Below, in pieces: positions 1-64,000 of a stretch of 64,000 bases of DNA. Origin of the DNA: Kalaharituber pfeilii (Eukaryota > Ascomycota > Pezizomycetes > Pezizales > Pezizaceae). The position numbers and the translations under genes are program-made. A model generated the notes under the pieces. That model saw only the letters and a list, made by a program, of their open reading frames with translations, did not search any database and was not told where the DNA came from. The stretch covers positions 682,001 through 746,000 of the forward strand of contig WHUZ01000018.1 in NCBI GenBank assembly GCA_015179045.1, written 5' to 3'. How positions within the stretch are numbered: position 1 is the first letter of the stretch; each line of letters begins with the position of its first letter.

Positions 1-969
1 CACTGTTCATTGGGTGGGACGCTACCCAGCCTCAGTTGCCCACGACACTCAACATAGCAGATCACACGCTTCCAGGCGACCAGGCATTCGAGGAAATAAA
101 GTTTTCAGGGGGCCTCTAGGGTACCAGAGCTACTCGGTTGCAGTGTGCCGTGTTACCCAAATCGGGCACCAGATTCCTGCCCATCTCGCACACATCACAA
201 GAACGATGTTGCTGATGCCACAAAAAAGCCCCAGTGAACTAAGTGCTTCATCTGCCAAAAACCCGAGCAAGTTCCCATCTGAGTTTGTGATTTGTCCAAC
301 CCACCTCTGTGCTGCCCTCCCTACCGTGCTGTGAGTCCGCAAGCGAGCAACTGGGCCTGGCTGAGGTGATCTCATCCAGCCCCCTCGGAATCACTTGCCT
401 CCCCACGTTCTTGTATAATTTCCTTCATGCAACGTCCTGAAACGTGAACGGGGGTTGGCCAGGCAGGGGTTTTTCGGCGAATACCGGCCTTCTTGCGTGG
501 CAGGAACGGAGTCATCCCCCATCAGGACTGTCAAGGTCATCGAAGTGAGCCGATATGGAGTCCCTACGCAGGTTACGGTGTCCGCAAGTTGTGTGGCTCC
601 TGGGGCAGATCAACAAAAGGGGGATGACTGGCTACACTTCATGATAGAAATACAAGTTCAGTGGTTAACCCTGTAATCAGCTGAAAGAAACTAATGCACA
701 CTTTGATAATTGCATTGGCAAAAAAGGCAGTAAAAAGCATTCTGCCTAACTTGCTTCTAGAACAGCCAAGCCCTTCAATCTCAATCCTTGCAATTAGCTA
801 CGAGAAAGCATAAACAAAACAACAGCAAGCATTAAAATCCCAAACTACCCTCCCCGATTTTGCCAGAGTGTAAATACTACATGTAACGAAGCACGGCAAT
901 CTAGACTATAAGACGTGGTAAATCTAGCTGTATACGCAATAAAGCAAGTGAGAACGTGATTGCAGTTGG
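1..969. other. Left-edge region without a supported gene
   Basis: I see only short overlapping open frames on both strands, with no recognisable family, splice-linked exon chain or RNA gene. The right part (about 680-969) lies downstream of the DBP2 stop codon and probably includes its 3' UTR. Confidence 0.5.
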
Positions 970-3463
<2,494 letters not shown>

Positions 3464-3819
3464 GGTATTTGAAGACGGGCTTTAGATATAGACTCAGAGG
3501 TGTAAGGTAAAAGTAAATAAGCTGAGAAAGAATGTGGTTGTAACGGTTGCGATTGAAGCTTGAACAGCCACAGAGGAGCGTTGATAAAGGGGATGTTTGA
3601 ACGTGATGGCAATGGATTGAAAAAAACTTGTACCAGATAAAGCTTGGCGAGCTGAGTCAGACTTGGCGGTTGTGGATTGATCAGCTATCATCTCCCAACT
3701 ACCATTTTGCTACTCAATGAGGTTACTTGATGCGACCGCGCTTTGATTTATATATACCGTCATATCTTACCTCTGGTTTCGTTTATGGGGAAATGCTTGC
3801 TCAGTCCCCCTCCCTGTAG

Positions 3820-5250
3820 AGTAACTTTTCGAGCTCAATAGAAATACCTCTACTGATTCTCAGAGAAATTTAGAACAGCACCTTCATGGAGTGCTCGCAT
3901 GTTTGGGAAAATGTGACCCTATCTCTAGCATTGTGACTGGTTACGAGACTTGCATTGTGATACGCACTGATTAACTGATTTCATCTCTGTACAGTTACTG
4001 AATCTGTTGCCATCGAAGCTTCACGAATGTCTACCACGTCCTCGAGCTAGTTACCTTACTCTAAACATTACATCTAGCTCTGCCTAATAGCACTCAATTC
4101 CTCTAAATCTGCTCATGCATCCGTGAACCTTATTGGTGTAAGAATTCTTTGTTTCATATCCTTTCGTGGTGACAATGGAAGAAATCGGGGAATTTTCCTT
4201 GTCGTCTTCAAAGGGATGAGAGAATACCAGTTGCGGCACTGCGCTTACTGACAGACCAAAGCACTGTTGCCTGTTTTCCGCCATTGTTAAGGAGATCCAA
4301 AGAAAGGATACTTCAATAGAGAAGTGTGAAGGTACTCTAAGGAATAGACACCTGTTGTGGAGAGTGCTGCCTCTTGGTAAGGTTTATGCGCAAACGTGGA
4401 GAGGGCCCAATATATATTACCAACACCCTCCTCAGATTGTAAGTACTCATCATCCTAATAGGTGTAGTGACAACTTATAAATTGACATATGAACATGTTG
4501 ATGTGTTTCATGCAATCTTTGATAAGAATTTGACGGAGAATCACTGGACTATTAATGCAAAGCTCTTAAAAGAATATGTGGAACATTTGGCCTCAAAGCT
4601 GAACCGCTGAATATATTGGGGAGGATGGACGAGTCACTCTTCTAAGCTACACCAAGAAGATAACGGATGGGATTGGTAGGCGCCGTTCGCAATGGGGGGC
4701 GCAAGATCAGTAGATCACAAAGCAATATATCAGAAATGCTAAAACAGCCACCGCATACAGTGGTTTCTATGAGTACCATAAAGATTCAAGAATTCACACT
4801 TGAGGAATGCCTGCATATAACAAATATGAAGTTGAAAGACTTCAAGGTACGATTTGTCCGATGTATTATTTGCTGTACCTTTCCTATATGTGGTAAAGGC
4901 TATTATCAATCACGCAGATTCACTTGGTGCCACAATTACTGCCTGCTATAGTGCTCCTGGTCGTCCTGTCCGGATGCAATATGACCGTGATGGAATGAAC
5001 TTTGAATTTACATCTATGACTACTAGGGGTGGGGCAAGGACTCCTCAGTCATTCACAGGAACTATGGTCCGTATTCGCTTACTGGATTAAATGCACGCTC
5101 CCACTTGGAAGCAACTAGGAATGAGCACCTGCCTGCTCGCATTGAGAGTGACCATCCTCAAGGCCTGGAGCACAGCATGCTACCCCTCCAGAGTGCCTGC
5201 TACTTCAGAGTTGCCGCACTGCCCCGTTCCGCCCACTAGTTTTTATCTCA
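3820..5250 (+). pseudogene. rad9: Decayed rad9-like gene (9-1-1 checkpoint clamp subunit)
   Basis: Rad9 is the PCNA-like subunit of the 9-1-1 DNA-damage clamp. Fragments with Rad9 character follow each other in the right order but in different frames: LHGVLACLGK (~3881), SVAIEASR (~4010), ALNSSKSAHAS (~4090) through RGDNG, QTKALLPVF (~4253), ECCLLVRFM (~4360), VTTYKLTYEHVDVFHAIFD (~4470), NHWTINAKLLKEYVEHL (~4540), GEDGRVTLLSYTKKI (~4620), LKQPPHTVVS (~4740) and HADSLGATITACYSAPGRP (~4910) through GMNFEFTSMTTRG. Some breaks could be introns; 4846-4899 is a convincing one. Others cannot be: within about 60 bases around 4595-4630 two single-base shifts are needed, and stop codons fall inside conserved blocks (~4075, ~4245, ~4285). 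I read this as a relic, probably of a second copy, since rad9 is normally single and conserved. The exact ends are uncertain. Confidence 0.72.
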
Positions 5251-5304
5251 ACAGATATCAACTATGAATTGAAACCAAAATTTCTATTTCTGTTCTAGGC
5301 CATC

Positions 5305-6010
5305 CACATTAAGAAGTCTCAAAACACAGAAGATCATCCTGGCGAATGCCCCATAAAAGACGGAGTCTAGTATTCTGTTTCTCCTGTTTGCATGTCCATC
5401 CAGACAAGTGAACCGGAAACGAGGTCATCAAAATCGTTTGAACTCTAGCCTTCAGCATGCAGTGCGTTACATATTCAAGAATTTGCATCGCCTCGAGTAC
5501 CATTGATTGATCCATATTGAGTTCTTTTGGAACAGATCTAACCCACTGCTTCTCGTCAATTTCAATGAAGGAGAACCCGGGGCCAAGGGGACCCAGTGTC
5601 TTTACTGCTCTTGTCACATCATCAGATATATTATTAGCACCCCTGCTTAACAATTGAAACGGCAATAAGCCCGCCGTTTTCGTCTCTTGTTTTGCGGCAA
5701 CCTCTACGAGTCTGATCGCTAACTCAAAATAAAATGTCATTGATGCTGCCCCCCAAAGCTCTGCCCCAAATTGACCCTTTTCTTTCAGATGAGGATGCAA
5801 GGGGGTCAACCCCAATCGCCGTACACATGGAAGCGAATTCCGCACGGTACTCTGGATTTGAACGTATATCTCTAGCACAGTAGGTGCAAACTGAGCAAGC
5901 GCAGCCTGAAAGACGGAGAGCTGTGTGGTGGGTTCATCGATGAGTTTTGTGGATGAGGGTCATTGAGCACTCTCCTCTGCTGCGAAGCTGTTTGAAAGAT
6001 TGTAATAGAT
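5305..6010 (-). pseudogene. SNF8: Decayed SNF8/VPS22-like gene (ESCRT-II subunit)
   Basis: SNF8 (Vps22) is the winged-helix subunit of ESCRT-II, which sorts ubiquitylated membrane proteins at endosomes. On the minus strand I read family blocks in order but in shifting frames: QLSVFQAALAQFA (~5920), DIRSNPEYRAEFASMC followed by AIGVDPLASS (~5800-5870), then a shift into KGQFGAELWG, FYFELAIRLVEV, NISDDVTRAVKTLGPLG, RSVPKELNMDQSMVLEA (5500-5790), a shortened MLKARVQTI, and after another shift DDLVSGSLVWMDMQTGETEY with a TAG where the family has the Trp of EYW (~5368). At least three frameshifts, one in-frame stop and a short deletion are present. The longest open piece (5309-5878) is therefore not a functional protein. 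It lies tail to tail with the rad9 relic. Confidence 0.75.
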
Positions 6011-6357
6011 TGCTCTTTGACGCGAAGTGGATAGAGGTGTTTTGTAAAAGCCCATTGCCGCGTTGCTGTTCAACTTGTCGGAAGATGAAGTCCACCATGT
6101 GAGGTTAGAGAAGCAAAACAATCGTAAATCAGGGTAACACTTTCCACCATAGGTCATAGTTTAGGTAAGCTGTCTTAAGCCACGTGAATGAAATTCTTGC
6201 CAAGATTGATCAGGGTATCAGCCCTAAACGCACACTTCACAGTCTCGACTACACATGTATCAACCTAAATTTGGGTGAATCGAGGAAGTCTACATTGCCA
6301 ACCAGTAGCCGCAACACCAACAATTTGTCGACGAAAAATTCACGACATTGCGCCAAA

Positions 6358-7911
6358 ATGCCTAACACGTACGCTATCTCTCTGTTTCCTCTCCGTTCTT
6401 TTGCAGATAGCCACCGCTCGCTGGGCTTGCATCTGCAATGCCAGCTCGATATATCCTGAGTACTCTTACGAGGCTTGGGGAAATTGAGAAATGGGATTCA
6501 TGTGATCCTATTCTTGAAATGCATAAATCACTTCTTCTACGAGCCCCTTCATCTGGTGCTTTTGAGAGTGTTTTCACTCCTGGAGTTCTCTGGGGATATT
6601 GTCGGATGGGATAGAAAAGCTCAATGAAATGCCTGCACATAGGAGAGGCTGATGTTCATCGTGTCTCAGAATTTGCCTGCGCGAGAGCAATTTCTGGGCC
6701 TAGTAAATCCCATCGATTAAATTCATCTACGTCGGGTGATACCAGCTTTTGATCGTTGAATGACTTTGACCTCATATATTTATGATGCTCTTGTCATCAA
6801 CTCGGCGCAATATACAATCAAAAATATTAGCGGAATGGTTATCTAACAGTTTTGCAATGTTTTCCATTGCGCGTATAGGACGGTGCCAACTCAAGAACAG
6901 ATCTTGGTCCCTGAGACCCTCCTGAAGAAGAGAAAAGACCAAGAGAAGGCTCACGCTGAAAAACTCACAGCTGCTAAGGCGAGGAAGGAGGTAAGGGGTT
7001 TATTTTTTAGTTAATGTCAAGAGGAGGAAATTGGTTGCTATGATGAATACCTTACCAAAAATGTGGCTAGCCAACGGCGATGCTGTCCAATCTATATACC
7101 ATCTTTCGGGACTGATGCCCTATTTCGAGAACCTGCTCTCAATGTATCGAATAATACTTTGAATACAGCTGACAATGAAAGTAGGACCAGAAGAAGAAGC
7201 GCGAGGTTATCTTCAAGCGTGCGGAGCAATATGTGAAGGAGTACCGTGATGCTGAGCGTGAGAAAATTCGCCTGGCTCGCGATGCTAAGAAGGAGGGTTC
7301 CTTTTACGTCCCTGCTGAAGCGAAGCTGGTCTTCGTTGTTCGCATCAAGGGGTATGCAATTATATATTTTTCATGCTCCTTACAGGAAGCTGATGTTCTT
7401 GCATAGCATCAACAAGATTGCTCCTAAGCCAAGGAAGATCCTTCAGTTGCTCCGCCTTGTCCAAATCAACAACGGAGTTTTCGTCAAGGTTACCAAAGCT
7501 ACCTCTGAAATGCTGAGGGTTGTCGAGCCATGGATCGCTTATGGGACACCTAATCTCAAATCTGTTCGTGAGCTCATCTACAAGCGTGGATACGGGAAAA
7601 TTGACAAGCAACGCATTCCATTGGTGAGTAATAATTGCTTTTTCTTGGACACTTACTGATTATACCAGACCGACAATGCTCTCATTGAGCAGGCCCTTGG
7701 CAAGTATGGAATCATTTCCGTTGAAGATTTGATTCACGAAATCTACACTGTTGGCCCCAACTTCAAGCAGGCCTCCAACTTCTTGTGGCCATTCAAGCTC
7801 TCTTCCCCAACTGGCGGCTTCCGCACGAGGAAGTTCAAACACTTCATTGAGGGAGGTGATTTGGGTGACAGGGAGGACAAGATCAACAAGCTCATCCGCC
7901 AAATGAACTAA
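6358..7911 (+). CDS. RPL7: 60S ribosomal protein L7 (uL30)
   Basis: Structural protein of the cytosolic large ribosomal subunit. Five exons are proposed: 6358-6368, 6879-6990, 7185-7351, 7407-7623 and 7669-7911, giving 249 aa, the normal length. The order matches the family: [76 protein letters not shown], then [49 protein letters not shown], and an end in [19 protein letters not shown]. Exons 2-5 are certain. The start is an inference: ATG at 6358 (context CAAAATGCC), four codons, then a 510-nt first intron with donor GTACGC. A long first intron just after the start is common in ribosomal protein genes and can carry regulatory or snoRNA sequence; I could not identify a snoRNA in it. Confidence 0.93.
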
Positions 7912-8497
7912 ATGCGTCATACTCTTTCCTTTCATGAATTCTTTTACGCAACAATTTTCTTTACCTGTTCTTCTTTTGTTAAGGTAGGACTTGGCTGCAC
8001 AAATCTGGACAGAAAAAGTTGTACTGGTTGCTTTGTTTCTGATGTGTTTTGAGGTAGAGGGTAATGATATACATATTTAGCGAAGTACTAGCTCGTTGAA
8101 GTGGTAACGATCAATTTACATTTTCGGCGTTTGGGAATAGGTTCACCCACAGAAACAATAGGGTGACGCTATCCAGTGGAGGATGTGATAGGATTCGCTC
8201 TCGCCTGTAAATTGAATGTTGTATCTCTGATAATTCCCCTGAGCGGGAGATGTTGTCTCGTGCAGACTACCTCTAGAGGCAGAAAGTACCAGACTATACC
8301 AGGTAGTCCGCTTTACAGAGGTCAGAATTGAACCGCGTGCCTAGTCTGGTTGCGCGTGCCAAGGGCCCAAGTTACGGAACCGTAATTGGCTTGGCGTATA
8401 CTAAGTCGCGTTTTCTTCGGTGCTTTGGTCAATTGATTTTGCATTTATTTCATAAATTCTCAACGAATACGCTTAAGCCCCACAGAGGTTTCCGAGA
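7912..8497. other. Intergenic region RPL7-POL1
   Basis: Contains the 3' UTR of RPL7 and the promoter of POL1. Apart from one micro-insertion (8334-8360) and nearby short palindromic pieces around CAGACTA and TAGTCCG (8300-8325), I see nothing else. Confidence 0.5.
8334..8360 (+). repeat. Micro-insertion copy 1 (11 bp between 8-bp direct repeats)
   Basis: Direct repeat CGCGTGCC at 8334-8341 and 8353-8360 encloses TAGTCTGGTTG (8342-8352). The enclosed 11-mer is the shared end sequence of the family described in the findings. The flanking repeat is read as a target-site duplication. Confidence 0.6.
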
Positions 8498-11400
8498 ATG
8501 TCTACCCGGCCCAGCCGGCGCTCGGCTGCTGTTCGCCCTCACGATAAATTTGCCGAACTCAGAGCTCTTCGTGAAGCAGGCAAAACCAGATTGAGTGCAT
8601 ACGAAGTTGAAGAGGAGAAAAAGATATATGAGGAAGTGGATGAAGAGGATTATCGCAGGCGCCGCAGGGAAAGGCTATTGGAAGATGATTTCGTTGTCGA
8701 TGATCGTGGCGAGGGGTACGTGGACAATGGTGAGGAGGACGATTGGGACAGGGGAGGAGGAAGGGAACGTTATAGTGATGAAGAAGCAAGTGAAGGAGAT
8801 ACAAAGGGATCTATTAAACTCACTGGTACGTTTGCGAATCATCACTAAGCTCTGTTCTAATACTTACCGGGGGTAAAAGCAAAGCAAAAACGGCAGCATG
8901 AGGAAGAGAAGAAGAAGAAAAAAGCTGAACAGGAAGGGAATATTACGAAATACCTCAACTCTGCTGCCGCAGCAAGCACGAAGGCTAAACCAGCTGTAAC
9001 TACGGAAGACGATGAAGCGTTTATGGCGGATCTCCTAGGAGATTTTGATAATACAACTACTGCCACAGCTATGTCTTTCAGCAACAGGCGGCGAATAAAA
9101 GGAGAATCTGGGTCGAAAACTCGACGAATGTCTCCCCCAATTCAGCGAAATGCAAACACTCTTGATGTTAAAGTAGAACCGGGATCGCCATCCAAAGGCA
9201 TCAGGAGCTCGCCTCCTCCATTCATTGCTGAGACTTTTCATGATGAGTACGATGAGTATGAATCTATGAACACCAAATTTGCTGATGATGATATCATTAT
9301 GAACGATATGTCTGAACCACCATCTTCCCCCACGGTGAAAGCAGTTCAAAGGAAAACTGGTGCCATGGCATTAGATGATGAGGATGACGACGTTGCTGTG
9401 ATGGAGATCAAGGGTGTGCAGAGTTTAAAGGGAGCGACTGTGAATATTTCTGGGTCGAGACCAACCCCGAAGGTTGAAGAAACGAAATCTCTACCGGCAA
9501 AAGTAGCAGCTGTTGATTCATCCTCATGGAAGAGGGTAACAGCTAACCTAAATGTGACAAATGTCACAAGCAGTGACTCCATTGGCGTAGGCAAACTTGA
9601 TCCAAGAGATGCATTAGATGAAGATGGGAGCTTGAAGTTCTTCTGGCTGGATTACACCGAGGTTGGTGGCTCATTGTGCTTATTTGGGAAGGTTAGAGTC
9701 AAGGATACAAAGAAGTATGCTAGTTGTTTTGTGAAAGTGGATGAAATAGAAAGGGTCCTGTATTTCTTGCCGCGGGAATATCGAATGCGTAAGTGCATCA
9801 CCTCTGTTATTTAAAAATCTTCTACTAAACGAGCATAGGCAATAGGGTACAGACAGAGGAAGAGGTTGTGATGGAAAACGTCTTCGATGAAATTTACAGT
9901 TTGATGAAGAAGCATAAGGTAGAACCTTTCAGAGCTCAAACTTACAAGCGCAAATATGCCTTTGAATTACCCGATATCCCCAAAGAGTCAGACTATCTTC
10001 AAGTTAAATACTCGTATTCAAGTGAGTCTCATATCTTTGAATCTAAGACCAAACAGACCCTAATCTCTTCTAGTGAAACCTCTGGAGATTGACCCTTCAA
10101 AGTTCGAGACTTTTTCGCATGTATTTGGGACGCATACAGCTTTGTTTGAGCAGTTTGTTGTGTCAAAGGGTATTATGGGGCCATGCTGGCTAAATATCAA
10201 AACAGCGAATTTCAATGCAGTTACAAATGTATGTTCGTGTTGAGCTCACAGGACCTGATTTGGATTAACAATTCATAGGCATCGTGGTGCAAATTGGAGC
10301 TTCAAGTGGACAAGCCTTCGTTTATAGAGAGGTTTGGGGATTCTGAAGGGGATGCCCCACCTCTTACACTAATGAGCATAGCTCTACGCACGAAATTGAA
10401 TATCAAGGAGAACCGACAAGAAGTGATTGCAGCTAGCGCAAGGATATATGAGAATGTATCTCTTGAGGACCCAACGCCGCCGGAAAAGCTACCCTGTCAT
10501 ACTTTCACGGTTATCAGGCCTGTACAGGGAATTTTTCCACCGGGTTTTGAAATGGTTGTGAAGAGGCATGGGGGTAATATAAAGTTGGAGAAGACAGAAC
10601 AGTCCCTATTAAATGTTTTCCTTAGTATGTCCAAGTGGCCTTCTGGTTTGAGCACGTTATGCTGATATTGATATAGCTAAACTTCAGCTAGTGGATCCGG
10701 ACGTGCTAATAGGCCATCAACTAGAAAATGTTGACTACAGTATCTTGCTCAATCGCATGCGAGAGCTGAAAATCAATCAGTGGCACCGAATAGGGAGGAT
10801 GAGAAGGTCAGAATGGCCAAAATATCAGGGCCGTTTTGCTGGTACATTCTTTGCAGAGCGTGGTCTTGTCGCTGGTAGATTGATGTGTGATCTTGCTAAT
10901 GATCTAGGAAAGGTATGTTCTCGTTTTCCGCATTACTCCTCCATAATTCACTTGATTGTGCTAATGTGTGTCTCTCCATCTAGTCGCTAATGACTCAATG
11001 CCAATCCTGGAGCTTGACGGAAATGTGTGAACTGATGCTATCCGAGAAAAGAACCGACATTGATACTGAAGCTGCCCTTAAGACCTGGGGCAGCACGGCA
11101 CAAGGTCTCCTCGATTACTTACTTCACTGCGAGACGGATACTTATTACATTGCTGCCGTTGCCCTCAAGGTCCAAATGCTCCCCTTGGCAAAAGTGCTCA
11201 CGAACCTGGCTGGGAACTCGTGGGCACGCACTCTCAGTGGTACAAGGGCCGAACGGAACGAATACATTTTGCTGCACGAGTTTTATAAGAACGATTACAT
11301 ATGTCCTGATAAGTATACTAAAGGAAAAAAAGAGGACAAGAAGCCACCAGGTAAAGACGAGGAGAATCCTGACAATGAAGATCAAGTGGAAGTAGTCAAG

Positions 11401-13405
11401 AAGAAGGATAAATATAAAGGTGGACTTGTCTTCGATCCGGCAAAGGGGTTGTATGATAAGTTCATCCTGGTTATGGACTTTAACAGTTTGTATCCGAGTA
11501 TAATACAGGAGTATAATATCTGCTTTACTACTGTTGAGCGTACGGATTTGGACGATGATACTGTGCCGCAAGTACCAAAAGAACAAGCATTGGGGATACT
11601 ACCAAAGTTGATCTCAAACTTGGTCAATCGAAGAAGACAGGTGAAGGGGTTGATGAAAGATAAGAATGCAACTCCTACGCAAAAGGCACAGTGGGATATT
11701 AAGCAGCAAGCATTGAAGCTCACAGCGAACTCTATGTACGGGTGCCTTGGATACGATAGGTCAAGATTTTATGCAAGGCCATTGGCAATGTTGGTTACGT
11801 TCAAAGGACGAGAGATTTTGTTGAGCACCAAAGAGCTAGCAGAGTCAATGCAGTTGGAAGTTGTGTATGGTGATACCGACTCTGTCATGATAAACACTAA
11901 CGCCCCGAATTATTACGATGCGCTGAAAGTAGGACAAGAGTTCAAGAAGGCGGTGAACGATAAATATCGTTTATTGGAGATTGATATTGATAACGTATTT
12001 CAGAGGCTGCTATTGCATGCAAAGAAGAAGTATGCGGCACTGAATTTGACGGAAGTCAATGGGAAACTGGAGAGTAAGATGGAGGTCAAGGGGTTGGATA
12101 TGAGGAGGAGGGAGTATTGTAAGATTTCGAAGGATGCCAGCGCGTGGGTATCCATTATTTACCTTCTACTAACATATCAGCAGAAAAATTGCTAACTGGG
12201 TCTTTGATGGTCAACAGGCATATACTGAACGAGATTTTCTCCGGTGATGACACCGAAGTTGTAGTCGAACGCATCCACGACTACCTCCGCGACCTCGGCG
12301 ATAAGATGCGCAACAGCAAGTTCCCGGCCACGGAATACACTATCTATACGAAACTGGGTAAGGAGCCCGAAGAGTATCCTGACGGCAAGACGATGCCACA
12401 CGTGCAAGTGGCGCTACGGAAGAAGGCTAGGGGAGAGATGGTTAAAGTGGGTGATATCATTTCTTTCATTGTCACAGGGTCTAGTGATGGTACAGATAAA
12501 AACCCAGCCGAGAGAGCATATGCGTTGCAGGATGTGGTGAAGGATCCGAATTTGGTGCCGGGTATGTTCCTACCCTGAGAGATTTCCGTACGTCATACTT
12601 ATCATGCCGGGTAGACCACGAATGGTACCTCATTAAACAAATCTTCCCCCCCATTGAGCGTCTCTGCTCGCCCATCGAGGGCACCGACCGAGCCCGCATC
12701 GCCGGCTGCCTCGGCCTCGACGCACACAAATACCAAATCGTCAGCCACGACAACGACGGCCAAGAAAAAGACCTTTCTCCACTTGAATCCACCATCCCAG
12801 ACGAAGAGCGGTTTCGCGACGCTGCTAAGCTCATGTTGAGGTGCCGCAAGTGCGGGGAATCCGCGGTCTTTGAAGGGCTAATCAAGTCCCGGGATCGTGT
12901 CTCGTCAGAGGGCATCATGTGCGCGAATCCGCAATGTACCTCCCCGCTAGCGGTGTCGTCTATTGTCGCGCAACTCGAGCACCAACTTCGCGCCCAGGTA
13001 GCGATGTACTACGACTCATGGCTCATCTGTTCCGACTCTGCATGCGGCAACCGCACACGTCAGATGTCAGTATACGGCAAAAGATGTCTCGGCTCCCAGG
13101 GCCTTGCAAAGGGCTGTTCTGGAAAGATGGTATACGAGTATTCGGCGAAGAGAATGTACAACCAGTTGTTGTATTTCCAGAGCTTGTTTGATACGGCGAA
13201 GGCAAAGGAGAAGGCCACGGGGCCCAACGCGGATGACTTCACGGTAGTGGTGAATCATAATCAGAGGCGGTTCGGGATAGTGAAGGGAAGAGTGGAGAAG
13301 TATTTAGATAAGTGTGGGAGGGGGTGGGTGAGCATGGACAGCATTTTTTCGTTCTGTTTGGGGGCGAATGGGAGGGCACCGGCTGCACAGACCGTGGTGG
13401 CTTGA
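8498..13405 (+). CDS. POL1: DNA polymerase alpha catalytic subunit
   Basis: Catalytic subunit of the DNA polymerase alpha-primase complex, which extends RNA primers at origins and on the lagging strand. Nine exons join cleanly: 8498-8825, 8880-9788, 9839-10021, 10074-10228, 10279-10624, 10677-10912, 10984-12143, 12218-12561 and 12615-13405, giving 1483 aa, the usual size. The N-terminus holds the Pol alpha opening block ([20 protein letters not shown]) and the [10 protein letters not shown] motif. The family-B polymerase core shows [18 protein letters not shown] (motif A), [13 protein letters not shown] (motif B) and YGDTDSVM (motif C). The C-terminus has two Cys clusters, CRKCGES...CANPQC and [22 protein letters not shown], for zinc and B-subunit binding. 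All introns are about 50-75 nt. All catalytic residues appear present. Confidence 0.96.
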
Positions 13406-14712
13406 GCAGTGAGGAAATAGAAGAGGGATTGAGTATAACTTTGTGGATTTTGATATCTTTTCTTTTTTGTCTACAATTGTCATGTCTAAAGAGTATTGGA
13501 AAGATTTAAGATCTAGTCCTATTCTTTGGGTCCTTTACTTGCATTTTCTGAGTTGTGTGTTAAACGTTTACTTCATTTGGTTTTTCTTGTTACTTGTTAC
13601 CATTTTGCTTGTTTGCATGACGAAATTTACCGGCCTACTACATCCATACGAGCTTTAGTGTCGATATCCTAAAGGTAAATTGAAAATAGAGAATAGGAAC
13701 GGATATTGGGGAAACAACTTAGCCATGATTAAGCCGGAATTGCGACGTTGTAACTAACTAATTGTGTTGGAGAAAGGCAGGGGACGGTCAATATAGCCTT
13801 TGCTGTGACAGTCACCCACTGAACTGAGTAATGTCTGAAAATACCCTACCATTTCTTCATACCAAAAACGCCCTGATTACATGTTCTCGTACTCAGTCTA
13901 AGAGACCCAAGAAATAGGCCGAAAATAATAGTCTGGGCACGAGAACATTGATTATACAAACAATGCTTTTACTTTCGTTGTGTTACTTGGCTTGCTCCAT
14001 CATCTATCACTGCCTTGTCGTCACGCCGTCATGCAGTCCTGCGCACCGCGTATTAGCAATTGGAATCCATACTCTGAGAGCGAGAACAATCTGTATTAAC
14101 GCTGCATCGCATTTCGCCCCGTACATTCATGCCTACATCCATACCACCCATACAGCCAAGGTAGCGCACGTAATCACCAAGCAGCCACATTTTGGAAGCC
14201 GAGTATTATACACGAGGGTAGGGGTAGGTGTGCCCGTTGCTTTGCCTGATTTGGGAAGAAATCCGTGACGGCGGCTTTGGTGCAATTGGTTGGCAGTGTT
14301 CCGGAGAATCTGGGGTTCTCGGAGGCTTGAGTATGGATCGGAGTGGAGAGAAGGTGTGAGGTGATAGGGCATCGGAAGGGGGCCCGCTGGACGGTGGATA
14401 AGGGGTCAGAAGAAAGGAGAAGTGGAATGATGTATGTGAGATTTTGTCTCTTGCGTGAGAAGGAAAATGCAACAGCACGCATTCTTGAAAATATTTCTGA
14501 AACTCAAATAACATCGGGTATGCTTATATATCAGATCTAATTATTGTACATTGAGGGACGACTGCCTTTGTGCAGCTACAAGTGATGTTTGCGGTCTTCA
14601 ACGAGCAGAACAGAATGTTCGCACGGTGAAGTGGTTTGGTTGCCTGCTTAGAGTTTTACAGGCATTTCCATTTTGAGGAGTTCAGCCTTCCAAATCTGGA
14701 AACCAGGATAGA

Positions 14713-14763
14713 ACAGAAAATGTAGTCCGGTCGGGGGTCGTGCCAACCAGACTACAGAAAATG
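14713..14763 (-). repeat. Micro-insertion copy 2 (32-bp palindrome between 9-10 bp repeats)
   Basis: Direct repeat ACAGAAAATG at 14713-14722 and 14754-14763 encloses a 31-32 bp sequence starting TAGTCCGGTC and ending CCAACCAGACTA. Its two ends are inverted repeats of each other (TAGTCYGGTY outward). Read on the minus strand it closely matches copy 6 at 50 kb over the whole length. With the outer A counted in the element it is 32 bp and the duplication 9 bp. Confidence 0.7.
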
Positions 14764-16589
14764 GAAATAGATGTGGTTCACCTCGGGGTCGCCAGCCGAG
14801 CAGCTGCGTGAGAAATCGATTGAAGAAACCCGAACACGTGCAAGGGGGCTGCGGATCTATGGGGTGAGGCAATTACAGTAGTGCAATTCGTTCTGGTGCC
14901 GGTAATGTTTTTTTTTTGTTCATTCTGTAACGAATGTATAAAGAAATAAGAGCTTGGGCTCCCGTAGGATTCATATCAATATGATTGCATCGGCTATTCT
15001 CTTATAGAGCAGAATGTAGGTGCTCCCAGAAATACCGGGTTAGGAATGTGGGGAGGAGGGTATACGTAAGACTTGAGATAACCCATGTTCGTTTCACCAT
15101 ATCAATAGGGAGTTTATGCTATGTACCCAGGGATGCATCAGGGATTGAAGTCTTTTAGCGTGTGGCACAACCCTGAGCCTGGCAGAAAGTGTAGTTGAGT
15201 TTTTGCTTCGTCAGGGATGTGGATTTTCCGTTGTTTATTAGTAAGTGATGATATTCGATATTGCAAGCACTGGGCTTGGCATGAGACTACTGGCGCTCTC
15301 GTGTTAGCTTGGATCCCATGGAAATATTGGGTTGCATAGATCGCAACTCAATGGGCTCAGATATTCCCTGATTTGTGGTTGTCCATGTGATCCGAATTGT
15401 AGAATTGATTCCTGTTTTCAGAATGAAAATTGGATGAAAACTGATGAAGATAGATGGGGTCAAAACGAGGTCGTTTCCAGGGATCCAGACCCAGATGTCC
15501 CGGAAATTCCTTTCGTATGATAGGATTTTCTAGCGCGTGGCGCAGATGGCTCCCGGGAGCATTGCTGGCGCCAGCAAAAACCCCCCCTAAGAGAGAGCTT
15601 TGGCAACATCCCCGTAAGTTTCTCCCATAATGCTGCGCCACACCGTTGCTGTGACAACAACAGCTTTACATGAAACTCGGAGATGTTTGAAAAAGTCCCT
15701 GTGATTACGGGAAAAACTGTACATCTTTAAGCAATGCCTGCAACTATTTAATCAAGTCAGATTGCCTTCAAACTTTGTATAGTTAATACCTATTGTGAAA
15801 AACTGCCTTGATCCAATTTCACAGACACCAGCAGCACTACTTTCTCTATAACCTTTATTTACACAATTGCCATGCCTCAAGAGTAACCTCTTCAGCATCT
15901 GCCACCACTCAAATAGGTATGCCAAGCTCAGAAAGACTAGAAAAAAGGGACCCTGCAAGCTGAACCTGCTTCAGCAAGTCTGAATTGTTTTCTCCACCAA
16001 TTTCTTGTAGATAAGCCACTGTGAGTGTAGAAACTACTTGGAAGAGAGTACTGCAGGCTGAAACTGCTGCGAAATGCTGTAAATGCATGTGCATGGTTAA
16101 TGGCAGGTGGATTTATTGCGGTAATTGGTACGGGGATATTAACGGACCAAACCTCTCATTTGCAGAATTCCTGCGAAGATGACTAATACAATACGGGCAA
16201 AATGTACGGGAATGTTGCCAAAGCTCTCATTAAAACAATTCTCTTCTTGTTCATATTGATGTAGCGGAGCAGTCGCAGTGACTTGGGATGGTGTACTATG
16301 GCCTAACGGCTGGTGACATAGAATAAGAAATGTTGGAATGCTTGACGAGTGTTCGAACCGTGGTATTTCATTCGATAAGAGTATCAGTGTAACGGCACAG
16401 TGTAACCAGACTAGGGATTCAAACATGAATTTGATTTGCAAAATACTATTATTCTGGTTGCTTTGAAATATGACATTTGTGACTGGTGGATTGGGGTTAG
16501 GTTTCGGAAAGAAAATATGGAGAACGTTGGTCCTTTTTCCTCCAATTCAAATGTTGCAATTGGAGCATCGACTGTTAACTTAACTCTGT

Positions 16590-16623
16590 ACATTTTAAGG
16601 TGCAACCAGACTAACATTTTAAG
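16590..16623 (-). repeat. Micro-insertion copy 3 (14 bp between 10-bp direct repeats)
   Basis: Perfect 10-bp direct repeat ACATTTTAAG at 16590-16599 and 16614-16623 encloses GTGCAACCAGACTA (16600-16613), which on the minus strand is TAGTCTGGTTGCAC, the family end sequence. Confidence 0.68.
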
Positions 16624-17190
16624 TCTAGCTGAGAAGCATAGGTCGTGCGCATGCGCGTCAGGTTCATGGCAGTACTTAAGCCACGGCTTGAAATGTAAGC
16701 AAAGATTGGAAACTGGCAAGGTATACGGAGTAGCTCTCGGCCTTGCAATGCTGGAGTAACTTGACTACCTAGCATTTGATAATATGTGTGACATGACTGG
16801 CGTTGATTGTAAGCATCATCGCATATCGGGTAATCGATCTGTGCAGATTAATCATCGATTTGAAATACTCGCATGCCGCCTCCAAATCGTCAAAAATGTC
16901 CGCAAGAAATCGCGAAAGCCTGGGTGCCCGCAGCTATGAAAGACTCCATATTGGACATTCCAAGGGCTAGCTCAGGACAGCTCAGGACTAGCAGCGGGAG
17001 ACTGTGGGCCAGTCTGGTTACGAGAACTACCTCCAAGTACCGTATTATTTCGAATTTTAGAACTTCCCGCTAGATGGTTGAAATCTACTGAACTCGGTTT
17101 GGCATACAGCAAGGGTTATGATGCTACACCTGAATGAAGCATAATACAAGGTCAAAGCAGAGTGAAATATACATTCGTAGAGTCCTCACC

Positions 17191-17925
17191 TACAGTCAGA
17201 CCTTGCTATAACGAACCCCGCTATAGCGAAAACCTTGCTATAACGAACACACTGCTCTCGGCGATTTCCCTCTCCGCCTATTCTGCCCTTGCTATAACGA
17301 AATCCCACCAAATAACGAAACGAAAAAAAATTTAGGGGAAGTTATTTCTGTCTACATACAAATTGTTCTTGCTATAACGAAAAGTGGCAAATGAAATCTA
17401 TAGAAACACCCCTAGCGATCCACTAAGCTACTCTTATATCCTTGCCTGCGACGAATAGCAAAACCTAAATGTTTATAAGAATTTTATACATGAAGATAAT
17501 GACATTCATAAAATGCCTATGAAACTCATTCAAGGTCTCTTTTAGGTGTTTCAGCTCTTATCTTTCTTGCATAGATAATCTGATGCTTCTCAAATTTACT
17601 TGCTGCCCACTGCTTGTTAGTAGTTGTTGACATCTTGACTGTTCTCATTACTGAGTGCTTGTCGGGACCGAAGGCAGTCCGTTACAGATTCTATTAGTTC
17701 AAGATTCACTTATGCTTTATTTTATAGTCTCGAATATTTCTTGATTTGGTTATTTCCTATGCTAGTAAGTCAATACGAAATGTGCTGCAATAGCTGTTGA
17801 GGAGTCTGAACTCAGCTGCCAAGGTTGAATGACTAATTTGTCACAATTTTCTATAACGAAAACCTTTCTATAACGAAAAGAAAGGGCCAAATTTTACGTG
17901 TTCGTTATAGCAAGGTCTGACTGTA
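17191..17925. mobile_element. Pogo/Tc1-mariner-like MITE, non-autonomous
   Basis: Terminal inverted repeats CAGTCAGACCTTGCTATAACGA... at 17193 and its complement ending at 17923 bound a 731-bp element. Both sides are flanked by TA (17191-17192, 17924-17925), the target duplication of the Tc1/mariner/pogo superfamily. The terminal CAGTC...CTATAACGAA type is familiar from pogo-like elements. Inside, TATAACGAA-like units recur near both ends (about 17204-17240, 17288-17320, 17370-17382 and 17851-17880), resembling subterminal transposase-binding sites. There is no transposase frame. Confidence 0.85.
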
Positions 17926-19361
17926 TGAGTACACCTCATCCGTCTAGCACTAGGTTCTAAAATTCAAAATAATACAGCTTGGTTGCCACGACCTCACCCG
18001 CAGCACAGCCCATATGGCTATAAATAAAGCACTTCATGCTTCTTGGCAGGAACGTTCCTGGCCTGGCAGTCCCTTGCAGGATAGCATATACGGATAAAAC
18101 TCTGCACGACTAACAAGTCCTGTCACTGACGGAGCCAGGTCCGTGATCATCTATCGTACAAAGAGAAGACATCCTGTTCTCTGGTCTTGTGACACACGCT
18201 GAATTTTGACATGTATCTCTTTATTCTCCACATCTTTCTGGTTGCGATGAAATATATTTTATCCACGCAGGTCATTATACTGATTATGAAGACTGTTAGA
18301 AGTGCCTGCGACGGTAGTGCCTGCAATTGGTGCAGTAGCCTTTCTATACTCACCGGGGGCTCTGCCCTGCGCAGCCATCCGGCGACGGAAATACAAACAG
18401 CCGTTGTTGTGCTGGCTCTCCAGAAATCCCGTGGACGCGTCGTCAGCGCTTACCGCATATCATAGTGCTAAAAAGTATTCTATCTTCGCTTTTAGGCGTG
18501 AGGCGTATGAAGCCCAAGTGGTATGCTACAGTACTCGTACCTAATGCAACCGCTGCGATTGGCTGGCCGGCGCTGGGCTATTCTGAGCCAGGGCTGCTGT
18601 CCGGAGCGGTGATATTACATAATCTACGGACTCGCAGTCGCTAAGTCTAAATAGCAACTTGCACTGGTTTTGGTGCCATCATTGTGGAGCTGTCTGCGAA
18701 GTAAAACGACGTAATTACACCCCCCCTCGGCCTGCCAGGCCGCTGAAGGCCGTTCAAGTACCTGCGCCACATCGGTCTCCCCCTTGGTGCTAGGCCGGTG
18801 GGGATCTTGCAATTCACCAACCCCCCTGCAGCCCTAGGATGCGTGCGAACCTGCGTTTGTGTGTGAGAAGCAAGAATGAGCACCCTGGACTGTGGGAGGT
18901 GGATAAAGCACCGCAATACAGACCAAGTTAAAATTATATATACCCCGTGCAACCGCCCTCTGGAGCCAGCCTGCGTCTCTGTCCTCTAACCAGCCCTTTT
19001 CTTTATATTTTTGTTCTTACTGATTTGTGCTGTCCTCGTGCGTCATTGTACTCTTGCACAGTCAGACAGATTTGGTAGTCGAACTTCATCTTCGGCATTG
19101 CACGTTCCATTCCTCTCACAGGAGTTCTCTTGCTACTTGTACAACATCTCGCGCACCTCGGGCCTTCTAGCTACAAGTACCAGTTCATATCCTTCACGCC
19201 CCTCTTTTGCACCTTCTCGTGCTTCGGTCTTTGTTCAGCTTGCAATTAAACTGCAGACAATTGCTTCACGCATATCACCTGTCGTTGGATAACCTGACAC
19301 CCACAAGCCGAGGAAGATATCATAATTGAGCAATCCACAGTTTCACACGTAGTCGGGGCAG

Positions 19362-21214
19362 ATGGTTTCTATTAAGGGCCTTAGCGCTGCCCTTCTGGCT
19401 TGGGGTACGTACTGCCCACCCTGTTAATTACCTTCATTTTTCTGTGTAAAAGTGCCTGACCGGAATGGATAAACTATAGCAACGATTGCAAATGCATTCT
19501 GCATTGATGGCGGTGTGAACATTTGCTTAAATGCAAATGTACCTGTTACGGCTACCGAAGACCTTTACTTCCAGATTACCGCACCTGTCAGTGCAGGTTG
19601 GGCAGGCGTTGGAATTGGTAACCGCATGAGGAACGCGTTGATATTTGCCATATACCCTGCGACGGATGGGAATAATGTCACATTGTCTCCAAGAATTGGC
19701 CGGTTAGTTGCTCTGTTAAGGCGTGTAAAGCTTTAACATGATACTAATTTAGATTTAGGGGAAACTTTGAGCCCGAGCCCGAGAGTTCTATCGATATTGA
19801 CATCTTGGGCGGCACCGGGATTAAGGATGGGACGATGACCGTTAACTTTGTCTGTCAGTTAACCGCGCAATAATCCTTTTACATTCACACTGATTCTTAT
19901 TCATATCCGTATAGGCCACAATTGCCGCAGGTGGTCTGGCGGAAAGATTGACGTGACGTCCAGCACTCAACAATTCATTTGGGCTATAGGCGATGGTGAT
20001 AACTACGCGTCGAACGAACGCAGTGCCTCAATCCGGCAACACAGGAGCCGAGGAGGCTTCTTTCTCGACCTCCCCGCTCTCACCAATGGCAACGGAGGGA
20101 ATCCATTCTTGTCTAATAATGGGAGCACAAACGGTAATAACCAGACTGACAATAACTCCGGAAATAACAATAATAACAATGGAACTAACGATGGCAATAA
20201 CAACGAAGATGGCGGAAGAAACGGTGGAAGCGGCGGAGGATCATTAGCATCTTCCCTGAGGAAGGAAGATAAGACATTGATTGTACATGGTATGGCTATT
20301 GCAGTTGCTTCTTGGCTCGCTGCTACATTTTTATAAAGCACAGGACTTGTGTATTGACATTGATGGACTGGGTTTCTTCTTTTACGATGCATGGGTGAAT
20401 GGGTATACCCTCACGCATCATCTCTGTTTTGCCTTTCCTGTTGCTTATATCCACAAATCCTGTGTACAATTCTCCCTATAATGTTGTGCGGGACACGTAT
20501 AACACTTCTCCTTCTTCCCCTTATTCCATAAGGTTACCCATATTCTTTCTCACTTTCTGTTATCACTTTCAATTAGTCAAAGAAGAACCGCCATAGTAAT
20601 ATCAATTATCAATATTTCTCTACAGGTGTCCTCATGGCTGTCTCCTTCCTCATCTTCTTTCCCCTCGGCGCCATCATCATTCGGTTCCTCGCACAGGTCT
20701 TTCCGCGCCCAGTTCCCTTGTACCTTCACGCAGGACTCCAAATCACCACCTTCCTCCTTACCATCATCGGAATGGCATTCGGCATCTATACGTCCGACCT
20801 CAACGGCACACACTGGGTCAGCCCCCATCAGTTTCTTGGTATAGTGCTTATGTCTCTCTTGTTCCTACAGATACCGCTCGGAATTATCCACCACGTGAAT
20901 TTCAAGAGCACCGGGGGAAGGACATGGTGGAGTCATCTGCATATTTGGAATGGAAGGGTGGTGGTATTGGTCGGGATTGTGAATGGGGCCTCGGGCTGCG
21001 GCTGGCGGGGATCAAGAAGAGAGACTTGGGGGGTGTGATAGGAAAAGTGGATAAGGGGTGGGTCGTGGCGTATGCGGTTGTCGCGGGGGTGGTGGCATTG
21101 GTGTATTTTGCAGGGTGGATGGGGAAGGCGTTGATGAGAGGGGCGAAAGCGAGCGGGAGGGAGAAGGAAGGGAAGGGAGGCAATTTTGAGGATAGAGGAG
21201 GGGTATATCAGTGA
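19362..21214 (+). CDS. DOMON domain-cytochrome b561 membrane protein (one-base frameshift)
   Basis: Likely a membrane redox protein: an extracellular DOMON domain (often haem-binding) joined to a b561-type transmembrane electron-transfer domain; such fungal proteins resemble cellobiose-dehydrogenase-type oxidoreductases. Exons: 19362-19404, 19480-19702, 19759-19853, 19915-20289 and 20626-21214. A signal peptide (MVSIKGLSAALLAW...) precedes the DOMON part (LYFQITAPVSAGWAGVGIG, DGNNVTLSPRIG). An Asn/Gly-rich linker follows (~20085-20245), then hydrophobic helices with the conserved histidines LIVHGVLM, LYLHAGLQI, HWVSPHQFLG, IHHVNF and HLHIWNGR. The frame breaks once near 20985-20988: GIVNG must shift to GLGLRLAG to continue to the last helix and the stop at 21214. 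One added G in the GGGG run gives 441 aa in frame. Confidence 0.85.
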
Positions 21215-21701
21215 AGAGAGAATGGTATCAAGGTAATTAAAAAGGTAGGTATCCATTCTGGCGCACATTTTTGGGGGCAACTTTACGATTTAGATTTTTA
21301 TGCTTCTGACGTCTGTTTATGGAATGGTATGCGATTCAATCTTTTTCTTTTCCTTTAATATTGGTATTGGCATTGTTTGTCGACTGTCGTTGTATATTTT
21401 GTTGCCTTGCATGGGGGAACTCTGGGTAGGATACCGTGCCTTTATAAAGTTTTTTATCAAGTCCAAGAGCATTGCTTTTTAACATTTTTTCTTTTCTTCT
21501 GTTTTCTTTTTGACTCTTCATATGAGATTGAGGAAATATGAGGAGGGTATTTTGTTGATTCTTTCGTTACTATTGGGAGCACGTATTAATTTCATCATTC
21601 GTTGGGTGACATCTGGCAGCTTATAGTCATGAAATCAGAGAGCTTGAGAAAAGCCCATTATTGGTATTCATAATCTTTTTTTTCTTTCTCCTAGTTCTTA
21701 T

Positions 21702-22459
21702 TAGCGGTGGTCATCAATTATCTACAGTAAAGTAAATGGAACATTTGTACATTTCATATCCCTGTACGTCTAGCCATTTGTGGCCGGCAATTGATGACCG
21801 GTCCAAAATGAAAAAAAGCTAAAGCTTGTACTCTGTAATTGTAGTCTCATTCACCCCTACCCCGCATATCAACACAACTACAGATTCGCAATGCCTCGTA
21901 TAAGCCAAAAAGCGTCAATACAGAAGAAAATAGATGCTGAAATCGATGTTTTGATGACAACAATGGAGTATGATTTAGATTTGGAGTTTGACTCAGTGTA
22001 CAGTTCAGAGGAAGAAGAGGAGGACTTAGAGGAGCTTCAGGAGCTAGTAGATAGGAGTGATCATATTGTAGCTAATTGATATCTCAACCATGGCAAAAAA
22101 CTCTGCTAGAAGGCAAGACTTAAATATTCTATCAAAATTGATTAATTAATATCCAGATCCAGCATTTCTTGCTATTTTTCAGATGCAAAGAGCCTCCTTT
22201 TGGTGCCGTGCGGTGCGGAGTGGTGTGGGGTTGCGCTGAGTGGGGGCGGTTCGTAGCAAATCTAAAGTAAAGTACAGTAAATGTTTTTCCAAAAGTAACG
22301 GGACTATTTCGTGCTGTAGATTTTTCAGAAATGTACTGTGATAGTGTACCTTACTTTACATTTCAGGGCGGAACATAGCCAATGGGCATTGTTGCCAAGA
22401 CGCGAAAAATGTACAAATGTTCCATTTACTTTACTGTAGATAATTGATGACCACCGCTA
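21702..22459. mobile_element. 754-bp TIR transposon remnant
   Basis: A long terminal inverted repeat, about 49-52 bp and essentially perfect, begins GCGGTGGTCATCAATTATCT at 21704 and ends as its complement at 22457. TA lies just outside on both sides; a 3-bp ATT flanks it as well if the outer A/T is counted in the repeat, so superfamily (Tc1/mariner or PIF/Harbinger-like) is open. Inside are a small acidic open frame (21891-22079) and several TACAGTAAAG-type subterminal motifs. There is no catalytic DDE domain, so the element cannot move on its own. Confidence 0.85.
21891..22079 (+). CDS. Small acidic ORF inside the TIR element
   Basis: 62 codons: a basic start (MPRISQKASIQKKIDAEID) followed by a strongly acidic stretch (SSEEEEEDLEELQELVD). 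It lies wholly between the inverted repeats, so I infer it is the 5' remnant of a transposase gene whose catalytic part was deleted. I do not recognise the family. It could also be a chance frame. Confidence 0.4.
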   Translation: MPRISQKASIQKKIDAEIDVLMTTMEYDLDLEFDSVYSSEEEEEDLEELQELVDRSDHIVAN

Positions 22460-25237
22460 TTATCTTATTATATATAATACCCTATAGTGCACTCTTCAGG
22501 GATTTATCTCCCTACGGCTTTGTCCGGCTCTGGAAGACAAAATCCACCAGGTTCCCTGTATTATAATCCGATTTTTACACACTTTATGGGACAGGGCTTA
22601 AATCCCCGACGGGATTATGACAGTTGATTCTTATGCTTTTTAGGTTATTTATTTTTATGTATATACCATGCTCTGGCCTATGCCTATACGGACTATGTTA
22701 TATATTACTTAAATAATATTAATGTAAGGTATCATAAACATTTCTCTTCAGAAGTTCACGCTGCGAAGACCCTTGGGCCCGAAGCTGGTTGGCACGACCG
22801 TAGCCCGAAGCGTCGCCTGAGTTCAATGATGAGAGAACATACTATGCAGCCATTGATACCACATGTCGCACCCATACACCCACGTGAGGAAATATCAAAA
22901 AAAGCTTAATTTCGTTGATGAAAAAAAAAACTATGGAAGAAATCTCGAGATAGCAAGGATGACTATCACCAGCTTTGGTAAAAGAGGTCCAAGCACTCCA
23001 TACAGCTGTGAATGTGAGATATCTTCTGTACAGTACGTATTAGAAAAGAGCTGTATATAATGCTCTATAAGGCAGCACCAAATAGTAACTAGCATCTGCA
23101 TATATAGCTAGCTTGCAGTAACCAGATACATAGCTGTCTCTTGCTGTTAGATATCACCTATGGGAGCTATTGATTAGATTCCCTCAGAGGCCTGCAGAAA
23201 TACCCTCAAATTAATACTACATAAGATATCCAAAATCAGTAGTTTTGTTGGAAGATCAAATCCCCTGACTTAATGTGGAAAATAGAAGCCTTCGAATACT
23301 TCATACTGAAAGAATAATAATTATCAGTGAAATAACAGGACAAATATCCCTTTTGGTAGACCAAGGATTTTCTCGAGGATTTAAAATCCCTGTTTGATCA
23401 CTGAAAAATGGGGACAGGGCTCAGATATCCCCATTTTCCAGTATCACATTCCCCATTCTGTATGATAGTTAATTTGTTAGAAAAAGTAAAACTTGGTGTG
23501 AACTACAGTTTAGAGTTCTTTTGCAGTTACACTCTGGTAGAGGAGTAACTGAGTGTATATCATAAGCCTGAAGTACCATTGTAACCAGAGGCCGGAACAC
23601 CAGAGGCCGGAGTGATCATTCAAATTAGAGGCTGGAGCATAATATACCATATGCTCAGTGCAGTTGTATGGTATGTTTGGCTCACTCCAACACATTTTCA
23701 CTGTTGAGCATCCTCATTATCTATTGAATACTGCTGCTGGATACTGCACCGGCTGCTGGACTAGTATCCCAAGTTGCCAGAAGCTCTTAAACTTACCAAG
23801 GACGACATCAATGCCTACTGCATTTTGAGAATTTTAAAAGTCAGTCCTCTGCAGTTGCTTGTTTAATGCGCGTGCACCTACGTATCTCTGTGGAGCTGTA
23901 TGGATATCGGCAGAGGGTAATGCATCTGTGCAAACAAGTAGCTATACATTGCTTTTATGTCAAATGCAGGTACTCTCCATGTCTTGGTAATCCATTCAGG
24001 AGCCATCACATGGATAAATAGTTCTAGCAATACTAAACATGGATATACCCCATCCCTCACGTGGCCAGAACCCACAGAGACGGGGGCGATTGAGTACGAC
24101 AAGTTCTTGTGGAGATCTGGTGCAGGTTCAAACTTGCAAGATACTTCTTATCGTACCAACTTGTCTCTGCACAGCACTAAATCTGTGCTCGCCCAGAGTC
24201 GGTTGTCCATAGCAACGGGAGGAGCAAGAGCTGTAAACAAGAAGCTCCGGTGTAAATATGTACGAAAAGAGGCTTAATTATAAATACAAGGAAGTAATAT
24301 ATATCCCAGCATAATTGCGTTTCTTTGTTGCACTGCACATACGTACATGTGATCAACCTGTTCCTCGCCATTTCCCCAGAATTCCGAATCCAGATTCTCC
24401 GCTTGATCGTGCTTCCACAGGACCGCAACGTCCCATGAACGCGGGGCATCCCCCCCCTGCTGCTTTGCTCGTACTGTTGCTGATAACGGTGCCAGCGCGA
24501 AGATCGTGGGCCGGAGCTGCTGCACGAGTGCACATCGTGCTCTCGAGTATGTATGCAAGCGATCGACCGCGCAACTGGGCGATACTGTAAATGCGGCAAA
24601 GGCCTTCCCACGAGTAGCGTGGCGCGCGCTGCAGCTGAGGGCGAGGAGAAGCAGATCAACTGGGCCCCACGGCCAGCCAGCCAGCTTCAGCTTCATTCAG
24701 CCTACCTATTAGCCTTGTCCCCCGCAAGCAGCACCATCGCTCCTCCCCCCCCCCATCGTCATCAGCAATGCATCCAGCGCCGCACTGAAGCTTCTCAATC
24801 CGTTTCGTTTCTTTCGTTCATGTTGACACTTTTTTCCTTTCAATTTGGCCATTGGGCAGTCGATCGAGACGTGAAGGCCTCTACGCATCGCTCTGTGGGC
24901 GCCTCTTCTGGCTGCAGCCAGTCACCATTCGGCTAGAGCGAAGAAAGACAACGGCGTCGCCACATCTTCTTCACCTCTCCCTACGTAGGTCTAGAGTATA
25001 CTGGCTCATTGTCCGTTTAAGGTATTCACCAATAAGAGTCCTTTCACCGTTACGCTCGTCTCTTATTCATCCCCAGCCAACGTTCTACGGCGCTTATTCA
25101 GTTCAATCATCTACAATTCATCGATTCTTTCAAATGCTCATCGCAAATAGATCGCCTGTTCAGTTCAAAATCTACTAGTGCACTCCCCTGCTAAGCATAC
25201 CCCCGACTGCCATATATCGGGCCGTCAATTATAGAGC
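22460..25237. other. Gene-poor region with micro-insertion and short tandem repeats
   Basis: No supported gene. A direct repeat of about 15 bp with core ACCAGAGGCCGGA occurs at 23584-23613, with a weaker third copy to 23633. The open frames at 23957-24277 and 24177-24659 lie on opposite strands and match nothing I know. The last 500 bases are rich in C and T and probably contain the promoter and 5' UTR of the gene at 25238. Confidence 0.5.
22777..22811 (+). repeat. Micro-insertion copy 4 (17 bp between 9-bp direct repeats)
   Basis: Direct repeat GCCCGAAGC at 22777-22785 and 22803-22811 encloses TGGTTGGCACGACCGTA (22786-22802). TGGTTGGCACGACC is the central part of the 32-bp copies at 14.7 and 50.7 kb, but the outer TAGTC is missing here. 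Confidence 0.55.
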
Positions 25238-26090
25238 ATGTACCAAACAGTACTGTCGCCAGCCCATCACCCACTACCAACGATGAACCTGGAGGGAGAA
25301 CCCACAGCCTCTCGGTTCAAACGAAAATCATCTTGCAGTTTACAGAACGACTATGAGCTCTCCGCGGGCATGGAGCGAAGTTGTTCTCATGACACTAAGG
25401 TTGGAAGTCATTTCTCGTTCTTGTAAACTGAGAAGCTAATTAATCACACATTTGCAACAGAGACGAAGAATCCCAGAGAATGCTCACCTTGAACTTATAC
25501 CCTCTATGGTTACTCCATCTTCATCTCCTATGAGGCCCGGGCAAGCATGGTGTCATCAAGATCAGTCCCAGCTTAATTCATACTTCCATCCACTACCCTC
25601 ACAGTCGTTTTCGTTTCCGAACTTTCATCAAGCTAATGTGCAACATCCCCAATTACAACTAAATACTCCACCGTTTGACTCACCCAGTGGTTTTGAACAA
25701 CTTGCTGTAGTCGATAGTGCCGAGGATATGATGTTGGACGACGATGACACTCCAAATACTGAAATTGCCTCAGATATGCATAGGGCGCAACATCACTGGT
25801 TTAAACTGCCTAGGGGCAGTCGCACCGCTCCGCCGAGCCCGATAACACCAACTGTCATAGCCATGGACGCTATCCAGCAAACGGATACCCTCGAAATGCT
25901 AGTCGCTCAGGAGCGGAGGCAAGAGGACGTGGAGGATCCGATGGCCAAGTTATGGTCCGGAGGCAGGAGCCATAGGAAGAATCTTGACAGGCAGGTGAAA
26001 GGATTTAAGATGGGTTTTCTTGAGGGATGTGAAAAGTGCAGGAACAAGGAAACGGGTCATTTTGGACACTTTGTGATGGCCAAACCTTGA
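25238..26090 (+). CDS. Uncharacterised protein, two exons
   Basis: Exons 25238-25399 and 25461-26090 join in frame across a 61-nt intron (GTTGGA...TTGCAACAG) to give 263 aa. The first half is rich in Ser, Pro and Gln and looks disordered. The C-terminal ~60 residues are denser and may be the conserved part: DPMAKLWSGGRSHRKNLDRQ, then KGFKMGFLEGCEKCRNKETGHFGH with a CEKC pair followed by HFGH, which could hold a small metal site. I do not recognise the family. A later in-frame ATG at 25262 is an alternative start. Coding status rests on the clean intron, the long frame and low-bias composition, not on homology. Confidence 0.7.
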
Positions 26091-27777
26091 CTATACCATT
26101 ATGATACCTCAAAGCATTGTGATTATTGCCTGTTTTTGTACCTATTTTTAACTAAATCATGTGTTTCGGGAGTATGGGGAGCATTTACTTGATGTATCTT
26201 ATCCCTCCCCAACTTTCCCGAATTGCCATTGTGTTTATAATATCAGTGTTTTTCATTAATTTCATTTTTTCTTTTAGCACTCTTTCCTGGCATTTACATT
26301 TATACCACCATCTAACTCGATTATTGTTTACCATGGTTTCTTTGAATATACTGTTGGTGTCTTGTATATTTGGAATAGGAATTGAAGGAGGAGTTGAGAC
26401 GACCAAGTGAGAGAGTGACATGGTACTTGTCGAGGATGAGGACGACAATGACTTTCAAGGCTCTGATTTATAAAAGTATATCTAAGAGGAGCTGAAGACG
26501 AGTGAGGGAAAAAAGTGGGTTCTCTGAGCTATTGTTGGTGAGACGTACTACATTGCATGTTTTTGTTTTTTTTTTGCTGCTGAGAAAATACATCAAGTTT
26601 ACCTTCAATTTCCTTTGTTGTCTTTGGGGTGAGCGAGTGGGGTGAGTGCGGGAGTGAGTGTATAGAGCAACTCATTGGTAACCTCGCTTGAATGTACTGC
26701 TGGATTCATTATAGACAGCCTGGGAGAATTGTGGGGTACACTCCAGCTCCGGGAACTTTCGAATATATAGAGGAAGTAAAAGTGCCAAGTTATGTCATCT
26801 TATTCTCTGGAAACCTGACGATGTCCCTGAAAAAAACACAAACGGAGAACTTGGCTGGTACTTAGTTCTTGCAGAGAGAGAGCTACATAGACATTTCGGG
26901 AAACTATAGAACGAAGACTTACTCAATAAAAGCAAAAAATTATTTTTATTCTAAAGTATTGTGTGCTTAAGTTTACTAGTTTCTGAGCTGCAATGATTCT
27001 GTGCAGTTTCGCATGTCATGTACGGTAATCTACTTACCCTCATCAATTTTGGGTTCTTTTTTCCACGTTTTCCCCCAATATCAGTCAACTGGATTATTTA
27101 CACATAAGTAGGTAAGTATGGCAGCAAATTGACCTGGAGTAAGTACTTTTCTCGATCCTCTCCTCTCCCCCTCATCTCGCACCACAGTCCTCCCCTCGTT
27201 GACACAAATACCTATTGAGAATTTTCCGGCAAAAAAGAAAAAAAAATTAGAGTGTCCTCATCCTCCCAACCTTGACTAAATCTCCCGAACTGGTCCTCGT
27301 GTCTCACCCGGGAACCCCCCCCCCCCCAGGGACACCTCCTAGATTTTCAATTTGTCAACAAGCAAGGCACATATGTTGGGCTAGGGTTAAGCATCATAGC
27401 ATCCCCGTGTACCAAAGCGAACCAAGCAAGCACCACTGAATGCAGAATCTCACCACCAAAACTTGAAGGAATCTGGAGGGAAAGAAGAAAAAGAATACTG
27501 ACAACATCCACCTAACGTATTGAGAATAAGAGCACAATGGAATAAAAAAGGTAGGATATGGAAAAACAGTAAAATAACTAGATGAAGCAAAGAGAAACAA
27601 GAATAAGTAAAAAAAGTTAATGTAAGTATCTCAATCAACTTTCCACAAAACACCCAGCACTCCAACTCCAAACTACCATCTATATAACCCCTCACCAGCC
27701 ATATAAACACACCAACCCCAACTGATTCCATTCCTATGCTTTATGGTCAAGTACCAAAATATACTCCCAACATCGAT
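26091..27777. other. Intergenic region
   Basis: AT-rich 3' flanks of two convergent genes. It includes a C13 run (27315-27327) in a C-rich block. No gene or RNA recognised. Confidence 0.5.
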
Positions 27778-28760
27778 CTACTCATATAAGCGCGCCAATA
27801 GCACATATCCACATAGCAGTACCATCGCGCATAACCATTTGTGTCTCCTCACCCAACTCTCACCACCTTTGACCACGGCCCCGGCTGTGCCTGCGGCAGT
27901 AGATGTTCCGGTAGCTTGTAACGTCGCTACCTGCCTTCTTCGTAGTTGAGTTCCGTCTTGTAATAGTGCTGGCTGCGGGCCCGAATTTTGGGTGCGCGCA
28001 TTTGATGGCGTATTCGACGACGAATCCACAGCCGGTGGTTCTGGAGACAGTGCGATGCCCGTTTGGATATTGACCCTCCTTTCCTTCATCCACTTCCAAT
28101 TCTCCTCGTCCACCTCCGGGAACTCTAATCGGAAACGCTCCCCCCCGTCGCCTGTGCGAACAACATTACTTGACGCCCTTCTTACCGGCGCATAAACTGA
28201 GTCCTTCCATCCTCCATCCTCCTTCAAATCTGCATACGTCCTATCTGTACATGTGCCTCCTCCAGTCGAATTCCACCACCTTGATCTCACCGCAAGCATC
28301 TTTCTTTCATTCTCGCCCATGCTAACAGACCCTGTCGTCATCTCTTCGCTCGTCATAAAGCTTAGGAGGCCGATGAGGATAGTGCTAACTTCCCAGGCAG
28401 GGTTGAAAGATTTGGGGTGGAAGTCGGATATGCTGAGACACAGGCGAGTGTTGGTTTGGAAGCGGCCGGAGGGGGTCATCATTCGGATGGCAGGGGGCTT
28501 GAAGGGGTAGTCGGAAGGGAAGACAAGCGTTCCCCAATATTGGCCGTCGTGGTAGGGCGTGTTGGGCGGGCCTGTGAGGAGGTAGTGCCATCTTGGGCAG
28601 TGTTGTTAGCTGAAGAGTTATATAACAGGGAAATCAGACGGAGAAGTGCTTACTCCAGAATGTTGTGCTCACTTGGATGGGCTTGGATGAATGGCGGCGG
28701 GTTCTCTTGAATCGACTTGTATTCCCTTATAAGCCGCTTGTTCGCAGCTTTGGTCGCCAT
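27778..28760 (-). CDS. UBC6: Ubiquitin-conjugating enzyme E2 6, ER tail-anchored
   Basis: E2 enzyme of ER-associated degradation that works with Doa10/MARCH6-type ligases on the cytosolic face of the ER. Exons 28760-28654 and 28591-27778 give 306 aa. The UBC fold is clear: ATKAANKRLIREYKSIQENP at the start, WHYLLTGPPNTPYHDGQYWG, FPSDYPFKPPAIRMMTPSGRF, then NTRLCLSISDFHP with the catalytic Cys, and FNPAWEVSTILIGLLSFMT. A Ser/Pro-rich linker follows and the protein ends with a single hydrophobic helix (WLCAMVLLCGYVLLARL), the tail anchor expected of Ubc6. The start ATG at 28760 fits the family N-terminus. Confidence 0.95.
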
Positions 28761-29853
28761 GCTGATGGATTGACGTCCGAGGTACTAGCTCTTGGTGCCT
28801 GGCGAAGTCAAGAAAGGGATAGAGCCTTGGTGATGTATTTCTGAATTAGTGACAATGTGTTTTAGTGTTAACTTAATTAAGTTTTAACTTTGATGTGAGT
28901 TACTTTATGAATCCAGGTGATCCAGGTGGGAAGAATGTGCTGAGACCTTAGCTCAAGTCCCTTTGGTACCGGCTGCTCTAGGTTATAGGAGTACCAATCC
29001 TATGGTAGGCCTGTCGGGTACTGGGCAAAAGAGAGAGGAGATGGCCGCTGGGGAAGGAGTGAATGAGTTGGGGGAAATAAAATAGCTGGGCCTGAAAAGT
29101 GCAGCGACACCGATCAAGTTGTGTAACTCTTGGGGGGGGGGGGGGGTGGAATGATATAAACGTAAGTACTAAAGCAAGGCACAGTGGCGGGAAATGAGGG
29201 AGAGGAGTCAAGGGTGAGTAAGCCGTGTGCTGAGCGGGAATGGGGAGGCTAGGCTGGGCTGGGTTGGGCTGGGCGGGCTGGGCTGGCTGGGGCTTGAGGG
29301 TGGGGGGCAGAGGGGAGTGGAGGGGAGTGGAGGGGAGTTGAGGGGATCTGCTGCTGCATGCTGCTGCGTGCTCTCGCGCCGATTGGGCGATCTGCAACGG
29401 GTGGGTCGATTGGCGCCCGCGCGGAGGGAGGGCGGTGAGAGCCGCAGAGTATGCGGCTAGAAATGGCCCGGGGGAAGGTCCGTCATTTCTAAAATATTTG
29501 TTAGTATATATACTTGAATATAAAGTGTGAGTGATACATACTTTTTTTTTTTTTTTTAATATCATGACTCGCGTGCCACCCTGTGGGCTATGGCGAGGAT
29601 TTTGGTACGTGATACATACTTGACCAAAGTCGTAGACCGCTGCTGTTTAAAATTCTAGATGTATGGAAGATTCTACTCATTTGAATACTCAACCAATCTG
29701 GTAAACGCTGGCCTGGACCGTGAAATTCTGGGCCTGTTGGATTCATTGACATCACTTGGTTATTTCTTTTCCTTCTTCGCCTTTGTTATTCCTTTTACTT
29801 CCTCATGTACTTAATCTCACCATACCCCACAGGGCGGCATGTTAGTAATGATA

Positions 29854-29885
<32 letters not shown>

Positions 29886-32131
29886 GAAAAATTCCCTTAC
29901 TGTGGCAGAAGTGGAGTATGGTTGTTCTCGTTTGTGTTTTACCTCTTGAGTGAGTGAAGACGGTATGATACCACAGCGCAGGCCTGAGAAGTACCGCGGC
30001 CCGGTGCAGATCACGGCGGCCTTGCATTGCACGGCCGTCTCTACAGTGCTAGCAAGGCCGTTTTCATGCACCCAAAAATACCCCCCCCATTTACGGTTAT
30101 CGCAGCACTGTCGAACCTCTGGCAGTCAGCCCCAGCCCCATTAGGCCCACCAAAGAATATCCAATTACAATTCTCTCGCTGTCCCTTTCACTCCCCCCCC
30201 CCCGCAGCATGACGCAGGGACTCCTGAGATTGCTCTCATGCAGCATGGCCAATTGCAACTTCTTGTCACATGCGTGTCACTTAATCAAGAAGGGAAAAAA
30301 AAAAAAAAGTTATATATTAATCCTAAAGACACATTTCTCGTTTCCCAAGCATAAAACCGGCAGTGGATGTTGACGCTCTTCTCCACGATTGCCGAACCAC
30401 ATTCTATTGTACAGGAACGCTTCATGCATGAAGAGGCTACAGGAACCAATATTAATACGCAACTCAACGCCGGTCCGAAAAAGACAATAATACCAGACCA
30501 CAGGAAGAAACACAGGCTATTATGCACTCTTTCATAGCGTGACCACCAATAGTCTCCCGCGGTCATGAAGTCACTGCGTGGGAACATACTATTATCCTTG
30601 CTGAGATTCAGGCACCTGGGAACGTTTCTGACGAAATACTGAGCTAGTTGAGGATGTATATAGAAGGTAGTTTATGGAATTAGAAATTAATAAGTTGAGC
30701 TTCAAACATCAGAGTGCTAAATTGCAATAGCTTTCCCTTACACCGAGTTGCATCACTGAGCCAAAACAATAAGAACTTTTGCTGTTTCTAATCTCGCAAA
30801 ATACATCCTTTCACTACTCCTTACTGACTCCTAATCCTGGTCCACGACTAACGAGCTTCCAGATAACTAGCATACTCGTATGATTTAATCACGATTCATT
30901 AAACACTGCGATAATGCATACACTAGCAGGTATCGATACCAGAAATATCCAAAAATTGTCATGTCCAGCGTATTCGAATATGAAACTTTCCCCTTTCTCC
31001 GAGTGACCCCCCCCCCTTTTTTTTTTTTTTTTTTTGGGACGAATACTTACACCGAATGTTTACACCGATTACTTGCCATATTCACATGTAAAAAGTTTGG
31101 ATTAAGTATCCAGGCAAGTATCTGCATAATGCGCTGTGATAGCCTCAGGCAGGGACTGTTGGTAGAGCTGCAAGATTGGGCAAGAAAAATGGTTTACATA
31201 CGCTATTTCCTACTCATCAAATCCGATGGGCGGTTCATTCGGATATGCTTGACAATCATGTCGGACATATCCTACGAATATTCGCAAGTACATGTTCCGG
31301 AATATTGCAGGCCTCCCCCTCAAATACTTGTTTATTTATATCGTGATCTGTCGGTGTAGGTTTTTGTGACCAATAAGTATTCGCGATTTTTTTCATGTCC
31401 CACAGTATGTCCCCTACTCTCTCTTGCCTCAAGACCTCTATCAAGCAGTCTCTCAAGACTGTAGCCTCTCAAGTCCTACAATCGCATTACCCCCACCTCA
31501 TCAACCCGGTTACCCTGAATTCAATTCCCCTCCCGCGAGCACCCACCCCACAACCGTTACCACCTAACTAACCCAACCAGACTACCCACTCGAACACCAG
31601 CCACGATTGCTAAATAAAATTCCAATGTTTTATTTTTTTCGTACGCCATTGATGAACCGAGATGCCTAAGAAAAACTCTCTCTCTGTACGAACACATACG
31701 TAAGGTGCTTGATCCTCACAACGTCCTGAGCCTATAAAGTCCTTTCCTCGTCCTGTACCAGGGGTAGCTGCCGCTATCGTATGTGCCCCCAGGCAAGTAC
31801 TTGTAGTATGCACCCCTTCGCTACATCGTCTCTCCCAAATCCTTGCGGCCAATATCTCCTGTTCTGCCATGCCTTCGTGGGCTTTCAACTCGAAACACTA
31901 AACGGAAAATAGATAAAACAAAAATAAAAAAATATCCAAGTCTTTATTTCGCAAGGAAGAAAGTGGGGATGAATGATAATGACGACAGGAAACTTCATGC
32001 AAAGAGACTACAATTCCAAAAGCAGGTTCCAAAGCAGAGATACACAGAACCCTTCCAATGCTTTGCGACTCCATACTTACCAACTCAGCACAAAACCTTT
32101 TTTTCATTCATCCCAGATCACTGACCCCATT
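28761..32131. other. Gene-poor region rich in homopolymers
   Basis: No supported gene; the longest frames (28978-29565 minus, 30961-31359 plus) run through homopolymers and look accidental. Notable runs: G15 at 29132-29146, T18 directly followed by A14 at 29854-29885, C11 near 30193, and C10 followed by T19 at 31007-31035. GGGCTGGGCTGG-type repeats lie at 29250-29290. An isolated AACCAGACTA motif is at 31575-31584. Confidence 0.55.
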
Positions 32132-34214
32132 TTACACTTCCTTCTTATACTCCCTATCCGTCTCCCTCCTTCTCTCCTCCACCGCCCTTTCCCCACCCTT
32201 CAATGCCTTCAATCCCCTCCTGACCCACCCTTCACTCACCCCCCGTTCCCCTCCAGCCTCCCACAACGCACTCATAAGCCCCAGCGCCGCGACAAACAAC
32301 ACCACGTCCCCGTTCCTTACCGGCTTCCACCACCCATGCTTGACGCCCGTTTTCCACAACGACACGAGCGCGAGGCGCGAGGCGTAGGTGAAAGCAGCCC
32401 GGCCGGCTGTCTGCGGTCGAGTTTTGGTACCTTCGCTTCCGGAGCTCGACGATGAAGGGGGCGAGGAAAAGGAAGGGGTGGAGGACGGTGAAGAATGTGG
32501 CGACGGCCATGTTGCATTCCCATACGCCTGCACAAACGCCCATAGACCTGCTACCGCGCCTGCCAGATACACTCTTCCCCCGCCCGTAGTCCCCACATTA
32601 CCTGGTAACATCCTCTGCATCGCGCACAGCACCCCCCACGAACCTCCCGCCGCACCCGTCACGAACGCCGCGCTTGCCGCAGCTCCCTTCAGTAGCCTCT
32701 TAGACGTGCAGACGGGGTTCTTGAGAAAGAGTTTGTAGCGGGGTAAGGATGCGACGAGGTATAGACAGAAGAAGAACTTGTACAGGCGAGGGAATTGGTG
32801 CAGAATGTGGTGGATGTAGGTTGTGAGGCAGGAGGGTTCACTGGGATGGGTGATGGCACAGTGCAAACGGGTGGTGAGAGGGTGGACTGTGTTGGTAATG
32901 GGGTGGAGAGGAGCAAGGGACGTGGGAAGGGGGGGAGTGGGGGAGAGGAGGGGCGAGGTGAATTTCCTATGTGAACGTTAGTGGTATTTGTCGTACAATC
33001 ATTTTGCGTCAAGTAGGAGAAAGATAGGGGAGCGGGTGACGTACGGATACCCCAAATTAGCCACATTCGCTACTCCATCTAGCACCTCGTACGTACCAGG
33101 CCACCGCAACCGGGCCGGATATGTATCCGGCCGCTGCGGAATGTATTGAGTGGAGTAGTTGAGTATGAACTTACCGGGCCCTTCAGGGAAACAGTCTCTG
33201 TCGAAGATGAGGGCATGGAAGAGCTGGGCTTGGGCAAGAGGGAAGAGAAGCCAGGAACCAAACCACTGATTGAGGTAGGCGAAGATGGGAGTTAGCAAAT
33301 CATTCCAATTATGTATATTGGATATGTGGGGCTTAATGGCTTACCCAGGGCCTATCACCAATAACCCCTCTATCCTCCGCAAGGTTCCATGCATACTCTA
33401 GCGCCTTGCACACCATCCACACTGCTATTCCCGAGCGCATCTCGCCCTCCGGATGGATTGCGAGCGCCAACCCCGCAAGGCTTGCGCCGAGGGCAGGCGA
33501 GAGACGGGACGTAAGCAGTCTTGTAGCTTTTGGATGGCGCTTTCTGAACGTTTTTGCGCTCGGCAGAAGTAAGTTCGATCTCAACGTTGTGAGGAATCGG
33601 GAAAGCAGCCTGTGCAGGAACAGGATGAGTGAAACCGAGAGCGCAGCCCTTGTGGACGGAGAATGGAATCTCGGGTACACAGGCCTGCGGACGACAATGC
33701 CCTTCCGGCGCTGCAACAGCCGGCCGATAGCTGCCCATGCCTCTAGTCCGGCCTTTGCCAGGATAAACGTGCGAATCGCGGCCCGGGTCGCACTGGGGAT
33801 AAAATCAAAGTCGTATTCGTCCTGCGGCCCACCAGGTCCCATTGCACCACCACCACCACTACTGCGATCACCGCTAGCACCAACTCCTACGTCCTCTGAT
33901 AAACTGCTTTTCCGTGCGGCGTGCTTGATCACTGCATCGAATTCCCGCCGGGAAGGGACGGCATTGGAAATGCGGCTCGGGGCGCGGAATTTTAGTATCT
34001 TGCGCAGGGCGGCGTATTCTTTGGGGGAGAGGATGTAGCGGAGGGAGAGGATGAAGCATTGGCGGGCACGAGAAGACGGAAGGTGGGGTGGTGAGGGGAG
34101 CGGGCCGGCGGTGGGGGCGGTGGGGGCGGGGGCGGAGGCAGGCACAGAACTGCCGCTGAGGATGGGGCCGCCGGCCGCAGGCGGAGGAGGCGGGTATGGG
34201 TGCGGGGAGGCCAT
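32132..34214 (-). CDS. TMEM135-like multi-pass membrane protein
   Basis: Three exons, 34214-33345, 33265-33045 and 32966-32132, join to 641 aa. After a Pro/Ala-rich start come several hydrophobic segments (TRAALSVSLILFLHRLLSRF, LGASLAGLALAIHP, IAVWMVCKALEYAWNLAE), then GVIGDRPW|WFGSWLLFPLAQAQL, FHALIFDRDCFPEGPGKFIL and LRWPGTYEVLDGVANVANLGYP. The C-terminal half has more membrane segments (FFFCLYLVASLPRY, VYLAGAVAGLWAFVQAYGN). This arrangement is the one I know from fungal proteins labelled TMEM135/PMP24-like. In animals TMEM135 is linked to peroxisomes and mitochondrial dynamics; a role here is inference. The clean splicing and long frame make coding status sure; the family name is less sure. 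Confidence 0.75.
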
Positions 34215-35633
34215 GGTGCTGGCTGGGCTGAGCTCTCGAGCCGATCAAGCAGTTAATCTTCAGTGGTCAACGAGATAAGCCGCTACCTGGGTGCGCACGA
34301 GGACGCAACTCGCGCTGCGGGCGTGTTTGCGCGGTGTGCACTCTGTCACTCTGCGGGCGCGCAGGCTGGAGCAGTCGGGCCTTCGATTTTGTTCCCTTGC
34401 GATGATGCTCCCGCGGCAGGGCAGGATATGATATGATACATGCAATGTGCGGGGGCGCTGGCAAAGGGGCGGTTGAGCAGCGTCGCATGCCGCCCCGGAG
34501 CAGCCGCTGCATCTTTCCTCGGCACAAGTGTTCGTTCTACGTGAGGCCAGGCGAATGGCACGTGGCCGGCACCCCACCAAGTGAGGATGCACACATGGAC
34601 GTCTCCACAGCACGCCGCGGGCCGGGGAGCATCCCGGGCTGAGAGCAAGGTAAGCAGTAAACTCGAGCTGCGGTCTACAGGTTCGTTTGATTCTCAACTC
34701 ATTCTTACGTCAAGCAACACTCTCGTGCAGCACTGAAGGGATTGGTTTGGCATGTAAGACCCCACCCGCCCGCCCCAGGTGCATGTCTTCACTCGTAGAG
34801 AACAGAGTATGGGCGACAAGGCACGGGCAGTTACTTCCCACGCGGGGAGGATTTCAGAGTCTCATTCACTCGTGAGAGTGATCGCTATAAGCACATCTTC
34901 GGCACAACTGCGGCAATGGGAACACCTTCCTGGGCAGGAGATGCAATGCTTGAGTTGCAATTTGACATCCGTGCTATGGGGCGGAGACCAGGTTTGCCTC
35001 TTGAGCGCAAGGTTGAAATGAGAAGAGGTAGTGTGAGCATTGGAAAAACGCATGCTCATGAGAGGGTGAGGGCAGAGGCGGGGGCCGAAGATTTCAAAGA
35101 ACGGTCCAGTTTGTATGAATTCGATCGCATACCCTAAGTAGGCAGGAATAGTTTAGTCCACCCCCCCTCCCTTTTGATGCAATGAGACCTATATAAAGCT
35201 TTTGCACTGTCGTTTCAAGCACGAGAGGCCCAATCGCACTGTCATTCTGAGCTCATACCCTTCCACTGGTGCTTTTATACTACCTAGGTCCACCACCATG
35301 CCCACCATCCAACTTTGATCCCTTTTGTAGTCTGGTTGCACTACTCCCAACCCTTTGATCCCAAAGCGGTCATCCTCAACGAGGTGATGAAAGCTGTTTG
35401 ATAATGTTGATGATCATGATGATATTCGTATCGGATTAGCAGGCCTGCATCTTTGATCCTGCAACTTTTTAAAGCCCCCAGCGAACCTAAACCAGCCCTG
35501 AAGATGTAATTCAAGAAATGACACAATAGAGGAAGACGAAAAGTAAATAAATAAGGAAACAAAAAAGACCCAGTTTATGAGTAAAAACCTGAAATACAGA
35601 AACACCAAATACCCATACAACACCGCCCAACAC
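34215..35633. other. Intergenic region, GC-rich on the left
   Basis: The left half (34215-34700) is GC-rich promoter-like DNA upstream of the TMEM135-like gene. The open frames at 34260-34697 and 34779-35137 overlap on both strands and match nothing. Micro-insertion copy 5 lies at 35313-35362. Confidence 0.5.
35313..35362 (+). repeat. Micro-insertion copy 5 (about 30 bp between 10-bp direct repeats)
   Basis: Perfect direct repeat CTTTGATCCC at 35313-35322 and 35353-35362 encloses 30 bp that contain TAGTCTGGTTGCAC (35328-35341), identical to the 14-bp insert of copy 3. The extra bases on both sides of the shared core differ from other copies. Confidence 0.55.
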
Positions 35634-36460
35634 CTACAACCTGCGACCCCTACGACCTCCCTTTCTCCTGGTGCTATCACTTGGAGACGGTGTGACATCC
35701 TCAATGCGACCAATTCTCATTCCGGAACGAGCCAGAGCTCGGAGGGCAGACTGAGCACCAGGGCCAGGGGTCTTTGTTCCATTGCCTGAAGAAGAAATTA
35801 GCAAAAGGATATGAGGGGATGCTGCGACTTGAGTCGCGATTTGAGTCGAGTACGAACCTCCGGTAGCACGGATCTTGATGTGGAGAGCAGTGATACCAAC
35901 ATCCTTGCATCGCTGTGCAACATCTTGGGCAGCCAACATGGCAGCGTACGGAGAAGACTCATCACGATCAGCCTTGACCTTCATACCACCAGTAACACGC
36001 ACAACGGTTTCCCGTCCGCTGTACTCCACATGAAAGATACGATCAGCCTTTGCTCATAATATGTACCACAAATCCACCTGATAGCATTTTCTCCACCACC
36101 ATTGCCCAATCCCTCCTCTTCACAGCCTATAGCTTGATTTCAACCGAGATGTCCTGGCATCCGTGGTGAAGAATAATTCGGGGTAACAGCTGGTACAAAC
36201 CTAAGATCGGTAACATGTACGAAGGTGTCATTGAATGAGGCAAATATCCGGGCCACCCCAAAGACGAGTTCACCTATCCGCAGACATCAATTCCTCAATT
36301 AGCAACTTGATCCTACAATCACTACCCTTGTCCAGCTCAAAAGCTGCCCACTGGCGTTTTCCATGTGGAACCGTGCCTATTCAGTCGTACCTTCACGGAT
36401 TTGGGGTCCGAGAGAGATATTCTCTTCCTTGCGCTCAACCTTCTTTCCCTTCGGAGGCAT
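35634..36460 (-). CDS. RPS14: 40S ribosomal protein S14 (uS11)
   Basis: Small-subunit ribosomal protein on the platform near the mRNA exit. Four exons join to 151 aa, the family length: 36460-36391, 36273-36201, 36018-35858 and 35785-35634. Sequence blocks: [100 protein letters not shown], then [20 protein letters not shown] and [20 protein letters not shown]. The third intron (35786-35857) contains no stop in the upstream frame, so exon 3 looks falsely longer in a simple ORF search. Confidence 0.97.
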
Positions 36461-37198
36461 ATTGATTTGGTATGTGGTGCTGGTGATATTCGGCGGGTCA
36501 ACTGGATCGTGGAGGGCTTTGTCGTTATTGGGCGTGAAAATGGTCGCACGTTCAAGACAATTGTCTAGTATTGTCAGGGTGCAGTTTGACAATGTTTGGT
36601 GGGGAAAAAGAAGCAGTCACATTAATACAATTCAAAGCTTTTACTTTTTGTGCGCTGATTAGTCACAACCTACCTTATTCATTGTTAGCTAGGTAACACG
36701 TGACGTGTTACTCACAAGAGCTACACAAATGGGCCGACTATCTGGAATTACGACGGGATTTAGTTGTGCCAATCAGATGAAAGAAAGGTGATATGATTGT
36801 CTGCTGAGGTTAGGCTCGTAACCAGGCGCTGACTATGCTGAGGTTACAAATGACATGAACTACTATCTAGATACATGCTACACGGGACAATTACTCTACA
36901 AAAACCAAGGAAGAGGCTCTGGGACGAGAGGGGAAAAAAAAAAAAAAAAAAAAAAAAAATTGACTGATTAAGAAATAGCGGCGCTGAAATTAGGAAAAAC
37001 GCAGATTCAATGTGGTTTGGAATGGCTATAGTGAATTTCAGTACATGAACCAAAGTGAAATCAAAAATCTCCTCCGCAAAATGTCCTGAATCCAAATTCC
37101 TGTCGGATCAGGTAATACTTGATCCAAATACACAATTGAGCAAACAAATTTCTATCAAAGAGCAAAAGGTCTAGAAGTCCTAGTTTACTGGGAGAAAC
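36461..37198. other. Intergenic region RPS14 upstream / coiled-coil gene downstream
   Basis: RPS14 promoter on the left, with polypyrimidine on the coding strand. An A26 run lies at 36934-36959. Nothing else recognised. Confidence 0.5.
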
Positions 37199-38903
37199 TT
37201 ATCCTCGTCTCAAATGGTTACTATGACCCCAATTTTCTCCCCGAGTCCTTTTATGGAATCTTGTATATCTATCACCCCTTTGAATTCCGTAGACATATCC
37301 ATTGGAGAGCATTTTTCCTTTCTTCTTCTGTAGCGGTATAGGACTGCCGTTCAATATCATGGTTTCTATTTCACTATCATTAAGAGAGGTAGTTTCCTCT
37401 TCATCTGCATTAGCGCTCAGGGTTGAATCACTTGACAGCTTGCGCTTTTTGCCCTGAGGAGGTGGTGGTGTCTGTGGAATTGTAACTTCGTGCTCTATAG
37501 TGGTTGCCTTATGTGAACTTGCGGGGCCTGTAACTGGACTAGTGTACTTGGGAGTTCCTAAGAATCCCGCTGCAGAGACTTTTTTGCTCACGGGGGTTGC
37601 CGCAACAGAATTGCTACCTTTGCCTGCCGGAGCGGTTTGCGCCTCCTTTCCACCACGCCTAGGGGTTTTTGGCGTCCTTGAAGTCGAGGGTTGTGGTCCT
37701 GGAAGGTTCCTAGATTGACTGAGCGGTGTTGTAGGGACCGTGGTCGAAAGCCGTCTTACAGGGGTGGTTGCTCGAGGGGTGATCTGGGTAAAAGCGGTAC
37801 GTGGGGTATGGGGTTCTGACAGCCCTTCTTGTGAAAGAACTTGACTTGCCAGCATCCCAAGAGTAGCAAGAGCATCCTCTTCCTTTCGGCGTGGGGTATC
37901 AATGGGCCTGGAATGTGGTGTTCGAGTATGCTTTTCAGGGTTGAGAGAAGAGGAGAGCACATTGGTGGCAGATGAACGCAGCGGTGTGGGTTGATAGTGC
38001 CGCGGTTGCTCATGATAGTGTGAAGGATAGTCTCGTACTGATGGACTGCTTTCCTCTTGACCATGAACGTTTGTCCTCCGGTCATAATTTTCCTCATAGC
38101 GGTATTCATCCACAGCAGGTCCATATCCAATGTCTGCTTCCATGTCTCTAATCCTATGCTGTCTATTCTCTCTTATTCGCTTCTTCAACCGGTCATTTTC
38201 CTGCCTAAGCTCATTGAGTTCCTCCCTGGTATCTCTTAAAAGCGTTTTTGGCTCTTCGCAGCCGTTTCTTGTACATTTCAACCATTTCTTCTAGTTCAAA
38301 TCGCTGCTGATCAGCCATGCTAGAACCATCTTTTCTTAGAACCTCTACCTCCCGTTTTGTAATCTCGCTCTCCACAAGGTGCCTTTGCATCGCCTCATTT
38401 GTCTCTATTGTGAGAAGACGATGCTGGAAAGTGTAATGTGCGGCTTTCGTACGGGCTTCTGAAAGGGAGCTCGACAGTCTCGTGAGCAGAGCGTTTGATT
38501 GCAGGAGCTTTTCGCGGAGAGTAGGGGAGTCGAATGCTGCGATTTCCGAGGGATATAAGGTTTGCCATACTTCCTCCTGCTTCAAAAATAGTTGGCTGCT
38601 GCTAGCATGAGGCGTAGCGGCAGTGTCGAGGTTTGTGTTGGCGGGTGTACTAGCCGTGACACTAGTCGCGCTTGTAGCGGTGGTCTCACGAAGAAACCGG
38701 GATGAAGGCGGGTGTGGGGGGGAGCCTCGCGCAGCGGTTGCGGGGCAGTTGCGGCGTGGGGTGAGCGGAGACAGAGAAACGACGTGTTGCTGGTGGTAGG
38801 GCTGCTGGTCCCATGGGTAAGTACTCCCTCCCGATCGAAGCGGAGTCCTGTGCTCCATCTCTGGGGGCGACGAGGGAGGCGAGGGCGTACGCGGGGTGGC
38901 CAT
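37199..38903 (-). CDS. Uncharacterised coiled-coil protein (one-base frameshift)
   Basis: Two overlapping frames form one gene. From ATG at 38903 the first frame gives a Ser/Pro-rich disordered start (MATPRTPSPPSSPPEMEHRT) and a helical region (VWQTLYPSEIAAFDSPTLRE, LVESEITKREVEVLRKDGSS, ELEEMVEMYKKRLRRAK). The second frame continues the same helix (LLRDTREELNELRQENDRLK) and a long disordered, basic tail to the stop at 37199. The switch falls at a TTTTT run (AAAAA on the coding strand) at 38245-38249; removing one base gives an uninterrupted 567-aa protein. There is no room for an intron. The chain looks like a coiled coil between disordered arms, as in spindle-pole, septation or scaffold proteins. 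I do not recognise the family and assign no function. Confidence 0.7.
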
Positions 38904-40204
38904 TGGGGGGAGGCGCTGGGGTATCAGACGGTACGCGTCTCGAGAAAGGACCAGATAGCGGTCGCTCCGGGGGGGGGGTGGGGGGGGGGGGGGGGGCAGA
39001 TGGACGGAGGGCTACTTTCAGCAGGTATGTGAGTGCTTGCGTCAGAAGCCTATGTATTCGAGTACGTCGTATGCACCGACAGGGTGCTTAGTCTAGGCTG
39101 CACGGAGGGAGCGCTTTGCTGGGTGCAAGGGCGAGGGCAAAAATGGATGGGGGTTGGAGTATCGGAATTTGTCAACGGCGTGGAGGCGTTCAGCGGTCGG
39201 GCCGGGGCGCATGCGATGAGGCGGGCCGTCAATGTGTCCCAGTGTGTGGGTCAAGCGCGTGCGGGGGGGGGCGGGGGGGAGGCGGAGCAGTCCCGGCAAC
39301 AGGCAGCGTGGCGTCGCTGCTATTATGTGCGACGCGCGGGAGGCTCGGCGGGGGCGAGCGGAGGGGAGGGGGGAACGGCGGGGGCACGCGGGGCCGAGGG
39401 TGAGAGATTTGTTTCCCCGCTCACGTTTCCGCTGGTGCCCCATCGGCCGCGAACTTAGCTTGAAGGGGCCAAGCACGCTCGGCGACGCGCGCAACACGCG
39501 TCCGGCGGAGGCATCTTAATTGCGTCTTGGCCGTGCTGCGTTCTGTGCTGCGCCAGCGGTACCTCCTGTCACGCCGGCACGTGCGCGTCTGTCTGTCGTC
39601 ATGGCGAGTTGGAGTTGGGTGGAGGGGGGCTTGCTTGGCGCGGCCACTTGTGTGGGCTGCCGCTGGCCAGCCTCGCCCTCTGCGCTGCGATGTCCTAACA
39701 AAAGCCCAGGGCGGCCGCAGGAGCCCGCTTACCCTGAAATCTCCGCCAGCTGCGGGCATGTTATGCTATGCTATGATAACATGTGGTGAACGGGCCCTTG
39801 GTGCAGCCCACTCCAGTTTACCCCTGACTGACCCAGCTCCACCCCGGACCCCTGCACTCCCCATGATGATGGCGCTGCTGCGTACCCATTCGGCATCGAG
39901 CCGAGAAAAATGCCCCAAATGAGTCCATGTAGACCCCCTAAGGGGCCCGCAATCCCGCTCCAAGCTGAGCCTGCCTTCCCCTCCCATCCCTTGTTTGAAT
40001 AGGGCGGACTTCTCTCTCCCCTCATTCTTCTTTGGAAGCGTCCAGTAAGCACATTGGCAAATACCCTACTCACACAGTCTCGAGCCACTCCCCCCACCAC
40101 CACCACCACCACCACCACCACCACCACCAAACGCAATCCCGCCGTCAGATATCCTTCCGTCCTACCTTCGAGCCAGCCAAAAGTGGGTTATTAGTATACC
40201 CGCG
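38904..40204. other. GC-rich bidirectional promoter region
   Basis: Lies between divergent genes. It contains G10 and G17 runs split by one T (38969-38996), many shorter G/C runs, and a (CAC)n microsatellite in the likely 5' UTR of the LRR gene (40095-40129). Open frames on both strands at 39033-39922 follow the GC-rich composition and are not convincing genes. Confidence 0.5.
40095..40129. repeat. (CAC)n microsatellite
   Basis: About eleven CAC/ACC units about 75 bases upstream of the start codon of the LRR gene. Confidence 0.85.
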
Positions 40205-43200
40205 ATGTCGGAGACCTCGGATGCGCCCCCAAGCTCGCCTACAAAGCGTGTCTCGTCCAAGTTACCCATTCCTCGAAAACAGGTACTATCGGTTGGCAGT
40301 GCTCCCACTTTGAAACAGCCTGCGTCGACCGATGCGGCCCCCAAGCCCACTGTGCGTCCGCCCGTAGGCAAACCGAGCACACCTACCATCGCAAAGAGGA
40401 CTTCCAGTTCTGGAGTATCTAACGGCGTCAATACAAGTTCTACTGGGTCACGCACGGCAACAATCCGGAGGGCTTCGTCGAAGCCTGGAGCACTACCATC
40501 TACCCCCGAAGGCAAGCTCCCCCATGCTTCGTATATCGTGATAGTTCTCTAATCAAAAAACGTTTGAAGATTTATCCACTACGCGCCAAACTGGCAGTGC
40601 AGGGAGCGAGAGTTCAACTAGTAATGGGCCCAGCAAGGACCCGCTGAAGACAGTGAAAGATCAGCGAAGAGCTTCATCAGTCTACCTTTCATCTGCGACC
40701 ATCCAAAAGAAAAACTCCAATTCTCAGCTTTCAAACCCAGCAGTTAATAGAAGGGCGTCCGCTTCTCATCTACCAACACTCAGCAGTCTTAACAAGCAAG
40801 CCTCAACTCCTGCGTTGGCAAAGAAAACCTCTGCTTCTCAATTATCCACGGCATCAGCCCCATTGCCCCGGAAGGCTTCAACGACGAGTCTACAACCCAC
40901 TACGACTGTTGCTAAGAAGACCTCCGCACCACAGTTGAACAAGCGTGCATCGACTTCTACGCTCAGTCCTCCGACCAGCAGTTCCAATGCTTCGCCATCT
41001 TCTGCAAGACGGTTACCTAGTTCTGGTGGGCTAAAATCGCCCACTACCCCAACAACCCCAGCACCTGCGCGGACACCTGCAAAACCAGCGACCCGCCAAG
41101 TATCGGGATCTAAGCCAAGCGCAAAGCCTACAGCAAAGCCTACAGTAAAGCCACCAGTGAATCCTCCCGCCGCATCTACTGAGGAAGAATCACCAAAGAA
41201 GCCAAAGGGAAATCAATCACAGTCTTTGAGAGATGCAATTGCTAAAGCACGAGCTGCAAAAGCAGCCCAACTCAAGAAGGGAAGTGTCGATACAACCGGG
41301 AGCGGTGAACTTGAAGAGCTTAATTTTGATTCAATGGATCCTTTCAATATTGGACTCGGAGGATCAAATGAGAAGGTTCTACAGCGCAAGCTTCAATCAG
41401 CCAGAGCCGAAGGAAAGCTCAATATTGCAAACATGGAGCTGAAAGATATACCAAAACAAGTTTACCAAATGTATGAAATGAAAGAAAGTAATGGCAAAGA
41501 TGATGAACCAAAGTGGTATGAATCCGTTGACCTTGTTCGTCTCATTGCGGCAGACAATGATATTGAGGAGGTCGGCGAAGAGCTGGCCAAGATGTTTGGT
41601 GGTCTTGTTACGATCGACGTAAGGCTCCTTATTCTGAACCCTGTGTTCACTCTTGCTGACAGCCCATTTACCAGATGCACAATAACATGTTACATACGCT
41701 ACCGAGTAATCTGACGACTTTGATGTTAACATCTTTGAACTTGGTAAGTTAGTACTGCTGGACGACAGTGGCTCTCGTGGCTGATTTTCTTATTTTTAGA
41801 CTAATAACAAACTTGGAAATGATGCATTGGAATTACTTTGTGGGATTACTACTTTGGTAGATTTGAAAATTGCCAAAAACTCAATTGAAGGTGATCTCAC
41901 ACCATTGATTGAGAATTTAGCTAAACTTGAGGTGCTTGAATTGCAAGAAAACAAGATTGCGGCACTTCCTGACTCTATTGAATACTTGGGCCACCTACGC
42001 GTTCTGAATTTAGGCAACAACAATCTCACCAGCATTCCTTTCAGCAAGTTGAAGGAATGTTCTCTAGCCGAACTGAATGTGTCTCACAACAATTTGAGAG
42101 GTACACTAATTGAAGGTGTCGATGAGCTTAGAACCCTTGAGCTTTTCGACTTCAGAAACAATAGGATATCTAGTCTTAATGATGGCGCACTTGCATTGCC
42201 TTCTCTGAAGACCTTCTTGGCTTCCGCGAATGAGCTCTCATCTATTCCGGACATGGATTCTTGGTCTGAGTTGCTGACTTTCATTGTTGATTACAACCGG
42301 TTGGAAACAATTCCACATGGATTAACGAGCCTGCCAAAACTTAGAGTTATGGATCTCACAGGGAATAACTTTGCTTCTTTGGACCCCACTATTGGGACCA
42401 TGGAGGTATTGGAAGTCTTGAAACTCGAAGGGAATCCACTGCGTGAAAGAAGTTTGCTAGGCATGCCCCTTGCGGATCTCAAAAGGACGCTGAAGGGGAG
42501 ACTTGCTCCACCATCGCTCGTAACTGGTGGAGGCGTGGTTGAGGAAGAGTCAGGGGAGAAAGAGGAAGTTCTTGAGCTTCGCCCGGGAGGAGTGCTTGAC
42601 CTCTCGAAACGGGACATGGATTCCATTTCTCGAGATCTTTTGGAAACAGTGACTCCTGCCCCGCTGAGCATAGAAGCTCATCATAACCTCCTGACGACTA
42701 TTCCACAAGCCATCGAAATGTTTACTGCTAGTTTGACAATAGTCAATTTATCACACAACAAACTTAGCGGTGACAATTATCTACCGAAGCGAATCAGCTT
42801 GAGATGGCTTACTACTCTTTCCGTTGCTAATAATTCTATCACTTCAATCAAGCCACTTCTGGATAACCTGGATGCCCCAAAGCTTGAACAGCTCGATGTT
42901 GCTGCAAATAGAGTAAAGGATATTGCAGGGCTTCGCCCAACGTTCCCTTGTCTGACAAGGTTATATGCACGAGAGAATGTGATTGAAGAGATCCCTGTGG
43001 AGACTGTTGATGGTATGAGGGTTTTGGATCTAGCAGGAAATTCGATTGCATCGCTGCCCCCGAAACTGGGACTTGTCACAACTCTAAGAGAGTTAAGAGT
43101 AGAAGGAAATTGTTTTAGAGTACCAAGATGGCAGGTATTGGAGAAAGGCACAGAATCTGTTTTATTGGTATGTCAAGACTATTATTGAATTGCGATAGCC

Positions 43201-43301
43201 GATCTTGACAGGGACTAACAATGAATTAGTGGTTGAGGGATCGGCTGCCTCCTGACGACACTAATACCGAGGATGGGTTTGTAAGTGCGATGGAAGAATG
43301 A
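40205..43301 (+). CDS. Leucine-rich repeat protein, LRRC40-like
   Basis: Five exons, 40205-40530, 40598-41618, 41675-41743, 41800-43167 and 43230-43301, join to 951 aa. The first ~330 residues are disordered, rich in Ser, Thr, Pro, Lys, with repeated KRAS/KKTSA units, and may bind other proteins or microtubules (inference). From MDPFNIGLGGSNEKVLQRKL and GKLNIANMELKDIPKQVYQM a long series of leucine-rich repeats follows (LEVLELQENKIAALPDSIEY, LRVLNLGNNNLTSIP, LAELNVSHNNL, LRVMDLTGNNFASL). A linker rich in Glu (~42540) separates a second LRR block ending in MRVLDLAGNSIASLPPKLG. The arrangement fits the fungal LRRC40-like proteins I know; their function is poorly defined. The last exon adds WLRDRLPPDDTN. 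Confidence 0.88.
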
Positions 43302-44897
43302 AGGGGCGAGCCATGGGCTTTGAAGGGGGCAGGTGAGATAGATTCCGGTGGTGAGCTCCAGTCACAAGCGCACCCACTCCGCGCCTCTGACGCTGTCCAT
43401 GGCTGGTTTCTATCTTTATCAAGCAAGCTGGGGCAAATTAGGTGGTGGTGAAACATATCAATAGCAGGAAGATGAAGTCTAGTGAGATTTGTTTTTTTAT
43501 TCACATGACGTGCGACTTGCCGCAATGCGATATCGCTTGATATATTCTTTGTATTTTATTTTTATTTTTATGTTTATTTTTATTTTTATTTTCATTTTTA
43601 TTTTTTTATTTTTATTTTTATTTTATTTCATCTTATCTTTATTTTTATTTTTATTTTTATTTTATTTTATTTTTGCATGTCCCCCGTTTGTACATTAGCT
43701 CTGATCAAACAGGCCATATATCCTGATATGGTAACTATTATACTAGTACTAGCTTGCGCCTGAGGGCCAAAATTAACGTAGGCCTCGCTGGACAGAGGTG
43801 CAAAAACAGCGTGCAATACTTACGTATACCTCATGAGGTACAGGTTACTATTTATACTGATAGAGTCCGCTTCAAGGGTGTGGGCTAATGCTGTTGCATT
43901 ATTACAATGCTCACAGGTTCCTGGTGGCAAGGGATTTAGCATGAGACTAGGCAAACGGCGCCAGGGCAGCTGCATGGCGCTGGTGTTGCATAATGTTGGG
44001 GTACAGCTTGTAGGGTACCCAATAGGACATGGCCCCAACCAATATGGCTGCAGTTACGTAGAGCTCATATGAAGACGGCAAGCTTGGTTTGGGTACTGAT
44101 CGCCTCTAGTTCGCTGGGCTTGGGTCATTTGTTGCCCAACAGGCTCCTCACGAGATGGTCAAGCCTGGGTAAAGGCCTGGGCTATAAGAGACCACAGTGC
44201 GAGCGGCACCCAGGTGGAGCAGGAGGACTCTCCGGGCCGCCTCGTGTCCCTTTCCGCAGGCCCCAATGCTAGCTAGGCTACCTTAAGTATATCGCAAGCT
44301 GTTAGCACTGTCCATGCATGGCGGTGGTACCAAAACGGAACAAATACCTCGTCTCCTACAAGAGCAAGTACTGTTACAATTGGCTGGCCTTGAAGCTGGC
44401 ATTACCTTTTGCTCCAACTTTCAACTTTCTTGAACCATCTTCAAGGTGCAGCTGCAGATAGGTGAACTGTGCCATCCTGCCATGCAACCACATGTGTCTC
44501 CTTCTGTATCCTTCGACTGTTCGATGCGTTTGCAAGTAGTATAGGCCTCCTTTGTCTTCATCTGCTGCTCGCCTGCTCTCCACTTGAGCCTATTGTTTGC
44601 TTCAGGCACCCCCCACATTCTCAACGGTCCCAAGATGCCTATACACAGGCAGCCCCTGGCTTCACCGCAAGTGTCTGTTATACCATTGAGACATGCCCCA
44701 GTTACTTCCTGCTGCTCGAATGTTGTTTGCGATGAGCAGCTGCAGCCGCTGTCACGAAGTTCCTTTAACCGCCTTCCTCCTTATTACGTCGATATCGACA
44801 AGACTGATAGGATTTACAAAGAACGTCTAGCATCAGCTATGGTTTCAAACATTTCAAGGGGTTTTCTCCAGCGACCTCACTGTTCAGTCAAGGAGAA
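43302..44897. other. Intergenic region with AT microsatellite
   Basis: Downstream of the LRR gene lies a (TTTTTA)n-type tract (43550-43678). The rest includes small open frames on both strands (43833-44272, 44374-44901) without recognisable content. The last few hundred bases are presumably promoter and leader of the kinase-like gene. Confidence 0.5.
43550..43678. repeat. TTTTTA/TTTTATT microsatellite
   Basis: About 130 bp of degenerate TTTTTA and TTTTATTT units, about 250 bases beyond the LRR stop codon. Confidence 0.9.
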
Positions 44898-46681
44898 ATG
44901 AAGCGGCCTCAACTGCATTTGATCATGCTAGTTGGACTAGTAGCAAGTGGAAAGACCACGTTGGCAAAATCTATTGTCCAGGCGTTTAGTGGGTATGTCC
45001 TTGTTACTGGCGGGATTGTGGAAAATGAGGACTTGTGGGAGGAGGAATGGGATAAATGGTAAAGGCCACTACTCAGGGTAATCTTATACAAACTAATTCC
45101 TTAAAACAGTGTATTTGCTGCAAAGGCTGCGTTCTCATCGGGAATGAATGTTATAAGCGATTTGTCAAATGAATCACCGGTGAAACGCTGGAAGTGGATA
45201 CAATTGGCACAAGAATACGGTGCTTCTATTGATGCAATCGTATTGGATACTTCTGTGACTGTATGTAAGCCTTGTCCCATGGAATTTGGCATATGATGGC
45301 TGACGAGGAAATTCCACAGACTTGCCATCAGCGTATCTCAAATCTATATACTGGAATATATGGTGACAATCCATACGCTGTGGAGATGTCCCAGCCATAC
45401 CACCACCGGCTTCGACGCGTGGCAAGTCGATACAGTAAACCAGCAAGTGTCGAGTTTGCAGGAAGAGTTATCTATCTTCCAGAAGGAGTGCAAAGCTGTG
45501 GACATTGGAGTGCTGAGAAGTTGAGGCGCTTTCTCCCCGATGTAATGGCTCAGCATCCTAGAAAAACACTTATTTCAAGCATGCTGGACTCTGACGGCAT
45601 GCCTGAGGATGATCTCTTCTCTGCAGATACCAATGTTGGTGAAACGCTTCCGACAGGGACTAGTATTGAATCCCGCGCATCATTTAGGTTCACAGGACAA
45701 TCGATTAAAGACAGGCGTTACGGAAGCATGTTATCAAGTAGTCTAAGCTCTCTACCGCTTTTAGATACTACTCAAGAACATCCAATGCGTAGGTGCTCTC
45801 CTAATGCTATTGCCATAAGAGCGTCGCCTAGGCGGAGGAAGCGGACCCATGAGAGGAGGCCTACAGTCGCCATCGCTGTATCTGAGCTGGCGGCAAAGGC
45901 ATCAGCGCCTTCAACTTTTCAAGACAACGAGGAGGATATAAGAGAAATGCCTGCATGTTTGAAGGAGGATTCTATGCACACTAAACGTGATGCGGGGATT
46001 GATGATAGTATGAATGAACTAATTTTAGAATGCCCAACATCACCGTTAAGGGAGGATTTGGACACCAGGCGAGCATTTGCAGCTGTGGCTGATTATGGTA
46101 ATAATTCTCAACAAGCATCAAAAACTTTTACTTCAAGTAAACTATCTTCAAGCACTCCTCCAACCTCTCCCGTCGCGATTTCCAGCAACCTTGCTACCGC
46201 ATCGCAGCCTGTATATAAGGGGATCTGCTCGCTGCCTTCTTCCATCCGAAAAGAACAGTGCCCAGACCTCTTTCAGCTGTTTCAGCTTGCTCACATCTCT
46301 CAGGCGCCTACAATGAAGTACAATCCTATGGACTACGTTGAAGGGAACATGGAAGGGAAACAAATCAAAACTTCGGAAGAACGAGCTATCAAACAAGAGG
46401 ACTGTTTTGTTGCTGGAAACCCCACTTTGATTGGAATTCGAGATGAATTCAGCGAAATCAATGACCATTTACGAAATAAAGAAAGTGCGCCCAATATACA
46501 ACAATTGGGAAAGTTGATTGATGTAGTGGGGTATGGTCAGACGAGCTTGGACAGCAGTACTTTGAATGGCGTGCTCGAAATTAGGAGTGTTGAGAAAACT
46601 GGATGCATCACCTCAAAAAACAATCTCCATCAACAAGAGGGACTGGTGGTGAACTCACAGCACAAACATCAGGCCAGATAG
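44898..46681 (+). CDS. P-loop (AAA_33/PNK-like) kinase-domain protein with long tail
   Basis: Exons 44898-45058, 45110-45260 and 45320-46681 join to 557 aa. The start shows a beta strand and Walker A motif, LIMLVGLVASGKTTLAKSIV. Next come VFAAKAAFSSGMNVISDLSN and KRWKWIQLAQEYGASIDAIVLDTSV, then CHQRISNLYTGIYGDN and VIYLPEGVQSCGHWSAEKLR. This is the layout of the small nucleotide/polynucleotide-kinase-like P-loop domain found in aprataxin- and PNK-related fungal proteins. The usual VNQDD block after Walker A is not visible (here VTGGIVENEDLWEEEWDK), so substrate and activity are unclear. The remaining ~330 residues are mostly polar and disordered, with a basic patch (SPRRRKRTHERRP). Beyond the stop, another frame stays open for about 20 codons (to 46725), so the C-terminus may differ. 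Confidence 0.72.
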
Positions 46682-46725
46682 ATAAAGCAGTCTCCCATTG
46701 GGCAACGGGAAACAGCTATCTTTGA

Positions 46726-47022
46726 ATGAGTTCTAAAGTTATCACCAATAACTTAGAAAAAGAGATAGGAGCGGTGAAAGAACCACCAAGGAACCTACAA
46801 AAGATGGATTGCTTCTGCGGTGAAGACAACCCCTGCATACTTTACGGACCAAAAATTCCCAATGAAGCAACTCACCTTGATTTTTATTTACATCATCTAC
46901 AGGGAGTGGGACTCGGGTTTCACAGTATTATGCCTCTCTTCTGCCGACTGACCGAGGAGAGACATTCGCCTTTATTCTGGCGTAGTGCTCTAGGTGATTA
47001 TACGGTTTGGAAGCGGGTTTAG
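46726..47022 (+). CDS. Uncharacterised small ORF
   Basis: 99 codons directly after the kinase-like gene, with a short Cys-containing stretch (MDCFCGEDNPCILYG). It is followed in another frame by a hydrophobic segment (FLFLILFILVLFI, ~47020-47060). No family recognised and no supporting splice sites. It may be 3' UTR of the upstream gene or a relic. Confidence 0.2.
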   Translation: MSSKVITNNLEKEIGAVKEPPRNLQKMDCFCGEDNPCILYGPKIPNEATHLDFYLHHLQGVGLGFHSIMPLFCRLTEERHSPLFWRSALGDYTVWKRV

Positions 47023-48628
47023 TTTTCTGTTTCTTATTCTGTTTATCCTAGTTCTGTTCATACGTGCATTGTATCATTACTACCCTGGGGTAATACTAGC
47101 ATTGACTGCGCATGTGTTTATGGTAGCTGGCAATACTAGTGCCATTCAGTGGAGATTGCGCGAATTGTGTGACCCAGCGTACCCAACAAGGGACTCATGG
47201 CGCTAGCTTAAGTGCAGAGTTCTAGGATTTGGCTTGCATATCCTCGAGCCGCCGACACTTAAAACCCTCCACTCCCGCTCTTTCTCTGCGTCAAGGCTGC
47301 CACTCACCGAACATTAAAAAGCCAACAGCATCACATTTCGATTCATCACCACAGCAGACCAGGAATACCGGACACACTCTTAATAATGGGGCCAACAGAC
47401 GTCTACACTGGGAAAGAGGCGAGAGTTAGACCGATCATTCCCGAGGAAAGGTACAGCACGCAAGCGAAATGATGGAAAAAATTTCTTTCTCAAAAAAATC
47501 AAGAACACGAATCCACCGCCCGATTTATCGTCTTTACTGGATATGAATTTATTTTCATTGGCAGCCAGAGTATTCCATCTTTATACAGGAGAACCGACTT
47601 TGACAGGTACAGGGCTTGTCAGTGTGGGATGTATGTTTTGGCCTTGAATAAGGGACATGAATGGTAGTTATTGAGACTGTCTATCGCTATTACCTCCGTT
47701 GCAAGCATTGTCACGAGAAAATTTTATGTGAAGAGATCTAATCAGTCTCCATCTAATTTCTCTGAAGGCCTTAAGGTTTGAATGTAGTGAATCTTCGTTA
47801 TTATACGAGGGAACGTCTAACATAAACAAGCTTTATTCTCAGTTACTGGCTCAGTACTAACCATATAAACTAGTGGTCAAAAATATATATATCGGACATC
47901 ACGCTTACAAAGGCATGGAGCTGAGATGCATTGTTATTTACAAGTTGATTTTATCGCTGTCACATATCACTGTCCCGTTCCTAATTTTCAAAACCACAAC
48001 AGTTAGTAGACGACCCAAGGATAACGCCGTTTAACTGGTCTCGGTGCCCCGTTAGTCGCACAATCCATCTCGCCAAGAGGATTGCAAAAGGGACTATACC
48101 GTTCGAGTTCACGATTGGCATTGATCCAAACTAACCCGTCACGTACGGAAGTCTAGGAGGCGCGCCTCTGGGTGATACTTAACTCTCATCGAAACGAATG
48201 ACGGATGTTTCGCCAGTAGTTCAGTTACCACTGACAAGAAACTGCTGGCACCGTCGAACTTGTTTGTCAAAACTCAATAGGAAAAAGTACACGTTCAATA
48301 CCTGAATTGCGGACAAAACGCCTCCATATTCAATACCAGCAAGTTCGCGTACCGGAACCGTCCGGTACTAGATTTAATTCTAATAATGGGAGCCAAATAT
48401 AGGGTGCATGTTTCTGACTAATGAGATAGACCACACACGAATGAGCAGATTTTTTAATTCAATTTCAATTTGGATCCAGAAATACCTCGAATACATAGCA
48501 ATCCTCCAAAATACAAAAAAGCAAAATAAAAAAAATGAAGATTGACAGGCAATGGAAGACAACAAGATCTCGAGCTCTAGTTTCCCCCATGAGACACCCT
48601 TCCTTCAGTCCATTTTATCCTAACCATT
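47023..48628. other. Intergenic region
   Basis: No gene, RNA or repeat that I can support. Composition is even and AT-leaning. Confidence 0.45.
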
Positions 48629-48835
48629 TCATCGTCGAGCCTTCGTCTTCTGGAGTTGGAGCGTTGCGCGCTAGGCTCGAAATTGCGGGTTATGGAGATA
48701 ATTTAGTGCTAATTGAGTTAGTTTAATGATTCCAGTGCGAGAACATACAACTAGGTTACATACTCCGCAGCAATCGCAAGTGCATCCTGTACCGCATGAG
48801 CAGTTAGCGGCCGAAGTGCATCCACAGCCAGACAT
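48629..48835 (-). CDS. Copper-type metallothionein, about 30 aa
   Basis: A very short Cys-rich gene, missed by usual length cut-offs. From ATG at 48835 the frame reads MSGCGCTSAANCSCGTGC, then TCDCCG. This matches the Neurospora copper metallothionein pattern (C-x-C, five residues, C-x-C, three, C-x-C) residue for residue in spacing up to its last part. Such proteins bind Cu(I) in thiolate clusters and protect against excess metal. A GTATGT donor at 48763 follows directly; a plausible acceptor at 48650 leads to KTKARR and a stop at 48629, giving 30 aa, with an intron of 114 nt, similar to the single intron in the Neurospora gene. If unspliced, the frame runs on (VCNLVVCS...) with two more Cys before a stop. 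The second exon is therefore the least certain part. Confidence 0.7.
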
Positions 48836-48977
48836 TTTGATATTTGCTTTGAAAGGTTTGAGGAATGGAGAAAAATGTAGTATGGATCGTAGGATCAGTT
48901 GCTTGAGGGGAAGTCGGTTGCTTGAGGAGAGAAGGTTGATTGTGGAGAAAAGGCTACCTCAGGGCGAAAGGGGAGCC

Positions 48978-48985
48978 CTTTTATC
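48978..48985 (-). promoter_or_regulatory. TATA-like box of the metallothionein gene
   Basis: GATAAAAG on the minus strand, about 145 bases upstream of the metallothionein start codon, within GGATAAAAGGGC. Position suits a highly inducible promoter with a leader of about 110 bases. Inferred from sequence only. Confidence 0.35.
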
Positions 48986-49969
48986 CTTCGAAGGCTGGCA
49001 TATATCAATCATATTCTTATTGATGAACTGGTGCGACAGGGCGGTTTAGGACACTAGGCGGTAGTCTGATTCGAGACTGGCGACAGGGCTTTGTTCACAC
49101 CAACGCTAGCATCAGCACATTTTGCGGGGTTCTGCGCAAGAATGCGTGTCCTTCTGAGTTACATGGGTTATCTTAAACATCCTTTCCCTCCCAATACTAC
49201 GCCTAAAATTCCGACACTTGCACAAAATCTACTGGAGTGGTCTGCTGCAACGCACGGAAGAAATCAATCCACTATCTGCCGTTTTCCGACCGTTGCTCCT
49301 ACAAACGCAAAAAACAGCATTATCAGTCCTATGCTGTTATACAGCTAATTAGTTAGGAATCTCACGGCCCAAACATAAAGTTTTCCATAGGTAAGAACAT
49401 TTGAGGAATAAACCTCTCCACTATGAGACTTGGTAACCTGTCACTTGAGGGATTGTCTTGTTCTGGGGTATGAGTTCTTTTGGCGCTGCCAAGCAGAATA
49501 ACCCCACACTAAAACACTGACTTACATCACGCGGACTCCGCACAAGGCACCACTCAAACAGTTGCGATACGGGAGGATAGCCTAAAATTTGAAAACCATG
49601 ATTAGCAATTCGTCTAGCCTGCTTGGTGAGAGAAGGATTTGATTCAGCCTCGCTCAGCATCCAGACTAGGTCAGGACATCTTGTAGCCTCCAGCGGCAAG
49701 GTTGAGCCTTTTGTGCCACATAAGCACCTCCGGATCATTACAATACTGGGAGAGCTCAGGTTTCGGATATCGCATCCTGGTTACTAACATTCAGGCCTCT
49801 CACTGGCCTCAGCGGGACCTAGGATGTTATGTTTCTGAGATTCATACGCAAATTTTTGATGGCGTTAACGGACTGTTGTCCGTGGGGTGAACTGGCCATC
49901 ATGGGTTGGCTAATTACGTGGGAGGTGTTCGGCGTGTGGATTGTCTTATATGTTACTGTTACGTACTGC

Positions 49970-50101
49970 ATTACAAACCCAACGTTGGGAAACAGCCTAC
50001 TTTGACAAGAAAAGGAATGTTATTGAACATTTCACTTATTACAAACCCAACGGTGGGAATCAGCGTATTTTGATTAGAAAAGGAATGTAATTGAACATTT
50101 C
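49970..50101 (+). repeat. Two near-adjacent 64-bp direct repeats
   Basis: Unit 1 (49970-50033) and unit 2 (50038-50101) both start ATTACAAACCCAACG and end TTGAACATTTC, with AAAAGGAATGT inside, differing at roughly nine positions. This is an old local duplication. Confidence 0.85.
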
Positions 50102-50659
50102 GCATTTTGGCACTGCCGCGAACAGGGACAAGGAGTAATCTCGAACCAGCGGCTGATGACTATCTCTTAAGGGGATTCCAAATCCTTCTCTGATTAGCGT
50201 TGCGTCTGCAAATGATATGAAACACATCAATGGTCAGCACAACTGGAAATATATTTTGTTGTTGGGACGGTTCTTATCGGCTCTAGATAGGCTTTAGATA
50301 AAATGCATAAGGTCTTCACGTCAGATTTTTTTGCGCGTCTGGTCCTGCATACATTTTCAGGCGGCAATGAGATATGTACATCTACTTGTCTTGCCTTTGT
50401 CACTGCGGAAAAAAGCTTCCATCCCGGAAGCGCCGAAGGAGCCTGCAGCTGTGCCATGCAAATCAACGCATGCCCTTCCCTCGTGCCCCTACCGCCGCAG
50501 GGAGCCCATGTGCTATGTCTATATGTCACTGTTCTAGTCTGGTTGGTACTTACGCTTTGCATTCAGCCGATTATAGTGAGGTATATTACAATCAAATGAG
50601 TTCGCACCAAATGCTCATCGAGGCTGAGTGAGCTGTGTAACCTGTCCACATGTACAGGT

Positions 50660-50710
50660 ACTGGCACTGTAGTCTGGTTGGCACGCCACCTGACCGGACT
50701 ACTGGCATTG
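50660..50710 (+). repeat. Micro-insertion copy 6 (32-bp palindrome between 9-10 bp repeats)
   Basis: ACTGGCACTG (50660-50669) and ACTGGCATTG (50701-50710) are direct repeats with one difference. They enclose TAGTCTGGTTGGCACGCC followed by ACCTGACCGGACT(A). Ends are inverted repeats (TAGTCTGGTT / TAGTCCGGTC). It matches copy 2 at 14.7 kb over its full length with about four differences. Confidence 0.7.
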
Positions 50711-51109
50711 TAGGCTCGGACCGTCCACATCGGTGCTGATTGGGTGGGCGTTGCTTGCAGGTCTTGAAGTGTATCATGTGACTACGCAGGGGAGCTTGAT
50801 GTGATCGCCGCCTGTTGCTTCGATCACATGCTCACCGAAACGGATAGGCACCTATACTAGCGTCTTTCTCACTGGAACTGTTTGGCTGATGTTGCAACTA
50901 CATTTCGGCCATCGGCAACGACTTTGGGCAAGAGATGCAACATTGCGGGCGGAAGTGCCGTCGCAAGACCAGGAGCAATGATACAGATTCTACTTAAATT
51001 GGGATTCCAACCGCCTCCATTCACCACATTGATAATATACTGTCGCGACACCCGTGGAGACTAAGGTGAAGAAGAAGGCCCACTTGGCCCAATTTACTCA
51101 GCAACTAGG

Positions 51110-53492
51110 ATGTCCTCCAATTACCATAATATACTCTCCATCGATGACTTGGAGAGGGCCGCGACGGACAAGATGGACAGAATGACAAGGGGTTACTTCA
51201 ACTCAGGTGCGGATGGGATGGTGACGTGGGTTGACTTTTTCTTTTTCCATTTTATGTCTGATCTGAATACGGCACAAATGCCTCGACCTAAATTGATACT
51301 ACCCCCAACAAATGACATATCGTATTTTAATTTTATACCCAGGGAGTAGAGTGTGAGATCGAGATTGCACATGTTTCTATTTTCCTACCTTTGAAGACTA
51401 TCATGAGATTATCTTATGATTGGATGTTTCATGAAGCGGCCTCGAGGATACCACCGGCAACGATCAAAGTGAGATTGATGTACTGATTCATTGGTGACAT
51501 AGTCTACGCGACAATATCAACTCCTTCGATAAGTACAAGTTAAGACCTAGAATCCTTAGGGATGTTTTGAAGATTGACTCAAGCACAGAATTTATGGGTA
51601 GAAAGGTTGGACACGCTCCCACATCCTCACTCTCCAGTTAGTTTCATGGTTTCAAATCTGGGACACCACACTTCATGTCTTACAACCCACATTATACTCG
51701 GGTATAGGGGAATACATTGCAGGTAGCACCGACCGCACGGCGGCCAAACCTGTCCAGGCACAGAATATTTATGATGCAGTATTTTCCCCTGTATAGAGTA
51801 TCTGGGTACATGTCATTGACTTAGATCCATTTGCCAAAAGCGGCTGATGATGGTGGCTAGATTGCGTTCCCCTTGGGCATTGCTCCGACTGCCATGCAAA
51901 AGCTGGCACATCCGGATGGGGAGCTTGCCACGGCTAGGGCAGCGGCAAAGCGGGTAAGTCATTCTCAACTTTCTGTTCGATGTTTGTGTCATGCACCCCC
52001 CACGCATGCACAGGTACACAAGGATGCAATAACATGGAGGACCCCTGTGTGCAATGTTACTCATTGTAAACAAAACGCGGGTGACTGCGGAGGCTAATTT
52101 GCGAGTCGGGCTAATAGGATGTTCCGATGGCTCTAAGTAGTTTCTCGACTACCCCGCTAGAAAAGGTAGTGGAAGCTGCGGGAGACAAAATTGATCATGT
52201 GCTCCAACTCTATGTGATGCAGAATAGAAAGACAAGCGAGCTGCTTGTAAAAAGAGCCGAGAGTATGCGTTCCCTTCGTTAGGTTCATTGCTTCCATCCA
52301 GTTCATTCTCATTTCATTCTGTGCTCTTCGTGCCTCTTCCAATATCTAGTGGATAGCGAATGTTAGGGCATTTGCGTGCTCGAGGGGTGCTCGTCTAGTG
52401 CTTCCTTCGTTGTTGAAGTAACCAGTAGATTCAGAGTACCATTATCTCTGACGAGCGACCTCAAGGTATACAGAAGCCGGCTACAAAGCTATCTTCCTCA
52501 CTGTTGACACACCATACCTCGGTCGACGTTTCTCTGAAGTTCGAAGTAACTTTGCCCTTCCCTCGCATCTTAGCTTGGGCAATTTTACTGTCTCTAACAT
52601 CGAGTCTACGCCGAACCGTGGAGGAGGCGGAAGTGGCGGGTTGCCGGATAATAGGCTTGATAATGCAAGCAATGAGAAGGACCAAAGTAGGGCGGATGTC
52701 GTTTCTAATAAGGGATTGCCGAGTTTTGGAGTGCAGGCAGAGGATGGGGCGGTGAATGCTAATGGTGAGTACCAATGTGTTTCTGTGAGGGTTGGGGTGG
52801 ATGACTTCTGGTGGTTGGACACTTTGCTGATAGTAGTTCACAGATGCATCGCTTTGCTGGAAAGACGTTGCCTGGTTAAAGTCCATTACAAAAATGCAGG
52901 TATGGCTGAAGGGAGGTGGGAATACGCATTGACGCATAAAAAATTCTATATTCTTAGACATACTGACGATAATCTACAGTCATGACTGAGGAAGACACGC
53001 TACTTGCAATTGAGCACGGCGCCGACGGCATCATTGTCTCCAACCATGGGGGGCGCCAACTCGACTCTGCAACATCCACCCTCGACGCACTGCCCGAATG
53101 TGTTGCTGCGGCAAAGGGGAGAATTCCAGTTCATATTGACGGTGGGATAAGGCGAGGAACTGATATCTTTAAGGCGCTGGCACTGGGTGCTGGCACGGTC
53201 TGGATTGGGAGAATCCCAATTTGGGGGTTGGTGGTATGTACTTACGCTCTTCCTTTTCTTATTCCCCCATTCATCCGTATTTGAGTGTTTTTCTTCAGCA
53301 GAAGGAAATAGAAAACTAATAGATGGGTGTGCGGATTAGTACAATGGACAGGCGGGTGTAGATTTAGCGTTGAAGATTCTGTATGAAGAGTTCGTGCTGT
53401 GCATGGGGCTTGCTGGGTGTAGGACCGTGAAAGAGATCTCCAGGAGTCATCTGGCGAGGGTGATGCCGGATGGGAGACTTGCGAAATTGTGA
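51110..53492 (+). CDS. FMN-dependent (S)-2-hydroxyacid dehydrogenase/oxidase
   Basis: Member of the glycolate oxidase/L-lactate oxidase family that oxidises 2-hydroxy acids to 2-keto acids with FMN. It lacks the haem domain of cytochrome b2. Eight exons keep one frame to 408 aa: 51110-51225, 51503-51605, 51861-51953, 52118-52262, 52474-52764, 52844-52915, 52980-53233 and 53340-53492. Active-site blocks are intact: GYFNSGADG near the start, [23 protein letters not shown], the Asp in [11 protein letters not shown], the His and Arg of SNHGGRQLD, and the FMN-phosphate site HIDGGIRRG with GRIPIWGL. A Gly-rich, low-conservation insert (~52618-52760) sits in the loop that normally varies. Introns here are longer (64-277 nt) than elsewhere, which makes the gene look broken in a plain ORF scan. 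The substrate cannot be told from sequence. Confidence 0.92.
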
Positions 53493-54733
53493 GAATTGTA
53501 AGGAGGAAGGGAATTAGTAAACGAAACATGACGGTGACCCTATGATAAACTCTCAGCACCGCTATGAATAAGACTACCTATGATACCAAGGATGTGTTGT
53601 AGCCTAAGATACATATAGAGCTTCGACTGATTGGCCCCTCGATTATGTATACGACATTAATTGCGTCACTAGTTTCTTTACAAACTACAAAGTACATAAG
53701 TACTTACTTAGGAGGTGCATACTTTATAATGAAACACAGCATTGCCTCATCCAATAAGTGCACCCTCAGAACTATACTGGCGCCACACTATAGACCGGAG
53801 GAAAGAGTCGCACGTGACTGGTTGTACGAGCACGTGATGTAAGGCATATGATGTCTGTTGGTCGGAAGGGATGCATGCAATCGTTGACAGTGACAGCTCG
53901 CAGAATGGAGTATGGCCAATGGCAGAGTGATTGCAGATGGGCTGAGTGTATCAGCGCCTCCTGCATGAGCCGCTGTGCATACAAGAGTGGCGTAATATTA
54001 ACCCGGCATACTCAACAATGTCTTTATCAATTAGCTAATCTATTGTACAAAAAGGGCCCGTATCTAGGAAATGCCTCAATAATTATTAGAACAAATGCCT
54101 GTTACGGGACGGTATATGATATGCACAACTGCACAGGAATATGCAGGACACCTGCCCTCTACAGTATCCTCGGGATCCTGCATTAGTCAGCTCCGATGTC
54201 TTGGTCATGAAAGAAAATCCCATGCCTGCGTCGCTCCCTTCAATATTTTGGAAACTTGAGAAGATTACATCCCAATGCATCCGCGCTTTCGCTTCATCCT
54301 TATGTCTAACAGTAAGTACTCGTACAAAGCAGACAAACACCTTCTCGAACATGCTAGATTCGACTCCCGGCCTGGGCACGCGCTGATTTTGATTTATCAG
54401 ACGGCTGCCTGCTGCGGCAAGGCTTGGCAGGACCCTCCATGACAGGATGGCTTGCAAATCCTCAAAGCATTCTTGAGCTCTGAAAAGCCTACAACCAACT
54501 CTCAGATTCTAGCAGAACGTATATAGTTCTCAAGTATATAGCGAACGGCCGTGAAGGCAAAGAATACAGCAAACTCAGTACCGTTTGGTTTTTCCGGGAA
54601 CGTTGATGCTAAGCTCATTCATCTCGCAATAAGTACTGGCGCCCAAGGCTGTGAAGCTCACAAGAAGTTGCACCTGCTATCACGACTTTCTGGCAGAGCT
54701 TGAGCTCGAATCGTAGCTTACCCGTATTCGGAT
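53493..54733. other. Intergenic region, possible coding relic
   Basis: Between about 54190 and 54720 several protein-like pieces occur in changing frames (VMKENPMPASLPSIFWKLEK, DAKLIHLAISTGAQGCEAHK). They might be remains of a gene, but I do not recognise one. No other feature seen. Confidence 0.3.
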
Positions 54734-57304
54734 ATGGCCCTTCCACCCTCGTGGAGCACTCCCCACTATCCCGACCAACCTTCCCGCCCTACGGCAACAC
54801 CACAGCCCACCGACTCCCCCAGCACCTTCTCTAGCAATAACCCCACAGGAGTTAGTTACACCACTCAGCTATCACCGCACACCAGCTTACGGCTCAACGG
54901 CGACAAAATACTCCTACCCCAGGGCACCCTCGAAGCGCTTATATCATCTGCAACGGCTGCCGCTACTGCTGCTGCAGCACGGCGCGGCGCAAACCCCAAT
55001 GTCGAGAGCTGGGAAGGATGGAGAAACGAGGTTGAAAGTGGAGGAATGGAAAGAGCACCAGACTCGCTACTACCTCATCCGATTACCTTTCGGCTTTATA
55101 ACCCGGCAAATAATCGGTACACGCATGCCGTGCCGCGCGAGTTTTCCGCGGGTGAGGGTGAGGTAGTGCTCAGCCCGTTTTTGGCAGAGGTACTGGGTCT
55201 AAACTCGTCGTTATCGCCATCTTCATCATTAAACGGTTCTCCACCATCTGGATCTGTTTCGCCGTTGCCAATGCACTCGAGGTCGCCGTCGCCACCAGCA
55301 AGCGAAGCCGTAGAGGCGCCGAAATTGACACTTATCTTTAAGCCGTTGCCGAAGGGCAAGTATGTGCGCCTGCGGCCCCTGGAAGCAGGGTATGCGGAGG
55401 AGGATTGGAAGGCGTTGCTGGAGAGAGAGCTGAGGCTTGGATATAGTACACTTACTGTTGGCGAGGTACTATCTGTGGGCAAGCTCGGAGCCGGAATTAC
55501 ACGAGATACTACTGGCGCAGCGAGGGAGAGGTACAGGTTCTTGATTGACAAGTTATTACCAGAGGGTAGTGATGGTGTCACCGTTGTGGATACGGATATG
55601 GAAGTAGATATCGAGCCATTGTCGGAAGAGCAGGCACGAGAGACACTCAAGAAGCGGCTAGCTGCTAAACGAGAGCAAGGAGGAAAGAGGAGAGGAGGGA
55701 AGTTGGTAGTAGGAGAGATAGTGGAGGGAAACGTAGCGCCGGGCGAGTATCTGGATTTTAAGCTAGAGAAGTGGGACCGTGAGAAGGGGGTCACAGTCGA
55801 GTTAATAGTTGGGGAAGGAGCAGGTGGAGATGAGGAGGTTGGTAGCCAAGTGGATTTGCTTGTGTCAACAAGCAGGTACTGTGCGGATGGAGGGGAGCCG
55901 GGAGTTAGGTCGGGACCAAGGGAGGATGAATATGTTTGGGGGAATTTAGGAAGTAACGCTGTCAAAAGGGTAGTGATTGGGAAGGGGAATGTGGAGATAG
56001 TGCCGGTTTCTGGGGAGGCGGGAGAAGGGAATGGAGAGGGGCCGGAGGGGGTAGAGTGGTTAGGTGTTACTGTCCACGGATATTTACCACCTTCGGCAGA
56101 TAGCGAAGAGGAAACTCCATTCAGGCTACGGGTGTCGCAGGACGGATATGAAGAAGGGGATGCGGAGATGACAAATGGCACCGCAGCTGCACCGGACGCC
56201 GATACAAAGATATGCACAAATTGCCACCAAGCTATACCCACCCGAACATATGCCCTCCACACTGCTTTCTGCTTCCGAAATAATGTCATCTGCAACCATG
56301 TGCCGTCTTGTGGACAGGTTTTCCGCAAGGGAACGATGGAGGGTCGGCATTGGCATTGTCCGAAACCTGAGTGTGCTGGGACGGTACACGGAAATGACAA
56401 GACGAGCGGTGGTCTAGAGAAGCATTTACGCCTGTTCCATACCCCGCGGGAGTGTGCTGGTATCGCTAACACCGACAGTGCATCTATAACATGTGGGTTT
56501 GTGGGCTTGTCAACACCAGCAGTGGCCCATCACCGTGTGACGACGTGTCCTGCGAAACGGGTCTTGTGCCGGTTCTGCCATCTCCGAGTCCCACAAGAAT
56601 CTTTTTTTGAGGACGGAGGGGACGCAATTGAGGGGGATTTGGTGGGAGAGCAAAGGTACCTGCAACACATGCTCAACGGTCTCAGCAAGCATGAAGTCGA
56701 CTGCGGCGCGCGGACGACGGACTGTGATCTTTGCGGGCGGCCGGTCAAGTTGCTCGACTTGGGTGCGCACATGAAGCATCATGATATGGAGCGCAGGGCG
56801 CGGCCGGCTCCGGTTGTATGCCGGAATGAAAATTGTGCGAGGACGGCAGGCGTCGACGGGAATGATATGGGGTTATGCGGGATTTGCTTTGGGCCACTAT
56901 ATGCGTCGGGGTATGATCCACAAGGCGCAAATCTCAAGAGGAGGTTTGAAAGAAAGCTGCTTACGCAGGGAGTCACGGGGTGTGGGAGAAGGTATTGTAC
57001 GAATCGATGGTGTAAGACTGGAAGGCTGAATTTGGGGATGGAGAGGGCAGTTAGAACAATGGCAGAGGTGAAGAAAGAGGTGGCGGGGGTAGTGGAGGGG
57101 TTGAGAGATAAGAATTTACCCGTCGGGCTGTGTGTCGATGAGGCCACGCAAAAAAGAAGGGCGTTAGCGGAGGGAATGTGCGCTGCGGGAGGGTATGAGG
57201 TTGCATGGGGGGTGAAGGCGGTAGAGGAAGCTGGAGGAGATGAGGCGGGTGCAAGGAAGTGGTTGGCGAGATGGGGTGTGAGGAGGGATGAGGTGGGCAA
57301 ATAA
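54734..57304 (+). CDS. UFD1-domain protein with C-terminal zinc fingers
   Basis: A single uninterrupted frame of 856 aa, the only large intronless gene here. The N-terminal third has UFD1-like features: a start of HTSLRLNGDKILLPQGTLEA, PITFRLYNPANNRYTHAVPR, KLTLIFKPLPKGKYVRLRPL and EEDWKALLERELRLGYSTLTVGEVL. Then a Glu/Gly-rich middle with VVGEIVEGNVAPGEYLDFKL. The C-terminal part has repeated Cys/His modules (CTNCHQAIPTRTYALHTAFC, NVICNHVPSCGQVF, HWHCPKPECAG, CPAKRVLCRFCHLRVP, CDLCGRPVKLLDLGAHMKHH), like TRAF/XAF1-type fingers. Fungal proteins of this layout are labelled ubiquitin fusion degradation protein. It probably binds ubiquitin and/or Cdc48 and acts in protein turnover, distinct from the small canonical Ufd1. 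Function is by family only. Confidence 0.85.
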   Translation: MALPPSWSTPHYPDQPSRPTATPQPTDSPSTFSSNNPTGVSYTTQLSPHTSLRLNGDKILLPQGTLEALISSATAAATAAAARRGANPNVESWEGWRNEVESGGMERAPDSLLPHPITFRLYNPANNRYTHAVPREFSAGEGEVVLSPFLAEVLGLNSSLSPSSSLNGSPPSGSVSPLPMHSRSPSPPASEAVEAPKLTLIFKPLPKGKYVRLRPLEAGYAEEDWKALLERELRLGYSTLTVGEVLSVGKLGAGITRDTTGAARERYRFLIDKLLPEGSDGVTVVDTDMEVDIEPLSEEQARETLKKRLAAKREQGGKRRGGKLVVGEIVEGNVAPGEYLDFKLEKWDREKGVTVELIVGEGAGGDEEVGSQVDLLVSTSRYCADGGEPGVRSGPREDEYVWGNLGSNAVKRVVIGKGNVEIVPVSGEAGEGNGEGPEGVEWLGVTVHGYLPPSADSEEETPFRLRVSQDGYEEGDAEMTNGTAAAPDADTKICTNCHQAIPTRTYALHTAFCFRNNVICNHVPSCGQVFRKGTMEGRHWHCPKPECAGTVHGNDKTSGGLEKHLRLFHTPRECAGIANTDSASITCGFVGLSTPAVAHHRVTTCPAKRVLCRFCHLRVPQESFFEDGGDAIEGDLVGEQRYLQHMLNGLSKHEVDCGARTTDCDLCGRPVKLLDLGAHMKHHDMERRARPAPVVCRNENCARTAGVDGNDMGLCGICFGPLYASGYDPQGANLKRRFERKLLTQGVTGCGRRYCTNRWCKTGRLNLGMERAVRTMAEVKKEVAGVVEGLRDKNLPVGLCVDEATQKRRALAEGMCAAGGYEVAWGVKAVEEAGGDEAGARKWLARWGVRRDEVGK

Positions 57305-58134
57305 AGGAAAAGGATCTAAAAGGTTTATAGGTTTGGGTCAGGTGTTTGTTTATTTGTTTCTTTTTTGCGTATGCACATAATTTTGTTTGACAAAGTGGTA
57401 ATGTGCACATACTTTTGGTATTTAAGGCATTATATAATTATAAAACTTCAGATGATATTTGTATGGCCGTTTGCATTTCATCCAAAGTCGTTGGAGATTC
57501 TCAGATCACGTGAAAGCAGAATTCATGGTTGCTTACTAACCCACTCAGGGCCCGAAACGCTCTTCACAACTTATAAAGAAAAGAACGCTAAAATGAGCTC
57601 CCTTGCGCGTCCCGGAAACCTACCATCGCCAGCGATTCGACAAGCTGCGTGTTATATGCAGTAACGCAGCAGGAACGGCACGACACGAGATCATACGAGA
57701 CGATAAAGACTGGGAAATTTTGACTGTTACGAGAGGGGAAAAATTAAGAAAAAAGAATTAGAAAACTTATCAAGTGGGAAAGGGACATTGAGGAGTTAGG
57801 AGAAGGGAAGTGACGGGCAAGCAGGGAGTATTCGGTTTGGTTTGGCTACGCTGGGATTTAGTTTATTTTCGGCAGAGACGGAGAGGGTACAGTGGCCAGG
57901 AGGACAATTGAGGAGTTTGAAGGAGTTTGAGATAAGAGGGAGGGAAAAGAGAGGGTTGAAAGTTTGAAGAGGATTTGGGGGGGATCTACTACAGCCTTGG
58001 GAGCTAAGTTGCGAGGGGCGCGAGGGACGTTCGCGAACAATTGGGGCATTTTCCGACTTTTCACTTACAACCATACGAATATTCAACTACCACGATCTTA
58101 ATCTTCATCCCTGTACAACGCAAACCAACACATC
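57305..58134. other. Intergenic region UFD1-like gene / PAF1
   Basis: 3' flank of the UFD1-like gene and promoter of PAF1. No further feature recognised. Confidence 0.5.
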
Positions 58135-59898
58135 ATGTCCCGCCCCGCCTCCCAACCCTCCTCCAGCGCCCCGGGCGCTTCCGGGCCAACAAGCAGCAGT
58201 AGCAGCCAGCCCTCCAGCGGCCCCTCCAGCAGCCGCAATTACCCCCAAGACTACATTGTCCGGATCCGGTACCAGAACAACCTCCCCCGCCCCCGAACCC
58301 CCCTAAACTACTCGATATCCCGAACCCCGCGGTGGCGCAGTACACCGGGACGGGGTTCGCGAGCAAGTTGGCGAGGGAACAGCCGTTGAATGTCGAAATT
58401 GACTCGGAGTTGGGGATGCCGTTGGATTTGGTGCATGTACCGGGGGTATTTGATAGGGACGAAAGCGGTAAGTTCTGGTTTTTACCCCTTTGTTATCAGG
58501 TCCCTTCTATACGCATCTTTTACGAGATTCATATCCAGATCAACGCTGCGACCATATAAATATATATGCAATCGTGCTAACCTATCCCCCACAGCCCTCC
58601 GCCCCATAGATCCACCGCCACCCGTCCACCCCAATGACCGCGCCCTCCTCCGTCCTGCCTCCGCCCTCGGCAAACCCGCCCGTACGACCACGACTGGCGC
58701 CTCCGGCGTCTCCTTCCTCCGCCGCACTGAATACATCTCCAACGAGTCGTCCCGTTCCACTTTCAAATCGACTACCTCCGCATCCCTCATCACGTCGGCT
58801 CCACTGGCAAAGAAAGCCCGTTCGCTCGCGCAAAAAGCCGAGGAGGAATCCGACCCCGTGCGCATCCTCGCGGCAGTCATGCGGGGCTTCGACATCGCAA
58901 ACCCGGAGACGGTTGGTCATGGCTACGTTGCCAAACCGTTGGGCGAAGACAAGTCTATCAAGATGGCAGAGGAGAACTGGAAGAACGTACGGCACCCGAC
59001 AAAGAAGAATGTGAAGCCCCTAGCGTTCTACTCGGTCTTACCGGACCCTGAGGCGCTCGGGGAGTTGAATGGGTATCTTGTGTATAAGTTCTCGTCAGAC
59101 CCACTAGGTAACGCGGCGATCGTGAATAGCAAGGGTGAGAAGAGGAGGGATGAGAGAGTCGATGCCGCAATGATGAGGATCAGATACTTGACCGAGGAGG
59201 TCAAGACAGCCAACGCTGCTGCCTCGGGATCGCATTCACAGTCCCAGAAAACGGCAGCAGCGGCGCCGGAGGGGCAGATGACCCTGGACTTTTATGTCCC
59301 GAGCGAGGCGAGCATTGCGAGCACCCGAGCGATCAAACGGAAGTTTTCTGACGTAGAAGGTGCCGAGGACGAGGCCAGCAGTCGACCCGGTAAGAACGAT
59401 GAGGACGACGCATCACCGGCGCCAGGCTCACCGCATCCGGACGGTGTGCCCCCCGAGGGATTCAAGTACCAGTTTGTCCGCGCGTATGAGCAGCACTCGG
59501 TCGGAGACATGACGTCGACAAACACACCATCCAGCAACTCCACCACGGGAGGCACCACATCCGCCAGCACCGAGGTCGCGCTGATCCTGCACGACCCCGA
59601 GCGCTCGCCGGCGGGAATGTGCCGGCGCGAGATGCCAGCCGGCGCATACTGGTACCCGATCGTGTGGAGGTCCGTGCTGAAGCCAAAGCGGAACGAAAGG
59701 TTGGCGGAGGGCTTCTTCAGGCCGACGACGGTGGGCGCCAAGGTGGCGCAGTTGATTAAGAATGAGAGGGAGGTGGAGGAGGAGGGCAGGGTAGACCTGT
59801 TGAGTGTGAGGGTGAGGGCCCTGGTGGAGGAGGAGAGGGCGAGGGTGAAAGAAGGGTCGAGGAGGTTCTTGGGAGCAGCGGGGGGTGGGGGGATCTAA
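58135..59898 (+). CDS. PAF1: RNA polymerase II-associated factor Paf1 (one-base frameshift)
   Basis: Core subunit of the Paf1 elongation complex, which travels with RNA polymerase II and promotes H2B ubiquitylation and H3 methylation. Two exons, 58135-58467 and 58595-59898. After a Ser/Pro-rich start come NYPQDYIVRIRYQNNLP, then LLDIPNPAVAQYTGTGFASK, LNVEIDSELGMPLDLVHVPG and FDRDES | ALRPIDPPPPVHPNDRALLR, FLRRTEYIS, VGHGYVAKPLGEDKSIKMAE and LNGYLVYKFSSDPLGNAA; all are Paf1 hallmarks. The tail is rich in Glu and Arg. The frame breaks once in the C-rich stretch 58281-58310, where LPPPPNPPK is expected; one extra C makes both exons continuous (545 aa) and also fixes the intron phase. An essential, otherwise intact gene with this single defect suggests a sequencing or assembly error. 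Confidence 0.92.
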
Positions 59899-60356
59899 TA
59901 GACCGAAAGGAGTACGCTTTCTACACGTTAGGTTCCATTTTTATTTCTCTGCACATTTTGTTCGCTGGTGGTATTTTCTTCTTTTAGGTCTTGACGTACT
60001 GTGTGCACGTCTAAGCATGAAACGTTCAACATTACTTAATTTCCATAGATTACGTTCCTGATCTCAATTGGAACTGGAACCACTAAGTAGCTAACAAAAC
60101 CTTCAAGACCACGAGTAACGGATAAATCTCCAGGAGTAACCGTTCAAATGGTATAATATCACACTCTGTGCAAGGAAACAAGTAGAAATGCATCTGACAT
60201 GCACCAATCATGTGCTATTTCAAAGTCCCTTCCGTCCAAGAGAAAAAAAGAAAATATTAGCCTAATAAACCTGTAGACAAAATAGGTAACGGGATAGCGC
60301 AGTCTAGGGAGGAGTGGAGAAAATACATGCCACAAGTGGGTTACAAGTTTTCCCCA
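59899..60356. other. Intergenic region between convergent genes
   Basis: Shared 3' flank of PAF1 and the coiled-coil gene; nothing recognised. Confidence 0.5.
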
Positions 60357-61457
60357 CTAAAGGGCCGCCACCTTGGCATCAGTTGACACAGGAAGGGCAG
60401 CAGTTTCAGAAGTGGCAGTTGGGCGCTCTCCCTCTGTCACCTCCCCCTTCTCTCCACTCTGCTCTTCCTTTTTGGGCTTGACCTCCTCACCATGCCGTCT
60501 CTCCTTCCTTCCCCTGGATTTAATACTAGAGCTCCTACTTCTGCCCCCTCCGAAGTGCGTTGCCGCCCCCACCCCCCCTCCATTCCAACCCTCCGGCTCC
60601 ACACCCCCGGCCTCTTTTAATATCTTCTCCAGCTCCTTCACCCGCTGCCTCAACGCCTCATTTTCCTTTTTCACATTTTCCAATTCTGCTTTCCACTGCA
60701 TTGCCTCTGCTAGGGAGCTCCCTCGCACCTCAGTCGATCCTAGCGGAAGGTGGGTCTCACTTCCATTCATAGATGGGGTGGCAATGCCGAGACCGCCCTG
60801 GTACTGGTAGCCATAGTACCCTGCGTACGGGTAGGGTCCTGGCCCACCGCTTAGAGATGGGGAGACGGGTCCACCACCGATGGCGGCATGGGGTGGCAGA
60901 GGGAGAAGATCAGCCATGGCAGGGGAGCTTCGTCCCCCTGTGTTGACGCTTCGTATTGATCGAGTAGAATTCTGCCTTGACAAAGAGTTTGCGCCTGCAA
61001 CAGCAGATGTTGAGGTATTGGAGCTGGTACGGTGATGACGAGGAATATGTGGGGAGGAGTAAGTATGATGGGCGATGGGTGAGCCGCCTGGACCAAGTGG
61101 AAGGGGGTCATCAAGGATAGCAGACGAGTTGTGAGCCTGCTGAGCCCGTAGGGCTGCAAGTTCGCGGGTAAGACGATTGACCTAGAGATGCATAATCCAG
61201 TTTGTTAAAGTCGAATTTCAGGTAGAATACGTGGGATATGAATTGAAAGTAAAAGGAATACTCACAACTGCTTCCTGCTCTCTCTCCAACTGCAAGTGTA
61301 ACTCTGCTGCCGTCAGAGGCTTTGGATGCCTCTGTGGTCCTGGGCCTGGACCTACTCCAGCTTCACTCCCAATTCCTATGGATCCTGCGACATGTCCAGA
61401 TGGGGGAAGCATCATAGATTGACGTCTGGAAGAGGCGGCAGAGGACGTATATGACAT
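60357..61457 (-). CDS. Uncharacterised coiled-coil protein, fungal
   Basis: Exons 61457-61266 and 61181-60357 join across an 84-nt intron to give 338 aa. The first helix (AAELHLQLEREQEAVV | NRLTRELAALRAQQ) crosses the splice site, which supports the model. A Ser/Pro/Gly-rich middle (with PYPYAGYYGYQYQGG) follows, then a second leucine-zipper-like coiled coil (SLAEAMQWKAELENVKKENE, ALRQRVKELEKILKEAGG), and a basic/acidic low-complexity tail (SSSIKSRGRKERRHGEE). Proteins of this type are common in filamentous fungi but I know no function. The architecture suggests a dimeric scaffold (inference). Confidence 0.82.
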
Positions 61458-62293
61458 TATTTAGCTTTATATGGTGATAATCTGAATCCGATGTGTTGGC
61501 AATGCCGAGGTGGGGTTCAGATGGTGTCCGTAGGTGACTCCCCTACTTAAAAATAGGAAATTCGGTAAATAAGATTATTTCCCTTTGAAATTATCGTTCT
61601 CTTTCTGTCTTCTTTTTTGTTTGGCAGTAATAATGGTGTTTAACGAGAAGCAGAATCCTGGGGAGTTTGTGGGAGGAAGCTTGGATGGGAAGATCAAACT
61701 GCACAAGTGGCAGGTCTGTGCTTTAGAGCTAGCGGCGGGCGAGATGGTAGGCTCAGAGCTCTTTTCAACAATCAAGTCTCGTGAACCAGCCTCGTATTAT
61801 TGATAACTGGATCAACGAGTGTCCGTCGAGTTACTGGCCGGTCTGCTTCGTGTCTGCTTTGGTATACCACAGTGTATCTGCCTTGCTGCTTGGGGATGGT
61901 TCCCAATCTCACACTAAACCCAACTATGCAGAGAGCAATATTCGGTACTCAGCTACCGCGAATGGTATAGTCTAGCCAACGACAGTATAATACCAGCGAA
62001 TTTTGCAAAAATCGAGAATCAAGTCGTCCTGTTTGCTTCTCTTTAGGCAGTCAGCAAGAAGTCGGAAGCAATTGGGGAAATGAAACGGGATCGGGACAAT
62101 CAAGCTCACACCTTAGTGGTAATTTGTAAGTTTCCGGGCTCGTGCGTAACGGGCTAGGGCAAAATGAAGCTTTTGTGCTAAGTTGCTGGTCTTTTAAAAT
62201 TACACAGATGGGGCCTTATGACCAGGTATCAAGGAATAATCTATTCCTTATTAATTTATAGGAACGGAAATTGGCAAAGGGATGGGATGAGAT

Positions 62294-62318
62294 GGGGGGG
62301 GGGGGGGGGGGGGGGGGG
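62294..62318. repeat. G25 homopolymer
   Basis: Uninterrupted run of 25 G on the plus strand; length is likely unstable in both biology and assembly. Confidence 0.9.
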
Positions 62319-62446
62319 TTGAGATGAGGGCTTGAATCAGCGCTGGGCAATGGCGAGAGAGATCGGCACCTGAGCTCTGAGGAAGGACGTGTATGGGAGA
62401 GCTGGATGCCGAAACAAGCAGTGCCAGGAGTCACAGTGAGAGTGGG

Positions 62447-62511
62447 AAGAGAGAGAGGGGGGAGAGAGAAGAGAGAGAGAGAGAGAAGAGAGAGAGAGGG
62501 AGAGAGGAAGA
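62447..62511. repeat. (GA)n-rich microsatellite
   Basis: About 65 bases of GAGAGA and GGGGAGAGA units on the plus strand, purine-only. Confidence 0.9.
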
Positions 62512-63769
62512 GTTAGATGCTCGTAGAGAGGGCGAGAGGGCAGGGCAAGCAGGCAAAGGGACGCTGCAAACGGCAGAGCAACAGTGCATAGACGTAGTTG
62601 ATGTATGCACAGTATGCGCATGCGCAAGCCGAATGCTTCCATGCAATTCTTATAGCATCGGACTTCGGCCTCCCGAGGCGCTGTGGCTGACACAGTGTGT
62701 TTTCAGATTTCCCCAGTAGCTTGCTACATCTTGCGTGGCCCTCTCTCTCGTTGGGGGTCTGGAGGGTACTTCACGATACTGCTGCGGCCATACACGCCAA
62801 CGCCTGGCTTTCCAGCAAGTGTGGCGACTTGCCGCCTCGCCTTTCCCTCCTGGCGGACTTGTCTTGCCCAGCATGGCTCTTTTCGTGTTTTTCGACGTGC
62901 CTGAGGCTACACTCGTCCTGCTGGACGACTGGAGACGCTGGGCCATGATTTAGTCTCGTGACTAGGCATGATGACTAAGCCCGTTGCAGCTAGCCTGCCA
63001 TGCAGCAACGGTGGATCCCAAGCAATGGAGACCCCACGCAATGAGATGTGATGACCTCCCTCCACCCGTCTTCTGCACGCCGTCACGAACATCTGTTGTG
63101 CGTTCGCTGGCTTGCGTCCCTGCCCGTCCTCCTGCTACTGTTCATTGATGCCTCCGACGCATACCCTAAATGCATCGAGCGTTCATTCTTGCAATCCTGT
63201 GCTTTTTTCTTCTTCTTGTCTTCTGCAAGCGCATGCAAGGCAAGGCAAGAGCAGAGGCGCTGTAACATGAAGTAAGGCCCCAGGGGGGCTGGGTTCTTGC
63301 CTCTTGCCCTGGCCTGCTTGCATGCCCATTCCGAGAGGCAAGCCGATGCTGGCAAGTTGCATGCAGCGCTTCACAACATGGGCAACGAACAGCGCAAGGA
63401 GCATACCATTCTCCACCAGGGCTGGAGTCTCGAGGCCGCGATGCAGCACTTGATGACAGCGGTTGGAGCAAGCCTGGGCTGGGCTCTATGATATGCTAGT
63501 AGATCGTGACAGCCCTGCCGCGGTGCGCCTGTGGCTCTGCGGCGCAGCCAGTATCATGCGCAGCTCATGCGCCCAAACGGACCGCACCGACGCCTACGTG
63601 TGAGAAACGCGGTGATGACCTATAAACTATGATATAACGTTCAGGCGTGGGTGCAAGCCCGTATCCGTATCGTACTCGTACATACACGTCCCCGGCAGCC
63701 GTTACGCTACGCCTGTGTCTAGTCCGCCCCCCTACAGCAGCCCCAGATGCGCTCCCTGCGCTGTCATAT

Positions 63770-64000
63770 TCACTGCGCGCAGCCTGAGCTGCAGCCAGGC
63801 CCGCGTGGGGCCTGGGCCTGGGCCTGCGACTGGGCCTGCGACTGCTCGCCCTCGCCCTCGCCCTCGCCCTCGCCCTCGCCGCCCCGATGCCGCACATAGT
63901 CCCTCCCCGGGCTCTCCCACGAAACGTCTACCCACTCCCCCAGAATGCCTCTCAGCTCTCCCACAAACTGGACTACCTCCTCCATCCTCTGCACGTCCTT
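63770..64000 (-). CDS. Possible partial gene at the right edge
   Basis: An open frame on the minus strand enters from beyond the window: VQRMEEVVQFVGELRGILGE, then WVDVSWESPGRDYVRHRG, then a Gly-Glu repeat coded by the hexanucleotide tract, a Gln-Ala repeat and a stop near 63770. The first ~40 residues look like a real amphipathic region; the rest is simple repeat. Without upstream sequence the family cannot be named. Confidence 0.4.
   Translation of the reverse strand, partial: KDVQRMEEVVQFVGELRGILGEWVDVSWESPGRDYVRHRGGEGEGEGEGEGEQSQAQSQAQAQAPRGPGCSSGCAQ
63846..63880. repeat. (GCCCTC)n hexanucleotide repeat
   Basis: About six tandem units, reading as Gly-Glu repeats in the minus-strand frame. 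An adjacent GGGCCTGGGCCTG / TGCGACTGGGCC block extends the repetition to about 63805. Confidence 0.85.

Follow-up and report, generated by a model that had tools for sequence, protein, structure and literature searches.

The window analysed here, a 64-kb stretch (C90:682001–746000) of the 78.0-Mb, 360-contig assembly of Kalaharituber pfeilii, a Pezizales ascomycete, carries very short inserts that share one end and lie between direct repeats that differ from site to site, which raises the question of whether such inserts are mobile units in their own right or what larger elements leave behind. The shared motif is far commoner than its composition predicts. The 10-mer TAGTCTGGTT had been reported eight times in the window, and a recount returned the same 8 copies; the degenerate form TAGTCYGGTY has 10 copies where shuffled sequence averages 0.37, and 0 of 100 shuffles reached that number.

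Six insert sites with repeats had been proposed in the window. Four of them stand as clean inserts with abutting repeats (8342, 14723–14754, 16600–16613 and 50670–50701), while the site at 22.8 kb is a rearranged case and that at 35.3 kb is doubtful. We describe them in terms of the excision reading set out below, with end types A, B and C. At 8342–8352 on the plus strand, the single-sided insert TAGTCTGGTT(G) comprises 10–11 nt of one transposon end and 0 nt of the other side, between copies of CGCGTGCC at 8334–8341 and 8353–8360 (8 bp, or 9 with one mismatch). The B-type insert at 14723–14754 (minus strand) has 32 nt, made up of 29 nt of one end and CTA of the other, between exact 9-bp copies of CAGAAAATG at 14714–14722 and 14755–14763; the parental terminal inverted repeat (TIR) in L168/L169 starts with the same 29 nt. 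A further single-sided insert, TAGTCTGGTTGCAC(C), occupies 14–15 nt at 16600–16613 (minus strand) and is flanked by ACATTTTAAG at 16590–16599 and 16614–16623 (9–10 bp), and the 32-nt insert at 50670–50701 (plus strand), B-like on one side, ends in CCGGACTA and lies between CTGGCACTG and CTGGCATTG at 50661–50669 and 50702–50710 (9 bp, one mismatch). The plus-strand unit TGGTTGGCACGACCGTA at 22786–22802, between perfect 9-bp repeats GCCCGAAGC at 22777–22785 and 22803–22811, is counted as rearranged because the first five bases of the end are missing; we infer a rearranged B-type scar. At 35328–35352 (plus strand), TAGTCTGGTTGCACTACTCCCAACC is a doubtful C-type candidate, because 5 nt (TTTTG) separate the motif from its repeat, copies of CTTTGATCCC lying at 35313–35322 and 35353–35362. 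Three additional motif matches gave no repeat by the repeat test, namely TAGTCTGGTTG at 50535–50545 (plus strand) and 31574–31584 (minus strand) and TAGTCTGGTT at 16404–16413 (minus strand); each may be an old scar or a chance match. Apart from these, TAGTCTTATTCATAGCGGTGCTGAGAGTT at 53548–53576 on the minus strand resembles an insert and is bounded by perfect 9-bp copies of TATCATAGG; it was perhaps left by a related transposon whose end differs. Positions 49970–50101 hold a 68-bp unit tandemly duplicated in 1.9 copies.

The motif is in excess across the genome, and so, among the sites sampled, are the direct repeats next to it. In the 78-Mb assembly TAGTCYGGTYG has 1768 matches and the reversed pattern 359, and a degenerate 20-nt extension of the motif has 284 matches genome-wide against 0 in the control. 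The excess over the reversed control is 1409 copies in the whole assembly, and independent scars are fewer than this because the excess includes parental ends and copies amplified inside host repeats. A direct-repeat test was positive at 14 of 45 sites and in 1 of 1761 mismatched pairs; at a looser cut-off, which tolerates 1 mismatch in 9, a private repeat lay within 60 bp of the motif at 38 of 102 sites and in 12 of 2027 mismatched pairs. This near-unselected sample combines the window sites with 95 of the first 100 matches listed (C1 and C2 only); a few palindromic inserts enter it twice, once per end, and one amplified 11-bp scar is present as two sites, L090 and L100. No repeat was found at 64 of the 102 sites. 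The reversed control puts the chance share of motif matches at ~20%, and the remaining repeat-less sites would have to be old or deleted. The second copy of the duplication was intact at 19 of 95 sites (0.03 expected) and 1–3 bases short at 6 of 95 (0.23 expected). As to duplication length, put earlier at 8–10 bp, most of the 39 clean cases have 9 bp (24) and the others 10 bp (9), 11 bp (3), 8 bp (2) or 12 bp (1), in a set that includes pattern-selected loci and in which several 10-bp readings turn on an ambiguous base beside ...CTA. Around 47 sites, the base composition has weak preferences only.

Insertion, as opposed to shared ancestry, had been argued from the flanks, and copies of host repeats that lack the insert and have a single target bear it out. 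Three sampled inserts are lacking in paralogues of the host repeat that carries them: the 29-bp insert in L007 (duplication CGGTAGCAA) is missing from L047 and L034, the 33-bp insert of L034 from L007 and L047, and the 33-bp insert of L050 from L047. The insert-free copies show a single, unduplicated target. A genome search with the L034 site returned eight further copies with abutting flanks that overlap by 11 bp in seven cases and 9 bp in one, which fits a single 9-bp target with up to two chance bases; the eight L034-related copies are empty, and six are 98–100% identical on the right flank. In the relatives of the L100 site, the 11-bp scar has been copied together with the host repeat. The 11-bp insert of L100/L090 was considered as a decayed form of the L034 33-mer and rejected, given these empty copies and its place in another subfamily, at almost the same position. 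The 33-bp scar (L034, ~1501–1533) and the 11-bp scar (L100/L090, ~145–156) occupy positions that agree to ~1 bp in different subfamilies of one repeat, through either a target hotspot or coincidence.

All inserts share the outer end TAGTCTGGTTG and differ at the inner one. The classes are single-sided pieces of 10–16 nt, longer pieces of up to 35 nt, and head-to-head doubles; each side retains roughly 10–36 nt of element sequence ending at the duplication, and pieces are often joined at microhomologies. Head-to-head double ends of 22–52 nt occur at 38 places against 0 in the control, and among 20 that were fetched the abutting 9-bp repeat is perfect in 13, has one mismatch in 4, is displaced in 1 and is absent in 2. 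Twelve of the 38 doubles (one with a substitution) are the same 22-mer, TAGTCTGGTTGCAACCAGACTA, which is centred on TTGCAA and would be the expected product of two identical ends joined at TGCA. When 76 repeat-flanked insertions, pattern-chosen loci included, were decomposed, 54 consisted wholly of terminal pieces with no filler, 8 had 1–3 nt of filler and 14 had more.

The retained lengths are not spread evenly. In DNA searches for partial ends, which are blind to pieces under ~30 nt, B-type matches that are not part of a long end accumulate at 30 nt (5), 35 nt (8) and 36 nt (2). The longest B pieces in repeat-flanked scars measure 35 nt (L180 and L213, repeats with one mismatch), and L211 and L212 have a 35-nt parental match but no cleanly abutting repeat. 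Among C pieces, the maximum in a repeat-flanked scar is 29 nt (L210, one mismatch). When the TIRs are aligned, these B 35-nt and C 29-nt stops coincide, just ahead of GTCTGGTCC. A commoner stop lies a few nucleotides earlier (A 30, B 29 and C 25–27 nt, pattern-selected loci included). Longer matches among the short ones measure 42 and 59 nt for B and 55 and 63 nt for C; the 59-nt match continues as an interrupted end, and the 63-nt match is probably interrupted.

An apparent second end of the inserts, TAGTMCGGTCGG, was evaluated as an independent terminus and rejected, being the distal part of the TIR plus CTA. It has 96 matches genome-wide against 25 in the control, and 20 places picked outside known full-length inserts resolved into 14 with an unrelated repeat of type TAGTACGGTCGGGATATATAGG, 4 B-type inserts, 3 of them with 8–9 bp repeats, and 2 that were neither. 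A few B-type cases carry TAGTCCGGTCGG outermost, which distal TIR plus CTA does not fully explain. The separate repeat, with TAGTACGGTCGGGATATATAGGAGTATCC (L145–L161; 14 of the 20 fetched places), is spread over contigs and in several places occurs twice, ~450 bp apart.

Extended motif matches in inverted pairs led to long elements with the same ends, which supports the earlier suggestion that the inserts are end-only leftovers of a TIR transposon after excision. The long inverted ends at C15, C26, C79 and C23 start with the insert sequence and run far beyond it. DNA searches yielded 12 inverted end pairs (five B, seven C), spaced 2.8–21 kb apart. Type B starts with TAGTCTGGTTGGCACGACCCCCGACCGGAGGGAGGGTCTGGTCC (as in L168) and type C with TAGTCTGGTTGCACTACCCCTCGTAGAGGGTCTGGTCC (as in L165), and in both the opposite end repeats the start sequence with few or no changes. 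Seven of the 12 parents have a matching 9-bp duplication with 0–2 mismatches: exact in C223, C320 and C335, one mismatch in C293, C58 and C312, and two in C68, the termini of C58, C312 and C68 being mutated. Among 132 control pairings of ends from different parents none matched, the best having 3 mismatches. In the other five parents (C15, C26, C23, C79 and C360) the flanks differ by 6–9 mismatches and a matching duplication is absent. An A-type parent was not found in the DNA searches for long elements, and the A TIR beyond nt 30 is assumed.

Type B has a DEAD/DEAH helicase gene. C79, the one C copy read, is a non-coding foldback element of 2.83 kb, with no frame longer than 73 aa and inverted arms of ~1.15 kb. 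The B elements C15 and C26 share a common backbone, TIRs of ~102–112 bp and a decayed copy of this gene, putatively RecQ-like by its motifs. Three further parents (C223, C320 and C335) contain the helicase, and it recurs at several places elsewhere, in one case ~1.6 kb from the single B end on C2. Its frame has 18 homologous proteins, including 2 from K. pfeilii, 1 from Terfezia claveryi and 1 from Tirmania nivea; two further B frames have homologues only in K. pfeilii (3/3 and 4/4 matches). The open frames scanned from B copies contain only DEAD and Helicase_C domains, plus an RNase H frame in L186 that presumably belongs to a nested LINE. The C23 parent carries a nested frame that we assume to be Copia-like, and a 1.83-kb inverted-repeat element (L185, 2677–4509) is nested in the C15 parent.

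Most of the insert sequence can thus be assigned to terminal pieces of larger elements, one piece or two in inverted orientation, and the inserts are best read as repair products, not as transposing units. We put the probability at about 0.8 that they are donor-site scars of a cut-and-paste TIR transposon family whose termini are TAGTCTGGTTG and whose target duplication is 9 bp. A transposase would cut the two strands at different points, one at the edge of the element and the second ~25–36 nt inside the TIR, which would leave, on either side of the donor break, a duplex ending at the 9-bp duplication and bearing a single-stranded 3' overhang of element sequence. These tails would then be shortened, one of them often completely, before short microhomologies (TGCA for the 22-mer, for example) join them, sometimes with filler. 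Each scar would be the record of one past departure, except for scars copied along with a host repeat. Such a long staggered cut, with a 3' element tail and a duplex ending at the duplication, would explain both the limit on retained length and the intact duplication copy. The tail length is only bracketed, because the usual stop, 29–30 nt in A and B and 25–27 nt in C, is not the 35- or 29-nt maximum.

The alternative that survives best, which we nevertheless judge unlikely, is abortive gap repair, in which synthesis from the sister chromatid after excision copies a bit of each end and the copies are then end-joined. This too would leave end fragments within intact duplications, on one side or on both, and the P-element break examined in PMC2895639 is most often repaired by synthesis that stays incomplete and then by end joining. 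Abortive copying predicts a smooth tail toward longer fragments, whereas the B matches cluster at 30–36 nt, only one 42-nt match and one interrupted 59-nt end lie between that cluster and the long ends, and the largest sampled repeat-flanked pieces stop at homologous B and C places. The C matches of 55 and 63 nt somewhat weaken this case.

Far less probable is the idea, entertained in the earlier note, that the inserts are truly mobile micro-elements of 11–33 bp moved in trans by a transposase elsewhere. Identical A 33-mers at eight separate sites and identical B 32-mers at four, with mostly private duplications among the copies checked, could suggest a mobile unit, but identical junctions also recur in P-element repair (Table 1 of PMC2895639). 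One outer end is constant and the other varies from 10 nt up, and what looks like a second end comes from further inside that parental TIR, with CTA added. Micro-elements are disfavoured because terminal pieces of many lengths, here from 10 to ~36 nt, would not be expected of a mobile unit whose two ends are fixed. Miniature inverted-repeat transposable elements (MITEs) are short non-coding sequences between target duplications. The micro-inserts resemble them in this and differ in having no second independent terminus and no conserved length, since they start at 10 nt and comprise one or two pieces. A reading involving an RNA gene would formally fit the head-to-head doubles, the intact duplications and the contrast between a fixed outer and a variable inner end, but is scarcely credible, as DNA parents with inverted termini and 9-bp duplications contain the observed pieces and make an RNA gene unneeded.

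The excision-scar reading has its closest counterpart in the P element. P-element cleavage leaves 17-nt 3' tails (PMC7776569, PMC2895639), and the latter describes these tails as end-joined in excision repair; of the junctions in its Table 1, an asymmetric class keeps 4 nt of one side, some joins recur identically, and some contain templated filler. The scars are alike in kind: a duplicated target with partial sequence of one or both ends, microhomology joins, occasional templated filler, and asymmetric and recurrent identical joins. The asymmetric P-element class is provisionally taken as the counterpart of the eight identical 33-mers. The two systems differ in duplication length (9 bp here, in scars and parents, against 8 bp) and in the sequence kept per side (up to ~36 nt here against 17 nt in the P element, about twice as long); the terminal sequences are unlike by eye, the host here is a fungus, and no P-type transposase was identified, PF21787 giving no match here and being equally silent in all 14 control genomes. 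Target duplications of Galileo, a group of foldback elements in the P superfamily, are 7 bp long. Galileo is described as having long, internally repetitive TIRs, like the C79 arms, but its duplication length differs, and no transposase is shown for the elements here.

We regard the phenomenon as ordinary in kind, being one of excision footprints, and unusual in degree, given the very long retained ends, the very large number, the 9-bp fungal family and the helicase gene in one type. No such scars are described for fungi in the titles or abstract openings of the open-access literature searched. A fuller proposal, which we advance tentatively and at somewhat below even odds, is that the family stands outside the known P superfamily, with a DEAD/DEAH helicase gene in one type, and makes a P-like staggered cut ~25–36 nt inside the TIR, about twice as long and placed by an internal TIR motif; the host would thus keep roughly a thousand sequence-resolved repair junctions of natural double-strand breaks. 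If this is right, past jumps in one fungal genome can be traced by searching for the 11-mer, the scars show how natural breaks with defined ends are repaired, fungal end trimming, microhomology use and templated filler can be read without experiment, and very long staggered cuts are not confined to animal P elements. It would also call for caution elsewhere, as abundant 10–35 bp inserts with target duplications may be non-mobile.

What enzyme might mobilise these elements was pursued from the suggestion that a 9–10 bp duplication would suit a Mutator-like one. Target duplications of Mutator-like elements (MULEs) range from 8 to 11 bp, and the 9-bp duplications here fall within that range. The suggestion has this length alone in its favour. 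None of 71 MULE-domain places falls inside the 12 parental intervals, the inverted repeats seen at three MULE loci have other ends, and the inserts here retain terminal sequence, whereas excision of Muta1, a tested MULE, is reported in PMC5225508 to be mostly precise when it is flanked by its duplication; precise excisions would be traceless here. PMC5225508 also gives 8–9 bp duplications and, in 12 of its 14 families, TIRs longer than 100 bp, in both of which the elements here are similar. The expectation of longer elements with these ends and a transposase was realised in its first half, in the 12 inverted pairs: the open frames scanned from B copies gave no transposase and no MULE match, other frames fell below Pfam cut-offs, and no intact autonomous copy was present among those read. 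Mobilisation in trans by a Mutator-like enzyme is possible. Four 7-kb MULE loci were read as candidate parents and set aside: L061 gave no convincing inverted pair among the matches listed, and the inverted repeats of L062, L063 and L064 end differently. These last three loci have long inverted repeats with termini of their own (for example GAACCTCTCCGGACAGGCAG in L062), and the arms of L064 are internally repetitive.
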